Notes under the pieces: generated by a model | Database searches by the model: none | Told to the model about the DNA's origin: nothing | Seen by the model: only the letters and a program-made list of their open reading frames with translations | NCBI GenBank assembly: GCA_900318685.1 | Contig: ONLL01000004.1 | Location: 99,527-163,526, forward strand | DNA: 64,000 bases | Direction of reading: 5' to 3' | Source of the DNA: an uncultured Prevotellaceae bacterium | GTDB lineage: Bacteria > Bacteroidota > Bacteroidia > Bacteroidales > Bacteroidaceae | Program-made: the position numbers and the translations under genes | Part shown: positions 1-64,000 of the stretch, piece by piece | Numbering within the stretch: position 1 is the stretch's first letter | Layout of the letters: every line of letters starts with the position of its first letter

Positions 1-1257
1 AATGTAACTGATGCTGGAACAGCAGCATCATGGAGCAAGGAGGTAGGTGATTATGTAGATAGCGCATTTGACGCAATTAAAGCCCCAACGCCGAATGTTA
101 CTGATGCTGGAATAGTACTCTCTGCAGAAGAAGATGCTATCCATGCTTTGGCGAGCGAATTGGAAGCGACAATACAGATTGACGGAAAAGCTACTATTAA
201 AACAATGTCCTTGCAAAATGTCGATGAAGTAATTGCTATCATGAAAAACATTTCTGAAGGTCAAGTTGCAAAACAAATTATCGGGTCTAGTTTATTAAAT
301 GCATCAGATGGTTGGTTGTATACTGTTGGTATAGGATATAATGGCATTTGCTTTATAAATGGTCTTTTAGAAGGCATCGAGGGAAATGCTTCTTATGCTA
401 ATCCTATGACGCCTGAAGAGAAAGCAATGAGAGAACAACAAGTTAATGCTATACTTGAAATACAAGCAGCAGGACAGGAAGTTGCCGCCGCTAGAGAAGC
501 TCTCAAAAATGCCACCACCGATGCAGAAAGAGAGAAAGCCCGAAATGACCTTAAACAAGCTGAACAGCATCAAAAAGAGGCTCAGGGCTTCTATGACATG
601 AGACACAATGAAAAAGAACCCGAGCAACCTACTCCAACCGCCATAGACGCCGAAGCAGAGTTAAAAAGAGCTGAAGATGACAAAATGAAAGCAGAAAAGG
701 CGTATCAACAAGCCTTAGCCGCTAAAGACGCAGAAGCTCAGGAAGCTGCACTTAATGCACTTGATAATGCGAATAAACGCGAAGAAGCCGCTTTAACAGC
801 AGTAAATGCCCAAAGGATGGCATATAATATGGACTATGACAATGACGCAGCCAATGCAGCACAAGCACTTAATAATTGGGATAGGGCATACGATAATCTG
901 GAAGCTGTAGAGAATCGACAGGACATTTTACAAAACAATCCAAATATAATTGCAAACCTAGAACAACAAAATAGCAAAGATTCAACTACCGCTCTTGAGG
1001 CCATGTATAATGCAGAAGAGATAAAAGGTTATACAAATCAATATAATGCAGCTAATTTGGCTAATCAACTGAGCGGAGAAACACAGTATGGTTATGATCT
1101 TGCTTTCGCTCAAAACAACGAAGATGAGGCATTCAATCAAGCTGCGCTTCTAGGTGACGTAGCAGCTGAGTCCTGGGCTGCACAAGTAAATGCTGACCTG
1201 ACCGCACAAGACCTTAAATGGGTGCTAGAGAATGGCGATAAAAAGGAGGAAGAATGA
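1..1257 (+). CDS. C-terminal part of a large Ala-rich coiled-coil protein, function unknown (5' end outside window)
   Basis: The reading frame is open from base 1, so the gene starts upstream of the window; a TTG at 148 is an internal codon, not a convincing start. The first 60 visible residues contain a repeat: the motif NVTDAG occurs twice, 31 residues apart (bases 1-18 and 94-111). A hydrophobic patch near residues 95-120 (bases about 285-370) could be membrane-active. After that the protein is Ala/Glu/Lys/Gln-rich and strongly helical (bases about 400-900), ending in an Asn/Gln-rich stretch and an acidic-basic tail. It overlaps the next gene by 4 bases (ATGA), which suggests translational coupling. 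I do not recognise the family. A pair consisting of an exported effector and its partner is possible but is inference only. Confidence 0.75.
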   Translation, partial: NVTDAGTAASWSKEVGDYVDSAFDAIKAPTPNVTDAGIVLSAEEDAIHALASELEATIQIDGKATIKTMSLQNVDEVIAIMKNISEGQVAKQIIGSSLLNASDGWLYTVGIGYNGICFINGLLEGIEGNASYANPMTPEEKAMREQQVNAILEIQAAGQEVAAAREALKNATTDAEREKARNDLKQAEQHQKEAQGFYDMRHNEKEPEQPTPTAIDAEAELKRAEDDKMKAEKAYQQALAAKDAEAQEAALNALDNANKREEAALTAVNAQRMAYNMDYDNDAANAAQALNNWDRAYDNLEAVENRQDILQNNPNIIANLEQQNSKDSTTALEAMYNAEEIKGYTNQYNAANLANQLSGETQYGYDLAFAQNNEDEAFNQAALLGDVAAESWAAQVNADLTAQDLKWVLENGDKKEEE

Positions 1258-2342
1258 AAACATATACCTATAGACCTTTCTGTTCCAAAATACCTTATTG
1301 CCCTGTTGTTATAACAAAGGGCAAACTGCATTACGAAGGTGAACCTGAAGCAGAGGATCCAGAAGACATGGGACTCTCACTTGTGGCCAGTTCGTGTGAC
1401 GATGGCTGGGGCTATATCCAGAATTTGGATATCTTCACCAAGGAGACTTTCCCAATGCCCAACCGCCTGTCCTTACGCTATATCACGATGAATGACGGGC
1501 GATGTTATGCCCTTGAAACAGACCTTGATCAAAAACGAGCCGATGAATTGTGGCAGAATCAAGAACAAGAGCATCCCAATCGGGCATTCAGTAGTTACGT
1601 GATAGGTACAGCTCCTTTCGGAGGCGTGGCAATATGGCTTAGAGGACGTGACCATTCAGTGTTGCTTCACTGGCTAAAGTCCGATGAAGTCCCCATGAAC
1701 TTAATTGAAAAGAGCCGTTACGGCTGGACGTTAGAAATGGAAGAGTCTGAAGTCATCAGCCGTGAGGAGCTTGATGATAACATGAAACAGTATTGTTATC
1801 GATATGTAGCATTGGAGGAATTCTGGGACAATGTGAACAAACGATGGGTAGAATATCCAGATGATAACATGTACTACGACGACTTGGATATTGACAGCAT
1901 AGAGGATCATCGTACAGACGGAACTTTTAATTATATAAAAGGAGATGAGAGCCAGCTAGAATACCATACAACAGGAAAGCCTGTTCGAATTACCATCCGA
2001 TGGCATGCAGGTTCGGCCGAATACTTTGCACACATTTGGCTAGTGAGCATCTTTATTAATCAGATTTTTAATGCTTTCTTTTCAGAAAGGCATGACACCA
2101 AAGTGGATATAATGCTACGTCTTGATCCAGACAACCAAGCCTACCAATTGGCTTTACGAGGTAATGACAATCCACAACCGTTCATCATTCCATGGTACGC
2201 ATACCAACTCATTGTGTTCAAAAACGGTGAGGAACACTTTACTAGCCCCAACTACATTTTGGAGGACGGTCAATGGAGCTGGCTATGGCGGAAGAAGGAA
2301 AAGGCCCCTGAGAATGGGAATATAGGTAATGGCCAGCAATAA
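1254..2342 (+). CDS. DUF2931-like hypothetical protein
   Basis: This is a 362-residue protein whose ATG overlaps the stop of the preceding gene. It is rich in Trp, Tyr and acidic residues. The stretch GTAPFGGVAIWLRG (about residues 119-132), following an N-terminal segment with P-x-VVITKG and a central W/Y-rich part, resembles DUF2931 proteins, which are common in Bacteroidota and usually lipoproteins. Here no signal peptide or lipobox is visible, so this copy would be cytosolic. Its function is unknown. The 4-base overlap argues that it acts with the upstream Ala-rich protein. The family assignment is from memory of the motif and is tentative; the gene itself is secure. Confidence 0.7.
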   Translation: MKTYTYRPFCSKIPYCPVVITKGKLHYEGEPEAEDPEDMGLSLVASSCDDGWGYIQNLDIFTKETFPMPNRLSLRYITMNDGRCYALETDLDQKRADELWQNQEQEHPNRAFSSYVIGTAPFGGVAIWLRGRDHSVLLHWLKSDEVPMNLIEKSRYGWTLEMEESEVISREELDDNMKQYCYRYVALEEFWDNVNKRWVEYPDDNMYYDDLDIDSIEDHRTDGTFNYIKGDESQLEYHTTGKPVRITIRWHAGSAEYFAHIWLVSIFINQIFNAFFSERHDTKVDIMLRLDPDNQAYQLALRGNDNPQPFIIPWYAYQLIVFKNGEEHFTSPNYILEDGQWSWLWRKKEKAPENGNIGNGQQ

Positions 2343-2886
2343 TTGTCGTGAAAACTGACAGAAAAGAGGGGGATTGGAGATTGGTGCTCTGGAAGAGAAT
2401 GAAGGGAGAAAGGACATTGGAAGGATGGAAAGGGCCATTTGGGTGGTTTTGCATCGCAAAAGTAGCGTTGAGGCCGCTAGATGGCCACTTTGCGGTCGCC
2501 CGTTGCGGACGGAGAGGTCGCTCGTTGCGGACGGATGGGACGAACATCGCGGACGGATGTAACGTCCGTCCGAAACTAACGACCTCAAAATGGGCTTCTA
2601 GCGAGGCTGCTTTATCGGATAGTTCGCGATTTTGCATAAGAAAATACGGATCGGAAGTACCTTTTTTGGCGCTAAAATATGGCCAATTTGGGGCTCTTTT
2701 GAGGGAGTTCGGATGACAACAAGAGCGCAAACTGCTTATTCTCAGCGATATACAAAACGCTCAAAACTAAAATATTTGCAGGCAACTGGCCAGAAAATCG
2801 AAAGAGGGGCCTTCTCGCGAGGGCATTTGTAAAGAATAATCGGAAGAAATGACTAGAACGGCCCTCCTGAAGGAAGGCATAAGACT
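2343..2886. other. 544-bp non-coding stretch with GC-rich repeats
   Basis: No convincing gene lies here; the 122-codon frame at 2348-2716 has repeat-derived, low-quality sequence. The stretch holds a 22-bp-period repeat and a small hairpin (listed separately). No clear TAnnTTTG promoter box was found for the operon that begins at 2887. Confidence 0.6.
2502..2572. repeat. 22-bp-period repeat with core TTGCGGACGGA, plus hairpin
   Basis: The core GTTGCGGACGGA occurs at 2502 and 2524, and a variant ATCGCGGACGGA at 2546, spaced exactly 22 bases. The last unit merges into an 8-bp perfect inverted repeat, CGGACGGA at 2550-2557 and TCCGTCCG at 2565-2572. The same core recurs with the same 22-base spacing at 43396-43473. 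Confidence 0.8.
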
Positions 2887-3219
2887 ATGACGAACCTGAA
2901 CATATATGAATCGCCGATACGCATCGACCTGGTATTCGGACAGAACGCTAGGAAGGAGTCGTTCGTGGTGGTGAAGAACCATCAGCGGACGCTGCTCGAG
3001 GGTACTCCTGGAGAATGCGTGACGAAGATACGACGGATCGTGCACGAGCTGGCACTGACGCTGAAGAACCCACACATCGTGTTCTACCTGCAGACGACGG
3101 GTGATGAATATCCATATTGCGACTACGACATTGCAGAGATGAAGAGCCGGCTGATGATGGTCAGCGTGGCTAACAAATGCAGTATTGAGGTGCGCACGAA
3201 GGTGAACACCCGATTCTGA
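2887..3219 (+). CDS. Small hypothetical protein, first gene of the ubiquitin-like/baseplate operon
   Basis: This is a 110-residue protein with mixed alpha/beta character: an N-terminal strand (RIDLVFGQ), a central helix (CVTKIRRIVHELALTL), then a strand (HIVFYLQT) and a C-terminal strand (CSIEVRTKV). It has no signal peptide, membrane segment or C-terminal Gly. It sits 57 bases upstream of the ubiquitin-like gene on the same strand. I do not recognise a family. From position and size it could be a partner or adaptor of the Ubl, or a divergent small-domain protein without a conjugation tail; neither is shown by sequence. Confidence 0.75.
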   Translation: MTNLNIYESPIRIDLVFGQNARKESFVVVKNHQRTLLEGTPGECVTKIRRIVHELALTLKNPHIVFYLQTTGDEYPYCDYDIAEMKSRLMMVSVANKCSIEVRTKVNTRF

Positions 3220-3276
3220 AGAGTGAACAATCATTGAACAGAGAACAATCATAAAAAACAATTAACAATAACAACT

Positions 3277-3603
3277 ATGACAGATCAGGAATTTTATCAG
3301 GAAGAGTTTATCGTCATGCTCACCATCGACGGCACATCGTACGACGAGATCGAGGTGAAGGTGACGGATCCCAACAAGACAATACGTGATCAGATCAACA
3401 GTATTGTCCAAGTGTTTGAACTGCCGAAGATGGACAATGGTGGCAACCCCATCCAGTATCTGCTCGGCAAACTGATGGAGGACGACGAGGAGCCGGTGAT
3501 CCTGGAGTTCGAGGACGAGAGCGGACGCGAGATGGCTCTCGTCGACTATGAGATCCAGCCGCTCGACCATCTGCACCTTATCTCTGTGCCCATCGCTGGC
3601 TGA
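3277..3603 (+). CDS. Ubiquitin-like (beta-grasp) protein with C-terminal Gly
   Basis: This 108-residue acidic protein has the expected order of a ubiquitin fold: strand (EEFIVMLTID, about 7-16), strand (YDEIEVKVTD), a helix (IRDQINSIVQVF, about 36-47), then strands around VILEFEDESG and a final hydrophobic strand (LHLISVPIAG) that ends in a single Gly at the C terminus. A free terminal Gly is the conjugation-competent form for E1 adenylation, so no proteolytic maturation would be needed. The next gene encodes an E2, and E1 and JAMM genes follow in the same operon. MoaD/ThiS-type sulfur carriers end in GG and are not accompanied by E2 proteins. The assignment rests on fold pattern plus context, not on close identity to ubiquitin. 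Confidence 0.8.
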   Translation: MTDQEFYQEEFIVMLTIDGTSYDEIEVKVTDPNKTIRDQINSIVQVFELPKMDNGGNPIQYLLGKLMEDDEEPVILEFEDESGREMALVDYEIQPLDHLHLISVPIAG

Positions 3604-3655
3604 GTGAAAAGTGTAGAGAGTAGAGTGTAGAGTTTGCTACCGCATTCATATTTGC

Positions 3656-3690
3656 CTCAAATCTCAATTCTCAATTCTCAAATCTCAAAT
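3656..3690. repeat. Five 7-bp units CTCAAWT upstream of the E2 gene
   Basis: Five consecutive 7-base units of CTCAAAT or CTCAATT run to within 10 bases of the E2 start codon. The related unit CTCAAAC occurs at the start of the E1 gene (11319-11346). In this position, unit number would change the leader length but not a reading frame. Confidence 0.8.
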
Positions 3691-3700
3691 CTTGAACACC

Positions 3701-4384
3701 ATGAATCCTGCAATTAATAACTTTAACCTGAAGGAACTGAAGGGACGTGATGCCCGCTTGTTCCAGGAATGGAAGGAACTGGACTCGCTGTGCAGCAAGC
3801 GCAAAGCTGACAGTCCGAACCCACTGAAACCTTCCTTGTCGTATATCATCAGAAGAAAGAACGCCGTTGGACTGCCCACGGAGTTTGAGATATGGTACCG
3901 CTGCAAGAGCATCGTCGGCGTGGAGGATACTCCTGCCCCTCGCAAGCCCATCTTCGGCTATCTGCACAAGATGAGCGTGGTGCTGCCCAATAACTACCCC
4001 TCGGCCGACGGTAACCCAGTCTTCACGTTTATCAGCGACATCTGGCATCCTAACATCCGCTATAGCGGCTCGTTCAAGGGACATGTTTGCCTGACCATCA
4101 AGGAGATGGGCGTGCTGGCCTCGATCAAAGACCTGGTGCTGCGCGTGGAGCGCTACCTGAAGTATCAGATGTATCATGCCCAGAACACCTATCCTTATCC
4201 TGAGGATCAGACGGTGGCTGAGTGGGTGCGCGAAGAGGCCGAGCCCAACGGCTGGACGAAGTTCACACAGGAGATGCCTCAGCCTGAGCAGAAGCCTCAG
4301 CCTGCACCTGAGCCACAGGCAGAAGCTGCCCCTGCTGCTGCAGCTGAAGAGAAGCCCAAGAAAAAGATCACACTAAGCATTTAA
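3701..4384 (+). CDS. Ubiquitin-conjugating (E2/UBC-fold) enzyme
   Basis: I start the 227-residue protein at ATG 3701, not the upstream TTG at 3692. The canonical E2 core is readable: LPNNYP (95-100), a strand with PVFTF (106-110), then W-HPN at 115-118 and G-H-V-C-L with Cys130, matching the eukaryotic pattern YP...P...F..-HPN...G-x-CL. His116-Pro117-Asn118 and the Cys 12 residues after Asn are the expected oxyanion and thioester positions. The core is followed by helices (about 140-185) and a Pro/Glu/Gln/Ala-rich tail (192-222). The predicted role is to accept the Ubl from the E1-like protein on Cys130 and transfer it to a target. It is cytosolic. Next gene starts 5 bases after the stop. Confidence 0.9.
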   Translation: MNPAINNFNLKELKGRDARLFQEWKELDSLCSKRKADSPNPLKPSLSYIIRRKNAVGLPTEFEIWYRCKSIVGVEDTPAPRKPIFGYLHKMSVVLPNNYPSADGNPVFTFISDIWHPNIRYSGSFKGHVCLTIKEMGVLASIKDLVLRVERYLKYQMYHAQNTYPYPEDQTVAEWVREEAEPNGWTKFTQEMPQPEQKPQPAPEPQAEAAPAAAAEEKPKKKITLSI

Positions 4385-4389
4385 GGAAG

Positions 4390-5481
4390 ATGAAAAAGTT
4401 ACTTTTATCCCTACTCTGCTGTCTGCTGGCCTCCACTGGCTGGGCCGACGAGCAAAGGAAAATCACGCTGAGCAACGACAACCAGCAGGAGACCGTCAAC
4501 CTGTCGTACTGCAACATCTTCGTCACACTGATCAATCCTGATGCTGACGAGGCCGCAAAGGTGCTCATCGAAGTGGAGAACCTCGACGAAACGAAGCTTT
4601 TGGCACTATATCACCAGCCCTACAACGAGAAACAGGTGAAGAAGCTGAGGCCTTCGTTCAAGTATGACAAACTGTTTGGAGGAACGAAGGGCAAGCGTAT
4701 CATCGATCCCTGCAGCCTTCCTATGAATAAAGATGTGTTCGTGGAGCCATCCAACAAGTACAGCCTGCCTCACTTCAACGTGAATGCAGACGAGACGATG
4801 GTGGTGAAGCTGCCCATCTATATCGCCAAGTCGAAGAAGGACGGCATTATCCAGCGCATTCTGGGGAAAGAGAAGCTCATCCTGCTGCGCAAGCAGGTGA
4901 TCGAGCTCGACATCGAGGTATCGATGAAGCCATCGGCTGAATACCTGGGTCTGCAGAAGGATATAGAGACGCTGAAGAAGGATGTGAACAATGCTGTATT
5001 CTGCACCCACAGAAACCACCGCCAGTCGGTGGAGCAGCAGCAAGAGCCCTACAAGAAGCGCATCGACGACCTGAAGGCCAAGATCGATGCCGCTATCAGC
5101 CAGCACGGCTGGAGCGCCAGCGATGGTGGCTATCAGCGCTATGCCGCTCTGAAGGACGACATCGACAAGAACATCGACCTGAATAAGCACCTGGGCACCT
5201 GCCGCCAGCATCGTGGTGGTGGTACACCTGCAGGACACCAGTGCAGCTACTGCTCACTGTCACTGCAGCAAATCTACCATAAGCTGGACGACCTCTATAA
5301 GAAGATCTACAGCAGCAACGACCGCCAGGCTACGAAGGCCAGCGTGATGGGCCAGGTGAACGCCCTCTACAATTGCTGCACAGCTGCTGACTGCGCCAAG
5401 CATGCTTCACAGTGGCGAAATGGTGGTGGAGGCTACAAGAGCAGGATTCAAGAACGCTACAACCGCATCCAAGGCCTATGA
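4390..5481 (+). CDS. Periplasmic Cys-containing coiled-coil protein of the operon
   Basis: This 363-residue protein has a clear signal peptide (MKKLLLSLLCCLLASTGWA, cleavage near 20). The mature part has a beta-rich region (about 25-185, with repeated strands ending in VIELDIEVSM), a coiled-coil segment (about 190-245), and a His/Cys-rich C-terminal part with HQCSYCSLS, a CC and a further C-x-K-H, which may form disulfides or bind metal. It is therefore expected in the periplasm. Its stop overlaps the start of the next gene (ATGA), so the two are probably translated together and may form a complex. No family was recognised. Confidence 0.8.
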   Translation: MKKLLLSLLCCLLASTGWADEQRKITLSNDNQQETVNLSYCNIFVTLINPDADEAAKVLIEVENLDETKLLALYHQPYNEKQVKKLRPSFKYDKLFGGTKGKRIIDPCSLPMNKDVFVEPSNKYSLPHFNVNADETMVVKLPIYIAKSKKDGIIQRILGKEKLILLRKQVIELDIEVSMKPSAEYLGLQKDIETLKKDVNNAVFCTHRNHRQSVEQQQEPYKKRIDDLKAKIDAAISQHGWSASDGGYQRYAALKDDIDKNIDLNKHLGTCRQHRGGGTPAGHQCSYCSLSLQQIYHKLDDLYKKIYSSNDRQATKASVMGQVNALYNCCTAADCAKHASQWRNGGGGYKSRIQERYNRIQGL

Positions 5482-6992
5482 TGTGCAGATGGCTTTTGCG
5501 AACCGTTGTCGTGCTGCTCTCTTTGGCTGGAGCTACGAAGGGCTGGTCGAAGGAGGTGAGAGACACGCTGTTCTCTCCCTCTGGCGACAGGGTCATCGTG
5601 GACTATAGCATCACACAGAGTGGCGGACAGACAACGGTGCGCTTCAACAATATCCAGAAGAAGCTGGGCACGACCAACCAGCGGAAATACAAGAAGTTGG
5701 ACGAGGTGGCAGTGGTCATCTTCGACCGTACTGGCACCTACAACGACATGAAGTTCGATGGCATGACGCCTATGGCATTTATGGTGCCTTCAGGTGTGCA
5801 GTACAACTACTCCAACGACGGCTATTTCCTGCTGCAGGACAATCCCACGCTGCAGTTCTCATGCAGCGAGGAGGCCCAGCTGAGCATTCCGCTCTACCTC
5901 GCCCACTATGAGAAGAAGCACCACTACGAGATCTTCAGCCAGAGCGGCACCCTGCAGTTCTCGACGAAGGTCAGCGGTGGTGGAGCAGCTGGTGGCAGAG
6001 GCCGTAGCGGAGGCGGAGGTAACGGAGTTAGAGCAGCCAATGCCGACGACATCATCGTCAGCGAGGAGCTGAGCGACGAAGGGTTGACACCTCTCGACGA
6101 TGCGATGATAACCATCGCTAACGTGAGGAACCAGCTGGAGGGTGTCACCAAACTGCCTTTCCCTGAGGACCTCACCTTCCAGGCCAATCACCTGAGAGAG
6201 TTGCGCAGCCGCATCTCAGATATGGATGTGCTGCAGGACATCAATAGAGTGTTGGCTGCTTACGACAAGAAGAAGGGTGACCTGGAGGAAGGTGCCGCTG
6301 CCCAGCAGCAGGCCGCTGCAGCAGCCGCCCAGCAAGCAGCTAAAGAAGAGGCTGCCGCTCAGCAGGCCCGTCAGGACTCCATTCAGGCTGCCCAGGAAAA
6401 GAAAGCCGACGAGAAGCAGAAGGACATGATGTGGCTCATCGGTGGTATTGCCGGCCTGGGTGTATTGCTCATGGGTGGCAAGCAGATCTTCCAAAGCATC
6501 AAGAACAACAAGATGCAGAAACTGATGATGGACAACATCAACAAGGCTCAGCAGCAGGCACTGGGACAAGTGAAGATTCCTGGCCTCGACGATAATCCGC
6601 TGACTAAAGATGTCAATGCGCAGATCCAGCGTGAGGCAAGAAAGACGATGACGAAGGAAGGCGAAGCTGCCAAGCAACGGCTACAGGCCTTGCGCAAGGG
6701 CAACAGCGATGCCGCAGCTCCTCAGCCCGCACAACCAGGAAACTCTGGGCAGCCCGGATCTTCCAGAACATCTGGAAATCCCGGACATTCCGGACAACCC
6801 GCACAGCCCTCCACTCCTGGCAAGCGTCCGCTGCGAACAGTCAGCCAAGTAAAGGCAGAGGCAGGACTCGATCCCACGAAGAATGCCGGACTGGAGATCA
6901 CTGTCAAGCCACAGCGGCAGTCGCTCAATGATGCCATCCCCGCCAAATACAAGCGCTGGCGCAAGCCGGGCACGCCCGATAGCAACAAGTAA
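5478..6992 (+). CDS. Bitopic membrane protein with periplasmic beta domain and cytosolic tail
   Basis: Start chosen at ATG 5478, which overlaps the upstream stop and begins directly before a signal-peptide-like segment; the longer frame from 5412 adds a non-native leader. The protein has 504 residues: signal sequence 1-24, a beta-rich periplasmic domain (30-165), a Gly-rich linker (166-184), a helical Ala/Gln/Lys coiled coil (272-315), one transmembrane helix (318-334, MWLIGGIAGLGVLLMGG), then a basic helix and a Pro/Gly/Ser-rich cytosolic tail (435-470). The topology (outside-in) matches the following JAMM and RING proteins, suggesting a shared envelope complex. No family was recognised. The tail would face the cytosolic E2 and Ubl. 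Confidence 0.8.
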   Translation: MMCRWLLRTVVVLLSLAGATKGWSKEVRDTLFSPSGDRVIVDYSITQSGGQTTVRFNNIQKKLGTTNQRKYKKLDEVAVVIFDRTGTYNDMKFDGMTPMAFMVPSGVQYNYSNDGYFLLQDNPTLQFSCSEEAQLSIPLYLAHYEKKHHYEIFSQSGTLQFSTKVSGGGAAGGRGRSGGGGNGVRAANADDIIVSEELSDEGLTPLDDAMITIANVRNQLEGVTKLPFPEDLTFQANHLRELRSRISDMDVLQDINRVLAAYDKKKGDLEEGAAAQQQAAAAAAQQAAKEEAAAQQARQDSIQAAQEKKADEKQKDMMWLIGGIAGLGVLLMGGKQIFQSIKNNKMQKLMMDNINKAQQQALGQVKIPGLDDNPLTKDVNAQIQREARKTMTKEGEAAKQRLQALRKGNSDAAAPQPAQPGNSGQPGSSRTSGNPGHSGQPAQPSTPGKRPLRTVSQVKAEAGLDPTKNAGLEITVKPQRQSLNDAIPAKYKRWRKPGTPDSNK

Positions 6993-7019
6993 AAAACAAC
7001 GTCAACACATACAAACGTT

Positions 7020-8843
7020 ATGAAAAAGAACAAAGCATTCGTACTCATCCTTGCATTGCTCCTCATCCCTGGGCTGCAACCATGGGCAGACGCTGCCAGG
7101 AGACAGAGGACGGTCAAGCCTGCTGAGCCCGTCATCGAGGTGATGGACGCCTTCAGAGACTATGTGAAGGCCGACCCCTTCCTCTCTGACAACACTCAGA
7201 AAAGCATCAACAATGAGATCGACAAATATTGTGACGATCTGGTACACCGCTCTGACAAAGCAGATTACATAGAGAAGAACCACCTGAGGGAATACGTGAC
7301 TGAGCAGCGCCAGAAGCTGTCGCAGTATCAGGAGCAGAGCTCGCTGATCATCGAGAACATCCTTCAGAAATACGAAAACATGGAGCCCCAGAAGCGTGTG
7401 GCCTATCGCGACACCATGCAGATGGCGCTCGACGAGAAGTTCAACGCGCTCAGCACCAACCTCACTCGCCTTGACAAGGAGATCAACGTGAAGGAAGAGG
7501 AACCACTCATGGACCTGCCTTGGAAGTGGATAGGCATTGCTGCGGGTGCCCTGCTGCTGCTCATCATCCTCTTGGTGATTGTGAGCAAGAGTAAGAAGAA
7601 CAAGCCTGCAAGGCCTGCCTACAGGCCCACTGCTGGTCCACGAAACAACGTGAGCAGCTATGGCAACAGAGGAGGCGGTCAGCAGCAGTCGGCAGATGGA
7701 GGCATCGTGGTACGACGCAAGACGGCTACCATTCTGAAGAAGCAGAGCCTGGAGGATGTCATCGACAATCCCAATTACCTGCAAGTGGATGCCATTGACT
7801 TCACCTATGAGTCGGCAGTCAGGCGCATGTACATCAAGAATAGCTGTATCGTCGACATATATAATATGTACGCGGAAGACCTGCGCAATCCGGCCAGCCC
7901 CAAGGAGGACGGATGCATGGTGCTGGGCCGCTGGGTGCACGACTCTGAGAGCAACGAGTATTATGTCTCCTTAGAGGAAATAGTACTGCCTGGCGACGAT
8001 GCTGTCTTCGAAGAGTACGCACTCAACTTCGGAGGAAAGATCAAGCTGAAGGTACTGGAACAGCTGCGCAAGCTTCGCCGCGAGACCAACCTCCAGTACG
8101 ACCTCACCTGCTGGGTGCACTCGCATCCTGGTCTGGGCGTATTCTTCAGCAACAGCGACACGTCTGTACAGGATCAGCTAAAGCACCCCCAGCATCCTAA
8201 TTTCCTCACTGCCATCGTGGTGGACATCCTCACTCCAATGCAGGATCTGGGTATCTTCACCTTCCGTCGCGACACCACCATCAACTCGAAGAACGACCTG
8301 AAGAAGATGTACTCTCTCGTCGAATGGTACCAGTGGGCACAGGAGAGTTTGAAGACCTCCGTAGAGCGTCCTGTTGCTGCCACACCTAAGGAGTTCAAGA
8401 GCGTGGAATATTTCAACATGCTGCAGAATGCACAAGAGCACAATGACTCCTGCTACGGCGTAGAGCTGAGCAAGAACGTGGTGGTCGACATCTGCACGGA
8501 CCTTGTAGGACAGGGCGACGATATCCTAGCCATGCTTCATGGCGTAGCCAGCCAGCACGGGTCGCAGATAGAATATGTGGCAGAGCAAATCTCGGACAAG
8601 GAATCTGAACCGAAGCTCAGTCTCACGGGTTGCTTCATGGCTGCTCCCCACTGCAGCATTCCCACAGTACGCCGTGCCGTGGCTGACTATCTCGACAGAA
8701 TCCGCTTCGTGGTGGTTTATACTCCGAACGACGGTCTGCTCACTACTATTCCCGTCATCAACAGCGACCTCTGCACAGAGGAGAGCTACTATGGTGAGCA
8801 GAAACTGGAAGATTTGAAAACATGGATAAAACAAAGCAGATAA
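7020..8843 (+). CDS. Membrane-anchored JAMM/JAB isopeptidase-like protein
   Basis: The protein has 607 residues: signal peptide 1-25, a helical periplasmic region (35-160), one transmembrane helix (about 169-188) followed by basic residues (positive-inside), a disordered linker (195-225), then a JAB/MPN domain. The JAMM metal motif is complete: Glu296 in EDGCMVLG, His367-Ser-His369-Pro, then Ser377-x2-Asp380 after the seven-residue spacer (HSHPGLGVFFSNSD). In eukaryotes this domain removes ubiquitin or NEDD8 with Zn. Here the predicted role is to deconjugate or process the operon's Ubl at the inner face of the membrane. The C-terminal 200 residues are an additional alpha/beta region I do not recognise. 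The stop overlaps the next start (TAATG). Confidence 0.9.
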   Translation: MKKNKAFVLILALLLIPGLQPWADAARRQRTVKPAEPVIEVMDAFRDYVKADPFLSDNTQKSINNEIDKYCDDLVHRSDKADYIEKNHLREYVTEQRQKLSQYQEQSSLIIENILQKYENMEPQKRVAYRDTMQMALDEKFNALSTNLTRLDKEINVKEEEPLMDLPWKWIGIAAGALLLLIILLVIVSKSKKNKPARPAYRPTAGPRNNVSSYGNRGGGQQQSADGGIVVRRKTATILKKQSLEDVIDNPNYLQVDAIDFTYESAVRRMYIKNSCIVDIYNMYAEDLRNPASPKEDGCMVLGRWVHDSESNEYYVSLEEIVLPGDDAVFEEYALNFGGKIKLKVLEQLRKLRRETNLQYDLTCWVHSHPGLGVFFSNSDTSVQDQLKHPQHPNFLTAIVVDILTPMQDLGIFTFRRDTTINSKNDLKKMYSLVEWYQWAQESLKTSVERPVAATPKEFKSVEYFNMLQNAQEHNDSCYGVELSKNVVVDICTDLVGQGDDILAMLHGVASQHGSQIEYVAEQISDKESEPKLSLTGCFMAAPHCSIPTVRRAVADYLDRIRFVVVYTPNDGLLTTIPVINSDLCTEESYYGEQKLEDLKTWIKQSR

Positions 8844-11221
8844 TGATGAAAAAGCTTTTGATGATAGTCGTCATGCTGGCTGGCATGGCGCAGGTGAGTG
8901 CCCAGGACGTGAAGGAAATTCAGTTCTGCGACAAGAAATATGAGTATAAACAGGGCAAGGACAGCATCACATTGTTCCTGAAAGTGCTGGACAGCGACGG
9001 CAACTCCTGCCAGGACATCACTGTGGGCGACCTGGAAAAGTATCTGGTGGTGAACGAAGACAAGGCCATTATCTCGCCAGACCGCCGCAAGATCATCGCC
9101 CTCAGCTCAGGACAGCGCATTCCCAACGACTTCACGTTCTCCGTCCTCGTCGACCTCAGCATTCCAGAGGAAGGCAAAGGGCAGATTTACGATGCAGTGG
9201 GACAACTCGTCGAGAGTGCTCCTGACAGCTGCGTGTACCTGTCGTTCTTCGGCGATGAGGTGACATCTAGCCAACTAGTGACTAAGCGCAACCTGAAAGA
9301 CTTCGAGCCGCTGTTCCACAAGCACTCTGAGAGCAAGTTCTTCTATGGAGCCCTTTATTCCAAGCTGGCAGAGTTTGCTGAAGAGAAGGCTGAGCTGGAG
9401 GACTCGGTATTCACAGTCGAAGGCTATGAGCGCAATGCTACCATCGCCAAGCGTGCCAAACTGGCGAAAGACAAGAATCTGCTCTTCGTCTTTACGGAAG
9501 GCAACATGCGTCCTGCCGACGAGATGCTCTCGTTCATCGAGGTAACTGACTATCAGTCGAATGCCACCCATGTCGTTCCTAAAGTCTATGCTCTCTACTA
9601 CACAGGTGAGGGCGTCGACGAGAATGTGGAACTGACGCTGAAAGGTGTGTCTGCTCCTCGCGATGCCAATGGTAATGTGCTTAGCGACCGCCAGGGATCC
9701 TACAAGCCTAGCGATGACCTGAGCAAGGTTCTCTCCAATTTCCAGCAGGTGGTGAAAGATGCCATGTATGATTTTGCTTTCGCCTATCGTGCTACGAAGG
9801 ACAAGAGCTATACTGGTACAGTGAACTACTCCGCTGAGTGGAAGGGCACGGAAGCCGGTAAGGGTGATTACTCTATCGGATCGGCCGAGACTCCCTGGCC
9901 AGTGAAAGCAGAGAGCACAGGCAGCACCATCACCAAGATTCTCGTGGCACTGCTCATCGCACTGCTTACCTACGCCTTCTTCTTCCTGATCATGAAGGTG
10001 ATTATCCCATTTGTCAAGTCGAAGCGTTTCTCTACGAAGTACTACAAGAAGTATGAACCTGAGGCCAATGTCCAGCGCCGTATCTGCACCTACTGCCGTC
10101 AGAATATCGAGCCTGGACAGCTGGTGGTGACCAAGTGCAAGCATATCATGCACGTCAGCTGCTGGCAGCAGAATGGCTACAAGTGCGTGGAGTACGGTCA
10201 GAATTGTAAGGATGGCATCCAGGATCATGTGGAATGGAAGGAGATGTTCAGCAAGGTATCACTGCGTGAGACTTATCAGACGCTGGCAGGTATCCTGGCC
10301 GCTCTAGTGAGCTGGGTGATTTTTGAGCTGACGGGGCGTGGCTTGTTCCATGGTATCGGAGCAGGCATTGCCAATGCCTTCTTCACCAACGAAGAGCAGA
10401 AGATGAACCTGATGGAAGACTGCACGAATAAGGTTTCGGCATTCCTGACCATCGGACTGCTTCTGGGATTCTTCCTCTCGCTCGTATTCCGCTATTTCGA
10501 CGAATATCGTAAGAAGGATGCCATGATCTACCTGAAGATTGTAGGACTGTCGCTGCTCTCAGGCATCATCGGCATGGCTGCTATGGCTGTAGGCGGCATC
10601 ATTTTCTGCCTGCTGCTCTCTGCCATCGGCACCACCTACATTCCCTGGTACTGCTCCCTGCCGGCATACATCCTCTTCTCAGTATGTGTAGCACTGAGCC
10701 TCACCATCAAGTCATCGATTCCTATGAAGAGCGCCCTCCTCGGAGGTCTCATCTCGGCTGTCATTGGATTCCTTGTACTCATCAGCGGGTCTATCGGCAA
10801 CGTCGGATGGCTGAACATGCTGCTCGACTTCATCATCTATGGTGGTGGTCTGGGAGCTTCGCTCATCACGGTACGAATGCTGGCTGAGCGCTACTTCCTC
10901 ATCATCAAGAATGGTGTGAAGGCTGGTCAGAAGATCCCTATCCACAAGTGGATGAACGCTACCGGCGGAGGCAACAAGGTGTCTATCGGTGCCACAGGTG
11001 AGTGCGAGGTGCAGATGAACTGGGAGAAGAGCAACAAGGTGGCCAAGGAGCATGTGCAGCTGTACATCGATCAGGCCAAGACGTTGCCCATGCTGAAGGC
11101 ACTTGCTCCTGGTGTGCTCTACAATATGCGCACTGAGCTGCCCGTCAGCAAGCCTACCGTACTCACCAATGGCGATACGTTCAAGATTGGCGACACTATC
11201 TTCGAATATGTAGAATCATAA
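8843..11221 (+). CDS. vWA-TM-RING-polytopic-FHA membrane protein, candidate E3-like component
   Basis: I start at ATG 8843 (TAATG overlap), giving 792 residues with a signal peptide ending near SAQ; an ATG at 8822 adds seven residues. The order is: periplasmic vWA-like domain (about 95-260; SVLVDLSIP is a degenerate MIDAS), transmembrane helix (about 363-390), basic linker, a RING-H2-like zinc motif with Cys415, Cys418, Cys432, His434, His437, Cys440, Cys448 and Cys455, about six more transmembrane helices (480-680), and a C-terminal FHA-like domain (about 710-790; SIG near the start, KEHVQLYI, NGDTFKIGD). By positive-inside reasoning, RING and FHA are both cytosolic. RING domains bind E2 enzymes; FHA domains bind phosphothreonine. 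The last Cys pair is C-x6-C, not the usual C-x2-C, so zinc binding needs proof. Confidence 0.85.
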   Translation: MMKKLLMIVVMLAGMAQVSAQDVKEIQFCDKKYEYKQGKDSITLFLKVLDSDGNSCQDITVGDLEKYLVVNEDKAIISPDRRKIIALSSGQRIPNDFTFSVLVDLSIPEEGKGQIYDAVGQLVESAPDSCVYLSFFGDEVTSSQLVTKRNLKDFEPLFHKHSESKFFYGALYSKLAEFAEEKAELEDSVFTVEGYERNATIAKRAKLAKDKNLLFVFTEGNMRPADEMLSFIEVTDYQSNATHVVPKVYALYYTGEGVDENVELTLKGVSAPRDANGNVLSDRQGSYKPSDDLSKVLSNFQQVVKDAMYDFAFAYRATKDKSYTGTVNYSAEWKGTEAGKGDYSIGSAETPWPVKAESTGSTITKILVALLIALLTYAFFFLIMKVIIPFVKSKRFSTKYYKKYEPEANVQRRICTYCRQNIEPGQLVVTKCKHIMHVSCWQQNGYKCVEYGQNCKDGIQDHVEWKEMFSKVSLRETYQTLAGILAALVSWVIFELTGRGLFHGIGAGIANAFFTNEEQKMNLMEDCTNKVSAFLTIGLLLGFFLSLVFRYFDEYRKKDAMIYLKIVGLSLLSGIIGMAAMAVGGIIFCLLLSAIGTTYIPWYCSLPAYILFSVCVALSLTIKSSIPMKSALLGGLISAVIGFLVLISGSIGNVGWLNMLLDFIIYGGGLGASLITVRMLAERYFLIIKNGVKAGQKIPIHKWMNATGGGNKVSIGATGECEVQMNWEKSNKVAKEHVQLYIDQAKTLPMLKALAPGVLYNMRTELPVSKPTVLTNGDTFKIGDTIFEYVES

Positions 11222-11239
11222 AGAATTGAGATTTGAGTA

Positions 11240-11294
11240 TTGAGGTTTGAGATTTGGAACTACTAAAACTTAAACCTCAAAGCTCAAACCTCAA
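11240..11294. repeat. Inverted repeat between RING and E1 genes
   Basis: TTGAGGTTTGAG (11240-11251) and CTCAAACCTCAA (11283-11294) are perfect 12-bp inverted repeats in the only sizeable gap of this part of the operon. They could form an mRNA hairpin ahead of the E1 start. There is no T tract, so a terminator is unlikely. The arms use the same 7-bp unit found inside the E1 gene. Confidence 0.75.
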
Positions 11295-11305
11295 ACGTCA
11301 TAGTC

Positions 11306-12643
11306 ATGGAAGAAAAATCTCAAACCTCAAACCTCAAACCTCAAACCAGCTATGAATGGGGAGAAGGCGTGTTTACGCTCCTCTCCTGGTTCAAGAAGGA
11401 TAGGGTGAAGAACGCCCGTGTGTTGGTGGCAGGAGCGGGGGCACTAGGCAATGAGGTCGTCAAGAACCTCGCCCTTTTCGGCATAGGACACATCTATGTC
11501 GTCGACTTCGACCGCATCGAGATTTCCAACCTCACACGCTCCATACTCTTCCGCGAGGAGGATGCCTTCAGTCATGCATTCAAGGCTGACATCGTAGCCA
11601 AACGTGCCCGCGAAATCAACCCACAAATAGAGGTTACGCCCATCGTAGGCAACCTCTTCTCAGAAGTAGGATTCGGGCTCTACCGCTCTGTCGATGTCAT
11701 CATCGGATGCCTCGATAGCCGTCTGGCCCGCTACCTGCTCAACCGTCTGGCCATGCGGGCAGGCAAGAGCTGGATTGACGGAAGCATCGAAAACCTCACT
11801 GGTGCCGTCAAGGTCTACACCCCTGGACTGAGCTGCTACGAATGTGGACTGTCACGTGAAGAGTTCAACAACATCATGCTCCGTACGGGTTGTGCCGACG
11901 TGGTTCGTACCCAGACTGAGCATGGACGCATAGCCACTACACCCATCAGTGCCTCTATCATCGGAGCCCTGCAGGTACAGGAGGCTATGAAGATCATACA
12001 CCTTGACAATTCGGACGCACAGGATTCTCCAGAGAACCAGGAATCTCAAGAGGAACAGGAGAAGCCGCAGGCTCCACAGCTCATCCAGTTGGTGAAGCCC
12101 TTGAAGACCGTGCAGCAGCCGAAAGCCATCCAGAAAGCTCCTCCCTTCAAGACTCTCCAAGGCAAGATGCTTCGCTATGAAGGCATGACCTGCACTACCA
12201 GCATCTATCGTTTTGCCTCGTGGAAGGATAGCTGTCCGGCTCATGAGCGATGGGATGACGTCATCGAATGCCAGGAGTTATCGGCCAGCATGACAGTAGC
12301 TGATGTACTGGAGAAGCTACCTGCTGTGCTGGATGTAAAGGTTGTGGAGATCAACATGCGCAACAACAAGTTCATCGACAAAGTCATCTCCGACCAACCT
12401 GAAAAAGAGTTCGAGGTGATGATTCCTGAGTCAAAACTGGACGACTATATCAAGTCGAACGCCGAATTGCGTCAGTTGAGCTATCGCACACTCATCCACA
12501 AGAACTTCTTTGAGAACATCGACAGCACCTTCCCCTATCAGCAGCTTACCCTGCAGCAGATAGGCATCCCGCTATTCGACGTGATTGAAGTGTCGACAGA
12601 AAAAGGAGTATACCACGTAGAACTCACAGCCGATGCATTCTGA
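11306..12643 (+). CDS. E1-like (ThiF-fold) Ubl-activating enzyme
   Basis: This 445-residue protein has a ThiF/E1 adenylation domain: Gly-rich ATP loop GAGALG (43-48), VVDFDRIEISNLTRSILF (65-82) with the conserved Asp, Asn and Arg, and Asp137 in GCLDSRLAR. CYEC (177-180) is half of the usual zinc site; C-x2-H at 310-313 may supply the rest. Cys196 (TGCADVV) is the best candidate thioester Cys, about ten residues upstream of the ThiF position, so this is uncertain. ASIIGALQVQEAMK (216-229) closes the fold. A Gln/Glu/Pro linker (235-285) leads to a C-terminal domain (about 290-445) that may act as an E2-binding or ubiquitin-fold domain. Codons 5-14 are encoded by a 7-bp repeat. Its 3' end overlaps the next gene by 11 bases. 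Confidence 0.88.
   Translation: MEEKSQTSNLKPQTSYEWGEGVFTLLSWFKKDRVKNARVLVAGAGALGNEVVKNLALFGIGHIYVVDFDRIEISNLTRSILFREEDAFSHAFKADIVAKRAREINPQIEVTPIVGNLFSEVGFGLYRSVDVIIGCLDSRLARYLLNRLAMRAGKSWIDGSIENLTGAVKVYTPGLSCYECGLSREEFNNIMLRTGCADVVRTQTEHGRIATTPISASIIGALQVQEAMKIIHLDNSDAQDSPENQESQEEQEKPQAPQLIQLVKPLKTVQQPKAIQKAPPFKTLQGKMLRYEGMTCTTSIYRFASWKDSCPAHERWDDVIECQELSASMTVADVLEKLPAVLDVKVVEINMRNNKFIDKVISDQPEKEFEVMIPESKLDDYIKSNAELRQLSYRTLIHKNFFENIDSTFPYQQLTLQQIGIPLFDVIEVSTEKGVYHVELTADAF
11319..11346. repeat. Four tandem 7-bp units CTCAAAC inside the 5' end of the E1 gene
   Basis: Four exact copies of CTCAAAC lie 13 bases after the start codon. Seven is not a multiple of three, so gain or loss of one unit would shift the frame at codon 5-14. 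This makes a possible on/off switch, although four units is a low number. Confidence 0.85.
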
Positions 12644-13523
12644 ATTACCACAGATGCTGCCACCCGACATCAACGTCGAGGTGCTTCTGCCCTACTATCC
12701 CACAGGTACGTGCAAGGTGTCGTTCAACGGACTGCACAAGCGTAACACCTATGGTGATATCTTCGACAGCGAGCTGATGTCATCTGGCGCCCTCCACCTC
12801 GTTGTAGGACGAAACAGCATATACAACTCGCTGCCCGAGTATATGTTCCACCCCATCGATCGTTTCGACAACCTGCCGAAATACGAGGAGAAGGAGCGTT
12901 TCAGGGAGCAGATCGACATGCAGGAAGAGGAAATCAAGAATGCCTATCTCTTCTTCGCACCCATCGATGTGCTGTTGCTCAGGCTGCGCACGGACGCTCA
13001 TTCCAAAATCGAGCCTTTTGCCAAGGCCGACATCGTACTCCAGCAAATCATAGGCGACACGCTCACGCCAGAGCAGCAGTCCAACAGATTCATCCGCCAG
13101 ATTATACCTTTCCTGCCCAACTGCAAGAACATCAGGGGCAACCGTACGCTGATTACCCTCATGCTGCGCAAGGTGTTCATGGACGAAGGCATGCGGTTGG
13201 AAGTGAGTCGCAAGACTGACACTTTCACCGATCCAAGCCCTCGCTATGAGAACCAACTCGACATGGAGCTTGGAGCTTGCTATGTGGGCAACACCTATGA
13301 TGACAGTTTTATGTCCTACGACATCTACTATTGGTCGGATGACATTGCTGACGAACACTTCCTGGAGTTGATCGACGAGGTGGAGATGCTGAGAGGTTTC
13401 CTCAAGGACTTTTTTCTTTCCATCGAGGAAGATCTGGTATTCAACATCTCCCACGACGATCCGCCATTGCGTCTGTCTGACGAGGTGTTCTACAATTACC
13501 TGAACTATAACACTAATATCTAA
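12633..13523 (+). CDS. TssG-like baseplate protein (tentative)
   Basis: This 296-residue soluble protein has no signal or membrane segment. The start overlaps the E1 gene by 11 bases. Middle-region features recall the TssG/VasB family of type VI baseplates: NRFIRQIIPFLP followed by a helix and TLITLMLRKVFMDEGMRLEV, comparable to the segment in TssG where a helix precedes a strand of the form V-x-I. The length is close to TssG (about 300-350). It is encoded directly upstream of TssK-, TssE- and TssF-like genes, which fits the TssF-TssG baseplate wedge. Sequence similarity alone is weak; the call relies mostly on context. Confidence 0.5.
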   Translation: MHSELPQMLPPDINVEVLLPYYPTGTCKVSFNGLHKRNTYGDIFDSELMSSGALHLVVGRNSIYNSLPEYMFHPIDRFDNLPKYEEKERFREQIDMQEEEIKNAYLFFAPIDVLLLRLRTDAHSKIEPFAKADIVLQQIIGDTLTPEQQSNRFIRQIIPFLPNCKNIRGNRTLITLMLRKVFMDEGMRLEVSRKTDTFTDPSPRYENQLDMELGACYVGNTYDDSFMSYDIYYWSDDIADEHFLELIDEVEMLRGFLKDFFLSIEEDLVFNISHDDPPLRLSDEVFYNYLNYNTNI

Positions 13524-13532
13524 GAAAGCAAT

Positions 13533-14552
13533 ATGCCTAAAAGAATCAGTTGGAAAAAAGGAATGCGCCTCACCGACGAGGTGCTCTCGGCTGCCGATGC
13601 CTGCGCTGCCGAGCATATCAACAAAGCACTCATCCTGGGTGCAGCAGGACGTTTCGGACTGCTGCCCTCCACCAAACCGTTCCTGCTGCAAATGAGCGTT
13701 GCCAAGGGCTTCGTCGACGTTGAAGCACTCGACTGTCTGGCCATCACCCGTGGCGGCTACCTCGTAGATGTGCATTTCGACACGAAGTTCACCAACACGT
13801 TCGACGGTCGCGTACAGATTCCCGGCCATGAAGACGAGAAGGAATATATCCTCACCATCAACGTCAGCCCCGACGAATGGCGCGACACTCCTGACGGATA
13901 TCGTGAACCCGTTTATTCCTTTGCATTGGTAAGTGCCAAGACGGCTATTCCTGACAATGCCATGCCTATCGGACGCATCGTTAACGACGAAGGCTGGCGG
14001 GAAGACAATGTGCAGTTTGTGCCTCCCTGCCTCTATCTGGTCTCTCATCCCAGGTTCGAGGAGTTGCATGCCCAGTTCATCTCCCTGCTGCGCAACATCG
14101 ACGAGTCTACACGTGCTCAGATTGAGACGGGTGCCCATGCTGCCATCACCGTCTACTGGCCCGTGGTGATGCAGATGCTCGTCAAGGCCAATACGGAGCA
14201 TGAGCTCATGGCTCCACAATCGCTGCTGTCATGCGTGCAGCGCGTGGTGGGAGCCTTTACCATGGCTTGCGAGCTCGACGAAGTGCTATCTTTGGAGGAT
14301 GCCCAGGTATTCCGCAATTATGCACGTGCCCCTCACAACTACCGCAACGTCTATATCCGTATCAAACAGGGACTGGGCATGTGCTATGCCATCACCCAGA
14401 AGATTGAGAAGTTCAGTCTGCTCAAGAAGGAAGAGCCCAAGCCAGAGCCCATACCTGAGCCGAAGCCAGAACCTAAGCCGGAGCCCATACCTGAGCCGAA
14501 GCCAGAACCCAAGCCCGATCCACGCCGTATCTGGGACGGTAAGCGCATATGA
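13533..14552 (+). CDS. TssK-like baseplate protein with Pro/Glu/Lys repeat tail (tentative)
   Basis: This is a 339-residue cytosolic protein. The N terminus, ISWKKGMRLTDEVLSAAD, resembles the TssK start, where a Trp-x2-Gly-Met-x-Leu motif opens the shoulder domain that binds the baseplate wedge. The middle has beta-rich segments and the end is helical (about 190-300). The tail holds two copies of a 36-base repeat (14445-14480 and 14481-14516) encoding PEPIPEPKPEPK, probably a flexible, charged linker. It is shorter than proteobacterial TssK (about 440). It overlaps the gp25-like gene by 4 bases. In type VI systems TssK links the baseplate to the membrane complex. The assignment is moderate. 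Confidence 0.5.
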   Translation: MPKRISWKKGMRLTDEVLSAADACAAEHINKALILGAAGRFGLLPSTKPFLLQMSVAKGFVDVEALDCLAITRGGYLVDVHFDTKFTNTFDGRVQIPGHEDEKEYILTINVSPDEWRDTPDGYREPVYSFALVSAKTAIPDNAMPIGRIVNDEGWREDNVQFVPPCLYLVSHPRFEELHAQFISLLRNIDESTRAQIETGAHAAITVYWPVVMQMLVKANTEHELMAPQSLLSCVQRVVGAFTMACELDEVLSLEDAQVFRNYARAPHNYRNVYIRIKQGLGMCYAITQKIEKFSLLKKEEPKPEPIPEPKPEPKPEPIPEPKPEPKPDPRRIWDGKRI

Positions 14553-15043
14553 GTTTCATCAGCACCCCCCTCAGCTATCAGGAGCCGAGCCTATGCCTCG
14601 ACCGCAACATCGCTGACCGCATAGGTATGCTCGACAACCTCGTTGAGCTCATTGTCTTCACACCACGAGGATCGTTCGTGGCCGACCCTGACTTTGGTTT
14701 TGAGTACTGGAACCACGAATATGCCAACGTACACTATCGTGAGTTCAACATCAGCCAGACGGGTAAGATTGCCAATGGCCTCTACAACGAGGTGACGAAA
14801 AAGGAATGCGAGGACAGCATACGCACCAGTCTGGCCACCTATGAGCCCATGCTCAAGAACGTTATCGTTTCAATAGAACTCGACACAACTGAGGGAAAGA
14901 GCATGCGCAGGAAAAAGGTGGCATCGAAATACGAGGTCAACGTTGTCGTAGAAGGACGCATAGACGATGGTCTGGGCACGCTTGTCCCATACAGGAAAGT
15001 GGTTGTCTTCCTCATCGAGCCCACGGTGAAGCGCTATAGATAG
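14549..15043 (+). CDS. TssE / gp25-like baseplate wedge protein
   Basis: This 164-residue protein has the GPW/gp25 pattern: an N-terminal helix (IADRIGMLDNLVELIVF), then TPRGSFVADPDFGFEYW, which matches the conserved T-x-x-G-x-R...P-x-FG segment, and later CEDSIRTSLATYEPMLKNVIVSI, matching the conserved helix and strand ending in YEPRL-x-x-V. Size is typical for TssE. gp25 proteins are wedge components of T4, type VI and related contractile baseplates, and their presence is the firmest evidence that this part of the operon encodes a contractile-type baseplate. The start codon overlaps the stop of the TssK-like gene (ATGA). Confidence 0.8.
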   Translation: MSFISTPLSYQEPSLCLDRNIADRIGMLDNLVELIVFTPRGSFVADPDFGFEYWNHEYANVHYREFNISQTGKIANGLYNEVTKKECEDSIRTSLATYEPMLKNVIVSIELDTTEGKSMRRKKVASKYEVNVVVEGRIDDGLGTLVPYRKVVVFLIEPTVKRYR

Positions 15044-15082
15044 CGCCCCGCCCTTTGTTAATCACAGAAAACACTACATCCT

Positions 15083-16873
15083 ATGGATATAGAACTCCAA
15101 AAACGAATCAATGATGCCGTCATAGCACTGGGGCAGCTCTCTGCTCAGCCCATCGACTTCCAGCAGATGGATCCCGTAGCAAAGATGATGCTCGTGGCAC
15201 TGGTATGCGAGACACAGAAGATACAAGACTACGTCGACGGAGCAACAGAGCGTATCGTCGACCGCTTCTGCGTGGACTTTATTCCCAGAAAGAACATCGA
15301 AGCCATGCCTGCCGTGTGCCTCATACAACCTGAGATTAAGCCTCGTACAGACAACACACTGGCAAACACAGGGTCAGGCGACATCTATAGCTACAAGAAT
15401 CCTAACAGCAAAACACCCCTCAACTATATCCCGATCTTCAATACCACGCTACTGCCACATACGGGCCTATACCTGCTCAATCAGCACTACCTCCATCACG
15501 GCAATGATGCTATCAACATCAGTATGGAGAAGTCCAACCGTCTTTGGATAGGTATCAAGACCGCGACAGAAGTAGACTGTTTGAAAGGACTCTCACTGCT
15601 CATCAAGGGTACTGATGGCATGATGCCTGAACATGTGTATGTAGCTACCACAGGACAGGAACTCGACTTCTCGACCATGCACGAGATGGAGAATATCGAG
15701 ATGGCAGAGCCTTTCGATGCCCAGCAGGCTTCGGAGCAGTTCTTCTCACTCATCGAGAATTGGAAGGAGTGCCTGCTCAATATCAACGATGCAGCCTTGC
15801 TCTACATCACCGATGAGGCCATCGACCGCGACATGTTCAAGCCACGTCCCTACCCACGGCAGTTCCAGCAATGGCTGGAGAGCGAGGTGCTCGACTATTT
15901 CCAGCCCGCTACCATCTGGCTACGCCTGGATTTCCCAGAGGGATATAATGTGCCTGACAACTGTGACGTCATGCTCAACACCCTGCCCGTCACCAACATC
16001 GATGTCAACTCGCTCATGCTCACACAGGCACAGCCCATCGCCAAGCTGCAAAATATCGACGATGCCTTCTTCCTGCGTATCCTGGAGACTAGCACAGCCA
16101 GCCATCGGCAGGGCTTCAACATGACTGCTGATGATATCATCGTGCGTGACTTCGACGCTCAATGCTATAACAACGGCAACCTCTATCGCGACGTGCGCAA
16201 TCTCTACAACCGCTTCATCGACGACTATTATGCCTTCATCGAGTATAACGGCATCAAGGACGGTGAGGTATTACGACAGCTGCGCGAGACCATCAACAAA
16301 TTGGGAAAGAGTGTGGGATTGCAGAACGAGACTTTCAAGTTCGACAGCGGCACTTATGTCATGAAGAATATGAGCCAGTATCCTCCAACGTCGTCAACAC
16401 GTGTCAGCTATATCACTACTATGGGGCGCATTGGCAACACGCCACGCACTGGCGACATGCTTGAGAACAAAAAAAATCCTGGTCTCGAACAAAAGGCGCC
16501 CATCGTCGTCTCCGCCATGGGAGGAGCCGACAAAGCTACAGCCGACGAGCGCTATGAGCAGCTGCGTTACTATGCCCTGACCAACGACCGTCTCTATACA
16601 CGCATGGACATCGATGCCTTCCTACGTAAGGAGTTATTGGCAGAGTTCGGCAAGGATGAGTTCCGGCGCATCTTCATCAAGATCAACATTGAAGGAGCGG
16701 GAGGTGCCGACAGCCTTCAACGAGGGCTCTACATCGACATTGAGTTCAAGGATCGCAAGAACTACGAGCATGCCCAGAAAATGAGCTACGACCATCTTAT
16801 CTACCAGCGCATACGCAACAAGTCGTGCATCGCCATGCCCATCATCGTCAAACTCAAGAACCTCGAGGAATGA
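15083..16873 (+). CDS. TssF-like baseplate protein
   Basis: This 596-residue protein has the length of TssF (about 590-620). The N-terminal third has the family layout: DPVAKMMLVALVCETQKIQD (helix with leading DP), then a helix with ERIVDRFC, and FIPRKNIEAMPAVCLIQP, comparable to the P-x-PS/A-x-x-V-x-Q-F/P region in TssF and other J-like wedge proteins. The C-terminal part (about 500-596) is alpha/beta and resembles the domain that closes the wedge. No signal peptide or membrane segment is present. In T6SS, two TssF and one TssG form the wedge with TssE. It overlaps the hydrolase gene by 4 bases. Confidence 0.65.
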   Translation: MDIELQKRINDAVIALGQLSAQPIDFQQMDPVAKMMLVALVCETQKIQDYVDGATERIVDRFCVDFIPRKNIEAMPAVCLIQPEIKPRTDNTLANTGSGDIYSYKNPNSKTPLNYIPIFNTTLLPHTGLYLLNQHYLHHGNDAINISMEKSNRLWIGIKTATEVDCLKGLSLLIKGTDGMMPEHVYVATTGQELDFSTMHEMENIEMAEPFDAQQASEQFFSLIENWKECLLNINDAALLYITDEAIDRDMFKPRPYPRQFQQWLESEVLDYFQPATIWLRLDFPEGYNVPDNCDVMLNTLPVTNIDVNSLMLTQAQPIAKLQNIDDAFFLRILETSTASHRQGFNMTADDIIVRDFDAQCYNNGNLYRDVRNLYNRFIDDYYAFIEYNGIKDGEVLRQLRETINKLGKSVGLQNETFKFDSGTYVMKNMSQYPPTSSTRVSYITTMGRIGNTPRTGDMLENKKNPGLEQKAPIVVSAMGGADKATADERYEQLRYYALTNDRLYTRMDIDAFLRKELLAEFGKDEFRRIFIKINIEGAGGADSLQRGLYIDIEFKDRKNYEHAQKMSYDHLIYQRIRNKSCIAMPIIVKLKNLEE

Positions 16874-17847
16874 AACGTTTCCTATCCTTCATCACGCTGA
16901 TATTGACGGTCGTGCTAGTCACACAAGCACAGTCGTCGGCCGACATCCTCGCATACGTTGACAAGTACAAACAGATAGCCCTCGACCAAGAGCGTCAATA
17001 TGGCATACCCGCTCCCATCACCCTTGCACAAGGTATCCTTGAGTCTGGAGCAGGCAAGAGCGGACTGACACGCAACTCCAATAACCATTTCGGCGTGAAA
17101 GCCCTCGGCGGATGGAATGGCGGTGTCTATAAGGCATGGGACGACGAGCCGCAGAAGAGTTCCTTCCGCGTCTATGCCTCCGCTGCCGAGTCCTTCCGCG
17201 ACCACTCGCTCGTGCTGAAGAACTCATCTCGCTATCGCAGTCTTTTCTCCAAGAGTATTTATGACTATCGCGGTTGGGCCATCGGCCTTCAGAGGGCGGG
17301 CTATGCAACGGCAAAGAACTACGCTGCAGCTCTTATCGGATTCATTGATACTTACCGTCTCTATGCCATCAACGGAGGCGTGAAGCTCCGTGCAGGCAAG
17401 ACTGTCATCGTGCGACAAACCGTCAACAACGCCCCCACCTTCGATGCCGACTGCCAGATGGACGATGAAGAGCAATCGGAAGAGGAGCAGACCGTCGCTC
17501 AGGCTGTTACCCGCTATGTAGTGGAAATCAACGACATCAGCTGTACCATCCTCTATCCTGGCACTACCCTCTCGAGCATTGCCATGCAGTATGACATCCC
17601 CAAGGACAAGCTTCTGGAGTTCAATGAAGTAGTCGTTGAAGAAGAACTGCATGAGGGCGACATCGTCTTCCTCGACAAGAAGAAAAAGAAATACGAAGGT
17701 GCTAAGGACTTCCACTATGCCAAGGAAGGCGAGACGCTCTACTCCGTCTCTCAGGAATACGGCATCAAGGTGGCCAATCTCGCTAAGATGAACCGCATGG
17801 ACATCTCTGAGAAACTATACGAAGGAACTAAGCTCATTCTTAAATAA
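16870..17847 (+). CDS. Exported glucosaminidase-type peptidoglycan hydrolase with two LysM domains
   Basis: The start is the ATG at 16870 that overlaps the TssF-like stop and begins a signal peptide (MKRFLSFITLILTVVLVTQA). The protein has 325 residues. Residues about 24-165 match the glucosaminidase (lysozyme-like) family: ITLAQGILESGAGKSGLTRNSNNHFGVK, with Glu58 as probable catalytic residue and the conserved N-x-x-FG. An acidic linker (about 190-210) leads to two LysM modules (about 225-275 and 278-325; the second has EGETLYSVSQEYGIKVANLAKMN). LysM binds peptidoglycan. Here it could open the cell wall for an envelope-spanning apparatus, in the manner of hydrolases used by secretion systems. 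Confidence 0.85.
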   Translation: MKRFLSFITLILTVVLVTQAQSSADILAYVDKYKQIALDQERQYGIPAPITLAQGILESGAGKSGLTRNSNNHFGVKALGGWNGGVYKAWDDEPQKSSFRVYASAAESFRDHSLVLKNSSRYRSLFSKSIYDYRGWAIGLQRAGYATAKNYAAALIGFIDTYRLYAINGGVKLRAGKTVIVRQTVNNAPTFDADCQMDDEEQSEEEQTVAQAVTRYVVEINDISCTILYPGTTLSSIAMQYDIPKDKLLEFNEVVVEEELHEGDIVFLDKKKKKYEGAKDFHYAKEGETLYSVSQEYGIKVANLAKMNRMDISEKLYEGTKLILK

Positions 17848-17920
17848 GAAACGAAATCACGAAATACCGATATATCGAAATAATGTTATATCGTTACAAC
17901 CACTTAAAATCTTTCATAAG

Positions 17921-19426
17921 ATGCTTGATTTAAAACTAATTGCAGAAAGCGGCCAGCTCTTTGACCATCATTATAAGCTCATCCGCCCACTGAGCACAGA
18001 TGGAGGCACTGCCGACGTCTGGCTCGCCCTCGACATGAATACCGTCAAGGACCCCTCGACAGTCGGAGACCTTACCAAACTATATGATGATGAGGTCGAA
18101 GCACTCGGGCTTATCGTAGCCATCAAGATCTACCGCCCACAGAATGCACTCGACATCGAAGGAGAGCAGCGGTTCCGCGAGGAGTACATGATTGTGTACA
18201 ACTGCCATCACACCAACCTCATCCATCCCACCAACTTCTCCATCTATCAGGAAACGCCTTACCTCGTATTGCCGTACTGCAAGCTCGGATCCTCCGACCT
18301 GCTCATCGGCAACATGCCCAATGCTGAAGTGATGTGGAAGTTCATCGGCGACGTATCGTCAGGATTGGCTTACCTACATGCGCTTAATCCCCCCATCATT
18401 CATCAGGACATCAAGCCGGGCAACGTGCTTATCGACGATAACCTCAACTATGCCATCACTGACTTTGGCATCAGTGCCAAGGACTGTGGAGGTTCCAACA
18501 CCGACGAGGAGGCAGAAGAACGTAGTGGTACCATGGCCTACATGTCACCGGAACGCTTCAACGAAGGTGCAGAGCCCAACCAGGCCAGCGACATCTGGGC
18601 TTTGGGAGCCACGCTTTGCGAACTGGTAACAGGCGAATTACCTTTCGGCGAAGAGGGAGGATGGGCCCAAGTGCAACAGCAAATGCCCATGCCAGACCTG
18701 CCCAACATGCCTAGCGATATCAAGCGTCTCATCCATGCCTGTATGGACATCGATCCTGAGAAACGCCCGACAGCAGATTATATCAGTAAGGCCGCTGCTG
18801 CACATCAGTTCCCCTTGAAGAAAAAGAAGACAGGGCTCATCATAGGTATCATCGCCCTTTGCGCCCTGCTCATCGGCATAGGAGTCACTTATCTCCTCAA
18901 GGACTCTGAGGTACAGATTGTCACTGAGGAGAGCACTCCTCCTGAGGTGGTCTACGAAAAAGCCATCGGCCTGCTCAACAGCACCATCCCCGACAGCGTG
19001 AAAGTTGGTGCTGAGATGATGGACAGCCTCAGCGGCATCAAATATCCGCCTGCTATCTATGAGATGGCCTTCACCTACGGATGGTTCTCTGACTCCGTAT
19101 CGGTAGCACGCAAGAAGATGCTAGGTATCGATATCTTCGAGAGTGGCGACAGTAAATATTTGCCCACTAGCGACCGCTGGAGCAACAAGGCCGTGGCACT
19201 CTTCACAACCATGCTTGAACTCAAGGACTCCACCTACGCTGCCAAGAATGCTGAGGCAGCCTATCGCCTGGCATGCTATTATGAGGTGCCTAACGCCATC
19301 TTCCAGCGTAACTTGGAGAAGAGCAAGAAATTCCTGCTTGTTGCCAAAGACTGGGCCCAGCTCTCAGGCAATAACGCCTTGCTTGAGCGTGTCAACAACG
19401 GACTTGAAAGAATCGGAGCGAAGTAA
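17921..19426 (+). CDS. Transmembrane Ser/Thr protein kinase (PpkA-like)
   Basis: This 501-residue protein has an N-terminal kinase domain (about 18-295): VAIK with Lys69, catalytic loop HQDIKPGN (161-168; Asp163, Lys165, Asn168), DFG (181-183), SPE in place of APE (209-211), SDIWALG with Asp224 and RP at 282-283. HQD replaces HRD, so it may not need activation-loop phosphorylation. A transmembrane helix follows (about 304-325), then a periplasmic helical region (330-501) with TPR-like character. It is predicted to phosphorylate cytosolic targets and to sense the envelope through the outer part. With the FHA-bearing RING protein and the PP2C gene it makes the threonine-phosphorylation set known from type VI loci (PpkA-PppA-Fha). 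Confidence 0.9.
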   Translation: MLDLKLIAESGQLFDHHYKLIRPLSTDGGTADVWLALDMNTVKDPSTVGDLTKLYDDEVEALGLIVAIKIYRPQNALDIEGEQRFREEYMIVYNCHHTNLIHPTNFSIYQETPYLVLPYCKLGSSDLLIGNMPNAEVMWKFIGDVSSGLAYLHALNPPIIHQDIKPGNVLIDDNLNYAITDFGISAKDCGGSNTDEEAEERSGTMAYMSPERFNEGAEPNQASDIWALGATLCELVTGELPFGEEGGWAQVQQQMPMPDLPNMPSDIKRLIHACMDIDPEKRPTADYISKAAAAHQFPLKKKKTGLIIGIIALCALLIGIGVTYLLKDSEVQIVTEESTPPEVVYEKAIGLLNSTIPDSVKVGAEMMDSLSGIKYPPAIYEMAFTYGWFSDSVSVARKKMLGIDIFESGDSKYLPTSDRWSNKAVALFTTMLELKDSTYAAKNAEAAYRLACYYEVPNAIFQRNLEKSKKFLLVAKDWAQLSGNNALLERVNNGLERIGAK

Positions 19427-19482
19427 GGCAAAAGGTTAAAAGGTTAAAAAGTTAAAAGGTTAAAACGTTAAAGGTTTACATA
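19427..19482. repeat. AAAAGGTT-type short tandem repeat between kinase and exported-protein genes
   Basis: About six degenerate copies of an 8-10-base unit (AAAAGGTT with variants AAAAAGTT and AAAACGTT) fill the gap between 19433 and 19475. It looks like slippage-derived spacer; no promoter box was seen. Confidence 0.7.
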
Positions 19483-21255
19483 ATGAAACGAATATTTAGG
19501 GCATTACTCTTTCCACTTTCCACTTTCCTCTTTCCACTCTCCACTCATGCTCAGGTAGCTCAGTGGCTGGTGCCTCCCGTCTATGATGACATCGAGTTGC
19601 CTGCCGATGCCAATATCGTCATTGCTGACTCAGCCAACATCACTACAACCCTATGGAGCATCAGCGGACGGCGCCTGCTCACCACAAAGGACCTGGTGAA
19701 CTCCTACTCCGACGGATTCGTGGTCACCACCAATAAGGATGACGCATACATAACTGGCATCTACGACTCCAACGGCAATTCCCTACCCTTTGAGAAAGTG
19801 CAGCTGGGCTGGGGATACCCCTTGTTCCACGACGGACATCTGCTTGTACACGACGGTTACTACTTCTATTACATGGATGCCAACGGACAAATCGACAATA
19901 CCCAGTACGTCAGAGCATATCCCTTCTCTGGAGGATTCGCCTCGTGTTACACCTATGAGAACATCCGTAAACAGAAAGACCCCTACTACATCCTCATCGA
20001 CAAGAATTTGAAGGAAGTGCCGCTGACCTGCGAGGGCAAGCCACTCGGACGTGGCGATATCGACTTCATCTCATCAGTCAACGACGAGGGACTGGCCGTC
20101 ATCTCTGTAAAACATAAACTATACTATTTCGAAGCATCTACCAAGGAGCTACGTCCTCTCTATGCCACTCCTGACGAAGACAATATCAAGAACCAAGGCA
20201 AGATGGACGGTGACCTCGGCCAGTGCTACGTCAGCGAGGAGGACTCCTCCTTCCTTCGTGCCAAGTGCGGGCGTGCCGGCAACATCGAGATCGTCTTCGA
20301 TGCTCTGCTCAAGCCCATCGCCATCAAGCACGATGGAGCCCGGCATGAATTCGCCAGCAAGCAGGCATCTGCTCTCTTCGACAACTCCATGCTTCAGTCA
20401 GAGAAAGGATCCGACGGAAAATACAATCTTCAGTTGAACGGCAAAGAGATTCTGCCTCCGCAGTTCGACAAGGTCATCTACATATCGGGCGACAAAGCCA
20501 TCGTCATGCTCAACGATAAGTGCGGACTGCTGCAGATACATCCTAACGACAAGCTGCAACTCAGCCTGAACAAAGGCAATCCCATAGCCTTCCGCCACAG
20601 GCGTTTCGACACCACCATACGCCTCGACATGCCTTCCTATATCAATCCGAGAGCTACCAACATCGAGATGGAGGACCAAACGGGATGCATCATCGACAAG
20701 ATTTCCAAAGAGACCAAGAATACCGACATCGGCAACTACGTGCAGTATAACTGCGTGCTCAATGTGCCGCAGTCCATTCCCGACGATGAGACGACAGAAC
20801 TCACCTACCCGCTCTACATCGTACACGAGGGTTTGCGTACACCCATAATGAGCGTCAAGGCTGATGCCTGGCACTACAAGTATTACAACGTGGACATTAG
20901 CGAAACCTCCATCTCCAACGGGGCACTTTTCTTCACTACCAACATCAGTGCCGAGCGACTGCCAGGTGAGGATTTATATCCCTACACTTGCAAACTGATT
21001 ACTGAGAACGTCAGTTGGGAAATGGTAGAAAAGGTTTCAGAGACTCGCTATAAGTGGAAGGTCAACAGCCTCAAAGAAGGCAACAACAACGTTATCGTAT
21101 CGATACTGGAGGAAGGCTGTCCGCCCTCCAACTACACTTTCGAGCTGGATTACAACAAGCCTGTCGCCAACACGCCGAAGGCACCTGTGATTATGAAGGA
21201 GAAGAAGGCGAAAACCGTCACCCCTCCCATTCGTCGAGATCACCTAGACATCTGA
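19483..21255 (+). CDS. Exported WG-repeat-like protein
   Basis: The protein has 590 residues with a signal peptide (to about residue 24) that is itself made of a pyrimidine repeat encoding LFPLST twice. The mature part begins WLVPPVYDDIELP and includes DGYYFYYMDANGQIDNTQYVRAYPFSGGFASC and later LQLNGKEILPPQFDKVIYISGDKAIV, which follow the WG/KWG beta-repeat pattern (strand, G-x-ID-x-x-G, P-x-Y/F, strand). The C-terminal 200 residues are beta-rich and end in a basic tail. WG-repeat proteins are often periplasmic binding scaffolds. It lies between the kinase and phosphatase genes with an 7-base gap to the latter, so a sensor or scaffold role for the apparatus is plausible but unproven. Confidence 0.7.
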   Translation: MKRIFRALLFPLSTFLFPLSTHAQVAQWLVPPVYDDIELPADANIVIADSANITTTLWSISGRRLLTTKDLVNSYSDGFVVTTNKDDAYITGIYDSNGNSLPFEKVQLGWGYPLFHDGHLLVHDGYYFYYMDANGQIDNTQYVRAYPFSGGFASCYTYENIRKQKDPYYILIDKNLKEVPLTCEGKPLGRGDIDFISSVNDEGLAVISVKHKLYYFEASTKELRPLYATPDEDNIKNQGKMDGDLGQCYVSEEDSSFLRAKCGRAGNIEIVFDALLKPIAIKHDGARHEFASKQASALFDNSMLQSEKGSDGKYNLQLNGKEILPPQFDKVIYISGDKAIVMLNDKCGLLQIHPNDKLQLSLNKGNPIAFRHRRFDTTIRLDMPSYINPRATNIEMEDQTGCIIDKISKETKNTDIGNYVQYNCVLNVPQSIPDDETTELTYPLYIVHEGLRTPIMSVKADAWHYKYYNVDISETSISNGALFFTTNISAERLPGEDLYPYTCKLITENVSWEMVEKVSETRYKWKVNSLKEGNNNVIVSILEEGCPPSNYTFELDYNKPVANTPKAPVIMKEKKAKTVTPPIRRDHLDI

Positions 21256-21262
21256 TTGCACC

Positions 21263-22132
21263 ATGAAAATAAGCATATATGCAAAAACCGATGTAGGCTG
21301 CGGGCGAGAGAACAACGAGGATGCCTTCGCATTCTGTCCCAACCTTTCTTCTCCTCAGTGGAACCTTAACCACACCAAGGGCTACATTCCACTCGGGCCT
21401 CAGGGAACACTCATCATAGTAGCCGACGGCATGGGAGGAGCCAATGCCGGTGAGGTGGCTTCTGCTATAGCCATCGAAACGGTGAAGAAAGCATTCAGCG
21501 GAGAGCAACTTGTCAAGGCTGCTGCCAGCGAGGAAGCTGCCCGGCAATTGCTTATCAAAGCCATTCAGGATGCTGACGAGGCCATCAACCTGAAAATGTT
21601 CGACAATCCTGAGACAGCAGGCATGGGCACTACCATCGTCGTTTGCTGGCTCACCGCACAAAAGGCCTTTGTCGCCTGGTGTGGCGACAGCCGCTGCTAT
21701 CGCTACAACGATGCCGACGGACTGCTGCCCCTCACTAAGGACCACTCCTATGTGCAGGAACTCATCGACCGCGGTGAACTGACGGTGGAGGAAGCCTTCC
21801 AGCATCCCGACAACAATATCATCACTCGCGGACTGGGCGACTTCGACACGCAGGTACAACCCGACATCGCAGTCAGCACAATAAAACCAGGCGATATGTT
21901 CATGCTATGCTCCGACGGACTCTGCGGCTACTGCACCAACGAACAAATTCGAGGCATACTAGCCGACAGCAAGGGTAACACAGAGAAATGTTCAGAAGAC
22001 CTGCTTCGGAAAGCCCTTGAAGTACCTGGTGACGATAACATCTGCATCGTAGTGGCCTCGCTACTCGATGACAATGCTCAGGAACCTTCCAGTTCCAAGT
22101 TCCGCCAGTTCATGAGCAAGCTCTTTGGATAG
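21263..22132 (+). CDS. PP2C-type Ser/Thr protein phosphatase (PppA-like)
   Basis: This 289-residue cytosolic protein has all main PP2C motifs: RENNED (15-20), ADGMGG with metal-binding Asp55, an MGTT motif (about 127-130), CGDSRCYRY, a DHSYVQELI segment, ITRGLG, GDMFMLCSDGL and PGDDNICIVVASL at the end. Such phosphatases reverse phosphothreonine marks with Mn or Mg. It is the last gene of the block and precedes a strong terminator. In type VI loci a PP2C enzyme opposes the PpkA kinase and lowers FHA-dependent activation; the same opposition is predicted here. Confidence 0.92.
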   Translation: MKISIYAKTDVGCGRENNEDAFAFCPNLSSPQWNLNHTKGYIPLGPQGTLIIVADGMGGANAGEVASAIAIETVKKAFSGEQLVKAAASEEAARQLLIKAIQDADEAINLKMFDNPETAGMGTTIVVCWLTAQKAFVAWCGDSRCYRYNDADGLLPLTKDHSYVQELIDRGELTVEEAFQHPDNNIITRGLGDFDTQVQPDIAVSTIKPGDMFMLCSDGLCGYCTNEQIRGILADSKGNTEKCSEDLLRKALEVPGDDNICIVVASLLDDNAQEPSSSKFRQFMSKLFG

Positions 22133-22149
22133 CACATCTTTCTATCTAT

Positions 22150-22194
22150 GAGTCAGCCCCCTTCTCACTCTGAGGAGGGGGCTGACTCGTTTTT
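22150..22194 (+). terminator. Strong intrinsic terminator closing the operon
   Basis: A 13-bp perfect stem (GAGTCAGCCCCCT at 22150-22162 and AGGGGGCTGACTC at 22176-22188) with a 13-base loop is followed by GTTTTTA. It lies 17 bases after the PP2C stop and 11 bases beyond the 3' end of the convergent gene, so it may serve both strands. Confidence 0.9.
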
Positions 22195-22198
22195 ATCC

Positions 22199-22831
22199 TT
22201 ACACCTTTTTCATCTTCATCAAGGGGTGATTGGCCCACTTGGGTTTCATGTGGCTGATGAAAACATCACGTTCTCCATCTAGAAGCTCAGGGAAGCAATA
22301 GGCTATCCATACGGCACAGATGTTGTCCCGGTTCTCAAGCAGATGCCGTCTGGCTATCTCCTTCTGGTTCATCAGCATCTTGGCTCGCACGCGATTGGCA
22401 TCCTCCTGAGCCTCACGCCAAGCCTTAGGATCATCCGAGAACACATCGACGTGAAAACCCTCGGGACTGGCTTTCCTGATCTCCGAACAGATGGCGTTCA
22501 GCTTCTGCGACAGCCTAGAACCCTGAATGGAGCCTGAGTTCCAGTCGATGGTGATATGGCGGCTGTCGGGTATGAGCACAAAGGGACTGCGCTCGGGCCA
22601 TTCCTTCCAGTCGTGCACACGAATGAAAGCATTGCGGTCCACCTCCACCGTCTTCGAGAACTTGCCGTCCACGATAGACAGGCGCTCAGCATGGGCAGTA
22701 TCTTCATTGATGATGAGATACAACGTTGTCTGCGGGGGCCATACCGTCCCGTCGATGGTCACTTTCACTTTCTTTGCGTGACCTGTGACTATAGCCCCTA
22801 AAGCTGTCAGGAATAACAAGAATCGTTTCAT
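22199..22831 (-). CDS. Exported DUF4369-like protein
   Basis: This 210-residue protein has a signal peptide (MKRFLLFLTALGAIVTGHA). The N-terminal half, VKVTIDGTVWPPQTTLYLIINED followed by LSIVDGKFSKTVEVDRNAFIRV, has the strand pattern of DUF4369, the small beta-domain that precedes thioredoxin folds in many Bacteroidota proteins. No thioredoxin domain or CxxC follows; the C-terminal half is helical and charged. The function is unknown. It lies 15 bases downstream of the esterase stop on the same strand and is probably cotranscribed. Confidence 0.7.
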   Translation of the reverse strand: MKRFLLFLTALGAIVTGHAKKVKVTIDGTVWPPQTTLYLIINEDTAHAERLSIVDGKFSKTVEVDRNAFIRVHDWKEWPERSPFVLIPDSRHITIDWNSGSIQGSRLSQKLNAICSEIRKASPEGFHVDVFSDDPKAWREAQEDANRVRAKMLMNQKEIARRHLLENRDNICAVWIAYCFPELLDGERDVFISHMKPKWANHPLMKMKKV

Positions 22832-22846
22832 CGCTTCATATTTCTA

Positions 22847-24412
22847 TTACCTTCCGCTGCCAGGTGCTCCAGGTCTACCAGCCCCACCAAAGCCACCGGG
22901 GAAGCCAAAGCCCTGCTGAGGAGCTGTCTCCGGCTCGCCAAAGAATGAGGCCTCAACGTCCTTGTCGTTGAGTTTAAACACCATGAACTTCGGATTCTGC
23001 TCCGTGCAGGGAGCCCATGCACCACCATTCTTACCATTGGGGTCACTGTACTTGGCGAAGTTGGTCCATGCCGTGAGCATTTTCTCACTCAGGTCCCAGT
23101 CGCCCTTCGTCCAGGGACGCCAGCAGTGCTTCAGGCTCTTAAACACGAACCACAGGTCGCTGCTATGGAAGGCACCACGCAGACGCTGAGTCACCTCTGG
23201 ATGACTGCCATCGTCGGGCAACGGACGGGCAAACTGATAAGCCCAAGCCTTACCGCCCTTCTGTGCACGAACCTTGCAGAACTCGGCAATGTTGGGAGCC
23301 ATGTTGCCCATATCGTTCAGCGTGAAGCCAATCATATAAGGTACGTCGGCCAGGGTGCCCTCACGGGTGGCATCGTCGAAGCTCTTCACGCTGACATAGC
23401 CGTCGATCATCGGCATATAGCCCATACCCATGCGCATCATACCCATCATGCCGCCGCCCTGCTGCTGGCCGGCGCTGTTCACCTGCTGATAGATGGTGGG
23501 CAGAGCGAAGACGGTCTCCGTCGATGCCTGACGCATCTTTTGCAGGTCGGTCATTCCAGCCCAGTCGAACATCTTCTTCGCGTTGGCAGCTGCATCCTCG
23601 ATGCTTCCACCGCTGTAGCGTCCGCCCATCATGCCACCGCCGTTAGGATTGGGGATGCTCAGACCCTGGGCACTCATGATGACAGCCTTGTGGAACAAGC
23701 CACGAGCCAAGGGCGACTCGCACAACGTGCGCACGCTGCCACCACCGGCACTCTGTCCGAAGATAGTCACATTGTTAGGGTCGCCACCAAACTGGGCGAT
23801 GTTCTTCTTGATCCATTTCAGGGCCTCAATCTGGTCGAGGATACCGTAGTTGCCGGAGACATGATTCGGGCTCTCCTCGGCCAATGCGGGGTGACAGAGG
23901 AATCCGAAGATGCCGAGACGATAGTTGATCGAGACGAGCACCACGTCTTTAGCGCCCCACTCCTGTCCGTCGAACTCAGGCTCCGATCCGAAGCCCTCAC
24001 GATAGCCGCCACCATGAATCCACAAGGCCACGGGCAGTTTCTTGTTCACCTGACCGGGAGCCTTCGTCCATACATTCAGATATAGGCAGTCCTCGCTGAA
24101 CGCAGCCTCCTTGCCATAGCCCCATTCGGTGTAGTAGCCACCAGTATACTGGATAGCCTGATAGCTCGGACGGCCGAAGGTATCACAGATCTTCACGCCC
24201 TTCCAAGGCACGACAGGCTGTGGAGCCTTCCAGCGGTTCTCGCGGATAGGAGGAGCAGCATAGGGAATGCCACGATAGACATACACATCGGGATGGTCGT
24301 CGGCCAAGACGCCTTGCACCTGACCACCTTCAATCGTTAACACCGGGTTGTTGTCTGCAGCATTGGCAGAGACTGCTAACATAAGCAGAAGAGGCAATAA
24401 AAGCTTTTTCAT
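22847..24412 (-). CDS. Secreted type-B carboxylesterase
   Basis: This 521-residue alpha/beta-hydrolase has a signal peptide (to about residue 19). The motifs are HGGG (133-136, oxyanion hole), SEDCLYLNVW (106-115), and GQSAGGGS with nucleophile Ser221. A Gly/Met-rich insertion (about 265-330, with QQQGGGMMGMMRMGMGY) and a Gly/Pro-rich C terminus (about 495-521) are unusual and probably disordered. Type-B esterases hydrolyse carboxyl esters; in Prevotella relatives secreted members often deacylate plant polysaccharides, but the substrate here is unknown. A good promoter lies upstream at 24469-24500. Confidence 0.88.
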   Translation of the reverse strand: MKKLLLPLLLMLAVSANAADNNPVLTIEGGQVQGVLADDHPDVYVYRGIPYAAPPIRENRWKAPQPVVPWKGVKICDTFGRPSYQAIQYTGGYYTEWGYGKEAAFSEDCLYLNVWTKAPGQVNKKLPVALWIHGGGYREGFGSEPEFDGQEWGAKDVVLVSINYRLGIFGFLCHPALAEESPNHVSGNYGILDQIEALKWIKKNIAQFGGDPNNVTIFGQSAGGGSVRTLCESPLARGLFHKAVIMSAQGLSIPNPNGGGMMGGRYSGGSIEDAAANAKKMFDWAGMTDLQKMRQASTETVFALPTIYQQVNSAGQQQGGGMMGMMRMGMGYMPMIDGYVSVKSFDDATREGTLADVPYMIGFTLNDMGNMAPNIAEFCKVRAQKGGKAWAYQFARPLPDDGSHPEVTQRLRGAFHSSDLWFVFKSLKHCWRPWTKGDWDLSEKMLTAWTNFAKYSDPNGKNGGAWAPCTEQNPKFMVFKLNDKDVEASFFGEPETAPQQGFGFPGGFGGAGRPGAPGSGR

Positions 24413-24468
24413 AATTAGGTTGTTTTATTGTTACTAGCATTGTCCTATTTACGTACACATTCGCCCTG

Positions 24469-24500
24469 CAAAATTAGCAAAAAAACACCAATGCACCAAA
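24469..24500 (-). promoter_or_regulatory. Promoter of the carboxylesterase gene
   Basis: On the minus strand TTTG (24500-24497), 20 bases, then TAATTTTG (24476-24469). This fits the Bacteroidota form TTTG-N19-20-TAnnTTTG. The -7 box lies 57 bases before the start codon. Confidence 0.75.
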
Positions 24501-24502
24501 TA

Positions 24503-24656
24503 ATTCAACCTAAAAGGCACTTTCGTACTCGAAAGTAGCCGTTCTAGCATAGGAAAGAAACCGCGGAGGTACACCAAAGAGGCCGCAGAAGTACACCAAA
24601 AAGGCTGCCGGAGTAGACCTAGAAGGCTATCGGGGTAGACCTAGAAGGCCATCCTC
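24503..24656. repeat. Seven 22-bp units, core ACC-x-A-x-A-x-GGC
   Basis: Units start at 24503, 24525, 24547, 24569, 24591, 24613 and 24635. The clearest pairs are GTACACCAAAGAGGC / GTACACCAAAAAGGC and two of GTAGACCTAGAAGGC. The outer units are diverged but keep the spacing. The block fills the gap between the esterase promoter and the 3' end of the next gene. Confidence 0.8.
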
Positions 24657-24674
24657 CTTCCTGCCGTAGCCTTC

Positions 24675-25094
24675 TTAGTTAGCAGGCTGTCTGAACCCGA
24701 AGGTATAGAAGATATCCCCAGCCGTGACCGTTAGCTTCATGGTTCTCTCCTTAGCTGTTCCATTAGCTTCAAACTTTACATGGAGTTTGTTGCCCTTTGC
24801 TTCAGCCCTAAACCAGCCAGTCGTTATGGTATGGAAGTCATTCTCTTCACGTGGAGGGAAAAAGTATTCCCCGTTCGACTCTGCATCAGAAATCCAAGGG
24901 AAGGAATAGTTCTGACACGAGAATACCAGCTCAGCCCCTGCTGCCGGAACTTGATAGAAACCATCCGTTTTCTGTACTGGCACGTCAGCTTTCCAAATCA
25001 TAGAGTCCCACTTTCCTTCGGGAACAGTGCTCTCACAAGACGCAAGGAAGAGCACAGCTAGCATCAGTAAAGTCTTCAGTGATTTCATATTCAT
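24675..25094 (-). CDS. Small BACON-like lipoprotein
   Basis: The ATG at 25094 is preferred over a TTG at 25100; a second ATG is at 25088. The protein has about 139 residues. A lipoprotein signal ends in LASC. The mature part (about 100 residues) is all-beta: VPAAGAELVFSCQNYSFPWISD near the start and KLHVKFEANGTAKERTMKLTVTAGD near the end, the pattern of BACON-type immunoglobulin-like domains of Bacteroidota (G-x-x-x-x-F...W...R-x-x-x-x-x-V). It is probably surface or periplasmic. Its role is unknown. Confidence 0.65.
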   Translation of the reverse strand: MNMKSLKTLLMLAVLFLASCESTVPEGKWDSMIWKADVPVQKTDGFYQVPAAGAELVFSCQNYSFPWISDAESNGEYFFPPREENDFHTITTGWFRAEAKGNKLHVKFEANGTAKERTMKLTVTAGDIFYTFGFRQPAN

Positions 25095-25260
25095 GATCAA
25101 ATATTGAAATGTATTTTCTCAATAAACGTCGGAATCAAGAAACCTTGCACCATTTCGCGTTAAATATCCTTAATCGCAGAAAAAAATCCCGAGTCAATCC
25201 AATCAGAGGTAAGGCCCAGTATCACTTATCTTTTCTTGCATCACTTGTTGATACAAAAAA

Positions 25261-25289
25261 AATGTGGAGGTCATAGCGACTTCCACATT
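25261..25289 (-). terminator. Bidirectional-type terminator after the fimbrial operon
   Basis: AATGTGGAGGTC (25261-25272) pairs with GACTTCCACATT (25278-25289), with one G-T pair and a 5-base loop. On the minus strand the stem is followed by a run of eight T. It sits 27 bases past the stop of the 2078-residue gene. Confidence 0.85.
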
Positions 25290-25315
25290 TTTTTATATTT
25301 GTCAGTGTTTCAAGC

Positions 25316-28300
25316 TTAGTTGCTGATCTTCTTAACCTGCCTTGCGTCCTCGGTGTTTGCCTTCACCACATAGATGCCCTTTGACAGGCGGAAGCGGTGC
25401 TCATTGCGGCCAGGTGCGGCAACATACACCTGTCGGCCACCGGCATCATAGACACGTACATCCGTAATAGGCTGTCCAGTAGTAGATGTCACGACTATGA
25501 TACCGTCCTCACCGAAGATCTGCAGATTGCTTTCTGCGAGAGCTTCCTTCAGGCTCGAACCCTGAACGATGAAGAAGCGGTTCTGCGTGCGGCCCGGCAT
25601 CCTCGTTGTAAAGCCGGAGTGGAGAGGAACTGCCTCACCCGTCTTTGCATCGTACAGCATCAAGCTGTCGCCAAGCATCTCCACACCCTGGAAGGTGACC
25701 GTTGCAGGCTCATCGCTGTTGCTCTCGATACCGATAGGCAGCACCATGAAGTCGTGGATACGGTTGATGCTCGTTGCCAGACGGCCTGTAAGTGTGTAGA
25801 CGACGGGAATGTTAGAGGTGATGTCACTCACGACGAACGTCTCGAGGTCTTCCTCAGGCATGAACTTATTGCTGGCATTAGGACTCTTCATCACACGGGC
25901 CTCACTGCTGTTGCCGTCGCGCTGAGCACTGATTGTCATCCACAGACGTGAGCCGCCGCCAGTAGAACTTCCCGAGGGAACAGTTCTAGGAGTATGCACC
26001 ATCATATCGGTGGTGTACTTCAGGGTCAGTTGGTTCAAGTCTTTGCCATCAACATCTTTCTTCTTGACGAAGAAGGCGTAACGAGGAGGAACGATTGTGT
26101 CGCCCTGCAGGTTAGTACCTGTACCACTATCGAAGCCAGCAAAGTTCATATCAGTCCAATTCCATGTAGAACCTGAAGGCTGCGTGGCAAGGTATGAGGT
26201 GGTCAGCGATGCGTCATTTGGATCAACATCACTCCCCTTCATTACCAGATAGTAGGCGTAGATCGAGTCCTTATTCAGTTCGAAGAACTTCTTCATATTA
26301 AGTCCACTAATGAACGGGTTACTAGCCAGGAAGTAGCCCATACTACCCTTTCCTTCATTCTTCAGCGTCACCTCATAAGTTGTAGGCAAGGTACCCGTAG
26401 GATTCGTTTCTGTTGCAGTACCTTCAATAGGTGTTGCAAAGAAGTCAGAGCGCAGACGACCACGATTGTTCAATGACACAGTGTTTGTGGCAGTGGCACC
26501 ATCAAGCATTGGACGACCATCATTAATATACACGCGCACGCGTCTTTCGAGAACATAACTCTTACCCCAATCCCAAATGTCATAATACTGGTCATCCTTC
26601 GGCAGACGGAAAATCGTCTTTACGTCCTCCTCGTTATGGGCTTTCAAGTTGTTAATGGGCATCACGCTGAAGCCACCATTGTCGTAGGGCACGGTATGGT
26701 CATTGTGAGCACCGCTCCACGAGCCTCTCACAGCCACATTAATCTTACTATCACCGAAGGGCTTGTAGACCAAGCGATTCAAATACTCATCGGCATTGTT
26801 ACTGTCCCACTCGAAGTGATCTTGTCCTGGCTGTACAGTCCAATCACCTTGGTCACCTTCACCCAGATTCTCAGTCTGGCTGGCATCGTTGGCACTCCAT
26901 ACTGCGCCACGCTCATAGAGTACAGCCTTAGCCTTATCCCACTGACGCTGGTAGACGGCGGGAGCGAAGCGGTCGTAGCCGAGGTTGTAGGTACCTGTAG
27001 CACTAGTGATAGAAGCCACTGGCAGTCCGTCGAAGGTGATAGGCTCGAAGTAAGTGGTCTCCTGACGTCCACTCCACGTTGGTGCGTACCACTCACCAGA
27101 GAGTGTTCCCTGCAGCGGCGAGCTCACGAGATGCCACTGGTTCTTCGGCAGTGCGAACTCCACCCAAGCCTTATTATAATTCAGCAGGTGGGCATTGACG
27201 AGCTCCGTCTCCGACTGGAAAGCAATGCTATCGCAAACATTGTCGTTATACAGCTCAGTCACCATATCGCCCAAAGCTCGAAGATTCCAATTTGCACCAT
27301 GGGCTTTGATACTATCCTGTACCCACTCATGCGTCTGGAAGTCGTAACGGATAAGCGGAGAGGCTGTTGGACGCAGAGCCGGGAATCCAGTCTTCACTCC
27401 ATTTACAACTTCATCACCATCATCATAAAGCTCAGAAGCAGGCTTCACCTTCACTGATGTTGACGTTTCCGAGGAAACTGGGTTAGTTGACGGATCGATG
27501 CTCTGTGTTGCAACCTGACCGAAGTTTTCACTTGTCATCATCAGGATGTTCGTGCAATAGAGAGGTGCAAAGCCCTGCTTACGACTACGGTCAGCTGGTG
27601 TAATAAAGTTTGTGGTAGTAGGAAGATCACCCTGCTTTCCATTAGGAAGGTAATGTCTCAGATCCGTACCATTGCCAGCATACAGCTCATCATAGTCGGC
27701 ACGACGCCAGTTTTCATCATTACTCCAGTCGGTATTATCAGCACCACCAGTCCAAACCTGATAGTCAGGCACAATCTTGATGATGATATCAGCATTACCA
27801 TTACAAGTGAACTGATAACCAGAATTCAAATCCTCAATGAAGTAATAACGTAAGGTATAACTGTAGCCTTCGCGTACCTGGAACTCCTTGTCAAAGTGAA
27901 TCTTCAACAATCGTTCCACCTCACCATGTTCCCAATAATTGTCATGCTTACCTACCAAGTAGTCAACTTTACCGACAGCAGGCGGCCACGCATTGTTCTC
28001 ATCCATCACAATGTTCTTCATGATGTAATCCTGCATGAGACTATCAGTAGAGTTAGCAATTCTCACTTTAAGGAGGTCACTGCCTGCATCCGCCATCTTA
28101 ACACCTGTACAAGAAGGCGTCACCACATTGATGTCACGCAAAGGAATATGTAACTCCTTATAATTTCCATCCCCATGATCGACCAGCTTCTCAAACTGAC
28201 TCTTAGAGATTCGCACACTCAGCGTACCAAGACTAGCAGGGTAGTGCTTCTCGCTGAAGCCTACCTGCATGTGAGGTGCGTGGTCACTTACCCTCACCTT

Positions 28301-31300
28301 GAAGGGCTGTGGCTCAGCACAGATATACACAAAGTCCTTCGCAGCCTCGTTCATATTCGCCTCGATAGGAATAGCAACGAACTTCACATATTTAATGGTG
28401 TCACCAAGGTAGATCTCATTGACCACATTAGTTTCATTGATCTGGACATCCACAATCTTGGTATGAATATAAAGCTGCGGCTTGCTGCCATCTGCAGGAT
28501 TGGCCAATGAACGCATATACTCCAGCATTCGTGGGGTAAAAGCTGGGATATTCAGATAAAGTGGATTCTGACCAAACTTGATATTTGGATCACTGAGGCT
28601 GGTCACATCAGGATTCATGAAGCGGAAGCATCTGACAGCATCGTAGAGATATAGCTTTCTCTCGACAGTCTCACCATTCACAGTCTCATAATAGGTAGTA
28701 TACTGCTTCATGTAATTCTCCACAGTGGCAGGAATACTGTCCACACCCGCCGACTTCGGAACACCCATCCACCAGTCGAAATAGACCTCATCCATGATAA
28801 CATAATCACCCGGATGATGAGTGCCATCATCGTCAGTATAACCATCTTTCCTAGTATAGCCAGCCAGCTCCATAGCAAAAGTCTGGGTGGTGTATTCGCA
28901 GAACTCAATATCCTCAATGCCAAGGCCTCCGATAGTTCCTACAATTTCAACCTTGGGCACAAACCACATCACTGAACGGTTGGAGCACTCATTGAGCACA
29001 TTAAACAACTGGTCAGAAATGTAGTTCAGGTTATTTAGTTCTGAATCAGTCATGGGCTCATCACCATGAAGCGTTGTCAGCAGCGCGTAGTTATGATAGT
29101 AATCCCACGCAAAGCCACCCATGGCTCCGTTGAAGACAAGTCGTCGCTGGTTGTTAGCAGCCGTTGCTCCATATACGGTGTTATCCGTATCAAGAGCCAT
29201 CGCGGCGAAGGAGAAAGGAGTATGATCAGCGAAATAAGGACTCCACTGGAAATTACCATACACAATCTTATGATTTATCGTATCGCGCATGATTGACTCC
29301 TGGAAAGCAGTACGATAAATATCTCGGTATTCCAAGACATCATACTGACCTGTATTGATGTTTTCCTGCAGCTCATGACCACTCACGGTAATATTCTTCT
29401 CAGAAGCAAGTAGCTGCTGGAATCTCAGCAGGAAATTGTCCCAATCCAGATAGATGAACGAGAGATACTGTCTTTCTGCTGTAGGGACAGTGCTGGTAGC
29501 TTCGGAGAGACCAGTAGCCAGCAGCAGACCGTCGAAGTTGGTTTCCAGCTGAATGACGCTCAGGTCGCCACCGCAAAGTGGAGTCGTCATCTCAGGACCG
29601 ACCTTTGGCAGCTGAGCGAACACCCAGATATCATCAAGGAAATAGTCACCACCAGAAGTCGACACACAGTTGTTCTCCACTTTTAATTCATAGGACACAC
29701 AGGGCTCGTTGAGGAAGAACTCGAAATAGAACTGCTGCCATACCATATCGCCAGAAGGTGTAGTAATGCCTGCAGCTCCTGCTCTACGATAGCTTTTACC
29801 AATCTGACCTGGACAGAAAGCATAGATTTCCTTTTCAGTGTTATCAGCTCGTTTTCCTATCACCTTCAGGACGACACTACCTGGTACATTATTTGCGACA
29901 CTCGACATCCATCCCGAACACATCATTTTAGTACCCATACAGAAGGTTCCTTCAAACGGGACAGATGCGACGGTGCCCGGCATATCGGAGGCATCAATAT
30001 AGAGGAAGCCCTCATTTGATGGGTCTTTGTCAATATCGTCGTTTGTAACAGTACTGGCAGGATATAATGCTCCACTTTGATTCACGTAGTCAACAATTGC
30101 GTAGGATCCCCACACACAATAGTTGAACAATGTTCCAGCATTTGCTATCGGAGAATAGGCATAACTCGTCTTCTCAAATGCAATGGGCAGGGCAGAAGAA
30201 TGGGTATATGTAGTGACTCCAGGATCAGTATTATAGAAATGGATACCTCCAGTAGGTGATTGATAGGCAGGTGTATGCGGATAGTCGAAATCGATACGTG
30301 CTACGGGGTCAGCGCCATGACATGCTTCACGAAGCTCTTGTGTTGAACGACTATGCTTAGCGCTATTGGCAGGTACGACATCCATATAAGGAACTACTTC
30401 GGAGTTATCATCAAAAATGATGGTGAACTTTGCCACATTATACTTACGATTGGCATTGTTAGGATCTTTCGACCTTACCATGATGGTCAACCTTGAATCA
30501 GCAGGCACAGTATTATACTTAAAGCCAATCAAACGTCGACGACTGTCTGTGGAACCAGTGACTCCATTTGCGTTAGTATTTGGAGCTTCACGAAAAGCGA
30601 TGTCAGTCACCGTCATGGTCGTGCTAGTGGAAGAAGTCAACTCAACATAATCATCATTTATAAGATTTTGAAGGTTGTTATCGGAACGACTTCCATTACC
30701 CGCATAGAACCAATAATTTTCCAACTCCAAATTAAGAGGAACAAAATTGCTACCGTCATTAGCTGATTGGAATACCAAAGTGCTTATCCTTGGGAAGTGA
30801 ATGACATGCTCCTCATACCACTTATCACCAGTCATCTTGACAAGCGAATCAGCCATTACCTTAGCATCAACCAACTCATAGATATGACGCAAAGTTAGTG
30901 AAGGCTCTGTCATATTACCAGCATTAGCAGCCGACACATTAGCGCCATTATTTACATAACTCCAATCTTTATAGCTTGTAAGATCTGCACCAATATTCAG
31001 TCGTTCCAAAGAAGTAGGAAGAATGCCCCAGAAATTGAAACCGGCATAATGATTGGCATCATTGGCTCCTCCCTTAATATGAGAACCCATCACAAGACCA
31101 TTCTTGTATTTCAGAACACTGAAATTACCTTTAGAAAGGTCACAGTTCACACCGTTCTCAAGAGGTAGCTCCGTATCATAATTATACCAACGCTGATATG
31201 TGTGCTGCGGTGAAGGAGAGCCTGTACTTTGTGATGTCGTCAAATAAAGGGGTACAGCAACACCTCGCTTCACATAACGGGTCATACGGTATGTGGAGGT

Positions 31301-31552
31301 ATTCTGAATACGAACAGTTTCACCATTCACCTGTTTCTGTATCCATCCCTGCCCACTCTGAAGGAATTCATGAGGGAAATTCAAGCCGTTATCAGCTTTG
31401 GTAGCCATAAACGACTGACGATGTATGATTTCCAAAGAACTAACATCAGTAATGGTCTGCGCCTCTACGCTGCCAAACGCAGCCATGCTTGCCAAGAGCA
31501 AGACAGCTAATCGACGGGGGTGTCTGTTGAAAAAGTATCTCTTATTCGTCAT
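25316..31552 (-). CDS. Very large secreted adhesin-like protein with type IX-like sorting end
   Basis: This 2078-residue protein has a signal sequence ending near VEAQ (residue 32). It is beta-rich, with many Asn/Thr/Asp/Tyr. A WTGGADNTDWSNDENW motif (about 1262) is of the kind seen in repeat-bearing Bacteroidota surface proteins. The last 60 residues have the form of a type IX secretion type-A sorting domain: DVRVYDAGGRQVYVA, then a strand and GIYVVKANTEDARQVKKISN. It is the last gene of the fimbrial locus, 13 bases after the preceding gene, and is followed by a terminator. A role as a fimbria-associated surface adhesin is inferred from position, size and sorting end. No enzyme motif was recognised. 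Confidence 0.8.
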   Translation of the reverse strand: MTNKRYFFNRHPRRLAVLLLASMAAFGSVEAQTITDVSSLEIIHRQSFMATKADNGLNFPHEFLQSGQGWIQKQVNGETVRIQNTSTYRMTRYVKRGVAVPLYLTTSQSTGSPSPQHTYQRWYNYDTELPLENGVNCDLSKGNFSVLKYKNGLVMGSHIKGGANDANHYAGFNFWGILPTSLERLNIGADLTSYKDWSYVNNGANVSAANAGNMTEPSLTLRHIYELVDAKVMADSLVKMTGDKWYEEHVIHFPRISTLVFQSANDGSNFVPLNLELENYWFYAGNGSRSDNNLQNLINDDYVELTSSTSTTMTVTDIAFREAPNTNANGVTGSTDSRRRLIGFKYNTVPADSRLTIMVRSKDPNNANRKYNVAKFTIIFDDNSEVVPYMDVVPANSAKHSRSTQELREACHGADPVARIDFDYPHTPAYQSPTGGIHFYNTDPGVTTYTHSSALPIAFEKTSYAYSPIANAGTLFNYCVWGSYAIVDYVNQSGALYPASTVTNDDIDKDPSNEGFLYIDASDMPGTVASVPFEGTFCMGTKMMCSGWMSSVANNVPGSVVLKVIGKRADNTEKEIYAFCPGQIGKSYRRAGAAGITTPSGDMVWQQFYFEFFLNEPCVSYELKVENNCVSTSGGDYFLDDIWVFAQLPKVGPEMTTPLCGGDLSVIQLETNFDGLLLATGLSEATSTVPTAERQYLSFIYLDWDNFLLRFQQLLASEKNITVSGHELQENINTGQYDVLEYRDIYRTAFQESIMRDTINHKIVYGNFQWSPYFADHTPFSFAAMALDTDNTVYGATAANNQRRLVFNGAMGGFAWDYYHNYALLTTLHGDEPMTDSELNNLNYISDQLFNVLNECSNRSVMWFVPKVEIVGTIGGLGIEDIEFCEYTTQTFAMELAGYTRKDGYTDDDGTHHPGDYVIMDEVYFDWWMGVPKSAGVDSIPATVENYMKQYTTYYETVNGETVERKLYLYDAVRCFRFMNPDVTSLSDPNIKFGQNPLYLNIPAFTPRMLEYMRSLANPADGSKPQLYIHTKIVDVQINETNVVNEIYLGDTIKYVKFVAIPIEANMNEAAKDFVYICAEPQPFKVRVSDHAPHMQVGFSEKHYPASLGTLSVRISKSQFEKLVDHGDGNYKELHIPLRDINVVTPSCTGVKMADAGSDLLKVRIANSTDSLMQDYIMKNIVMDENNAWPPAVGKVDYLVGKHDNYWEHGEVERLLKIHFDKEFQVREGYSYTLRYYFIEDLNSGYQFTCNGNADIIIKIVPDYQVWTGGADNTDWSNDENWRRADYDELYAGNGTDLRHYLPNGKQGDLPTTTNFITPADRSRKQGFAPLYCTNILMMTSENFGQVATQSIDPSTNPVSSETSTSVKVKPASELYDDGDEVVNGVKTGFPALRPTASPLIRYDFQTHEWVQDSIKAHGANWNLRALGDMVTELYNDNVCDSIAFQSETELVNAHLLNYNKAWVEFALPKNQWHLVSSPLQGTLSGEWYAPTWSGRQETTYFEPITFDGLPVASITSATGTYNLGYDRFAPAVYQRQWDKAKAVLYERGAVWSANDASQTENLGEGDQGDWTVQPGQDHFEWDSNNADEYLNRLVYKPFGDSKINVAVRGSWSGAHNDHTVPYDNGGFSVMPINNLKAHNEEDVKTIFRLPKDDQYYDIWDWGKSYVLERRVRVYINDGRPMLDGATATNTVSLNNRGRLRSDFFATPIEGTATETNPTGTLPTTYEVTLKNEGKGSMGYFLASNPFISGLNMKKFFELNKDSIYAYYLVMKGSDVDPNDASLTTSYLATQPSGSTWNWTDMNFAGFDSGTGTNLQGDTIVPPRYAFFVKKKDVDGKDLNQLTLKYTTDMMVHTPRTVPSGSSTGGGSRLWMTISAQRDGNSSEARVMKSPNASNKFMPEEDLETFVVSDITSNIPVVYTLTGRLATSINRIHDFMVLPIGIESNSDEPATVTFQGVEMLGDSLMLYDAKTGEAVPLHSGFTTRMPGRTQNRFFIVQGSSLKEALAESNLQIFGEDGIIVVTSTTGQPITDVRVYDAGGRQVYVAAPGRNEHRFRLSKGIYVVKANTEDARQVKKISN

Positions 31553-31565
31553 GATATATGTCGAA

Positions 31566-33008
31566 TTAATTCGGATTATTCAGATAGATGTTATAATTGA
31601 ACTGGTAGTGGAAGCCCTCAAGTATCAGTTTCAAAGTAACTGTAACCATACCAACTTTCGGGCTTTCATTTGTGAGCTTACCCACAATATCGCCAGAAGC
31701 GAGTTTCACAAAACGCTGTTCAAAGATATCAAGGTCACCAGTGAGGATAATACCTGTACCTGTATCAGAATCTATGGACTCGGCCACATTCCCATTGACC
31801 GTGTAAGGCTCACCTGGAAGCTTGAAGGTAACAGCGCCATCGTCGAAACCACGCCAGACTCCCTCTGCGTCGTGGTTATTGCGGAACATAGGACGCAGGA
31901 AAATATAACCACCAGAGTTGAAGGTTATGCTCAGTGCATCGGCTGAGAGCACACGAGCCTGGAAGCCCGCGATGGGTGGGAAGGGCAGTGCCTCAATGCG
32001 GAAGGTCCAGTCGGTGAACATGACGGGCAGCTTAATCCAGTCGTTGCGATGGATAAAGTCGAAACCGTTAATATCTTTTCCGGATAGGTCCTTACCGATG
32101 CCATCGCTGTTGAGGGTGAAGCCATAGCGATAGTCTATTACCTCAGTATCCACATCACGGTGACGACGCATCTTCATGCGAAGTGAATACTGGTTGAGTG
32201 TGGCCGTAGCCGAGGCGTTGGTCTCATTAACATATGAATAGACAGTATGACGAGTAGGTTTGTCGTCTCCAGTACTACCCTTAGGATAGAGCACTAAGGG
32301 AGCTGTGCTAAGATCAACATAATAAGATGCAGTATCCTCTTCGGCAGTGAGAAAATCATCAGGATCATCAGGCTCCAACAGGCTGACGTTGGTTCGCTTT
32401 AAGGGATGAATCTCATAGCCGAGCAAATCCATCTGCTGCTGAGAGTCATTGATAAAGGTGAACTCTAGCTTGGCCATCGTACGGACAAGCTCCACCTCGA
32501 ACGACTGGTTCTCAGCCTCTCTGACGGTAATATTCTGTCCACCGATATGGCTCGACATGGGTATGTTGTTGGTCCAGCCATTGGTGGTGGGAAGAGTCTT
32601 AGTTGACAGGTCGGGCATAGCAGAACCTTTCTTGATGCCCAGTGATGCGAAATTGGCATTTGTTGGCAAGTTAGCAAAGGCAAAGACCTTATAATTTCCC
32701 GGAGGCAGGAGAAAGCGGAAAGTATCTTCTTCCTTGCCAGCGGTCCCACAATTTCCTGAGACGAGCTCTTCAACTATGTTACTGGTATTGACGAAAGCCA
32801 CCCAGTAATCATGAATCAACTCCTTCGGATCTGTTGGGTCTAACCAGTCGCCTGTGGCACGTGTTACACCATGATAACGGGCAGAGAGTCGCACCTGCAC
32901 CTGTCCCATGCCCTCAGGAATCTGGTCTACGTCGTCACTGCTACATGCGCCCAGCCCCAAAACAGTGGCGAGCGCAAGGAGACAACATATTGTGATATTC
33001 TTCTTCAT
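31566..33008 (-). CDS. Fimbrillin-family lipoprotein, accessory or tip subunit
   Basis: This 480-residue lipoprotein has signal MKKNITICCLLALATVLGLGAC (lipobox LGAC). The mature protein begins with a beta-rich segment (GQVQVRLSARYHGVTR) like the donor-strand region of Bacteroidales fimbrillins, followed by VAFVNTSN and FRFLLPPGNYKVFAFANLP, the typical FimA/Mfa N-domain strand pattern (PxGxYKVFAFAN). The C-terminal half is beta-rich and ends in a strand with NIYLNNPN. It is encoded 6 bases downstream of another fimbrillin-like gene. It is probably a minor or tip subunit assembled by strand exchange after lipoprotein processing. Confidence 0.75.
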   Translation of the reverse strand: MKKNITICCLLALATVLGLGACSSDDVDQIPEGMGQVQVRLSARYHGVTRATGDWLDPTDPKELIHDYWVAFVNTSNIVEELVSGNCGTAGKEEDTFRFLLPPGNYKVFAFANLPTNANFASLGIKKGSAMPDLSTKTLPTTNGWTNNIPMSSHIGGQNITVREAENQSFEVELVRTMAKLEFTFINDSQQQMDLLGYEIHPLKRTNVSLLEPDDPDDFLTAEEDTASYYVDLSTAPLVLYPKGSTGDDKPTRHTVYSYVNETNASATATLNQYSLRMKMRRHRDVDTEVIDYRYGFTLNSDGIGKDLSGKDINGFDFIHRNDWIKLPVMFTDWTFRIEALPFPPIAGFQARVLSADALSITFNSGGYIFLRPMFRNNHDAEGVWRGFDDGAVTFKLPGEPYTVNGNVAESIDSDTGTGIILTGDLDIFEQRFVKLASGDIVGKLTNESPKVGMVTVTLKLILEGFHYQFNYNIYLNNPN

Positions 33009-33014
33009 ACTTCT

Positions 33015-34646
33015 TTATACATATATGATAGGATGCTCAACAGCGAGCCATTTCTTTACATAGATACGAGCCTTCAATTCCTCTGGATGTCGAGGATCAA
33101 CCGTTGGTGTACCAGGACCGGTCTGAGGATTGAGCTTGAGGCGATAGATATTGTTGCGGACAATGCCGAACTCCATCGTATTATGTATAATTTCCACCTT
33201 GTTGGAGTGACGCATATAGGTCATGTAATAACAGATGCCATTGGTGTATTCCACCACTTTGCAGAAATGCTTACGTGCAGTGTTAGTAGCGTAAGCTTCT
33301 GCATCGGCCTTATTCTTGAAATACAATCGCTGACTCTCATCAATGTCAGGCGTGTTGGGCTCAACCATATAGAAAGTAGTGCCCAGCACATAGGTGTCTG
33401 GCGTCAGCACTTCGTTCTCAATGGTTCCGTCTGATGTCTCTTGTGTCTGAATGCTGTAAGATTGATAATAGTTTGCCACAGGAGCGTAGCGGCACTGGAT
33501 AAGTACGCCAGTGGTATATTCCGACCATGCCATCGCCTTATCAAAGGTGTTCTCGTTGACATAGCCGAGGATGACGGGAGCTTTCGTATCGGTTACTGTT
33601 GGCAACTTAGCAGCATCGGATGCTATCAGAGTAGCGGCATTGGTGATACGACTGTCGCCAAAGAGATTATCGAGGAGTACTGCGTTAGTGCGGTTGGCCT
33701 CGGTCTTCTGTGCAGAATAGGGGTCGATGACATAGTTAGTAGCTACGCCACGAGGAGTAGGTGTCTCATCGCCAAGATAGACAAGGTTAGTACCATTGAT
33801 GTCGTCAGCCACACGTTTAATATAATAGGACGGCTTCTGACACCCATTAATAATAGCCATGCGGTCGACGTAAAGATAAGCTAACAGAGGAGCATCACCG
33901 TCAGCTCGTATCGAATAGCGTAGTCCATCGTCAGTCTTTTCAGCTCCTGTCGGATCGTAGTCGATACGTGCAGCCAGACGCTCAATAGTAACGTGCAGGC
34001 GATAGGGATTTTCTACCACACCGGTACCAGAGGCATAATAGTTGTCATTCTCGTTGCTCATGACAAAATGGGTTGGCGTTGTAGCCCCACCAGTAGCTTC
34101 GGTCCATGACTTTTCAGGAAGGGCATCACGAAGGGCACCCAGTGTCTTATATGAAGTGAGATCACCGTCGTTGGCAACGACAATGAACCGATATGGGTCG
34201 GGAACTATTTCCTCACGGCTGCTCAAGATGGGAATTGAGAATGTATAGGTGAGAACATCTTTCCGGACATCATAATTCTTCAATTGCAGGTTATACTCAC
34301 GGATAGAGTCTACCCTTGCCACTTCCTCGTCGGTGAAATACCGGCTTCCTACGAATTGCGTGTTGGCAGCAGCATTGATGCCATTGCCACCGCCGAGAAC
34401 AAAAACTGTGAAGTGGTGCAGCTGGTTCTCATACTCTCTTCCATATTCCCATCCGTCTCCCTCTTCACCACCGTTAGGCACAGCCGCACGAGTGAAGGCA
34501 TCGCCATCGGCAATGTCGAACGTCATCTCGATGTATATGCTGTCGACCCCACTATACACCTGGTTATAGTGGTCGGCATCATAGTCCTGACATGCGACGA
34601 AGCCGGACAAGGCCAGAGGGATTAGTATATTATGAAGCAGTTTCAT
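33015..34646 (-). CDS. Fimbrillin-family (Mfa-like) lipoprotein
   Basis: This 543-residue lipoprotein (signal to LSGFVAC) has an early beta strand with TFDIADGDAFTRAAVP, the Arg-protease-site-like TR-A-A motif common near the N terminus of mature fimbrillins, then HHFTVFVLGG and PYRFIVVANDGDL, and near the C terminus RNNIYRLKLNPQTGPGTP, followed by ARIYVKKWLAVEHPIIYV. The segment RNN-x-Y-x-L-x-L is a hallmark of Mfa1/FimA-like pilins before the last strand. It is a probable shaft or accessory subunit of the fimbria. Confidence 0.8.
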   Translation of the reverse strand: MKLLHNILIPLALSGFVACQDYDADHYNQVYSGVDSIYIEMTFDIADGDAFTRAAVPNGGEEGDGWEYGREYENQLHHFTVFVLGGGNGINAAANTQFVGSRYFTDEEVARVDSIREYNLQLKNYDVRKDVLTYTFSIPILSSREEIVPDPYRFIVVANDGDLTSYKTLGALRDALPEKSWTEATGGATTPTHFVMSNENDNYYASGTGVVENPYRLHVTIERLAARIDYDPTGAEKTDDGLRYSIRADGDAPLLAYLYVDRMAIINGCQKPSYYIKRVADDINGTNLVYLGDETPTPRGVATNYVIDPYSAQKTEANRTNAVLLDNLFGDSRITNAATLIASDAAKLPTVTDTKAPVILGYVNENTFDKAMAWSEYTTGVLIQCRYAPVANYYQSYSIQTQETSDGTIENEVLTPDTYVLGTTFYMVEPNTPDIDESQRLYFKNKADAEAYATNTARKHFCKVVEYTNGICYYMTYMRHSNKVEIIHNTMEFGIVRNNIYRLKLNPQTGPGTPTVDPRHPEELKARIYVKKWLAVEHPIIYV

Positions 34647-34673
34647 GCTATCGTTGTAGTCTGTTGTTGATAA

Positions 34674-35831
34674 TTAGTGGAGCGTTACGTTCTGGAAGCG
34701 CTTTGTCCAGGGCAGTGAATGTATGCCGAGGGTTATGAAGTTCCATTCCTCGCCTACGAGGATAAAGTCGAGGCGATAGTCGTAAGCTCTGTCGAGGAAC
34801 TCCTGCGGACTATAGGCGTAGCGCTCGAAGGCGCCTCGTCCCTGCTGCAGGATCTCGGGCAGGTTAATAGCAGCCACCTGATGTCCGTCGGGCCTATAGT
34901 TGATATAGAGCATGGCGGGAGCGACGGTGCTGTTGCCCTGTCGCAGCATGAGGCGGTTGAAGTCGAGGTCGGCATGTGCCGTCTCCTCCAGTCCTTCATC
35001 GCTGGCGGGGCGGCTGTCGTAGCTCTGTGCAGTGACAGAGCTGTAGTATGTGTTCCACTCGTCGAATGGCCGATAGGTCTGCTGGGGAGTACCATCGGTG
35101 TCGACGTTATTGTCCCAAAGAATCTTTCCGTTCTGGTCGGTGATAAAGATCTCATAGTCTGCGATGTCGCAGTGAGCAGGATTGTCGGCCTGGCGGAGCG
35201 AGATGTGGAGTCGCTTAGTGTCGCGCACGAGGCTGACGACACAGCTGGTAAGCTCATGTTCGCGAACGGTGACCGTCTGTGCATTGACAAGCACGGGATC
35301 GTCGGCGCGCGTCACAGGGTTCTGGGTGTACTGTGCTGAGCGCAGCGTACCATGCCAGAGCGTGTCAAGCTGTTGCTTGATGAGTGTGGCGGCCTGCAAG
35401 CCGGGCACGTTAGCCAGTGTGACATTAAGATTGTTCATCGCACCAGTCTGTCCGTCGCGCAGATAGCGCACGCCGGAAAGCTGGCTGATGTCAGCATAGC
35501 GACGCTGGTTGGCCAGCGCCAGTAGCCGATATTCGCCAGGCTGCAGTCCATCGACAGTCATGCGGTAGTTGGGATTGCGCAGTGGCTGCACAGAGGCAAC
35601 GTTGTCCTCTGTCTGCGTACGCACCAGCTGTCCGGCTTGGTCGTAGACATAGAGCGTGACGCTTCCGACGTGGTCGTTGAACATGTTTGCTCTTTCCACG
35701 TTGTAGTCGTAAACAAACTCCACGGAGAGCCCCTGCGGACAGTCTTCAAGGTCGTCGCTCATCATCGAGCACGATGCTAATGTTGTGAGAGCCGTCAGGG
35801 CAATGAATGTCTTTTTATTGAACTGCATCAT
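34674..35831 (-). CDS. Mfa2/FimB-like fimbrial anchor lipoprotein
   Basis: This 385-residue lipoprotein (signal to LTTLASC) has SVEFVYDYNVERANMFNDHVGSVTLYVYDQAGQLV, matching the FimB/Mfa2 pattern in which a Y-x-N-x-D/E strand follows the lipid-anchored N terminus, then LQPGEYRLLALANQRRY. It ends in NFITLGIHSLPWTKRFQNVTLH. These proteins anchor the growing fimbria to the outer membrane and limit its length. It is separated from the major-subunit gene by a strong GC hairpin. The first ATG of an ATGATG pair is used as start. Confidence 0.78.
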   Translation of the reverse strand: MMQFNKKTFIALTALTTLASCSMMSDDLEDCPQGLSVEFVYDYNVERANMFNDHVGSVTLYVYDQAGQLVRTQTEDNVASVQPLRNPNYRMTVDGLQPGEYRLLALANQRRYADISQLSGVRYLRDGQTGAMNNLNVTLANVPGLQAATLIKQQLDTLWHGTLRSAQYTQNPVTRADDPVLVNAQTVTVREHELTSCVVSLVRDTKRLHISLRQADNPAHCDIADYEIFITDQNGKILWDNNVDTDGTPQQTYRPFDEWNTYYSSVTAQSYDSRPASDEGLEETAHADLDFNRLMLRQGNSTVAPAMLYINYRPDGHQVAAINLPEILQQGRGAFERYAYSPQEFLDRAYDYRLDFILVGEEWNFITLGIHSLPWTKRFQNVTLH

Positions 35832-35897
35832 TGTAGCGTTGGATTAAATATCTATACGTTGTATGTATGTCGCGTCGTGTGTTAAAGTTTTTGAAAG

Positions 35898-35926
35898 GTG
35901 GCCGGCGCCCGCGTAGCGCCGGCCAT
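35898..35926 (-). terminator. GC-rich hairpin between major fimbrillin and anchor genes (attenuator-like)
   Basis: GGCCGGCGC (35900-35908) and GCGCCGGCC (35916-35924) form a 9-bp stem extended by one A-T and one G-T pair, with a 7-base loop. On the minus strand it is followed by ACCTTTC, a weak T tract, so partial termination is more likely than a full stop. It would lower anchor and accessory transcripts relative to the major subunit. Confidence 0.7.
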
Positions 35927-35946
35927 CTTTTATGCGAATAGTATGC

Positions 35947-37983
35947 TTAGAGCGTCTCTTCCTGGAAGCGCTTCACCCAAGGCAGGATGTGTACCTCTGC
36001 AGAGATGAAGTAGCTGGTGGGAGGATTGTCGTCAGGCGTGTTACCAGCCTCACCGCTGAAGTCCTCGGGAACGGGCGAACCGATACCCGCAATCTTGTTC
36101 AGCTTGATAACATACCAGTTGTTGCGGACAACACCCCAGCGGCCCAGCCATGCGCTAGCGTAGTTATCACCATAGACGGTGGTCACGCCATCGATAGTCT
36201 GAGTTGCATTAGCAGGATAGATGCTGAGAGTTGGAGCTGCTGCCTGGTAGACATCGTAAGCCTCACCGGGTCCGTTCCAAGGAGTCTCCACATCGCCGAA
36301 GTGCTTGATGCGAACTGAGTAGTAGGAGATACCACCCTTGTACTGGTAGACCTTAGAGTTAGCAGGCATCTTGTCAGATGCGAGGACACCGATATGAGGA
36401 GCAGCAAGAGTATTGAGGGCAGTTACGTCTGCAGCAGCTGCATCAGCACCATTGGTCTTGACATTGATCAGGCTCAGCGTAACAGTGTAAGGCAGCTCAC
36501 CAGTTGCAGCATTGTAAGTACCCGTTGTAACGGCGACATCGACATCATAGGTTACGGTGGTGACACCGGCAGAGAAGGTGCGGCCTCCCTCGGCTGTTTT
36601 ACCCAGATCGGTTTTAATAAGAGCATTGATGGCGGCAATCCTCTGGTTGATTTCATCGCGCAGACGTGCCTTCACAACAGCTGTAATGTCAGCATTGGAA
36701 GCCAGCATGGTGTTGGGCTGACCTTCAATCGTGTAGAAGTCGCCATCGCTGATCTTCACCTTCACGCCCACATAAGTGGTATTGCGGAAGATCTGACAGT
36801 TCTCATCGAAGGTGTTCTCATAGGTGTATGTGACTTCCTCAGACTTCAGCGTGTACTGATCATCGGTCAGCTGATAGTTAATCAGGCCTGTATTAGCATC
36901 CTGAGGAATTGCACCTGTGCCAGAATAGTTGGGATCGTAGCCAAAGTAAGTACGATAGGCGGGATTGGGGGTGTGGTCGGCGTTGAAGAACGGAGTACGG
37001 CCCACCATGCGCCATTGCACATAGAAAGGATTAGCCTTCAGGTTGTTGTAGGGCAGCCAAGCCTTGTCAATCTGACGGGTGTTGTAGTAGCCTACACCAC
37101 CTTCGCCACCATGATTCACATTACCAAGAGCCCATTTGACATCTTCAGCCTTAACTCCAGTAGGAGTTCCCTGGCCATCGAGCTGGATGCCGAAATCAGC
37201 AGCAACCTGCACCTCAACCTTCACAGCAGCACGCTCCACGTAGATGCAAGCAGCCTGTGCACCTGCAGCCTCAGCCTCAGCCTTGGTCTTGTAGATAGCA
37301 TTCTTGTCGATCTCGGTGAAAGTGAGAATGTTAGCATTAGCGGGTGAAGACTCACCGCCAGCAATGGTAGCGATGGGCACGCTGGTCATCACGAGTCCAT
37401 TATCACCGATAGCTCCAAAACCCTTCGACTCGTCAGCAATACCAATGGCCTTCAGCTGCTGCTTCTTGAACTGAGCACCTGTGGTCGAATTTGCTGTTGC
37501 AGTGATTCCTGTAGCATTTTTATCATCATTCAGGATGACATAGGCATAGAGCTTGTCACTGATGCCGAGGTTGGGGTTCTGAATCTCCTGCACCATCTTA
37601 GCGCTGGTGGAAGTGATCTCACCGAAGCCAGTAGGATCAGTTCCCAAACTGTTGCCAGCAGGAACATTGTCCTTTGCCTCATTGTTGAACTCAGCAGTGA
37701 TGGGGAACGACTGGAAGAATACAGCAGCATCCTCATTGGCACCCTTGAAGAGATAAAGCGTACCGCTCTTCACAGTGAACTCAGTTCCAAGTCCATCAGT
37801 AAGATCCTCGTTGGCACGAGTGATAGCGTCACCGGGCATCGAGATGCCTACGGCCAGCCATGAGCTTTCTCCCTCTACCATTCCGTAGAGGTTGTTGGGC
37901 TCAGCAATCTCGTCTTTTTCCGACGAGCAGGCTCCGAGCAGCAGTCCAGCTGCAGCGAGAGCGAAAAGACTAAACTTTTTCAT
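35947..37983 (-). CDS. Major fimbrillin, Mfa1-like lipoprotein
   Basis: This 678-residue lipoprotein has lipobox LLGAC. Near the N terminus: SSWLAVGISMPGDAITRANED, with an Arg-x-Asn that could be the processing site, then GTLYLFKGANED and LYAYVILND. Near the end: WGVVRNNWYVIKLNKIAGIGSPVPEDF and AEVHILPWVKRFQEETL, the typical R-N-N-x-Y-x-I/L-x-I and final LPW strand of Mfa1-type pilins. It is larger than P. gingivalis Mfa1 (about 560). Position after the DUF3575 and OmpA-like genes and before an attenuator hairpin supports the major subunit role. Confidence 0.83.
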   Translation of the reverse strand: MKKFSLFALAAAGLLLGACSSEKDEIAEPNNLYGMVEGESSWLAVGISMPGDAITRANEDLTDGLGTEFTVKSGTLYLFKGANEDAAVFFQSFPITAEFNNEAKDNVPAGNSLGTDPTGFGEITSTSAKMVQEIQNPNLGISDKLYAYVILNDDKNATGITATANSTTGAQFKKQQLKAIGIADESKGFGAIGDNGLVMTSVPIATIAGGESSPANANILTFTEIDKNAIYKTKAEAEAAGAQAACIYVERAAVKVEVQVAADFGIQLDGQGTPTGVKAEDVKWALGNVNHGGEGGVGYYNTRQIDKAWLPYNNLKANPFYVQWRMVGRTPFFNADHTPNPAYRTYFGYDPNYSGTGAIPQDANTGLINYQLTDDQYTLKSEEVTYTYENTFDENCQIFRNTTYVGVKVKISDGDFYTIEGQPNTMLASNADITAVVKARLRDEINQRIAAINALIKTDLGKTAEGGRTFSAGVTTVTYDVDVAVTTGTYNAATGELPYTVTLSLINVKTNGADAAAADVTALNTLAAPHIGVLASDKMPANSKVYQYKGGISYYSVRIKHFGDVETPWNGPGEAYDVYQAAAPTLSIYPANATQTIDGVTTVYGDNYASAWLGRWGVVRNNWYVIKLNKIAGIGSPVPEDFSGEAGNTPDDNPPTSYFISAEVHILPWVKRFQEETL

Positions 37984-38025
37984 AAATGATTAATAAAGAA
38001 ATTAAAATGTTAAAGAATAATTAGA

Positions 38026-39516
38026 TTATTTTCTATCCTTATAGGGAAGCATCTTTTGAATGGCCTGACGGTTGCGGCTGACATCGATGCCCTTCTGCTG
38101 TGCGTTGTCGAGGTGGCGTGCAGCCTCCTCATACTGTCCGCGAAGGATGCATACGACGGCACGGGCATTCTCAGCAGCGCCGCTGTTTCCGGCCCGCTGC
38201 AGCAGTGTCTCGGCCTTCAGCGGATCGCGCTGCTGTATGGCGACATTGGCCAAGTTGAGGTTGACAGCCTCATCGTCAGGATAGTTGTTGAGTGCTGTCT
38301 GCAGGGCGCGGTTGTATTCATCGGAGTAAGGCTCGAAGGTCTGTGCCACGCGCCATAGCTCATGCTGCGAGAGCTGGTAGGGCTTGGTGCGGTAGATCTG
38401 CAGGCACTCGTCGATGGTGTTGAACGTGCGTACGTTGAATGTAATCTCGTAGTCGGAGCGACGCAACGATGGGTAAACAGTCCTGAGCAGGTACTGATAG
38501 TCCTGCGGGTAGCTGGACTTGATGCGTGCCTCAGTGGCATCGGCTGTGCGCTCTATCTCGCGGTCTTCCTTCAGCAGCAACTCACGTATGATGGAGTGGA
38601 TCTCATCGCGATGGGCCAGCTGCGTGCCGTCCATCTTCTCCACTGCTTCGCGCAGGCCAATCCAGTTCTCGGGCGTTGCCTCGGCGGGAGCAAAGGCACT
38701 AGCGGGGAGGTCATAGTTCTTCCGCAGCCATTCGGTGAGGCTCTTGGCACGGTTGGTGGCCAGCATGCGGTTGTGGGTGAATGGCGACTCAGGCGATGCC
38801 CATCCGTGGATCTTGATCTCCTTGACGGTGATGTTCTTGTCGGCCACCATGATATCGAGTGTGTCGGTAATCTTGCGCAGCTCGCGGCGGTTGTCCATAT
38901 AGTCGGGCTTCATCTCCCACTTGTTCACCACGAAGTTAATGAAAGCCGATCCATGCAGCTCATAGGGAGCCTTGTCCTGAGTGGGTTCGAGGTTGGTCAG
39001 GGCAATGAGGGTATAGGGATCGGGCGGAAGGTCACGACGCAAGGAAGTGACATAGGGCAGCTGTGACAGGTCGCCGCAGGCGCACAAATCCTCCTCGAGG
39101 CGCAGCTCATAGCCGTCCATCCATGACTCGTAGGGCACGGTGCTGCGATAATATTCAGTCTGAGGCTTTCCGCTGCGACGACTGACATGAGGAACGTTGC
39201 TGTAGGCCACGTTCGACAGGCCGCGCTCGTAGAGCACATACTCGGCATGGCTGTCGATGACCATGGGGTCGAAAGCAGCCTTCAGAGTGCCGTCGAGAGA
39301 ATAGAGTACGGGATGCATCACCACCGACTGGTTGTGCTTGAGCTTGAGCTCATCGAGACAGACGTCCATCGTGAGCAACATCTGTCCGCTCTGGGGTGTA
39401 AGCAGTGCATTCTTCACAACCGTCTGGCCGTCGCTCAGCGTCTGTGCGCTCAGCGACTGCGAGGCCACGATCAACAGGCCTGCTAAGATATGGCGTAACT
39501 TGATAGTCATATACAT
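38026..39516 (-). CDS. Exported DUF3868/OmpA-like protein of the fimbrial locus
   Basis: This 496-residue protein has signal MTIKLRHILAGLLIVASQSLSAQ (start at 39516 or at the ATG at 39510). The N-terminal half has the DUF3868 strand pattern (VMHPVLYSLDGT, DGYELRLEEDLCACG). An OmpA-like segment follows: KNITVKEIKIHGWASPESPFTHNRMLATNRAKSLTEWL, the classic peptidoglycan-binding signature in which a Gly-x-A/T-x-x-x-E motif precedes N-x-x-L-A-x-x-R. The C-terminal 120 residues are TPR-like (NYPDDEAVNLNLANVAIQQ). It is probably periplasmic or outer-membrane linked, anchoring the fimbrial platform to the cell wall. DUF3575-DUF3868 pairs are common in fimbria loci of Bacteroidales. Confidence 0.8.
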   Translation of the reverse strand: MYMTIKLRHILAGLLIVASQSLSAQTLSDGQTVVKNALLTPQSGQMLLTMDVCLDELKLKHNQSVVMHPVLYSLDGTLKAAFDPMVIDSHAEYVLYERGLSNVAYSNVPHVSRRSGKPQTEYYRSTVPYESWMDGYELRLEEDLCACGDLSQLPYVTSLRRDLPPDPYTLIALTNLEPTQDKAPYELHGSAFINFVVNKWEMKPDYMDNRRELRKITDTLDIMVADKNITVKEIKIHGWASPESPFTHNRMLATNRAKSLTEWLRKNYDLPASAFAPAEATPENWIGLREAVEKMDGTQLAHRDEIHSIIRELLLKEDREIERTADATEARIKSSYPQDYQYLLRTVYPSLRRSDYEITFNVRTFNTIDECLQIYRTKPYQLSQHELWRVAQTFEPYSDEYNRALQTALNNYPDDEAVNLNLANVAIQQRDPLKAETLLQRAGNSGAAENARAVVCILRGQYEEAARHLDNAQQKGIDVSRNRQAIQKMLPYKDRK

Positions 39517-39533
39517 TATTATATATATAAGGG

Positions 39534-40115
39534 TTAGAGGTTGTAAATCATGTTAAGGGCTACCTTGGTCGGGCCAATATAGTTGTAATGGCCTTCGCCC
39601 GTCTGTGTGCCGCAATGCTCACAGGGGAACTTCTTGTACTTGAGGTAGTCGTAGCCAAGACCAATGACGGTCTCGACGCTGAAGTGACGACTGACGGGCC
39701 ATTGGTAGCCATAGACCAGGCCGCCACCAGCATACCATCCCTCATAGCGGTTGTGGTGCAGGCAGGGGGCAATGCCGAATGGGAACTTCACTCCGCCAGC
39801 GTTGAACTCACCACCCATGAGATGGAGACCAACGAAGTGGCCGTTGAACTTCTCGCAGAACCAATAGCGCGCCTCCGGCTGCACAAGCCAGTGACGCCAC
39901 TTCTTGTTGTCGTTGAACGTCCAGGGGTTGAGGCCAAATGTGGCATCAAACGTCCACTTGCGTGCCAGTCCCACCTCCATGCCGATGTTGGGAGTCAAGC
40001 TGGCATCATACAGCAGATTGTTCTTCAACGAGATCTGTGCCTCTGCCTGATGGCTTCCTGCGAGGAAAGCCAGCAACAACAGCGCTCTGCCTAGTGTCCT
40101 TTGCATGTATTGCAT
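39534..40115 (-). CDS. DUF3575 outer-membrane protein of the fimbrial locus
   Basis: Start at ATG 40115 (or 40106) is preferred, since the signal peptide begins here (GRALLLLAFLAGSHQAEAQ). The protein has about 193 residues. ISLKNNLLYDASLTPNIGMEVGLARKWTFDATFGLNPWTF, EARYWFCEKFNGHFVGLHLMGGEFN and the final strand form the DUF3575 beta-barrel pattern. It is the promoter-proximal gene of the fimbrial operon. A role in the outer membrane during fimbria assembly is inferred from co-occurrence with fimbrillin genes. Confidence 0.82.
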   Translation of the reverse strand: MQYMQRTLGRALLLLAFLAGSHQAEAQISLKNNLLYDASLTPNIGMEVGLARKWTFDATFGLNPWTFNDNKKWRHWLVQPEARYWFCEKFNGHFVGLHLMGGEFNAGGVKFPFGIAPCLHHNRYEGWYAGGGLVYGYQWPVSRHFSVETVIGLGYDYLKYKKFPCEHCGTQTGEGHYNYIGPTKVALNMIYNL

Positions 40116-40183
40116 ATTTTTAATCTGATTATAAAAAACGTTGTTTATCCTAACGAGCAATAGTCTAATTAGAATTTTCTGTG

Positions 40184-40191
40184 CAAAATTA
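40184..40191 (-). promoter_or_regulatory. -7 box of the fimbrial operon promoter
   Basis: TAATTTTG on the minus strand (40191-40184), 69 bases before the DUF3575 start. No TTTG at the usual 20-base distance was seen, only one at 12, so the operon may need an activator. The divergent AraC-type gene begins 176 bases away. Confidence 0.5.
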
Positions 40192-40291
40192 CAACTTTTT
40201 TTGCAAACTAAACACTTTTTACCTTTAAGCATGTATCAAAACGGAAATTATAGTTCAAAATGGAAAAATGACACAAATAAAAAGAAAAAGG

Positions 40292-40323
40292 TTTGGTCAA
40301 TTGAAATAAAATTGTTATATTTG
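40292..40323 (+). promoter_or_regulatory. Promoter of the AraC-type regulator gene
   Basis: TTTG (40292-40295), 20 bases, TATATTTG (40316-40323): a full match to the Bacteroidota promoter. The start codon is 43 bases downstream. Confidence 0.8.
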
Positions 40324-40366
40324 CACGCTTATTTATAACAAACCGGAACCAAACCCATTGGAATCT

Positions 40367-40897
40367 ATGATAAACCTGAAGAACAAAGACAAAGAACTAG
40401 AAGAACTTGCTCAGATGCATGCAAGGACATTATCCTTATCTAGAGAGCTAATGGGACAAATAGACAGCATCAACAAACACTTAAGCGAGCATTTCCCAGA
40501 TTTTCATGCCGGCATACCAAAGAGCCGGAAAAAGAACGATCTGGAGAATGAGGAGGAGATTCTGAAACGACTCAATAAACTCATAGAGAAGGAAAAGCTG
40601 TATCTTCCATCGAACTTCAAATCGATCAAAGACATCGCCAAAGACCTCGAAATCACGCAGAAAAAGTTAAAAAAGGCATTTGAATGCTGGCCCAGATATA
40701 ACAATTTACACAAATTGCTCTGTCACCACCGCATCAAGGCGGCCTGCAGGATGATAGATGAGCACCCAAACTTCTCAATTGAGGCCATCAGCCTGGAGTG
40801 TGGCTTTACGAGCCGCAAGTCGTTCTACCGATGGTTTCTGATGGAGATGGACTGCACGCCGCTGGAGTATCAGGCACGAGATAAAAAGGACAAATAA
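40367..40897 (+). CDS. AraC-family-like transcription regulator without sensor domain
   Basis: Start at ATG 40367 is preferred over TTG 40358; 176 residues. The first half is helical and charged. The C-terminal half (about 75-172) is an AraC double helix-turn-helix: SIKDIAKDLEITQKKLKKAF, then RIKAACRMID and FSIEAISLECGFTSRKSFYRWFLMEMDCTPLEYQ, matching the conserved I-x-x-x-A-x-x-x-GF-x-S-x-x-x-F...P-x-x-Y/F signature. No ligand-binding domain is present. It is transcribed away from the fimbrial operon and is the natural candidate regulator for it; this is inference from position. Confidence 0.82.
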   Translation: MINLKNKDKELEELAQMHARTLSLSRELMGQIDSINKHLSEHFPDFHAGIPKSRKKNDLENEEEILKRLNKLIEKEKLYLPSNFKSIKDIAKDLEITQKKLKKAFECWPRYNNLHKLLCHHRIKAACRMIDEHPNFSIEAISLECGFTSRKSFYRWFLMEMDCTPLEYQARDKKDK

Positions 40898-40905
40898 CAA
40901 CAAAA

Positions 40906-40970
40906 ACAACTCAGACAACTGAGGACAAAACGTGGCTTATTCTGCCGCTGTCCAGAGTTGTCTGAGTTGT
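40906..40970. terminator. Bidirectional terminator between convergent genes
   Basis: ACAACTCAGACAACT (40906-40920) pairs with AGTTGTCTGAGTTGT (40956-40970), and an inner GGACA/TGTCC pair (40923-40927, 40949-40953) extends it across a GA/AG bulge. CTTTAATCT follows. It lies between two genes that end toward each other. Confidence 0.8.
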
Positions 40971-40989
40971 CTTTAATCTCCGCAGTGCC

Positions 40990-41877
40990 TTACTGCTTCA
41001 GCGTGATCTCCGACGTCTGCTTGACGCTCTGACCCATGGAGTCCTGGCTGGCCTCCGTCTTGATGCTCTTCACCCAGCCGTTATCCTGCATCTCATAAGT
41101 ACTCTTCGAGGTGACGTTGAACGACATCTGACCCATCACGGCGTCGATGTTCTGCTTGACCATCTCTGCCTGATCGGGAGCCACCTTCTCGACCTGCTTG
41201 AGGACGAACTCCTTCAGCTCGTCCTTGGTCATGTCGAGCGTGGAGTTGGTGATGATGTTCTTGCCCACGACGAAATACATGCGCTTCAGCTTCATGCCCT
41301 GCTCGTTGTTGACGCTCTCAGTGGCACCGTTTCTCACGGTCTTTCCGTTGAGGGCCAGCACGCCGCTGTTGGTGAGGCTGGCGATGAGGGATTCCTCAGT
41401 GAGCTGCTCGGAGAACTGCGACATCAGCACGTCCTTGGGCAATGCCTGTGACACCTCAGGGCTCTCCTTCATGATCTCGTCGACGATGGAGCCGGCGAGC
41501 TGAATGACCTTTGCCTTGACCTCGTCGAGGTTCACCACGCCCTTCACCTGACCTTCGGCATCAGTACGTACCTTGATGCAGACGCCCTTCATGACCGACT
41601 CTGAGAGAGACATCAACTTGCCCATCGGTCCGTTGTCAGCCTGACCGGCATCGATGCTTGTCATCGTGATGTCGATGACGGCACCATCGGCGGTGACGTC
41701 GCTCACGACATACTCCGTCTCGGAGGTGATCTTCTGTTCTGTGCCACCGGCATTGTTCGTGGCAACTTCAGTGTACACTGCCTTGAAGCCTTTCTGCAGC
41801 TTCGGGGTGATCTTTGTCTGTGCCTGGGCCATCACGGCCATCAGCAGCACAACGCTTGTTAGAAATAGTTTTTTCAT
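40990..41877 (-). CDS. Exported DUF6263-like protein
   Basis: This 295-residue protein has signal MKKLFLTSVVLLMAVMAQAQ. The mature chain alternates short strands and helices: FKAVYTEVAT, SETEYVVSDVTADGAVIDITMTSI, KLKRMYFVVGKNII and SFNVTSKSTYEMQDNGWVKSIKTEAS. The opening YTxxxxT...E...V...V strand layout and the closing strand resemble DUF6263-type Bacteroidota proteins, a guess from pattern memory. No enzyme motif was seen. It starts 3 bases downstream of ddh on the same strand and probably shares its promoter. Confidence 0.7.
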   Translation of the reverse strand: MKKLFLTSVVLLMAVMAQAQTKITPKLQKGFKAVYTEVATNNAGGTEQKITSETEYVVSDVTADGAVIDITMTSIDAGQADNGPMGKLMSLSESVMKGVCIKVRTDAEGQVKGVVNLDEVKAKVIQLAGSIVDEIMKESPEVSQALPKDVLMSQFSEQLTEESLIASLTNSGVLALNGKTVRNGATESVNNEQGMKLKRMYFVVGKNIITNSTLDMTKDELKEFVLKQVEKVAPDQAEMVKQNIDAVMGQMSFNVTSKSTYEMQDNGWVKSIKTEASQDSMGQSVKQTSEITLKQ

Positions 41878-41880
41878 TGT

Positions 41881-42780
41881 TTATACTAAATGTGAAATCA
41901 GTTCTTCACGATCGCCGGGGAGCATATCGATGACGGGAATCTCGACCATCGTATAGCAGCCGGGCTCCAGGCGCATCGATGCACGGGCCACGTTGACCAG
42001 CACCTGACCTGTCAGGGCTGGATTGTTGATGCTCATATTGAACTCGAAACGCTGATTCTGCGTCTGTCCGCTTACGCCCTTGCGCACCAGATGCACACCG
42101 TGCCCCATGTCGCGCACGTCGTCGACGCTCTCCACCTGGAACACATGCGTCTCGTCGGAGGCAAAGTAAGGATCGGCCTTGATGGCGGCAGTCACCTCGT
42201 CGAGCTTGGCACCTTCCTCCAGCTCCACATACACCATGCGGCGATGGATGCCTTCGCCCAGAGGAATGGTCATCGACAGGGCATTCTTGACACCTTTCTT
42301 AGAACGCACGCACACGCTGTGGCCCATCGACATACCCGGACCGAAGTTGGTATAGCTCAGGCCCTTAGGTGCGAGGCTCTGCATCAATGTGCGCACGATG
42401 CTGTCAGAGCCCGGATCCCAGCCTGCAGCAATCACGCTCACGGTATTGGTCTGCTTGTTGACTGCCATCAGCTCGCGGCGATAGTCGCGAATCATCGTGT
42501 GGATGTCGAACGAGTCCACCGTGTTGATGCCCAGCGGCAGGATCTGCTTCGCATATTCTTCACACGAGCGAGTGGGAGTAGCGAGGATGGCCACATCCAC
42601 ATCCTTCAGCTCGCGGATGTCCTTCACCACGTCATACGCAGCCAGCTCCACTGGCTTGTTCTCTGCACCGTTGCGACGTACCACGCCTGCAATCTCGAAG
42701 TCGGGAGCCTCCTCCAGTGCCTGGAGGGCATAGCGTCCGATGTTGCCGTAACCGACTACGGCTGCTCTGATCTTTTTCAT
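41881..42780 (-). CDS. ddh: meso-Diaminopimelate D-dehydrogenase
   Basis: Start is ATG 42780 (MKKIRAAVVGYGNIGRYAL), not the earlier in-frame 42816, which overlaps the promoter. The protein has 299 residues. Rossmann motif GYGNIG, then VVRRNG, LATPTRSCEEYA, NTVDSFDIH, AAGWDPGSDSIVRTL and GPGMSMGHSV, all diagnostic of Ddh. It makes meso-diaminopimelate from tetrahydrodipicolinate, NADPH and ammonia in one step, for lysine and peptidoglycan. The length is shorter than Corynebacterium Ddh (about 320) but normal for Bacteroidales. Confidence 0.93.
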   Translation of the reverse strand: MKKIRAAVVGYGNIGRYALQALEEAPDFEIAGVVRRNGAENKPVELAAYDVVKDIRELKDVDVAILATPTRSCEEYAKQILPLGINTVDSFDIHTMIRDYRRELMAVNKQTNTVSVIAAGWDPGSDSIVRTLMQSLAPKGLSYTNFGPGMSMGHSVCVRSKKGVKNALSMTIPLGEGIHRRMVYVELEEGAKLDEVTAAIKADPYFASDETHVFQVESVDDVRDMGHGVHLVRKGVSGQTQNQRFEFNMSINNPALTGQVLVNVARASMRLEPGCYTMVEIPVIDMLPGDREELISHLV

Positions 42781-42813
42781 GCCTCTAAACGTTTTGTGTT
42801 TGTAAATCGGCTG

Positions 42814-42845
42814 CAAAGGTACAAATAAGCGAGCGGAAAACCAAA
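42814..42845 (-). promoter_or_regulatory. Promoter of ddh, in a repeated module
   Basis: Minus-strand TTTG (42845-42842), 20 bases, TACCTTTG (42821-42814). The surrounding 75 bases are closely similar to the block upstream of dacB (47038-47110). Confidence 0.85.
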
Positions 42846-42984
42846 GAAAAACTTGATTTTCTTTTCTTTTCCGAACAAAAGTACCTTTTACCTTTGACTT
42901 CGACCGTAACTAGCATGACGCTCGTCGGCCACTAGCAATACTAGGTGTAGGCATTTGGTGCTAGAAAGTATATGACTTGATAAA

Positions 42985-43138
42985 GTAAAACAAGTTGTTT
43001 TACCTTCACAAGTGCCATACTTAGGTATACAAAACCTACCACTTTGAAGAGTAAAACAACTTGTTTTACTTTCACGGAAGGCTGACTAAGAAGAACGAAG
43101 ACGGCCTCTTTGGACACGAGTGACCACCTCTTTAATAT
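42985..43138. repeat. 66-bp higher-order repeat made of 22-bp units
   Basis: Near-identical palindromic units GTAAAACAAGTTGTTTTAC and GTAAAACAACTTGTTTTAC start at 42985 and 43051, exactly 66 (3 x 22) bases apart. The intervening units 2 and 3 share spaced matches with units 5 and 6. The palindrome could be a protein-binding site. Confidence 0.7.
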
Positions 43139-43216
43139 ATAAGGAGGCTATTGAAGTAGTTCAAAAGTGCCGTGTTTGGTTGTCAGTACACATCTATTGA
43201 TTTTTCGAAAACTAAT

Positions 43217-43292
43217 ATCACAAATATCACCAACGCCTTATCGCACTATTATACAGCATATTAGCGTGTGATATTATGGGTGATATTGTGAT
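43217..43292. repeat. Imperfect inverted repeat, arms ATCACA-x-ATATCACC
   Basis: ATCACAAATATCACC (43217-43231) faces GGTGATATTGTGAT (43279-43292), equal to its reverse complement apart from one inserted A. The 47-base loop has further self-complementary bits. No T tract and no gene follows on the plus strand for 4 kb. Confidence 0.65.
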
Positions 43293-43395
43293 GTTAAAAA
43301 TAAATATTTAACATAAATTAGCCGAAATTTCGAGCATTTTTGCAACTTTGCAACTGAATAACGGCAGGGGCAACTACATAGAGAAGCACCCGGCC

Positions 43396-43527
43396 GTTGC
43401 GGACGGAGCGAACGCTGGTTGCGGATGGAGCGTATAGCCGTTGCGGACGGAGCACTCGACCGGTGCGGACCGTAGGCATGAAAGGTACGGACCATCGGCA
43501 TGAAAGGTATAGACTATTCGCAAAAAA
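43396..43527. repeat. Six 22-bp units, core GTTGCGGACGGAGC
   Basis: Unit starts: 43396, 43418, 43440, 43462, 43484, 43506. The first three share GTTGCGGAYGGAGC; the later ones drift to GGTGCGGACC, GGTACGGACC and GGTATAGACT but keep the spacing. The same core with the same spacing occurs at 2502-2557. The block ends 29 bases from the nadB stop. Confidence 0.85.
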
Positions 43528-43556
43528 GGGCAACACCCACCTAAGACCCACCTATC

Positions 43557-45278
43557 TCATTGATGGGCCTTGACAGGAGCCTCATCTTTTTTATCGTACG
43601 CGTGCACGGGATAGTCGATGGTGTAGTGCAGGCCTCGGCTCTCCTTGCGCTCGAGGGCGAAACGAGTGATGAGATAGCCCACATTAATCATATTGCGCAG
43701 CTCACAGATGTCCTTCGAAGCCTTCACGCGCTTGAAGAGCCGCTCAGTCTCCTCGTAGAGCATGTCAAGGCGATCCCAAGCCCGATGGAGACGAAGGTCG
43801 CTACGGACGATGCCGACATAGTTGGACATAATCTGGTTGACTTCGCGCACACTCTGAGTGATGAGCACTTTCTCCTCGTTGGTCATCGTGCCCTCATCGT
43901 TCCACTCAGGCACCTGATCGTTGAAGTCATAGAGGTCGACGTGCTTCAGCGAGTCCTTAGCGGCAGCATCGGCATAGACGACAGCCTCGATGAGGGAGTT
44001 GGAAGCCAGTCGGTTGCCACCATGAAGACCAGTACAGGAGCATTCGCCCAGTGCATAGAGCCGCTCGATGCTCGTCTGTCCGTTGAGGTCTACCTTGATG
44101 CCTCCGCACATATAGTGTGCTGCAGGACGGACAGGTATATAGTCGGTGGTGATGTCGATGCCCATCGAGAGGCACTTCTGGTAGATGTTGGGGAAGTGAC
44201 GACGCGTCTCTGCCGGATCCTTGTGAGTGACATCGAGGCAGACGTGATCGATGCCGTGAATCTTCATTTCCTTGTCGATGGCACGAGCCACGATATCGCG
44301 TGGTGCCAGCGAGAGCCGCTCATCGTATTTCTCCATGAACGTCTCGCCATTGGGCAGTTTCAGGATGCCACCATAGCCGCGCATCGCCTCAGTGATGAGG
44401 TAGGCGGGATGCGTCTCGCTGGGATGATGGAGGACAGTGGGATGAAACTGCACGAACTCCATATCCTGCACCGTTCCCTTGGCGCGATAGACCATAGCGA
44501 TGCCGTCGCCTGTGGCAATGACTGGGTTGGAGGTGGTGAGATAGACGGCTCCACATCCGCCTGTACACATGACGGTGACCTTCGAGAGATAGGTGTCCAC
44601 ACGAGCCCCCCCCTCGTCCCCCGAGGGGGACACATTAGATCTGGCTATAGAAGCCCCCTCGGGGGCAGTAGGGGGGGCTAGCACGTATGCCCCATAGCAA
44701 TGGATATGTGGCGAACGGCGAGTGACACGCACTCCGAGGTGATGCTGGGTGATGATCTCCACAGCGAAGTGATTCTCCTTGACGACGATGTCAGGACATG
44801 CGCGCACGGCCTCCATCAGTCCTCGCTGGATCTCTGCACCAGTATCGTCGGCATGATGAAGGATGCGAAACTCAGAGTGTCCACCCTCACGATGGAGATC
44901 GAAGGAACCGTCTTCCTTGCGGTCGAAGTTCACCCCCCACTCCACCAGTTCGCGAATCTGCTCTGGCGCACAGCGCACCACCTGCTCAACGGCCTTGCGG
45001 TCGCTGATATAGTCGCCAGCAATCATTGTGTCCTCGATGTGCTTCTCGAAATTGTCGACAGCCAGATTGGTCACAGAGGCCACACCACCCTGTGCGAACG
45101 AAGTGTTGGCCTCGTCAAGGCTTGTCTTACAGATAAGGCATATGCGAGCCCTCTCCTTTCCATTCTTCGACGAATTGTCCGTAGGACTGAGTGGCGGCAG
45201 CGCACGAGCCACCTTCAGGGCGTAGCTCATGCCGGCCACGCCTGCTCCGATAATCAGAAAGTCATACTTATAGACCAT
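43557..45278 (-). CDS. nadB: L-aspartate oxidase, with in-frame palindromic insertion
   Basis: This 573-residue flavoprotein has IIGAGVAGMSYAL (FAD-binding), SFAQGGVASV, GDYISDRKAVEQV, HREGGHSEFRILH, ATGDGIAM and the conserved GGIKVDLNGQTSIERLYALGECSCTGLHGGNRLASNSLIEAVVYA, all typical of NadB. It oxidises L-aspartate to iminoaspartate for NAD synthesis, with fumarate or oxygen as acceptor. Residues about 201-225 (from the 44605-44678 element) interrupt the family sequence between YGAYVLA and DTYLSKVTVMCTGGCG. An extra segment near residues 27-42 (PPLSPTDNSSKNGKE) is also unusual. NadA and NadC are not in the window. Confidence 0.93.
   Translation of the reverse strand: MVYKYDFLIIGAGVAGMSYALKVARALPPLSPTDNSSKNGKERARICLICKTSLDEANTSFAQGGVASVTNLAVDNFEKHIEDTMIAGDYISDRKAVEQVVRCAPEQIRELVEWGVNFDRKEDGSFDLHREGGHSEFRILHHADDTGAEIQRGLMEAVRACPDIVVKENHFAVEIITQHHLGVRVTRRSPHIHCYGAYVLAPPTAPEGASIARSNVSPSGDEGGARVDTYLSKVTVMCTGGCGAVYLTTSNPVIATGDGIAMVYRAKGTVQDMEFVQFHPTVLHHPSETHPAYLITEAMRGYGGILKLPNGETFMEKYDERLSLAPRDIVARAIDKEMKIHGIDHVCLDVTHKDPAETRRHFPNIYQKCLSMGIDITTDYIPVRPAAHYMCGGIKVDLNGQTSIERLYALGECSCTGLHGGNRLASNSLIEAVVYADAAAKDSLKHVDLYDFNDQVPEWNDEGTMTNEEKVLITQSVREVNQIMSNYVGIVRSDLRLHRAWDRLDMLYEETERLFKRVKASKDICELRNMINVGYLITRFALERKESRGLHYTIDYPVHAYDKKDEAPVKAHQ
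44605..44678. repeat. 74-bp palindromic element inserted in frame in nadB
   Basis: The ends are G plus C-run and G-run plus C, forming terminal inverted repeats. Inside are two palindromes, TCCCCCGAGGGGGA (44617-44630) and GCCCCCTCGGGGGC (44653-44666). A 77-bp relative lies in etfB at 53067-53143. The encoded segment is APPTAPEGAS...SPSGDEGGA. Confidence 0.88.
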
Positions 45279-45303
45279 AGTATCAAGATTTAATTTGTTT
45301 ATG

Positions 45304-45771
45304 CTACTTCTCTATGAACAGGCTACGCAGCCAGCGGATGTTGCCAATCCACTGAATGATGGGGCCTATGACGGGAATGGCTCGGAGGCCTCCCCATCGC
45401 AGGCTGTTGATCTCGTCAGGCAACATCTGTGTCACCACCTCGTTGAGTTTCTGCTCTGCCATCGTCTTGGCATGATCTTCAGCCGACAGCCGCGCTGACT
45501 CCTCACGCATGCTCTGTGCGGCCTCAGCCACCGTCTGCCCTGTCGATGTGAGGGCCTGCTGCTGATACTTCTCCAGCAGCTGATTGTACTCAGTGAAAAG
45601 CTGACTCTGTGTGAACTGGGTGACGAACGTGCCCTGATCGGCAAACGACGAGGCCATCGCATTGACACGAGCGAAGAACGCGTCGAAGTCCTGCTGGGCG
45701 GCAGCATCCAGGCGATACTGCTGCGCTACGACATCGTGAAAGGGTTTTGCCCAAGGATGAACAGTTGCCAT
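45304..45771 (-). CDS. Small helical hypothetical protein
   Basis: This 155-residue protein is mostly helical, with Gln/Ala/Glu-rich segments (about 15-110) and a C-terminal hydrophobic stretch LRAIPVIGPIIQWIGNIRWLRSLF (about 130-152) that could be a membrane-associated helix. No signal peptide. It lies 25 bases downstream of dacB-side sequence and 25 bases upstream of nadB on the same strand. I do not recognise a family. Confidence 0.65.
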   Translation of the reverse strand: MATVHPWAKPFHDVVAQQYRLDAAAQQDFDAFFARVNAMASSFADQGTFVTQFTQSQLFTEYNQLLEKYQQQALTSTGQTVAEAAQSMREESARLSAEDHAKTMAEQKLNEVVTQMLPDEINSLRWGGLRAIPVIGPIIQWIGNIRWLRSLFIEK

Positions 45772-45801
45772 ATCTGAATTGTTTTAATGGTTAATACTCT
45801 T

Positions 45802-47031
45802 CTATGGTTGGCATAGTGCCTCGCAGAGACGATCCTGGAAATCGCGGCCCTCAGCCATGCGCCGGACACCTTGGTTAATGATGCTGAAAGCCAGTCGGTG
45901 GCCGTTGGGAGCAGTGAGATAGCCCGTCAGCGCCGACACACCCGTGACGCTGCCCGTCTTGGCCTGCACATTGCCCTGAGCAGCTGTGTCAGTCATGCGT
46001 TTCTTCAGTGTTCCGTCCTCGCCGGCTATAGGCAGCGTAGGCAAGAGCTGGTGGTAGATTTCATCGCGAAACCAGGCATAGCGCAACAGGCGCACCTGTG
46101 CCTCAGCCGTCAGATAATTGTAAAGCGAGAGCCCGCTGCCGTCGGCCAGTCGATAGCGTGAAGGATCGAGACCTATACGCACGAGCAGATTCTCCTCCAG
46201 CTTCTGTGCATCCTTGGCTGTAGCGGGCCTGCCCCCTGAGCTGGCAGCTATCTGATAATAGGTGGACTCAGCATAGAGGTTGTCGCTCTCCTTCATCATC
46301 TGCTTGAGCACGTCGCCAATGGGATGGCTGCGCTGACAGATCAGCTTGGCATCGTTGGGCAGCGAACCTGAGGCAACGCTGACGCCACCAGTGCTGACGC
46401 GCGCTCCCCTCAGTTCAATCATGAACTGGGTGGAGAAGTCGGCCTTGCCATTGATGAGCAGCGGCGACAGCGTAGGATTGTCGTCATCCCAGCACCAGCC
46501 CTCGCCCCACTTCTCACCGTCCTTCATCGAACTGTCCATGATGATTCGTCCTCGGATGCTCTTAATGCCCTTGTCCTTCACTGCCTGGGCGAAGGCCTGC
46601 ATATCCTTGCGGTCGAACATCGGATCCATCCCCCCTCGACAGATAAGGTCGCCCGTCAACTGTCCGTTGGAGATCTGGCCCCTATAATATAAAGATGTCT
46701 TGTACTTATAGGTGGGGCCCAGATAGTCGAGTGCCGTGATGGCCGTGAGCAGCTTCATCGTAGATGCCGTACGCATCAGCTGACGATGATTCAGGGCATA
46801 GAGCAGAGTATCGTCAGTAAGGTCCCAAACCATCAGTCCCAGCTGGGCACGCTCCATCAGCGAGTCGTCGACGAGCGCATCCAGGCGCTGCATCACCAAC
46901 TCGCGATAGGGCACCATCAGCACCGTGCTGTCGGCACCTTCGTGGCGTCCCACTTGTTCGCCTTCCTCCTGCGCCAAAGTCTGCACAGGAACCAGCATCA
47001 AGAGTCCAATCAGTAGTCGTATCAGTTTCAT
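45802..47031 (-). CDS. dacB: D-alanyl-D-alanine carboxypeptidase/endopeptidase (PBP4-type)
   Basis: Start at ATG 47031 is chosen, since a signal peptide begins here (MKLIRLLIGLLMLVPVQTLAQ) and the promoter -7 box ends seven bases upstream; the longer frame from 47124 runs through the promoter. The protein has 409 residues of peptidase family S13: SxxK at Ser90-Thr-Met-Lys93, SDN in KESDNLYAES, KTG in QAKTGSVTG. It trims peptidoglycan cross-links in the periplasm. The very short 5' leader is unusual (see promoter). Confidence 0.93.
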   Translation of the reverse strand: MKLIRLLIGLLMLVPVQTLAQEEGEQVGRHEGADSTVLMVPYRELVMQRLDALVDDSLMERAQLGLMVWDLTDDTLLYALNHRQLMRTASTMKLLTAITALDYLGPTYKYKTSLYYRGQISNGQLTGDLICRGGMDPMFDRKDMQAFAQAVKDKGIKSIRGRIIMDSSMKDGEKWGEGWCWDDDNPTLSPLLINGKADFSTQFMIELRGARVSTGGVSVASGSLPNDAKLICQRSHPIGDVLKQMMKESDNLYAESTYYQIAASSGGRPATAKDAQKLEENLLVRIGLDPSRYRLADGSGLSLYNYLTAEAQVRLLRYAWFRDEIYHQLLPTLPIAGEDGTLKKRMTDTAAQGNVQAKTGSVTGVSALTGYLTAPNGHRLAFSIINQGVRRMAEGRDFQDRLCEALCQP

Positions 47032-47037
47032 CGGATG

Positions 47038-47069
47038 CAAAGGTACGAAAAAGTGAGCGAAATGCCAAA
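47038..47069 (-). promoter_or_regulatory. Promoter of dacB, nearly leaderless
   Basis: Minus-strand TTTG (47069-47066), 20 bases, TACCTTTG (47045-47038). Only six bases separate the -7 box from the ATG at 47031, so the transcript would start at or very near the start codon. Confidence 0.85.
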
Positions 47070-47121
47070 GGAAAACTTGTTTTTCTTTGCATTTCCGAAC
47101 GTAAGTACCTTCGAGCCTGCT

Positions 47122-47156
47122 CAAAGGTACGAAAAAGTGAGCGAAATGCCAAAGGA
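47122..47156 (-). repeat. Second exact copy of the 35-bp promoter block upstream of dacB
   Basis: The 35-base block at 47038-47072 is repeated exactly at 47122-47156, including CAAAGGTA (the -7 box in reverse) and CAAAG at the -33 position. The copy spacing is 84 bases. It could act as a second promoter. Confidence 0.85.
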
Positions 47157-47211
47157 TAGTCCACTTTTCTTTAAGTTTTTCACTTTTAGCATTTTTTTGC
47201 AGTACTTAGTG

Positions 47212-47241
47212 TTGCATTATTGGAGAAAATTTGTAACTTTG
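47212..47241 (+). promoter_or_regulatory. Promoter of nrdD
   Basis: TTG (47212-47214), 19 bases, TAACTTTG (47234-47241). The nrdD start is 113 bases downstream. The leader contains two near copies of CCCGAAACGGAAAAC / CCCAAAACGGAAAAC (47258 and 47301), possible regulator sites for anaerobic expression. Confidence 0.75.
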
Positions 47242-47354
47242 CACCCGAATAGCGTTTCCCGAAACGGAAAACTTTTTTGGCGAAAGGAACGGAAAAGTTT
47301 CCCAAAACGGAAAACATTGTTGAAGTGAACGAACAACAAATAGACTATAAATAA

Positions 47355-49448
47355 ATGGAAATTAAGAACTTTACCATTACGAAGCGCGACGGATCGAAGG
47401 ACCGCTTCTCATTGGACAAAATCATGAATGCCATCGTGAAGGCATTCGAAAGCGTGGAAGAGCCTACTGACCTGGGAACTATCTCTAAGATTCTCAGCCA
47501 CTTGGATATTAAGGACGATATCAAGGTGGAGGACATTCAGAATCAGGTGGAGGAAGCGCTGATGCGCGAGGGTCATTTCAAAGTGGCAAAATCGTTCATG
47601 CTCTATCGCCAGCAGCACAGCGAGGACCGCGAGACATTGCAGAAACTGCAATTCCTCTCGGAGTACTGCGACAGCGTGAATGCCGCCACCGGATCGAAGT
47701 ACGATGCCAACGCCAACGTGGAACACAAGAACATAGCCACGCTCATCGGCGAGCTGCCCAAATCGAACTTCATCCGCCTGAACCGTCGCCTGCTGACCGA
47801 CCGTATCAAGAAGATGTATGGCAAGCAGCTGGCCGACGAGTATATCGACAAGCTTACACATCATTATATATATAAGAACGACGAGACCTCGCTGGCCAAT
47901 TACTGCGCCTCGATCACGATGTACCCCTGGCTCATCGGAGGCACTATCTCCATCGGTGGCAACTCAACAGCTCCCACCAACCTGAAGTCATTCTGCGGAG
48001 GCTTCGTCAACATGGTGTTCATGGTATCGTCGATGCTCAGCGGAGCTTGTGCTACACCCGAGTTCCTGATGTACATGAACTACTTCCTGGGCAAGGAATA
48101 CGGCATCGACTACTACAAGCGCTCCAACGAGCAGGCCGACCTCAGCCTGAAGAAGCGCACACTCGACAAGGTTATCACCGACTACTTCGAGCAGATAGTC
48201 TACACGCTGAACCAGCCTACAGGAGCACGCAACTATCAGGCCGTGTTCTGGAACATCGCCTACTACGACCGCTACTACTTCGAGAGCATCTTCGGCGAGT
48301 TCTACTTCCCCGATGGATCGAAACCCGACTGGGAGGGACTGTCGTGGCTGCAGAAGCGGTTCATGAAGTGGTTCAATAAGGAGCGCACCAAGACCCTGCT
48401 CACCTTCCCCGTCGAGACGATGGCCCTGCTGACCGACGAGAACGGCGAGTGCAAAGACAAGGAATGGGGCGATTTCACAGCCGAGATGTACGCTGAGGGA
48501 CATTCGTTCTTCACCTATATGAGTGACAATGCCGACTCGCTGTCGAGCTGCTGCCGCCTGCGCAACGAGATCACTGACAATGGTTTCAGCTATACGCTGG
48601 GAGCAGGAGGTGTGTCGACCGGTTCGAAGAGCGTGCTCACCATCAACCTGAACCGTTGCATCCAGTATGCCGTGAACCACAAGATGGACTATCTGGAGTA
48701 CCTCGGAGGCATCATCGACCTCTGCCACAAAGTACAGCTGGCCTATAACGAGAACCTGAAGGAGCTGCAGCAACACGGTATGCTGCCACTGTTCGACGCC
48801 GGCTATATCAATATCGCTCGCCAATACCTCACCATCGGCATCAACGGACTGGTGGAGGCAGCCGAGTTCATGGGTCTGAAGATCACGCCCAACGACCAGT
48901 ACCTGCATTTCGTGCAGGGCATCCTGGGACTCATCGAGAAGTACAACAAACAGTATCGTACGAAGGACGTGATGTTCAACTGCGAGATGATCCCAGCCGA
49001 GAATGTAGGCGTGAAGCATGCCAAGTGGGACCGTGAAGACGGATACTTCGTGCCCCGCGACTGCTACAACAGCTACTTCTACGTGGTCGAGGACGACTCG
49101 CTGTCGGTCATCGACAAGTTCAAGCTGCACGGCCGTCCCTATATCGAGCACCTCACTGGCGGCTCAGCACTGCACATGAACCTTGAGGAGCACCTCTCGA
49201 AGGAGCAGTACCTGCACCTGCTGAAGGTGGCCGCCAAGGAGGGATGCAACTACTTCACGTTCAACATTCCCAATACCGTGTGCAACGACTGCGGACACAT
49301 CGACAAGCGCTACCTGAAGGAGTGCCCGCACTGCCACTCTAAGAATGTAGACTACATGACGCGCATCATCGGCTACCTGAAGCGTGTCTCCAACTTCTCA
49401 CAGGCCCGTCAGGAGGAGGCGGCACGCCGCTTCTACGCCACGGCATAA
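47355..49448 (+). CDS. nrdD: Anaerobic ribonucleoside-triphosphate reductase
   Basis: This 697-residue glycyl-radical enzyme has an N-terminal ATP-cone (about 3-95), the catalytic barrel with NSTAPTNLKSFCGG and TLGAGGVSTGSKSVLTINLNR, a zinc site with Cys643, Cys646, Cys657 and Cys660 (CNDCG...CPHC), and the radical loop RIIGYL with Gly673. It reduces nucleotides to deoxynucleotides without oxygen. The end is normal and nrdG follows 87 bases downstream. The ATP-cone gives allosteric control by ATP/dATP. Confidence 0.96.
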   Translation: MEIKNFTITKRDGSKDRFSLDKIMNAIVKAFESVEEPTDLGTISKILSHLDIKDDIKVEDIQNQVEEALMREGHFKVAKSFMLYRQQHSEDRETLQKLQFLSEYCDSVNAATGSKYDANANVEHKNIATLIGELPKSNFIRLNRRLLTDRIKKMYGKQLADEYIDKLTHHYIYKNDETSLANYCASITMYPWLIGGTISIGGNSTAPTNLKSFCGGFVNMVFMVSSMLSGACATPEFLMYMNYFLGKEYGIDYYKRSNEQADLSLKKRTLDKVITDYFEQIVYTLNQPTGARNYQAVFWNIAYYDRYYFESIFGEFYFPDGSKPDWEGLSWLQKRFMKWFNKERTKTLLTFPVETMALLTDENGECKDKEWGDFTAEMYAEGHSFFTYMSDNADSLSSCCRLRNEITDNGFSYTLGAGGVSTGSKSVLTINLNRCIQYAVNHKMDYLEYLGGIIDLCHKVQLAYNENLKELQQHGMLPLFDAGYINIARQYLTIGINGLVEAAEFMGLKITPNDQYLHFVQGILGLIEKYNKQYRTKDVMFNCEMIPAENVGVKHAKWDREDGYFVPRDCYNSYFYVVEDDSLSVIDKFKLHGRPYIEHLTGGSALHMNLEEHLSKEQYLHLLKVAAKEGCNYFTFNIPNTVCNDCGHIDKRYLKECPHCHSKNVDYMTRIIGYLKRVSNFSQARQEEAARRFYATA

Positions 49449-49509
49449 GAAAAAACTACACTTTTTCATTATTCTCTATCCGTCTGAAGCATGCCAGCTC
49501 AGACACTTC

Positions 49510-49528
49510 GCCCCCTCTCTGAGGGGGC
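49510..49528. repeat. Small palindrome GCCCCCTC-TCT-GAGGGGGC before nrdG
   Basis: 8-bp perfect arms with a 3-base loop, six bases before the nrdG start. Its core resembles the palindromes of the nadB/etfB element. It may reduce nrdG translation relative to nrdD. Confidence 0.7.
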
Positions 49529-49534
49529 TTAAGT

Positions 49535-50002
49535 ATGCTAAAATACGTCAATACAGGAATCGTTTTTCAGGAGATACCCGACGAGGTGACACTGGCAATC
49601 AACATATCGAATTGCCCGTGTCGCTGTCCCGGGTGTCACAGCCGCTACCTCTGGGAGGACATCGGCCTTCCACTCGACACCGCTGCCATCGATGACTTCG
49701 TGGAGCAGTATGGAACCGACATCACCTGCATCGCATTCATGGGTGGCGACGGCGACCCCAGAGGAGTCGGCCAACTGGCGGAATATATACATGAAGAGCA
49801 CCCGCAGTTCCATGTTGCATGGTACAGCGGGCGCATCCGTATTCCGTCGGTCGTCAGCGTCACTGACTTCGACTATATCAAGATTGGTCCCTACATCCGA
49901 CACCTCGGACCCTTGAAGGAACCTACCACCAACCAGCGTCTCTATCGCATCCAGCCCGACGGGCAGATGGTCGATATCACTGAGCGCTTCTGGCGGAGAT
50001 AG
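49535..50002 (+). CDS. nrdG: NrdD-activating radical-SAM enzyme
   Basis: This 155-residue protein has the radical-SAM cluster motif C-x3-C-x2-C at Cys27, Cys31 and Cys34 (an additional Cys29 lies between), then MGGDGDP in place of the usual GGEP, and DYIKIGPYI. It generates the glycyl radical on NrdD. Length is normal for NrdG. The gene follows nrdD with a palindrome in the gap. Confidence 0.92.
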   Translation: MLKYVNTGIVFQEIPDEVTLAINISNCPCRCPGCHSRYLWEDIGLPLDTAAIDDFVEQYGTDITCIAFMGGDGDPRGVGQLAEYIHEEHPQFHVAWYSGRIRIPSVVSVTDFDYIKIGPYIRHLGPLKEPTTNQRLYRIQPDGQMVDITERFWRR

Positions 50003-50007
50003 TTCAC

Positions 50008-51741
50008 TTAAGCCTCTTCTGCGGCAGGCTCGGCAGCGCGGAAACTGACCAGATCCTCAGCCTTGAACGACTTGATATAGGCAGACTTGCCGATCACATC
50101 TTCCTCGGTCATGCGGACATAGACGTTGGCCGACTTCTCAAACAGCTCAGGAGCAGCGCTGGCATCACGAATGATGAGCAGCGACATCACGAGCTCGCAG
50201 GTCATATCGTAGAGACGACGGGCGAGGAAGTCGAGGGCATCCTGGCTCTCGAGGGCTTTCACGTTGGCAAGAGCCTCCTCGTAGATGGGGATGAGCTTCT
50301 CGACACGAGCCTTAAGAGCTGCTACACAGTCACTGCATTCGAGACCTGCAGCCATGTCCTTGATGTTCTGCAGCATGGTGCCGTTGGTGATGTAGCGGAT
50401 GGCAGCCACCACCTGCAGCTGCGTTGTTCCCTCGTAGATGGAGAAGATACGGGCGTCACGATAGAGGCGCTGGCTCTTGTACTCCATGATAAAGCCCGAT
50501 CCACCGTGAATAGAGATGGCGTCGTAGGCATTCTGGTTGGCATACTCAGAGTTCATGCCCTTGGCCAGCGGAGTGAAAGCATCAGCCAGGCGCTGGTACT
50601 TCTTCAACTCCTGCTTCTCTTCGGGTGTCAGTTTGCGATCGCGCTCGATATCCTCCAAACACTTGTAGACGTCAACATAGCAAGCTGTCTGATAGAGCAG
50701 CGAGCGTCCGGCATCGAGCTTGGCCTTCATGCGAGAGAGCATATCATAGACAGCGGGGAACTCGATGATCTTCTGTCCAAACTGCTGACGCTCCTTGGCA
50801 TAGGCAAGACCCTCGTTGTAAGCTTCCTGCGACAATCCAACCGACTGGGCAGCGATGCCCAGACGTGCACCGTTCATCAAGGCCATCACATACTTGATGA
50901 GTCCGAGACGAGTGCTGCCACAGAGCTCTGCCTTCGCATTCTTATAAGTCAACTCACAAGTAGGCGAACCGTGGATGCCCAACTTGTGCTCGATATGACG
51001 CACGTCGACACCGCCATTGCGCTTGTCATAGATGAACATTGACAAGCCACGTCCGTCCTTCGTGCCTTCTTCTGAACGGGCCAGCACGAGGTGAATGTCA
51101 GAGTCACCATTGGTGATGAAACGCTTCACACCGTTCAGACGCCAGCAGTTCTCCTTCTCATCGAAGGTTGCCTTCAGCATCACGCGCTGCAGGTCAGAGC
51201 CTGCATCGGGCTCGGTGAGGTCCATCGACATGCCTTCGCCTGCACAGACACGGGGGATGTATTTCTGACGCTGCTCCTCAGAGCCAAACTCATAGAGGGT
51301 GTCGATACACGACTGCAACGACCAGATATTCTGGAAACCAGCATCGGAAGCCGAGATAACCTCGCTGAGCATCGAGAACACGGCGTTGGGCAAGTTCAGA
51401 CCGCCATATCGACGGGGCATTGAGACACCCCACAAGCCAGCCTTGCGCGTGGCATCGATATTCTCGAAGGTCTTGCTTGCATAAATCATGCGTCCGTTCT
51501 CGAGATGGGGACCTTCCAGGTCGACGCTCTCCGAGTTGGGAGCGATGATGTTGGCAGCCACATCGCCGGTGATGTCGAGAATCTGCTTGTAGTTCTCGAT
51601 GGCATCGCCCAGGTCAACGGGAGCGTAGTCGTATTTCTTGGCATCTTCGAAGTTGCGCTCCTTGAGCTCAACGATGCGTTTCATCAGAGGATGATTCAGA
51701 TAGAATCCAATCTCTGGGTGGTCACTATAATAGTTTGCCAT
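50008..51741 (-). CDS. Acyl-CoA dehydrogenase (electron-transfer-flavoprotein linked)
   Basis: This 577-residue FAD enzyme has the ACAD fold: MSMDLTEPDAGSDLQRV, RLNGVKRFITNGDSD, MNGARLGIAAQSVGLSQEAYNEGLAYAKERQQFG, AISIHGGSGFIMEY and IFSIYEGTTQLQ, where the Glu of YEG is the probable catalytic base. The N-terminal extension and the C-terminal helical domain (about 455-577) make it longer than classical 380-residue ACADs, like the long type found in other Bacteroidales. EtfA and EtfB are encoded directly upstream on the same strand, so it probably passes electrons to Etf; the acyl substrate is unknown. Confidence 0.92.
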   Translation of the reverse strand: MANYYSDHPEIGFYLNHPLMKRIVELKERNFEDAKKYDYAPVDLGDAIENYKQILDITGDVAANIIAPNSESVDLEGPHLENGRMIYASKTFENIDATRKAGLWGVSMPRRYGGLNLPNAVFSMLSEVISASDAGFQNIWSLQSCIDTLYEFGSEEQRQKYIPRVCAGEGMSMDLTEPDAGSDLQRVMLKATFDEKENCWRLNGVKRFITNGDSDIHLVLARSEEGTKDGRGLSMFIYDKRNGGVDVRHIEHKLGIHGSPTCELTYKNAKAELCGSTRLGLIKYVMALMNGARLGIAAQSVGLSQEAYNEGLAYAKERQQFGQKIIEFPAVYDMLSRMKAKLDAGRSLLYQTACYVDVYKCLEDIERDRKLTPEEKQELKKYQRLADAFTPLAKGMNSEYANQNAYDAISIHGGSGFIMEYKSQRLYRDARIFSIYEGTTQLQVVAAIRYITNGTMLQNIKDMAAGLECSDCVAALKARVEKLIPIYEEALANVKALESQDALDFLARRLYDMTCELVMSLLIIRDASAAPELFEKSANVYVRMTEEDVIGKSAYIKSFKAEDLVSFRAAEPAAEEA

Positions 51742-51772
51742 TCTAATTTACAATTTGACAATTTACAATTTA

Positions 51773-52795
51773 CTATTTGCTATTTTGCTTATAGTATTTA
51801 ATAAGCTTCGGAACCACTTCCTCAACGGTGCCAACGATGACGTAGTCAGCGATGCGGTTGATGGGAGCATCGGGATCGGAGTTGATGCTGATGATGATAC
51901 CAGAATCCTGCATGCCGGCGATGTGCTGAATCTGTCCAGAGATACCACAGGCGATATACACTTTCGGATGAACAGTCACACCCGTCTGGCCAATCTGACG
52001 GTCGTGGTCGAGCCAGCCGGCATCGACAGCAGCACGGCTGCCACCGACTTCACCATGGAGCACCTTAGCCAGCTTGAACAGCATGTCGAAGTTCTCCTTC
52101 GAGCCCATGCCATAACCGCCGGCCACAACGATAGGAGCACCCTTCAGATTGTGCTTGGCAGCCTCCACATGGTGGTCGAGCACCTTCACGACGAAAGCCT
52201 CGGCTGAGACATACTTTGACACCTCAGGATAGACCACTTCCTTACGGCACTCACCCTCATAGACAGCCTTCTGCATCACACCAGAGCGGACAGTAGCCAT
52301 CTGGGGACGGTGGTCGGGGTTGACAATCGTAGCCACGATGTTACCTCCAAAGGCAGGACGAATCTGATAGAGCAGCTGATCGTAGTGCTTGCCACTCTTG
52401 GCATCGTCATAAGGGCCAATCTCCAACTCTGTGCAGTCAGCCGTCAGACCAGATGTCAGCGATGACGACACACGGGGGCCGAGGTCACGACCAATTACAG
52501 TAGCACCCATCAGACAAATCTGAGGCTGCTCCTCCTTGAAGAGGTTTACAAGAATATCGGTGTGAGGAGCCGAAGTGTAGGGGAACAGATCGGGAGCGTC
52601 GAAGACAAAGAGCTTGTCAACACCATAGGGCAGAATCTGTTCTTCCACATTGCCTTTGATGCCTGTACCGGCAACGACGGCATGGAGCTCAACGCCCAGT
52701 TCATTGGCGAGCTTGCGACCCTTGGTCAGCAGTTCCTGAGATACTTCCTGTACGAGAGTACCTTCTATTTCGCAATATACAAATACGTTGTTCAT
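51773..52795 (-). CDS. etfA: Electron transfer flavoprotein alpha subunit
   Basis: Start at ATG 52795 (MNNVFVYCEIEG) is preferred over the upstream 52837. The protein has 340 residues. ATVIGRDLGPRVSSSLTSGLTADCTEL and the C-terminal VVAGGYGMGSKENFDML, AAVDAGWLDHDRQIGQTGVTVHPKVYIACGISGQIQHIAGMQDSGIIISINSDPDAPINRIADYVIVG are diagnostic FAD-binding segments. With EtfB it carries electrons from dehydrogenases such as the neighbouring ACAD. Confidence 0.95.
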   Translation of the reverse strand: MNNVFVYCEIEGTLVQEVSQELLTKGRKLANELGVELHAVVAGTGIKGNVEEQILPYGVDKLFVFDAPDLFPYTSAPHTDILVNLFKEEQPQICLMGATVIGRDLGPRVSSSLTSGLTADCTELEIGPYDDAKSGKHYDQLLYQIRPAFGGNIVATIVNPDHRPQMATVRSGVMQKAVYEGECRKEVVYPEVSKYVSAEAFVVKVLDHHVEAAKHNLKGAPIVVAGGYGMGSKENFDMLFKLAKVLHGEVGGSRAAVDAGWLDHDRQIGQTGVTVHPKVYIACGISGQIQHIAGMQDSGIIISINSDPDAPINRIADYVIVGTVEEVVPKLIKYYKQNSK

Positions 52796-52849
52796 GTTTG
52801 TTGTTTCTTTGTTTGGTGGATTGCTGTGATACAGCAATATACGGAACCG

Positions 52850-53776
52850 TTAGCCAATGATTTTTTCTTCCAGCAGTTCTTTTATCATTCCCTCGACGTC
52901 GGCATCGCTGGCGGTGAGAGTCTTCGACTCCTTAGCCTGGAACACGATGTTCTTGATGGCCTTCACCTTGGTGGGAGAGCCAGCGAGACCGCACTGGTTC
53001 ACATCGCCGTTAACATCGGCCACGCTCCACTGATTCAGCGTCAGGTAGGGACGCTCAGCATACAGAGCCCCCCTTTCGTCCCCCGAGGGGGACACGACAG
53101 ACCCTGCAGCATTAGAAGCCCCCTCGGGGGCAGTAGGGGGGGCAACTCTCTCAAGCGGACATGTTGCATATTTGTACTTCATCACCAGCTTAGCGTTTTG
53201 CGGGCGGCAGGGAGCAGCGCTTCCATTGACCGTGATAACCACAGGCAGCGGAGCCTCGACGGTCTCTACACCGCCATCGATCACGCGCTTGATGGTAGCC
53301 TTACCATCTTCCACGGAGAGGACTTCCTCGGCGTATGTCACCTGATTGAGGCCCAGCTTCTGAGCCACTTGAGGACCCACCTGAGCCGTATCGCCATCAA
53401 TGGCCTGACGACCTCCAATGACTATGTCCACATCGCCAATCTTCTTGATGGCAGTGGCGAGGGCGTAAGAAGTGGCCAGCGTGTCGGCACCGGCAAAGAG
53501 ACGGTCGGTCAGGAGCCAACCCGTATCAGCGCCCCGATAAAGTCCCTGACGGATAATCTCTCCTGCACGTGGAGGACCCATCGTCAGTATTCCTACAGTA
53601 GATCCTGGATGCTGCTCCTTCAGGCGAAGAGCCTGCTCCAGGGCATTCAAATCTTCGGGATTGAAGATGGCGGGTAGGGCAGCGCGGTTGACGGTTCCTT
53701 CTGCCGTCATTGCATCCTTACCCACATTTCTAGTGTCTGGCACTTGTTTGGCCAGCACAACAATTTTTAAAGCCAT
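52850..53776 (-). CDS. etfB: Electron transfer flavoprotein beta subunit, with in-frame palindromic insertion
   Basis: Start is ATG 53776 (MALKIVVLAKQVPDT), a typical EtfB start; the upstream frame from 53854 crosses the promoter. The protein has 308 residues. FNPEDLNALEQALRLKE, GPPRAGEIIRQGLYRGAD, GRQAIDGDTAQVGPQVAQKL and INGSAAPCRPQ-type segments fit the AMP-binding beta subunit. Residues about 212-237 are an insertion from the 53067-53143 element, between YKYATCPLER and the conserved C-terminal part. EtfB pairs with EtfA encoded 54 bases downstream. Confidence 0.94.
   Translation of the reverse strand: MALKIVVLAKQVPDTRNVGKDAMTAEGTVNRAALPAIFNPEDLNALEQALRLKEQHPGSTVGILTMGPPRAGEIIRQGLYRGADTGWLLTDRLFAGADTLATSYALATAIKKIGDVDIVIGGRQAIDGDTAQVGPQVAQKLGLNQVTYAEEVLSVEDGKATIKRVIDGGVETVEAPLPVVITVNGSAAPCRPQNAKLVMKYKYATCPLERVAPPTAPEGASNAAGSVVSPSGDERGALYAERPYLTLNQWSVADVNGDVNQCGLAGSPTKVKAIKNIVFQAKESKTLTASDADVEGMIKELLEEKIIG
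53067..53143. repeat. 77-bp palindromic element inserted in frame in etfB
   Basis: Same design as the nadB element: terminal GCCCCCC/GGGGGGGC, inner palindromes TCCCCCGAGGGGGA and GCCCCCTCGGGGGC. It differs by three bases in length, so the reading frame is kept. It encodes APPTAPEGAS...SPSGDERGA. Confidence 0.88.
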
Positions 53777-53823
53777 AAATATAATAATGTGTAAAACTAA
53801 ACGTCTTTTTTTCAAAAGCGGTG

Positions 53824-53855
53824 CAAAGGTACTACTTTTTGCGCACACAGCCAAA
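53824..53855 (-). promoter_or_regulatory. Promoter of the etfB-etfA-ACAD operon
   Basis: Minus-strand TTTG (53855-53852), 20 bases, TACCTTTG (53831-53824), 47 bases upstream of the etfB start. Confidence 0.85.
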
Positions 53856-53942
53856 TAAAATGCACAAAAAGAGACAATTTGCGCACATACGGCCCGTTTT
53901 GTGCAATTTCAAAAGCCAAAAGAAGAAAATAAATGGGCAGGA

Positions 53943-53975
53943 TTGCACTCTTTTCGGAAAAAAGTTGTATCTTTG
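53943..53975 (+). promoter_or_regulatory. Probable promoter of the M60-like peptidase gene
   Basis: TTG (53943-53945), 22 bases, TATCTTTG (53968-53975). The spacing is slightly long. The chosen start ATG 54013 lies 37 bases downstream. Confidence 0.6.
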
Positions 53976-54012
53976 CAGCTCTAACAAATCAACAACCCTA
54001 AAGCTGTACAAG

Positions 54013-57000
54013 ATGAGAATACATCGTAATCTTCTAACTATACTTCTCTTGGTCGTGACAACCATCGTTGCCAATGCCCAGGACTTCGCCACTGGTCTGG
54101 TACGAGTGAAAAGCAAACGCACATCGTGGTATCTCACTACCGATACGAAAGGCGCAGCCACAACAACTGCCAAAAACCTGCAGAAGCTGGGACAAGTGTG
54201 GATACTGGAGCCATACGGCGAAGGCTACTATATACGTAGTGCCAACACAGGCGAATACCTCCAAGCCGACTACACTACGCCAGCTAGCGGCAAGACGAGA
54301 CTCTACATCCGTCGCAGCCCCAACTCCACAGGTTCCATCAAATTCTACAATATCTCCTCGAAGAGCGACTTCTCGGGCAGCAGCTTCCTCAACACCAACA
54401 CTAGCCACGCCCTCTTTAACTACTCTATGGATGACGGCTGTGACTGGTACATCGAGGCCGAGACGAACTATACAGAAGAGGAGGTGCGCCAGCAGCTACA
54501 GGCCATCAGCCCGTTCACAAGAGAGCTGAAGGACGGGGCCTACTATCGTCTGTACAGCATCTACGGCCGCGTGCTCACTGAAGGCAGCGATCTCTCGACC
54601 AAGGAAAAGGATGACGAGAACTTCGGACAATACTGGCAACTGCACCAGAGCGGTACAGGATGGACCATCCAGGCAGCCGTGAAGCAGACCTACATCCTGC
54701 GCCAGACGCAGACCAGCGTGCCCTATCACATGGGATCGGCCAAGACTGCATTCACCTTCAAGCCTTGCGGCGATTCCTGGGACTCTTTCTGGACCATCAG
54801 CTACGGCTCCGACTGGGGAGGACTGCATGATGCAACTTCCCAAGGACACAACGTCGTCTACTGGGACATTCAGGCAGAAGCCAGCATCTGGCAGCTCGAA
54901 GAAGTAGACATCTCGGAAGAAGACCTGGAAGATATACGCAACCAGCAGACTGCCTTCGACGAACTAGTGAAGAACAAAGCCTGGCTGCAGCTGCACCTGA
55001 GCAACCTGTTCGACGACCTCGCCTGTACCACGCTCAATGCCGACATTCAGGTCCTCAGCGATGAAGCCCTTGCTGAGAACGAAGACTTTGCAGGCCTCAA
55101 TGCCGATATGCAGGCAATGGTTCTGAAAGTGAAGAACGACACCTGGCAGCAATTCACCAACCGCACCACCGGCTACACGGCCGACTACGAGCGATTCTTC
55201 CGCACTGCCAGCTACCAGCCATACAGCAACCACGAGACGATGGCCAATGCGAGCAACTTCACCATGAGCAACTCGTTCGGACGGCTATCGGGTCCTACGG
55301 GCATCGTGGCCAATCCTTACGATATCATCTATATCTATGTAGGACAGGCAGTTCCTTCTGGCTCCTCGCTGATGATTGAGGCAGTAAGCACCGACGGAGT
55401 TGCCGGCGACCACCCCACCGGCGAGACCACTATCCTGAAGGCCGGCCTCAACCTGCTACGCTATTCTGAGCAGAAGATGCTCTACGTCTTCTACCAGGTT
55501 ACTGACGCCAAGAAACAGCTGAGTGCCTATCCCGACATCAAGATCCACATCGAAGGCGGCCAGCTGCAAGGCTACTGGGATGCCACCCGTGGCATGACCA
55601 ACGCCGACTGGAAGCTCCTGCAGCAAGACCTGCTGAAGGCCAGTCCCGTGCTCAATCTGAAGACGAAGCACCTCGTCTTCTGCATGGGTACCGACCTGGT
55701 GAAGCAGGCCGAGCCCAACGAGATGGAAGGACTGATGCGCATCTGGGACCGTATCGTGGAGAACGAGGAGCGCTACATGGGTGTGGAGGACTTCGAGGGC
55801 CGCTACCGCAATGTATGGAACGCCTTCAGCGGAGCCAGCTCCTACATGCACTCCACCACCTACGGCACCTGGTACGACGAGTCGACCATCCCCACGGTGA
55901 TGAACTATAATAAGATGCGACAGCCTGGCAACATCTGGGGACCAAGCCACGAGATAGGCCACAACCATCAGGGCAGCATCAATGTCATCGGCACGACAGA
56001 GAGTTCGAACAATCTCTTCTCGAACATCAACACCTTCGAGCAAGGCATCATCACCAGCCGCCGCCAGCTCCCTGTCGACGTGTTCTACGAGCTAGGCAAG
56101 GGTACACGATGGCTGGAGCGCAACATCTGGAACACCACCAGCATGTTCTTCCAGCTCTACCTCTACTTCCACGTGCAGAAGCACAACGAGCAGTTCCTGC
56201 CCGACCTTTTCCGTGCCCTCCGCAAGAATCCCATCAACAAGAGCACAGGCAAGGGTGCCAACGACTATCTGCACCTGGCGAAGAAGATTTGCGACGTGGC
56301 TCAGGCCGACCTCTCTGAGTTCTTCGAGGCTTACGGTATGTTCGTTCCTGGCACCAACATCCATGTTGGCGACTATGCCGACTACTACGTCACCACCTCC
56401 CAGGCCGACATCAATGCTGCCCGCAAGTACATGCAGCAGTATGATCGCAAGCTGGGCAATATCATGTTTATCGACGACCACGTGCTGCCGATGAAGCCCG
56501 CCGATCCAAACAACATCTTCGAGGGCTTGCCTGCCACAACCAACGGGCTGAAGAAGAACAACCTCGACCAGCACAACGAAGTGGCTGAATACAAGGGCTT
56601 GCCCATCGGAGAGGCCGGCGACTACGCGCTCTTCACCGACGATGCTCCTGACGTGACCGACGACTACTACTCGCTGTCGGCCAACGGACGGACTATCACT
56701 TTCCACGGCACCAACTACGCTGGGCATAAGTTCTACGACGCAGAGGGCAATCTCATCTGGGCCACCAATGCCAAGACCGTCGCGCTGCCACAGGCCGTGC
56801 TGGGAATGGGCATCGACAACGTTACCATCAAGACGGCTATGTACAACATGAAGGACGCGCTCTGTACCGACCAGAAACCTGACCCCGACGGCATCAACAG
56901 CATCGACGATGACAGCAGCAATGCCCTTCACCACATCTACGACCTGGAAGGCCGGCGCGTACAGCGTGCCGACAGTCCCGGGCTCTATATCATCAACGGA

Positions 57001-57051
57001 CGACTCATTTACAAAACAAATCCTACAAACACTAATCTCACAAAACAATGA
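54013..57051 (+). CDS. Secreted M60/enhancin-like metallopeptidase (probable mucinase)
   Basis: Start at ATG 54013, where a signal peptide begins (MRIHRNLLTILLLVVTTIVANAQ) just after the promoter; the longer frame is non-coding. The protein has 1012 residues. The N-terminal half includes two lectin-like beta-trefoil regions (about 25-300; GLVRVKSKRTSWYLTT and GAYYRLYSIYGRVLTE), then the peptidase domain with HEIGHNHQ (His646, Glu647, His650) and Glu663 thirteen residues after the last His. This is the M60 (enhancin-like) zinc motif. The C terminus ends in a sorting-like strand set (HHIYDLEGRRVQRA...GLYIINGRLIYK). M60 peptidases cleave mucin-type glycoproteins. The start of the next gene overlaps by 4 bases. 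Confidence 0.9.
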   Translation: MRIHRNLLTILLLVVTTIVANAQDFATGLVRVKSKRTSWYLTTDTKGAATTTAKNLQKLGQVWILEPYGEGYYIRSANTGEYLQADYTTPASGKTRLYIRRSPNSTGSIKFYNISSKSDFSGSSFLNTNTSHALFNYSMDDGCDWYIEAETNYTEEEVRQQLQAISPFTRELKDGAYYRLYSIYGRVLTEGSDLSTKEKDDENFGQYWQLHQSGTGWTIQAAVKQTYILRQTQTSVPYHMGSAKTAFTFKPCGDSWDSFWTISYGSDWGGLHDATSQGHNVVYWDIQAEASIWQLEEVDISEEDLEDIRNQQTAFDELVKNKAWLQLHLSNLFDDLACTTLNADIQVLSDEALAENEDFAGLNADMQAMVLKVKNDTWQQFTNRTTGYTADYERFFRTASYQPYSNHETMANASNFTMSNSFGRLSGPTGIVANPYDIIYIYVGQAVPSGSSLMIEAVSTDGVAGDHPTGETTILKAGLNLLRYSEQKMLYVFYQVTDAKKQLSAYPDIKIHIEGGQLQGYWDATRGMTNADWKLLQQDLLKASPVLNLKTKHLVFCMGTDLVKQAEPNEMEGLMRIWDRIVENEERYMGVEDFEGRYRNVWNAFSGASSYMHSTTYGTWYDESTIPTVMNYNKMRQPGNIWGPSHEIGHNHQGSINVIGTTESSNNLFSNINTFEQGIITSRRQLPVDVFYELGKGTRWLERNIWNTTSMFFQLYLYFHVQKHNEQFLPDLFRALRKNPINKSTGKGANDYLHLAKKICDVAQADLSEFFEAYGMFVPGTNIHVGDYADYYVTTSQADINAARKYMQQYDRKLGNIMFIDDHVLPMKPADPNNIFEGLPATTNGLKKNNLDQHNEVAEYKGLPIGEAGDYALFTDDAPDVTDDYYSLSANGRTITFHGTNYAGHKFYDAEGNLIWATNAKTVALPQAVLGMGIDNVTIKTAMYNMKDALCTDQKPDPDGINSIDDDSSNALHHIYDLEGRRVQRADSPGLYIINGRLIYKTNPTNTNLTKQ

Positions 57052-58736
57052 AACGAATCTTTTTTACTTTCGCCGCCATCGCTCTCACCGTGACGGCAAT
57101 GGCTCAGGGGTTTGACAATCTGCCAACACCAGACGAAGACCCCAACAAAGTAGTGGACAACACACCCGACTCCATCGGTAAAGCCCTGTCGGCACGTCCT
57201 GCCCCAGGCTCTACCCGCAACGGCTCGAATCCCGTGCTCTACCTCGTGGGCAACAGCACTATGCGCAACGGCACCCTGGGCAACGGCAACAACGGACAAT
57301 GGGGGTGGGGCTACTACTTCAACAAGTATTTCAACGCTCACAAGATCAGCGTCGAGAACCAAGCCCTGGGAGGAATGTCTACCCGCACATTCTATACCGA
57401 CCTCTGGCCAGCCGTACGCGATGCGCTCAAGCCCGGCGACTGGGTCATTGTCAGCATCGGACACAACGATGGTGGAGAATACTTCGAACGCCGACGTGCC
57501 CGTGCCGTCATTCCCGGTGTCGATCCCGACACGATGGTCATTGGCCTGAACCAGCGCACCCAGCGACAGGACACCGTCTACAGCTACGGCACCTATCTCC
57601 GTATGTATATTAATGATGTTCGCGCGAAGGGAGCCCACCCCATCCTTATGTCGCTCACTCCACGTGATGCCTACGACCAGAAGACGGGACTCATCGTTCG
57701 CAAGCCGCAGACAGAATGGGCTGCCTACATCGCCGCCGTCGAGGGAGTTCCCTTCGTCGACCTCAATGAGATATCCGGAGCGAAGCTCGACTCCTACAGC
57801 CCCTGGAAAGAGAAATATCACTTCATGGGCGATCATATCCATACCTCGAAGTTCGGAGCCGAGATGAACGCTCTTTCTGCTGCCGAGGGACTGTGGCAGA
57901 GCAACAACCCGCAGCTGAAGCCCCTGCAGGCCATGATGCAGAATGTGGAGCCCGACGTCTGGAAGGTGAACCGTCAGGACGGCAAGCCCGTGCTCTTCTT
58001 CACGGGCGACTCTACGGTAAAGAATGCTGACAAGGACGATGACGGCATGTGGGGATGGGCCTCGCAGGCACAGACCGTGTTCGACGAGTCGAAGATCACC
58101 CTCTGCAATGCCGGACGTGCCGGTCGCTCTACGCGCACCTTCATCCGCGAAGGGCTCTGGGACAAGGTCTACAACTCGCTGCAGCCCGGCGACTTCGTCA
58201 CCATCCAGTTCGGCCACAACGACATCAGCCCCATCACCGACCGTAAGGCCCGCGGCACCATTCCCGGCACGCAGGACACCCTTCACGTCTACCACATGGA
58301 CGATGATTCCTATGAGACGGTCTACAGCTTCGGATGGTACCTGAAGAAGATGATCGACGACGTGCGCGAGAAGGGCGCAACGCCCATTCTCGTCTCGCTT
58401 ACTCCGCGCAATGAATGGCCTGACGGCAAGGTGGAGCGTCGCGACAACACCTACGGCAAGTGGTATCGTGAGGTGGTAGAGCAGACAGGCGTAGAATTCA
58501 TCGACGTGCACAACATCAGCGGCGACTTCCTCGACAAGAAGTTTGCCGTGAAGAAGCTGCCCGACGACAAGGAGAAGGCCAAAGCCAAGATTGCCGACAT
58601 CAAGAAGAAGGCCGGCGTATATTTCAAGCAGGATCACACCCACGCCTCGAAGCTCGGCGCCCAGATGAACGCCCAGTCGTTTGCCAAGGGACTGAAGGAT
58701 GCTGGGTCAGAACTGGCAAAATATCTTAAAAAGTAA
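57048..58736 (+). CDS. Tandem SGNH-hydrolase (two rhamnogalacturonan-acetylesterase-like domains)
   Basis: This 562-residue protein has a signal peptide ending near MAQG (residue 21). Two SGNH domains follow. Domain 1 (about 60-300): GNST, GGMSTRTF, SIGHND, DHIHTSKFGAEMNA. Domain 2 (about 315-560): GDSTVKN, GRAGRSTRTFI, QFGHND, DHTHASKLGAQMNA. Each has the Ser, Gly, Asn and Asp-x-His signatures, so both look active, though domain 1 has GNST in place of GDST. They probably remove acetyl groups from glycans. The gene overlaps the peptidase gene and lies 5 bases before the next, so it is one operon. Confidence 0.9.
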   Translation: MKRIFFTFAAIALTVTAMAQGFDNLPTPDEDPNKVVDNTPDSIGKALSARPAPGSTRNGSNPVLYLVGNSTMRNGTLGNGNNGQWGWGYYFNKYFNAHKISVENQALGGMSTRTFYTDLWPAVRDALKPGDWVIVSIGHNDGGEYFERRRARAVIPGVDPDTMVIGLNQRTQRQDTVYSYGTYLRMYINDVRAKGAHPILMSLTPRDAYDQKTGLIVRKPQTEWAAYIAAVEGVPFVDLNEISGAKLDSYSPWKEKYHFMGDHIHTSKFGAEMNALSAAEGLWQSNNPQLKPLQAMMQNVEPDVWKVNRQDGKPVLFFTGDSTVKNADKDDDGMWGWASQAQTVFDESKITLCNAGRAGRSTRTFIREGLWDKVYNSLQPGDFVTIQFGHNDISPITDRKARGTIPGTQDTLHVYHMDDDSYETVYSFGWYLKKMIDDVREKGATPILVSLTPRNEWPDGKVERRDNTYGKWYREVVEQTGVEFIDVHNISGDFLDKKFAVKKLPDDKEKAKAKIADIKKKAGVYFKQDHTHASKLGAQMNAQSFAKGLKDAGSELAKYLKK

Positions 58737-58741
58737 TCATC

Positions 58742-59752
58742 ATGAAACGAAAGAATCTTTACATAGTCATCATCTGTCTGATGACTCTCTGCTGCCAGCA
58801 GGTAATGGCTCAGTCATCTGTACTCACCAAGCGTGAGGTCATGCAGGATTTCCTCAACGGCAAGCGTCACGGCAAGTACGTGCCTGCTATGTTCTTTTCA
58901 CACTATCCCGGCAAGACTGGCCGCGATGCCGTCTACTATCACATCCGTCATCTCAACCGCACCGGCGTCGACCTGCTCAAGATTCAGTTCGAGCAGCAAC
59001 AGCCCAAGATGAGGATCCAGTCGGCCGAGGACTTCAACAAGATTCAGCCGCTGCCTCGCGACTTCTACAACCCCACCATAGAGGTCATCAAGGAGGTAGT
59101 GGATATCGTCGGCGAGGAGACGATGGTGCTGCCCACGGTCTACTCACCCTTCCAGGTGCTGCGCATGCAGATCGGCATTCCTTCCGTCATCCGCTGGGCG
59201 AAGGAAGCTCCCGACCAAGTGCTGCGCGTGCTGCGCATCTATACTGACGGCCTGCTCAACTACGTCCGCGACTGCAAGGCGCTGGGCATCGACGGATTCT
59301 TCACGCCTACGCAGGGCGGCGAGACCATCTATCGCGAGGTGCCCGATTTCTTCGAACGTTTCATCCGCCCGTTCGACCTCGAGGTGATGAAGGAGTGCAA
59401 CGAAGGCACTCACTGCAACATTCTCCACATCTGCGACTGGGAAGGTCCCTACGACGACCTGACGCCCTTCCTCTCCTACCCCGGCCAGATTGTCAATCCG
59501 CCCAACGTCGTCAACGGCAAGCCTTTCACTCCCACTGATGCCGAGAAGCTGTTCAAGCGTGTCATCCTCGGCGGTCTTGAGCGCAAGGGTGTCATCAACA
59601 AGGGCAAGCCGGAGGAAGTCACCGAGGCCGTGAAGAAGCTGCTGCGTGAGAACAAGGGCCGTCTCATCGTGGGTGCTGAGTGTACCGTCGACTACAACTC
59701 CACTCCCATCGAGAATATCCGGGCAGCCGTTCATGCTGCACACGGCAAGTAG
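58742..59752 (+). CDS. Exported uroporphyrinogen-decarboxylase-like protein
   Basis: This 336-residue protein has a signal-like N terminus (MKRKNLYIVIICLMTLCCQQVMAQ). The rest has the URO-D/MtaA-like barrel pattern: LTKREVMQDFLNGK, VPAMFFSHYPG, DLLKIQFEQQQPK, VYSPFQVLRMQIG, DGFFTPTQGG, NILHICDWEG, and a C-terminal GRLIVGAECTVDYNSTPIENIRAAVHAAH. Heme-pathway URO-D is cytosolic and lacks a signal peptide; the substrate here is therefore unclear. Cobalamin-dependent methyltransferases share the fold. The gene ends an operon with two secreted glycan-acting proteins. Confidence 0.75.
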   Translation: MKRKNLYIVIICLMTLCCQQVMAQSSVLTKREVMQDFLNGKRHGKYVPAMFFSHYPGKTGRDAVYYHIRHLNRTGVDLLKIQFEQQQPKMRIQSAEDFNKIQPLPRDFYNPTIEVIKEVVDIVGEETMVLPTVYSPFQVLRMQIGIPSVIRWAKEAPDQVLRVLRIYTDGLLNYVRDCKALGIDGFFTPTQGGETIYREVPDFFERFIRPFDLEVMKECNEGTHCNILHICDWEGPYDDLTPFLSYPGQIVNPPNVVNGKPFTPTDAEKLFKRVILGGLERKGVINKGKPEEVTEAVKKLLRENKGRLIVGAECTVDYNSTPIENIRAAVHAAHGK

Positions 59753-59834
59753 CAGTCCGTCCTGCGAGCCGGCTCGCGATGCCGACTACAGGCATGATCA
59801 TACTGGCTAAACACAAAAAAAGGTGCCCTCACTA

Positions 59835-59865
59835 TTGGATAATACAGAAATAAATCGTAACTTTG
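59835..59865 (+). promoter_or_regulatory. Promoter of dnaG with very short leader
   Basis: TTG (59835-59837), 20 bases, TAACTTTG (59858-59865). The dnaG ATG is 10 bases beyond the box, so the transcript leader would be only a few bases or absent. Confidence 0.8.
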
Positions 59866-59875
59866 CCCACGAATT

Positions 59876-61882
59876 ATGATTGACAGAGCGACAGTAGACA
59901 AGATTCTCGACGCTGCAAAGATCGTAGATGTCGTGGGCGAGTTCGTCACGCTACGCAAGAGCGGGGTGAACTACAAGGGATTATGTCCGTTTCACGACGA
60001 CCGCAACCCGTCGTTTATGGTGTCGCCAGCAAAGAACATCTGCCACTGCTTCGTCTGCGACAAGGGAGGCACGCCCGTCAGCTTCCTCATGGAGCACGAG
60101 CAGATGACCTACCCCGAGGCACTGCGCTGGCTGGCCCGCAAGTACAACATCGAGATCGTTGAGAAGGAGCTGACCGACGAAGAGCGGCGGCAGCAGGGAG
60201 AGCGCGAGTCGCTGTTCATCGTCAACGAATGGGCGCGCGACTATTTTCACAACATCCTGAAGAACGATCCCGACGGCCTCGCCATCGGCAAGCAGTATTT
60301 CCGCAGCCGAGGCATCCGCGACGACATCATCGAGAAGTTCCAGCTGGGCTATGCCCCACAGCGGCGCGATGCGCTCTACACGGCGGCTACGGCCAAGGGC
60401 TATCAGAAGGAATTCCTTGTGAAGACGGGCCTCTGCATCGAGAACGAGCGGGGAGCCTACGACCGATTCTCAGGCCGCGCCATCTTCCCCTGGCTGAACA
60501 TCAGCGGCAAGGTGGTGGCCTTCGGAGGACGCGTACTCGACAGCCGCACCAAGGGCGTGGCACAGAAATACGTCAACTCGCCCGACTCCGACATCTACCA
60601 CAAGGAGCGCGAGCTCTATGGGCTCTATCAGGCCAAGCGGGCCATCGTGAAGGAAGACCGCGTGTTCATGGTCGAAGGCTATACCGACGTCATCGCTATG
60701 CATCAGGCTGGCATCGAGAACGTGGTGGCCAACAGCGGCACGGCTCTCTCACTGCCGCAGATACACCTGCTACACCGCTTTACCTCGAATATCACCTTGC
60801 TCTACGACGGCGACGAAGCGGGCATACACGCGGCTATGCGAGGCACCGACATGCTGCTGGCCGAGGGCATGAACATCAAGGTGCTGCTGCTGCCCGATGG
60901 CGACGACCCCGACTCCTTCGCACGCAAGCACTCCACAGAGGAGCTGCGCAAATACATCGACGACAACCAGACGGACTTCATCACTTTCAAGACTCGGCTG
61001 ACGGTCGAGGGTGTCAGTGATCCCGTGAAACGATCGGAAGCCATCGGAGGTATCGTGCAGAGCATCAGCGTCATACCCGACCAGATCCTGCGCTCGACCT
61101 ATCTCACCGACCTTGCCCAGCGCATCGGCATGAAGGAGCAGACGCTCATCGCCGAGCTGAACAAGCGGGTGCGCAGGAATATGGAGGAGGAGCAGAAAAA
61201 CCGCGAGAGGGAAAGCAACAGAGGCACGAATGCGCAGGAGCCCACAAGCAGCGAGCCGCCCGCAGCTCAGCAGCAGCAGTCGGCACCGATTCCGGTCGTG
61301 CCGCAGAGCTCGCAGCCCGTTCCTCATCTGCACACTCCTCAGGAGCAGGCCTCACAGGTGGAGCAGCTGCTGATGCGCGAGATCGTGCGTCACGGCGAGG
61401 AAATCATCTTTGACAACGTGGAGACCGACGACGGAGGACACGTCTCCCTCTCGGTGGCCCAGTACATCGACCTCGACCTCTCGCAGGACGGTCTGCAGTT
61501 TGCGGTGCCCATCCATCAGCGGATGCTCGAAGAGGTGCTGGCTCATCAGGGAGAGCCGGGCTTCAAGGCCGAGACCTACTTCTGCAGCCATCCCGACATC
61601 AGTATCAGCCAACTGGCCACCCGTCTGGCCATCGACCGCCATCAGCTAGGTGGGCGCTTTGTGGTGGAGCCACGCGAAGGCAGCCTCCGACAGCGCATCC
61701 TGCATCTGGTCAAGGACTATCGCCTCGACATCGTAGAACAGCGCCTGAAGGCCATCCAGCAGCAGTTGCGGCAGGCAAGCAGCGATATGGAGCTGACCAT
61801 GAAGTTGCTCAAGGATCATAAAGAGACCAAAGAGCTTCGCGACATGCTTGCCAAGCAGCTGGGCAGCGACCTGATGGTGTAA
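59876..61882 (+). CDS. dnaG: DNA primase
   Basis: This 668-residue protein starts MIDRATVDKILDAAKIVDVVGEFV, the standard DnaG start. The zinc finger has Cys37-x2-His40-x17-Cys58-x2-Cys61. The catalytic TOPRIM domain has FMVEGYTDVIAMHQAGIENVVANSGTALS (about 262-290) and LLYDGDEAGIHAAMRG (about 308-323). A Gln/Ser/Pro-rich linker (about 445-495) leads to the C-terminal helicase-binding region. It makes the RNA primers for replication. A longer linker than in E. coli DnaG (581 residues) accounts for most of the extra length. Confidence 0.96.
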   Translation: MIDRATVDKILDAAKIVDVVGEFVTLRKSGVNYKGLCPFHDDRNPSFMVSPAKNICHCFVCDKGGTPVSFLMEHEQMTYPEALRWLARKYNIEIVEKELTDEERRQQGERESLFIVNEWARDYFHNILKNDPDGLAIGKQYFRSRGIRDDIIEKFQLGYAPQRRDALYTAATAKGYQKEFLVKTGLCIENERGAYDRFSGRAIFPWLNISGKVVAFGGRVLDSRTKGVAQKYVNSPDSDIYHKERELYGLYQAKRAIVKEDRVFMVEGYTDVIAMHQAGIENVVANSGTALSLPQIHLLHRFTSNITLLYDGDEAGIHAAMRGTDMLLAEGMNIKVLLLPDGDDPDSFARKHSTEELRKYIDDNQTDFITFKTRLTVEGVSDPVKRSEAIGGIVQSISVIPDQILRSTYLTDLAQRIGMKEQTLIAELNKRVRRNMEEEQKNRERESNRGTNAQEPTSSEPPAAQQQQSAPIPVVPQSSQPVPHLHTPQEQASQVEQLLMREIVRHGEEIIFDNVETDDGGHVSLSVAQYIDLDLSQDGLQFAVPIHQRMLEEVLAHQGEPGFKAETYFCSHPDISISQLATRLAIDRHQLGGRFVVEPREGSLRQRILHLVKDYRLDIVEQRLKAIQQQLRQASSDMELTMKLLKDHKETKELRDMLAKQLGSDLMV

Positions 61883-61927
61883 ACTAAAAGTATTCATGAG
61901 ATACCTGGTAATAGACATCCCGCAAGG

Positions 61928-61957
61928 CGCTCCCCTCCCTTCAAGGGGAGGGGAGCG
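61928..61957. repeat. Hairpin CGCTCCCCTCCC / GGGAGGGGAGCG
   Basis: 12-bp perfect arms (61928-61939 and 61946-61957) with a 6-base loop, 46 bases after dnaG. There is no T tract. It may be part of a repeat family rather than a terminator. Confidence 0.7.
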
Positions 61958-61998
61958 GCTCCGCCAATGACATCGAAGAGTAAAATAGTGAAATCGTA

Positions 61999-62020
61999 AA
62001 ATAGTAAAATAACAACGGTG
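61999..62020 (+). repeat. 22-base leader repeat ending in the GTG start of queD
   Basis: AAATAGTAAAATAACAACGG followed by TG is matched at 21 of 22 positions by 63085-63106, which ends in the GTG start of the cardiolipin synthase gene. Confidence 0.8.
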
Positions 62021-62353
62021 TACTACATTCAGAAGAAAATTGAGATCTCGGCCTGCCACAGGCTCGACCTCGACTACGAGAGCAAGTGTACGAGAGTGCA
62101 CGGTCACAACTGGATCATCGTGGTCTACTGCCGCTCACGCGAGCTCGACCGCAACGGTATGGTCATCGACTTCAGCGAGATCAAGAGACTCGTCAAGAAG
62201 CCGCTCGACCATCAGGTGCTCAACGATGTGCTGCCTTTCAATCCTACGGCCGAGAACCTGGCCCGCTGGGTGGTAGAGCGTGTGCCGTTCTGCTATAAGG
62301 CCACCGTCCAGGAGTGTGAAGGAAACGTGGCCTGCTATGAAAGTGAAGAGTGA
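62018..62353 (+). CDS. queD: 6-carboxy-tetrahydropterin synthase
   Basis: GTG start at 62018 gives 111 residues, MYYIQKKIEISACHRL. Zinc His at 14, 28 and 30 (HRL and HGH), catalytic Cys24 (SKCTRVHGHNW), DFSEIKRLVKK, LDHQVLND, PTAENLARWV and ECEGNVACYE are the QueD/PTPS signatures. It is the second step in the synthesis of queuosine precursor preQ0. queE follows immediately. The start choice is supported by the strand preceding the first His. Confidence 0.93.
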   Translation: MYYIQKKIEISACHRLDLDYESKCTRVHGHNWIIVVYCRSRELDRNGMVIDFSEIKRLVKKPLDHQVLNDVLPFNPTAENLARWVVERVPFCYKATVQECEGNVACYESEE

Positions 62354-62376
62354 AGAGTGAAGAATTTGCTACCGCG

Positions 62377-63078
62377 ATGAGGAATTCTTACCGCATCAAC
62401 AACATCTTCTACTCACTGCAAGGTGAGGGGCGCAACACGGGACGTGCTGCGGCATTCATCCGCTTTGCAGGCTGCAACCTGCGCTGCCCGTTCTGCGACA
62501 CCGAGTTCGACAGTTACCGAGAGATGACTGCCGACGAGATTCTACAGGAGATAGCCCAGCTTTCATCTTTCACCTCTCCTCTTTCATCTTTCACCTCTCC
62601 TCTTTCCTCTCTCTTCATCGTGCTCACAGGAGGCGAGCCGACGCTGCAGGTGGATGAGCATTTCGTTGACCTGCTCCATCAGGAAGGCTACGAGGTGGCT
62701 ATGGAGAGCAACGGCACTCGTCCTGCTCCCCGCAATCTCGACTGGCTGACCGTATCGCCGAAGGTGGTGGATGGTGGAAGGTCGATGGTGGATGGTGGAT
62801 CGTGGATGGTGGATGGTGAAGGGAAGGCGCCCGATGAAATCAAGATCGTCTTCGAGGAGAATACTGCCGAAATGCTCTCATCTCCCGCCTCTCCTCTTTC
62901 CTCTCTTCTCTCGCCTCTTTCCTCTCTTCCCTCTCCTCCCTTCCTCTACCTACAGCCTTGTGACACAGGCGATTCGGCACGCAATGCATTCATCCTTCAG
63001 CAATGCATCAGCTACATCAAGCAGCACCCCCAGTGGCGGCTCTCCCTGCAGACGCACAAGCTCATCGGCATCGAATAA
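62377..63078 (+). CDS. queE: 7-carboxy-7-deazaguanine synthase, with three repeat-derived insertions
   Basis: Start at ATG 62377 (MRNSYRINNIFYSLQGEG) is preferred over the GTG at 62350, which lies in a short repeat. The protein has 233 residues. Radical-SAM motif CNLRCPFCD (C-x3-C-x2-C), TGGEPTLQ, GTRP and a final HKLIGIE are all typical QueE. Compared with the family there are three inserted segments: SSFTSPLSSFTSPLSS (62560-62613), VDGGRSMVDGGSWMVDGEG (62764-62820) and SSPASPLSSLLSPLSSLPSPP (62880-62940). All are made of simple repeats and keep the frame. The enzyme makes the deazaguanine core with SAM. Confidence 0.92.
   Translation: MRNSYRINNIFYSLQGEGRNTGRAAAFIRFAGCNLRCPFCDTEFDSYREMTADEILQEIAQLSSFTSPLSSFTSPLSSLFIVLTGGEPTLQVDEHFVDLLHQEGYEVAMESNGTRPAPRNLDWLTVSPKVVDGGRSMVDGGSWMVDGEGKAPDEIKIVFEENTAEMLSSPASPLSSLLSPLSSLPSPPFLYLQPCDTGDSARNAFILQQCISYIKQHPQWRLSLQTHKLIGIE
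62560..62613 (+). repeat. 21-bp tandem duplication in queE
   Basis: A 21-base pyrimidine-rich unit (CTTTCATCTTTCACCTCTCC plus T) is present at 62560-62580 and exactly again at 62581-62601, then partly again. Seven codons per unit, so copy number does not shift the frame. Confidence 0.9.
62764..62820 (+). repeat. GGTGGATG-type simple repeat in queE
   Basis: Repeats of GGTGGATG with variants encode VDGG/MVDGG units inside the protein, between VSPK and the APDEIKIVF segment. Confidence 0.85.
62880..62945 (+). repeat. Pyrimidine (CTCTTTCCTCT) repeat in queE
   Basis: A stretch of TC-rich units encoding SPLSS-type repeats lies before the conserved FLYLQPCD segment. Confidence 0.85.
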
Positions 63079-63103
63079 ATAGTGAAATAGTAAAATAACA
63101 AAG

Positions 63104-64000
63104 GTGAGCGTACTAGGCATACTATACTGGCTATCGAGAGTCGTCGCCATTGGCGCGATCATCCATGTCGTGCTCGACAACCGACAGCCAGCCAAGACGA
63201 TGGCCTGGGCAATGGTCATCTACTTCCTGCCACTCTTTGGCGTGATAGCCTATCTCTTCTTCGGAGTGAACTACCGGAAGGAGCGCCTCATCAGCCGACG
63301 CTCACTCGACATGCTGACAAAGCGCTCGATGCTGGAGTTTGTCGAACAGCGACAGATGAACATGCCGGAGTACTACCAGCCCACCATCGAGCTCTTCTCA
63401 CGACAGAGTTCCTCACTGCCGTTCATCAACAGCAAGACCGACATCATGACCAGCGGTTACGAGTTCTTCCCTGCCCTCCTACGCGACATTGCCCAGGCCA
63501 AGAGCCATATACATATCGACATGTATATCTTTGAGGCCGATGCGCTGGGGATGCTCATCGCCGATGCCCTCATCGACATGGCTCGCCAAGGTGTAGAGGT
63601 GCGCATCGCCTACGACGACGTGGGCTGCTGGAGGGTGAAGAGCCAGTTCTTCGAGCGTATGCGCAAGGAGGGTATCGACGCCGAACCTTTCATGCCCGTC
63701 CACTTCCCGCAGTTCACCAGCAAGGCCAACTATCGCAACCACCGCAAGATTGTGGTCATCGACGGACACATCGGATACATCGGCGGCATGAACATCGCCC
63801 TGCGATATGTCAAGGGAGTGGGAAGTGGAAAGAGGAAAGTGGAGAGTGGAAAGAGGAAAGAGGAGAGAAAGGTATGGCGCGACACGATGGTGCGCATCGA
63901 GGGGGGAGGTGCCATCGGACTACAGCGTGCCTTCCTCATCGACTGGTATTTCGTCGACCGCACATTGCTCTCCGACCGCAAATACTATACGAAGCCCGAG
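63104..64000 (+). CDS. cls: Cardiolipin synthase (5' part, cut by the window edge)
   Basis: The GTG at 63104 opens a frame read through to the window end: two membrane helices near the N terminus (ILYWLSRVVAIGAIIHVV and MAWAMVIYFLPLFGVIAYLFF), then a phospholipase-D region with HIDMYIFEADALG, NYRNHRKIVVIDGHIGYIGGMN (H-x-K-x4-D motif) and DWYF. This is cardiolipin synthase A/B. The segment between RYVKG and VWRDTMVRIEG is an inserted purine repeat (63815-63873). The second HKD motif lies beyond the window. Confidence 0.88.
   Translation, partial: MSVLGILYWLSRVVAIGAIIHVVLDNRQPAKTMAWAMVIYFLPLFGVIAYLFFGVNYRKERLISRRSLDMLTKRSMLEFVEQRQMNMPEYYQPTIELFSRQSSSLPFINSKTDIMTSGYEFFPALLRDIAQAKSHIHIDMYIFEADALGMLIADALIDMARQGVEVRIAYDDVGCWRVKSQFFERMRKEGIDAEPFMPVHFPQFTSKANYRNHRKIVVIDGHIGYIGGMNIALRYVKGVGSGKRKVESGKRKEERKVWRDTMVRIEGGGAIGLQRAFLIDWYFVDRTLLSDRKYYTKPE
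63815..63873 (+). repeat. Purine (GTGGAAAGAGGAAA) repeat inside cls
   Basis: Units of GTGGAAAGAGGAAA encode SGKRK-type residues in the middle of the first PLD domain. The complement of this repeat type occurs in the signal peptide of the gene at 19483 and in queE. Confidence 0.85.

Follow-up and report, generated by a model that had tools for sequence, protein, structure and literature searches.

A predicted ubiquitin-like conjugation cascade lies within the gene run of a T6SSiii-like type VI secretion locus in an uncultured Prevotellaceae bacterium. The type VI secretion system (T6SS) is a spring-loaded bacterial spear, and we estimate a probability of roughly 55% that the cascade puts its ubiquitin-like modifier (Ubl) on baseplate or membrane-anchor proteins of the same system and so controls assembly. 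In the literature searched, we found no description of a T6SS locus combined with a Ubl cascade.

A T6SSiii-like type VI secretion locus

The window, a stretch of 64,000 nucleotides of contig ONLL01000004.1, holds a plus-strand run of 17 called genes (1254-22132) that is closed by a terminator-like hairpin with a 20-pair stem and a T-tail (22148..22190, +). A first-pass annotation had described one strand and one terminator tying a Ubl, an E2, an E1, a JAMM and a RING protein to TssE/F/G/K-like proteins and a hydrolase, and all these genes are present. The hairpin is the sole strong plus-strand terminator-like site between 2700 and 22600, where the count of such sites on both strands shows no excess (16 against 16.7 in shuffles). 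The gene run is real. Beyond the borders first drawn for it (2887..22194), the locus reaches about 14 kb farther upstream than the window, and the small protein at 2887..3219 (+; no Pfam match) is a variable accessory whose family is present in 11 of 89 source stretches.

Upstream of the window, where the annotation had suggested looking for sheath, Hcp, VgrG and ClpV genes, the contig indeed carries genes for a Clp ATPase, TssB, the sheath protein TssC (PF17541, 2.7e-128), two Hcp/TssD proteins (PF17642, 8.4e-32 and 1.8e-29), VgrG (Phage_GPD 4.8e-14, Phage_base_V 7.3e-10) and a DUF4280 protein (5.7e-31), which we take to be PAAR-like. TssB itself matches no Pfam family; its HMM detects the small gene adjoining TssC in canonical loci (e.g. 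2.7e-42). For the ClpV-like double-AAA Clp ATPase heading the run, an HMM search picks up the Clp gene in canonical loci; the ClpB and ClpA models score above the ClpV1 model, all of them below their cut-offs.

For the baseplate, direct Pfam matches are weak or absent, and TssG, TssK and TssF were identified by profile-profile comparison of families. Against canonical T6SSiii families, hhalign gave 99.7% for TssG (12633..13523, +; <1% to TssK/E/F), 99.1% for TssK (13533..14552, +; NCBIfam TssK 7.7e-5, below cut-off), 99.1% for TssE/gp25 (14549..15043, +; PF04965 9e-5, below cut-off) and 99.9% for TssF (15083..16873, +; E 5e-37), so that the true pairs span 99.1-99.9% and wrong pairs stay below 1%. 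As the annotation had supposed, the four baseplate-like genes thus fall into T6SS baseplate families and not into unrelated ones. The phage-type sheath PF04984 of extracellular contractile injection systems has no match in the window's genome, which is 87% complete. On these sequence comparisons, we read the locus as T6SSiii-like.

The remaining genes of the run encode a peptidoglycan hydrolase with glucosaminidase and LysM domains (16870..17847, +; PF01832 1.7e-33, PF01476 2.5e-14; reading frame 16825-17847 with an ATG at 16870), a Ser/Thr protein kinase with one membrane helix at 304-322 (17921..19426, +; PF00069 2.3e-39), a WG-repeat protein (19483..21255, +; PF14903 4e-8) and a PP2C phosphatase (21263..22132, +; PF00481 2e-14). 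At the system's margin, after the VgrG and PAAR-like genes, lies the C-terminal part of a long protein that begins 5' of the window (148..1257, +; an ORF without a start in the window and without a Pfam match), a T6SS cargo candidate judged by its position, followed by a DUF2931 protein (1254..2342, +; PF11153 2.9e-6) whose position suggests an immunity-like role.

Several genes overlap: by 4 bases at 5478-5481 (ATGA, with the next gene's ATG at 5478), at TssK/TssE and, with the hydrolase ATG at 16870, at TssF/hydrolase, and by 22 bases at JAMM/RING, counted from the first ATG of the RING gene. The 11-base E1/TssG overlap, on which the annotation had based a translational link between the two halves, is present here but not general, since about half of the loci have some overlap at this junction (35 of 72 rows, of which five repeat another row).

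The predicted conjugation cascade

The Ubl (3277..3603, +) is a single domain of 108 aa that AlphaFold2 models as a beta-grasp (pLDDT 87.1), for which Foldseek matches ubiquitins. Its C-terminus reads VPIAG, and 118 of the 120 homologues listed likewise end in AG. The E2 (3692..4384, +; likely start ATG at 3701) scores just under the Pfam cut-off for UQ_con (8.4e-6) and matches UBE2K by profile (1.4e-7); its H119-P120-N121 motif and C133 are invariant in an alignment of 15 E2s whose identity falls to about 40%. The E1-like enzyme (11306..12643, +; ThiF 3.1e-47) shares its motifs with at least 95% of 75 sequences, and equally conserved is C196, the candidate catalytic cysteine.

The other two members are predicted membrane proteins. 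The JAMM protein (7020..8843, +) carries the ligands E296/H367/H369/S377/D380, which at least 95% of 65 sequences share, and its profile matches an Rpn11 homologue (5.6e-4; Prok-JAB 0.0051, below the Pfam cut-off); its topology is likely a signal segment, a periplasmic region, a helix at 171-189 and a cytosolic JAMM domain. The candidate E3 (8822..11221, +) combines vWA, RING, several helices and FHA (AlphaFold2 pLDDT 83.5, pTM 0.62). Its eight Zn-ligand positions are conserved in at least 95% of 78 sequences, and its RING matches are weak (Pfam below cut-off, best PDB 0.031); Foldseek finds vWA and FHA for the model and no RING among the matches listed. A homologue in genome G505 is without the zinc ligands. 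Taken together, the Ubl, E1, E2, JAMM and RING genes keep their active-site residues and, from sequence and models, are predicted to form a conjugation cascade.

Distribution and co-divergence of the two halves

The two halves also occur together in other genomes, which the annotation had left to comparative data: T6SS genes lie within the fetched stretch in 75 of the 77 named loci retrieved by E2 alone, and 69 of the 77 genomes have TssC. Among 151 genomes of the family, TssC is present in all six that bear the E2 (five on the same contig) against 12 overall (Fisher 6e-8, with genomes taken as independent), and among 295 genomes of the order, it lies on the E2 contig in four of five E2-bearing genomes. 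A divergent TssC was found in nine family genomes, six of which have the E2; in one genome (G098), a contig with a type A-like first half breaks off behind the PAAR-like gene, and the 97% complete assembly yields no E2. Carriers include many records of gut and rumen Bacteroidales. That some of them are in culture is suggested by strain records without the metagenome-assembled label (Xylanibacter muris PMUR, Palleniella intestinalis PINT, Barnesiella sp. An22, Parabacteroides distasonis An863 and An897, Millionella massiliensis).

Two architectures can be distinguished. In type A, the cascade genes lie on one strand between the PAAR-like gene and TssG, whereas in type B (12 of 77 loci) the cascade is inside the T6SS run in another order. 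The cascade genes belong with the T6SS core: in type A they co-diverge with TssG, TssK and TssC, not with VgrG. Distances of the RING gene correlate with those of TssG (r=0.86), TssK (0.87) and TssC (0.87), although for genes sharing an operon co-divergence is expected from co-inheritance alone.

This pattern bears on the possibility that the cascade tags an exported part, i.e. the Hcp tube, the spike or a cargo effector, for loading or co-delivery into a target cell. The Hcp genes share the run, and in type A the Ubl gene comes after the PAAR-like and cargo/immunity-like genes. However, the type A correlation of RING is -0.10 with VgrG (0.46 over both types) and 0.26 with the immunity-like gene, the latter weak yet above all 500 shuffles, and the type B loci place Ubl and E2 behind TssF, away from the PAAR-like gene. 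We therefore regard tagging of an exported part as unlikely, if the best of the alternatives.

Somewhat less probable still is that the cascade serves phage defence or a general stress response, as a module of the Bil or CBASS sort that rides T6SS islands and leaves the secretion machine alone. Bacterial Ubl cascades are known from defence and conflict systems, in the parts of the sources consulted (PMC11364771, PMC7159879), and the module exists without a detected T6SS (G166 and L089). Together with two congeneric genomes (G505/G599), in which it lies close to an extracellular contractile injection system, these copies also count against our favoured reading, since TssK/TssG are then not its fixed partners. 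Against a mere passenger stand the placement of the cascade inside the T6SS run in both architectures, the absence of any mixed-strand locus among the 77 and the canonical TssN/O/P/R profiles, which find no match in 89 stretches (O, P and R being profiles of 3-4 sequences each).

Predicted envelope proteins in place of TssN, TssO, TssP and TssR

TssN passes its cut-off in 9 of the 11 canonical genomes covered and in none of nine genomes with both E2 and TssC, a test that left out two TssC genomes (G387 and G420). The window's genome has one TssN match below cut-off (7.9e-5), on another contig, and TssQ gives a single antisense match (0.0055) in the 89 stretches. Since TssN is also missing from T6SS genomes without a detected E2 (G013, G041, G098, G395, G417), its absence alone does not indicate the cascade. 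In place of TssN/O/P/R, the loci carry envelope proteins, one with the JAMM and one with the vWA-RING-FHA domains. Besides, two signal-peptide proteins are candidate envelope components: one with a signal-like N-terminus (4390..5481, +; family in 65 of 77 named loci) and one whose internal hydrophobic stretch falls below the helix threshold used (5478..6992, +; 63 of 77).

TssN, the canonical T6SSiii hub that binds TssK, carries a fused ubiquitin-like fold according to the consulted part of its description (PMC10781749). With TssN not above cut-off here, the Ubl could mainly be a non-covalent structural subunit standing in for this fold, with enzymes that only mature it. We consider this improbable, as the E2 motif and cysteine are invariant, the Ubls already end in Ala-Gly, which leaves little to mature, and neither the Ubl nor the RING protein resembles TssN or TssR by profile comparison (hhalign Ubl vs TssN 0.6%). 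A sulfur-carrier pair of the ThiS/MoaD sort, which the ThiF-like E1 might suggest, is very improbable in a run that also encodes an E2, a RING-like and a JAMM protein and in which no sulfur-metabolism family was matched.

Relation to known systems

With the T6SSiii of the Bacteroides fragilis GA3 type, the locus shares the Clp ATPase, TssB, TssC, TssD, VgrG, the PAAR-like protein and TssE/F/G/K; it differs in the unmatched TssN, O, P and R, in the Ubl cascade within the run and in its TssC, which in Ubl loci mostly scores 316-454 bits, with 568 in G196, where full-length canonical T6SSiii TssC reaches 634-770. The Pseudomonas T6SS is controlled by threonine phosphorylation via PpkA/PppA/Fha, and the run likewise has a membrane Ser/Thr kinase, a PP2C phosphatase and an FHA domain, which here shares one protein with vWA and RING.

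Among bacterial Ubl systems, Cap2 of type II CBASS is an E1-E2 fusion. Cap2/Cap3 have E1/E2 activities and a JAMM in common with our cascade, and Cap2 acts on a CD-NTase (PMC11153139, PMC10449767), whereas here E1 and E2 are separate genes, a Ubl is present and no CD-NTase family was matched in the run. The ISG15-like BilABCD also unites Ubl, E1, E2 and JAMM in one operon, with a tandem Ubl, a CEHH-motif E2, an E1 with two adenylation domains and, in the sections consulted, no RING among its four genes (PMC11354881, PMC11364771). The single Ubl domain and HPN/Cys E2 found here set the locus apart from Bil, from which it also differs by one ThiF domain, the membrane RING and JAMM proteins and the T6SS genes. 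The Ubl tri-ligase of FtsH-ternary conflict systems shares the full E1, E2, RING E3, Ubl and JAB set as well as vWA domains; as partly seen in PMC7159879, its Ubl comes as a fusion with E2 and EAD1, and the system's partners are FtsH, MoxR-vWA and effectors, whereas here Ubl and E2 are separate, vWA is joined to RING and FHA, and the partners are T6SS proteins.

Proposed mechanism and implications

If the cascade acts on its own secretion machine, as we favour, the E1 would adenylate the Ubl, bind it in a thioester that probably involves C196, and pass it to C133 of the E2. The membrane vWA-RING-FHA protein, with its RING in the cytosol, may then steer transfer to a protein at the baseplate docking point, the first candidate targets being TssK, TssG or the membrane proteins themselves. 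The membrane JAMM would strip the Ubl, so that the baseplate is freed or recycled after firing; as the type B loci have no JAMM gene within the fetched stretch, reversal by this JAMM would not be universal. The kinase, the phosphatase and the FHA domain could add a phosphorylation switch, and the ubiquitin-like surface fused in canonical TssN would here be supplied as a transferable tag.

More speculatively, the loci may represent a separate lineage of contractile machines run by Ubl signalling, in which the anchor itself is Ubl ligase and isopeptidase. Ubl addition and removal at the membrane-baseplate junction would then replace TssN's fused hub and set docking, firing and recycling, and in other Bacteroidota the same module would work for an extracellular contractile injection system.

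Control of a T6SS by ubiquitin-like conjugation, if true, would join two fields: bacteria would have a eukaryote-like E1-E2-RING-JAMM cascade whose candidate substrate machine is in plain view, and the T6SS would gain a subtype that uses a new membrane anchor. The Bil target is a phage tail protein, Bil blocking the phage's tail fibre by tagging it (consulted part of PMC11364771), and the T6SS is itself tail-like, though in the present loci it belongs to the cell and not to a phage. If the cascade does control it, a testable question is by what path such cascades came to work on structures that resemble phage tails.

A predicted ubiquitin-like cascade inside a T6SS locus

In the contig around the window (271,650 bases; genome of 3.96 Mb, 87% complete), the sheath, Hcp and VgrG genes for which the first-pass annotation had suggested an upstream search, and a candidate for the ClpV that it also named, are present in the 18.5 kb 5' of the window (stretch L001). 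The run is headed by a NusG-like gene (NusG/KOW; L001:4376-4972), a possible antiterminator for the long transcript, whose family also occurs in G033, G098, G122, L059 and L061. The same stretch encodes a double-AAA Clp ATPase, TssB (151 aa), TssC (PF17541, 2.7e-128), TssD (8.4e-32), a long TssD/Hcp of 717 aa (L001:9812-11965) with a TssD domain (1.8e-29) after an apolipoprotein-like helical N-terminal part, VgrG (Phage_GPD 4.8e-14, base_V 7.3e-10), a 316-aa protein, a DUF4280 (PAAR-like) protein and a cargo candidate. By NCBIfam score, the Clp ATPase lies under the ClpV1 cut-off and nearer to ClpB and ClpA, and the name ClpV is given by position. As sheath, tube, spike and PAAR-like genes lie upstream, the gene run is, judged by its predicted products, part of a Bacteroidota-type T6SS locus. 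The Pfam model VipB (PF05943) gave no sheath match in this genome; the sheath was found by the Bacteroidota model PF17541 instead.

Within the window, our gene calls place seventeen genes at 1254-22132, all on the + strand, and a hairpin with a T-tail at 22148-22190 closes this run. Above the Pfam cut-off are the ThiF domain of the E1, a glucosaminidase with LysM, a Ser/Thr kinase, WG repeats and PP2C; E2, Prok-JAB and gp25 domains score slightly under it, and NCBIfam matches are weak (TssK 7.7e-5, TssE 0.01). PHROGs matched the E1 alone, and the E1-E2 models of PADLOC match it via its ThiF part; two further PADLOC matches, one each in two proteins (0.0094, 0.049), were disregarded as single and weak. 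Neither a tRNA nor an Rfam family was matched in the window.

The four baseplate-like genes do belong to T6SS baseplate families and not to unrelated ones: in profile-profile comparison of Ubl-T6SS with canonical proteins, the four matching pairs reached 99.1-99.9%, and all twelve wrong pairs stayed under 1%. HMMs of the Ubl-T6SS families also recover TssE, TssF, TssG and TssK in canonical loci of the Bacteroidota subtype T6SSiii, for instance in G432, which carries TssN in the same stretch (TssF 1.5e-36, TssG 1.3e-28, TssK 8.7e-16, TssE 4.5e-12). Another canonical locus, in G036, has conjugative-element genes at its flanks.

Linkage and gene order across loci

The cascade and T6SS halves, which the first-pass annotation had joined from this one locus, co-occur elsewhere as well. 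Among 77 named loci from a GTDB contig scan, selected by E2 alone, 75 hold a T6SS gene inside the fetched stretch; L089 and the 6.7 kb contig L043 do not. The stretch itself includes TssC for 32 of the 77, and for 37 of the remaining 45 the gene was found at another place in the genome, giving 69/77. We checked Ubl, RING, E1, TssG and TssK as core genes, in type A also JAMM and the two signal-peptide proteins; where one is absent, the stretch end explains it, except in L089, and in each of the 77 loci all core genes with scores above 40 bits share one strand. The family sample (151 genomes) contains six genomes with E2 and 12 with TssC. Each of the six also carries TssC, which shares the E2 contig in five and lies on a different contig in G006. 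In the order sample (295 genomes), E2 was found in five and TssC in 15, with both on one contig in four, and the fifth E2 genome, G166, is without TssC. The Fisher values for this association (6e-8 for the family, 2e-5 for the order) serve as a guide only, because the window's genome is counted in both samples and the genomes are related. In the phylum sample, E2 is present in 3/395 genomes, namely the window's and two congeneric ones.

Two gene orders were found. Type A (65/77), to which the window belongs, reads ClpV-B-C-D-I-PAAR-[cargo]-Ubl-E2-sp-tm-JAMM-RING-E1-G-K-E-F, where sp and tm are the two signal-peptide proteins; 3' of TssF follow a hydrolase, kinase, WG protein and phosphatase in the window, G113 and G122, and a hydrolase with two kinases in G033. 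Type B (12/77, including Parabacteroides and Millionella records) reads PAAR-E1-G-K-E-F-Ubl-E2-RING, with two envelope-like proteins between E2 and RING where this interval was read (G034, G006). Its Ubls are 24-28% identical to that of the window, and no JAMM gene was found in the fetched stretch in any of the 12 loci; Ubl removal in type B would be either unneeded or performed by another protease. G196, G326 and G390, from three additional families of the order, also have copies together with T6SS genes. The 11-base E1/TssG overlap, earlier taken as a translational link between the halves, was rejected as a conserved coupling device, since comparison across loci speaks against its conservation.

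Concerning the question of core or cargo, pairwise distances of the type A RING protein follow those of TssG (r 0.86, 57 loci), TssK (0.87, 35) and TssC (0.87, 25). Against VgrG the correlation is -0.10 (46 loci), a value reached by 424/500 shuffles, and against the immunity-like gene it is weak (0.26, 40 loci; reached by 0/500 shuffles); with both types together, RING against VgrG gives 0.46. These are raw identity distances, not trees, with five duplicate rows removed and G013 left out. Read from them, the cascade is inherited with the core apparatus, tip and cargo being exchanged. This argues for core membership and not for a particular target, because co-inheritance alone would yield the same pattern.

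Copies outside T6SS and T6SS without the cascade

Several genomes provide evidence against a strict link of cascade and T6SS. G166, of the same order, carries E1, E2, JAMM and RING genes and a weak Ubl match (0.003); TssC was not found in this genome (96% complete), which has a phage-type sheath on a separate contig. Its module on G166:C685 (L159, L162, L163) has no T6SS genes and stands beside a second JAMM-family gene; by eye, the neighbours include a protein that begins like a Ubl and carries a membrane helix, as well as a tandem Ubl-like protein, and the large proteins there are possibly akin to SrfB/SrfC. In L089, a Muribaculaceae stretch (2.0 Mb assembly, without TssC and without PF04984 sheath), the type A cascade at 499-9612 is complete apart from the second signal-peptide protein, and the stretch holds no T6SS genes; two genes with FHA-like starts (by eye) precede it. 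In G505 (G505:C65; L167/L168, L179/L180) and G599 (G599:C11; L169/L170, L181-L183), an E1-Ubl-E2-JAMM-vWA/FHA module adjoins a PAAR gene, with a phage-type sheath on the same contig about 20 kb and 44 kb away, respectively. By Pfam, the G505 neighbourhood encodes components of an extracellular contractile injection system (sheath, gp25, gp19 tube, spike OB domain, PAAR, eCIS_core), and its vWA/FHA protein has a RING-like region without zinc ligands. PF04984-type sheaths match in 87/395 genomes of the phylum sample, and co-presence with extracellular systems therefore proves little; only the physical neighbourhood in these two congeneric genomes carries weight for such a link.

Conversely, divergent TssC occurs in nine family genomes, and E2 was found in six of them. 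G013 (L025/L026) has a full T6SS gene run with Ser/Thr kinases and no cascade or TssN match, while the T6SS genes of G041 and G098 are on short contigs. The locus of G395 (L160/L161) likewise lacks TssN and cascade and carries Ser/Thr kinases and PP2C. The G013 and G395 loci are possible intermediate or sister architectures.

Ubl and the predicted conjugation enzymes

The window Ubl has no convincing Pfam match, but 470 homologues. The C-terminus is Ala-Gly in 118 of the 120 listed, with one Pro-Gly and one with four residues beyond Gly-Gly; among 81 rows from the loci, 66 end in AG, 14 in PG and one otherwise. Its AlphaFold2 model (pLDDT 87.1, pTM 0.79) is a beta-grasp with Caldiarchaeum ubiquitin, FAT10 and many ubiquitins among its PDB matches (probability 1.00; TM by target mostly about 0.65-0.76, best E 3.4e-4). 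Other beta-grasp proteins, e.g. a toluene monooxygenase subunit, match too, so that the predicted fold is clear but does not prove a close relation to ubiquitin. In sequence, the Ubl profile also meets ubiquitin near residues 53-70. Matches to single copies are weak (0.015-0.23), and repeats inflate the strong values seen for poly-ubiquitin.

The E2 profile matches UBE2K best (1.4e-7), and the HPN motif and cysteine (H119-P120-N121 and C133 in the window) do not vary among 15 aligned E2s, the most distant of which share about 40% identity with the window E2. The E2 C-terminus (window 4340-4381) has an [LIV][STN]I ending in 95 of 120 listed homologues, in most cases preceded by a Lys/Arg-rich step, e.g. 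KISLSI; this ending, a possible docking motif, is absent from the type B tails listed. In the JAMM protein we read E296, H367, H369, S377 and D380, and its profile over the metal motif best matches a Caldiarchaeum Rpn11 homologue (5.6e-4) and CSN5 (0.007).

The 799-aa RING protein (model pLDDT 83.5, pTM 0.62) matches vWA (TM by target about 0.6) and FHA domains (about 0.7), and no RING entry is among its best 50 structural matches listed. The RING region, with C422, C425, C439, H441, H444, C447, C455 and C462 read as ligands, has weak sequence matches only (Pfam, PDB profile search). Hydropathy gives a signal segment, one helix (373-391) ahead of the RING and six more separating RING from FHA, a layout in which RING and FHA would be cytosolic and the vWA periplasmic.

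The missing membrane complex and a proposed role

TssN is the TssK-binding hub of T6SSiii and has a ubiquitin-like cytosolic fold (PMC10781749). It scored above cut-off in 9 of 11 canonical genomes tested (below in G417 and G395; G387 and G420 left out) and in none of the nine genomes with E2 and TssC; the window's genome has a single sub-cut-off match, on another contig. TssN is also absent from G166 and from G013, G041 and G098, which have T6SS and no E2 match, and its loss is therefore wider than the cascade. Canonical-locus profiles of TssN, O, P and R gave no match in the 89 source stretches, and that of TssQ a single antisense one (0.0055). Pfam served to verify the canonical set in one genome: it names TssN, TssR and TssO directly, and position was used together with a weaker TssO match for TssQ and with PKD domains for TssP. 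Profile comparison led us to reject both a resemblance of Ubl to TssN and the reading of the vWA-RING-FHA, JAMM and signal-peptide proteins as diverged TssN/O/P/Q/R (highest 6.8%). These membrane JAMM, vWA-RING-FHA and two signal-peptide proteins are a candidate anchor, with no shared sequence with TssNQOPR detectable by that comparison.

Burroughs et al. 2011 is the paper likeliest to have listed bacterial RING/E1/E2/JAB operons, and a prior mention there is possible. T6SSiii and ubiquitin stand together in two of the papers searched, PMC10781749, where the word describes the TssN fold, and PMC12469244, which concerns Klebsiella. The word ubiquitin is absent from the survey of Bacteroidales T6SS architectures (PMC4714493), and two reviews of Ubl cascades lack the words "secretion system" (PMC12355090, PMC11354881). 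The closest complete tri-ligase set found is that of the FtsH-ternary conflict systems, for which the part of the source at hand names no T6SS partner (PMC7159879).

From the genes, motifs, predicted folds and linkage, together with the missing TssN match, we infer that Ubl would be conjugated at the junction of membrane and baseplate, with the membrane RING protein as putative ligase and, in type A, the membrane JAMM protein as putative Ubl remover. The target, the direction of control and a phosphorylation switch would likewise belong to this proposed mechanism.
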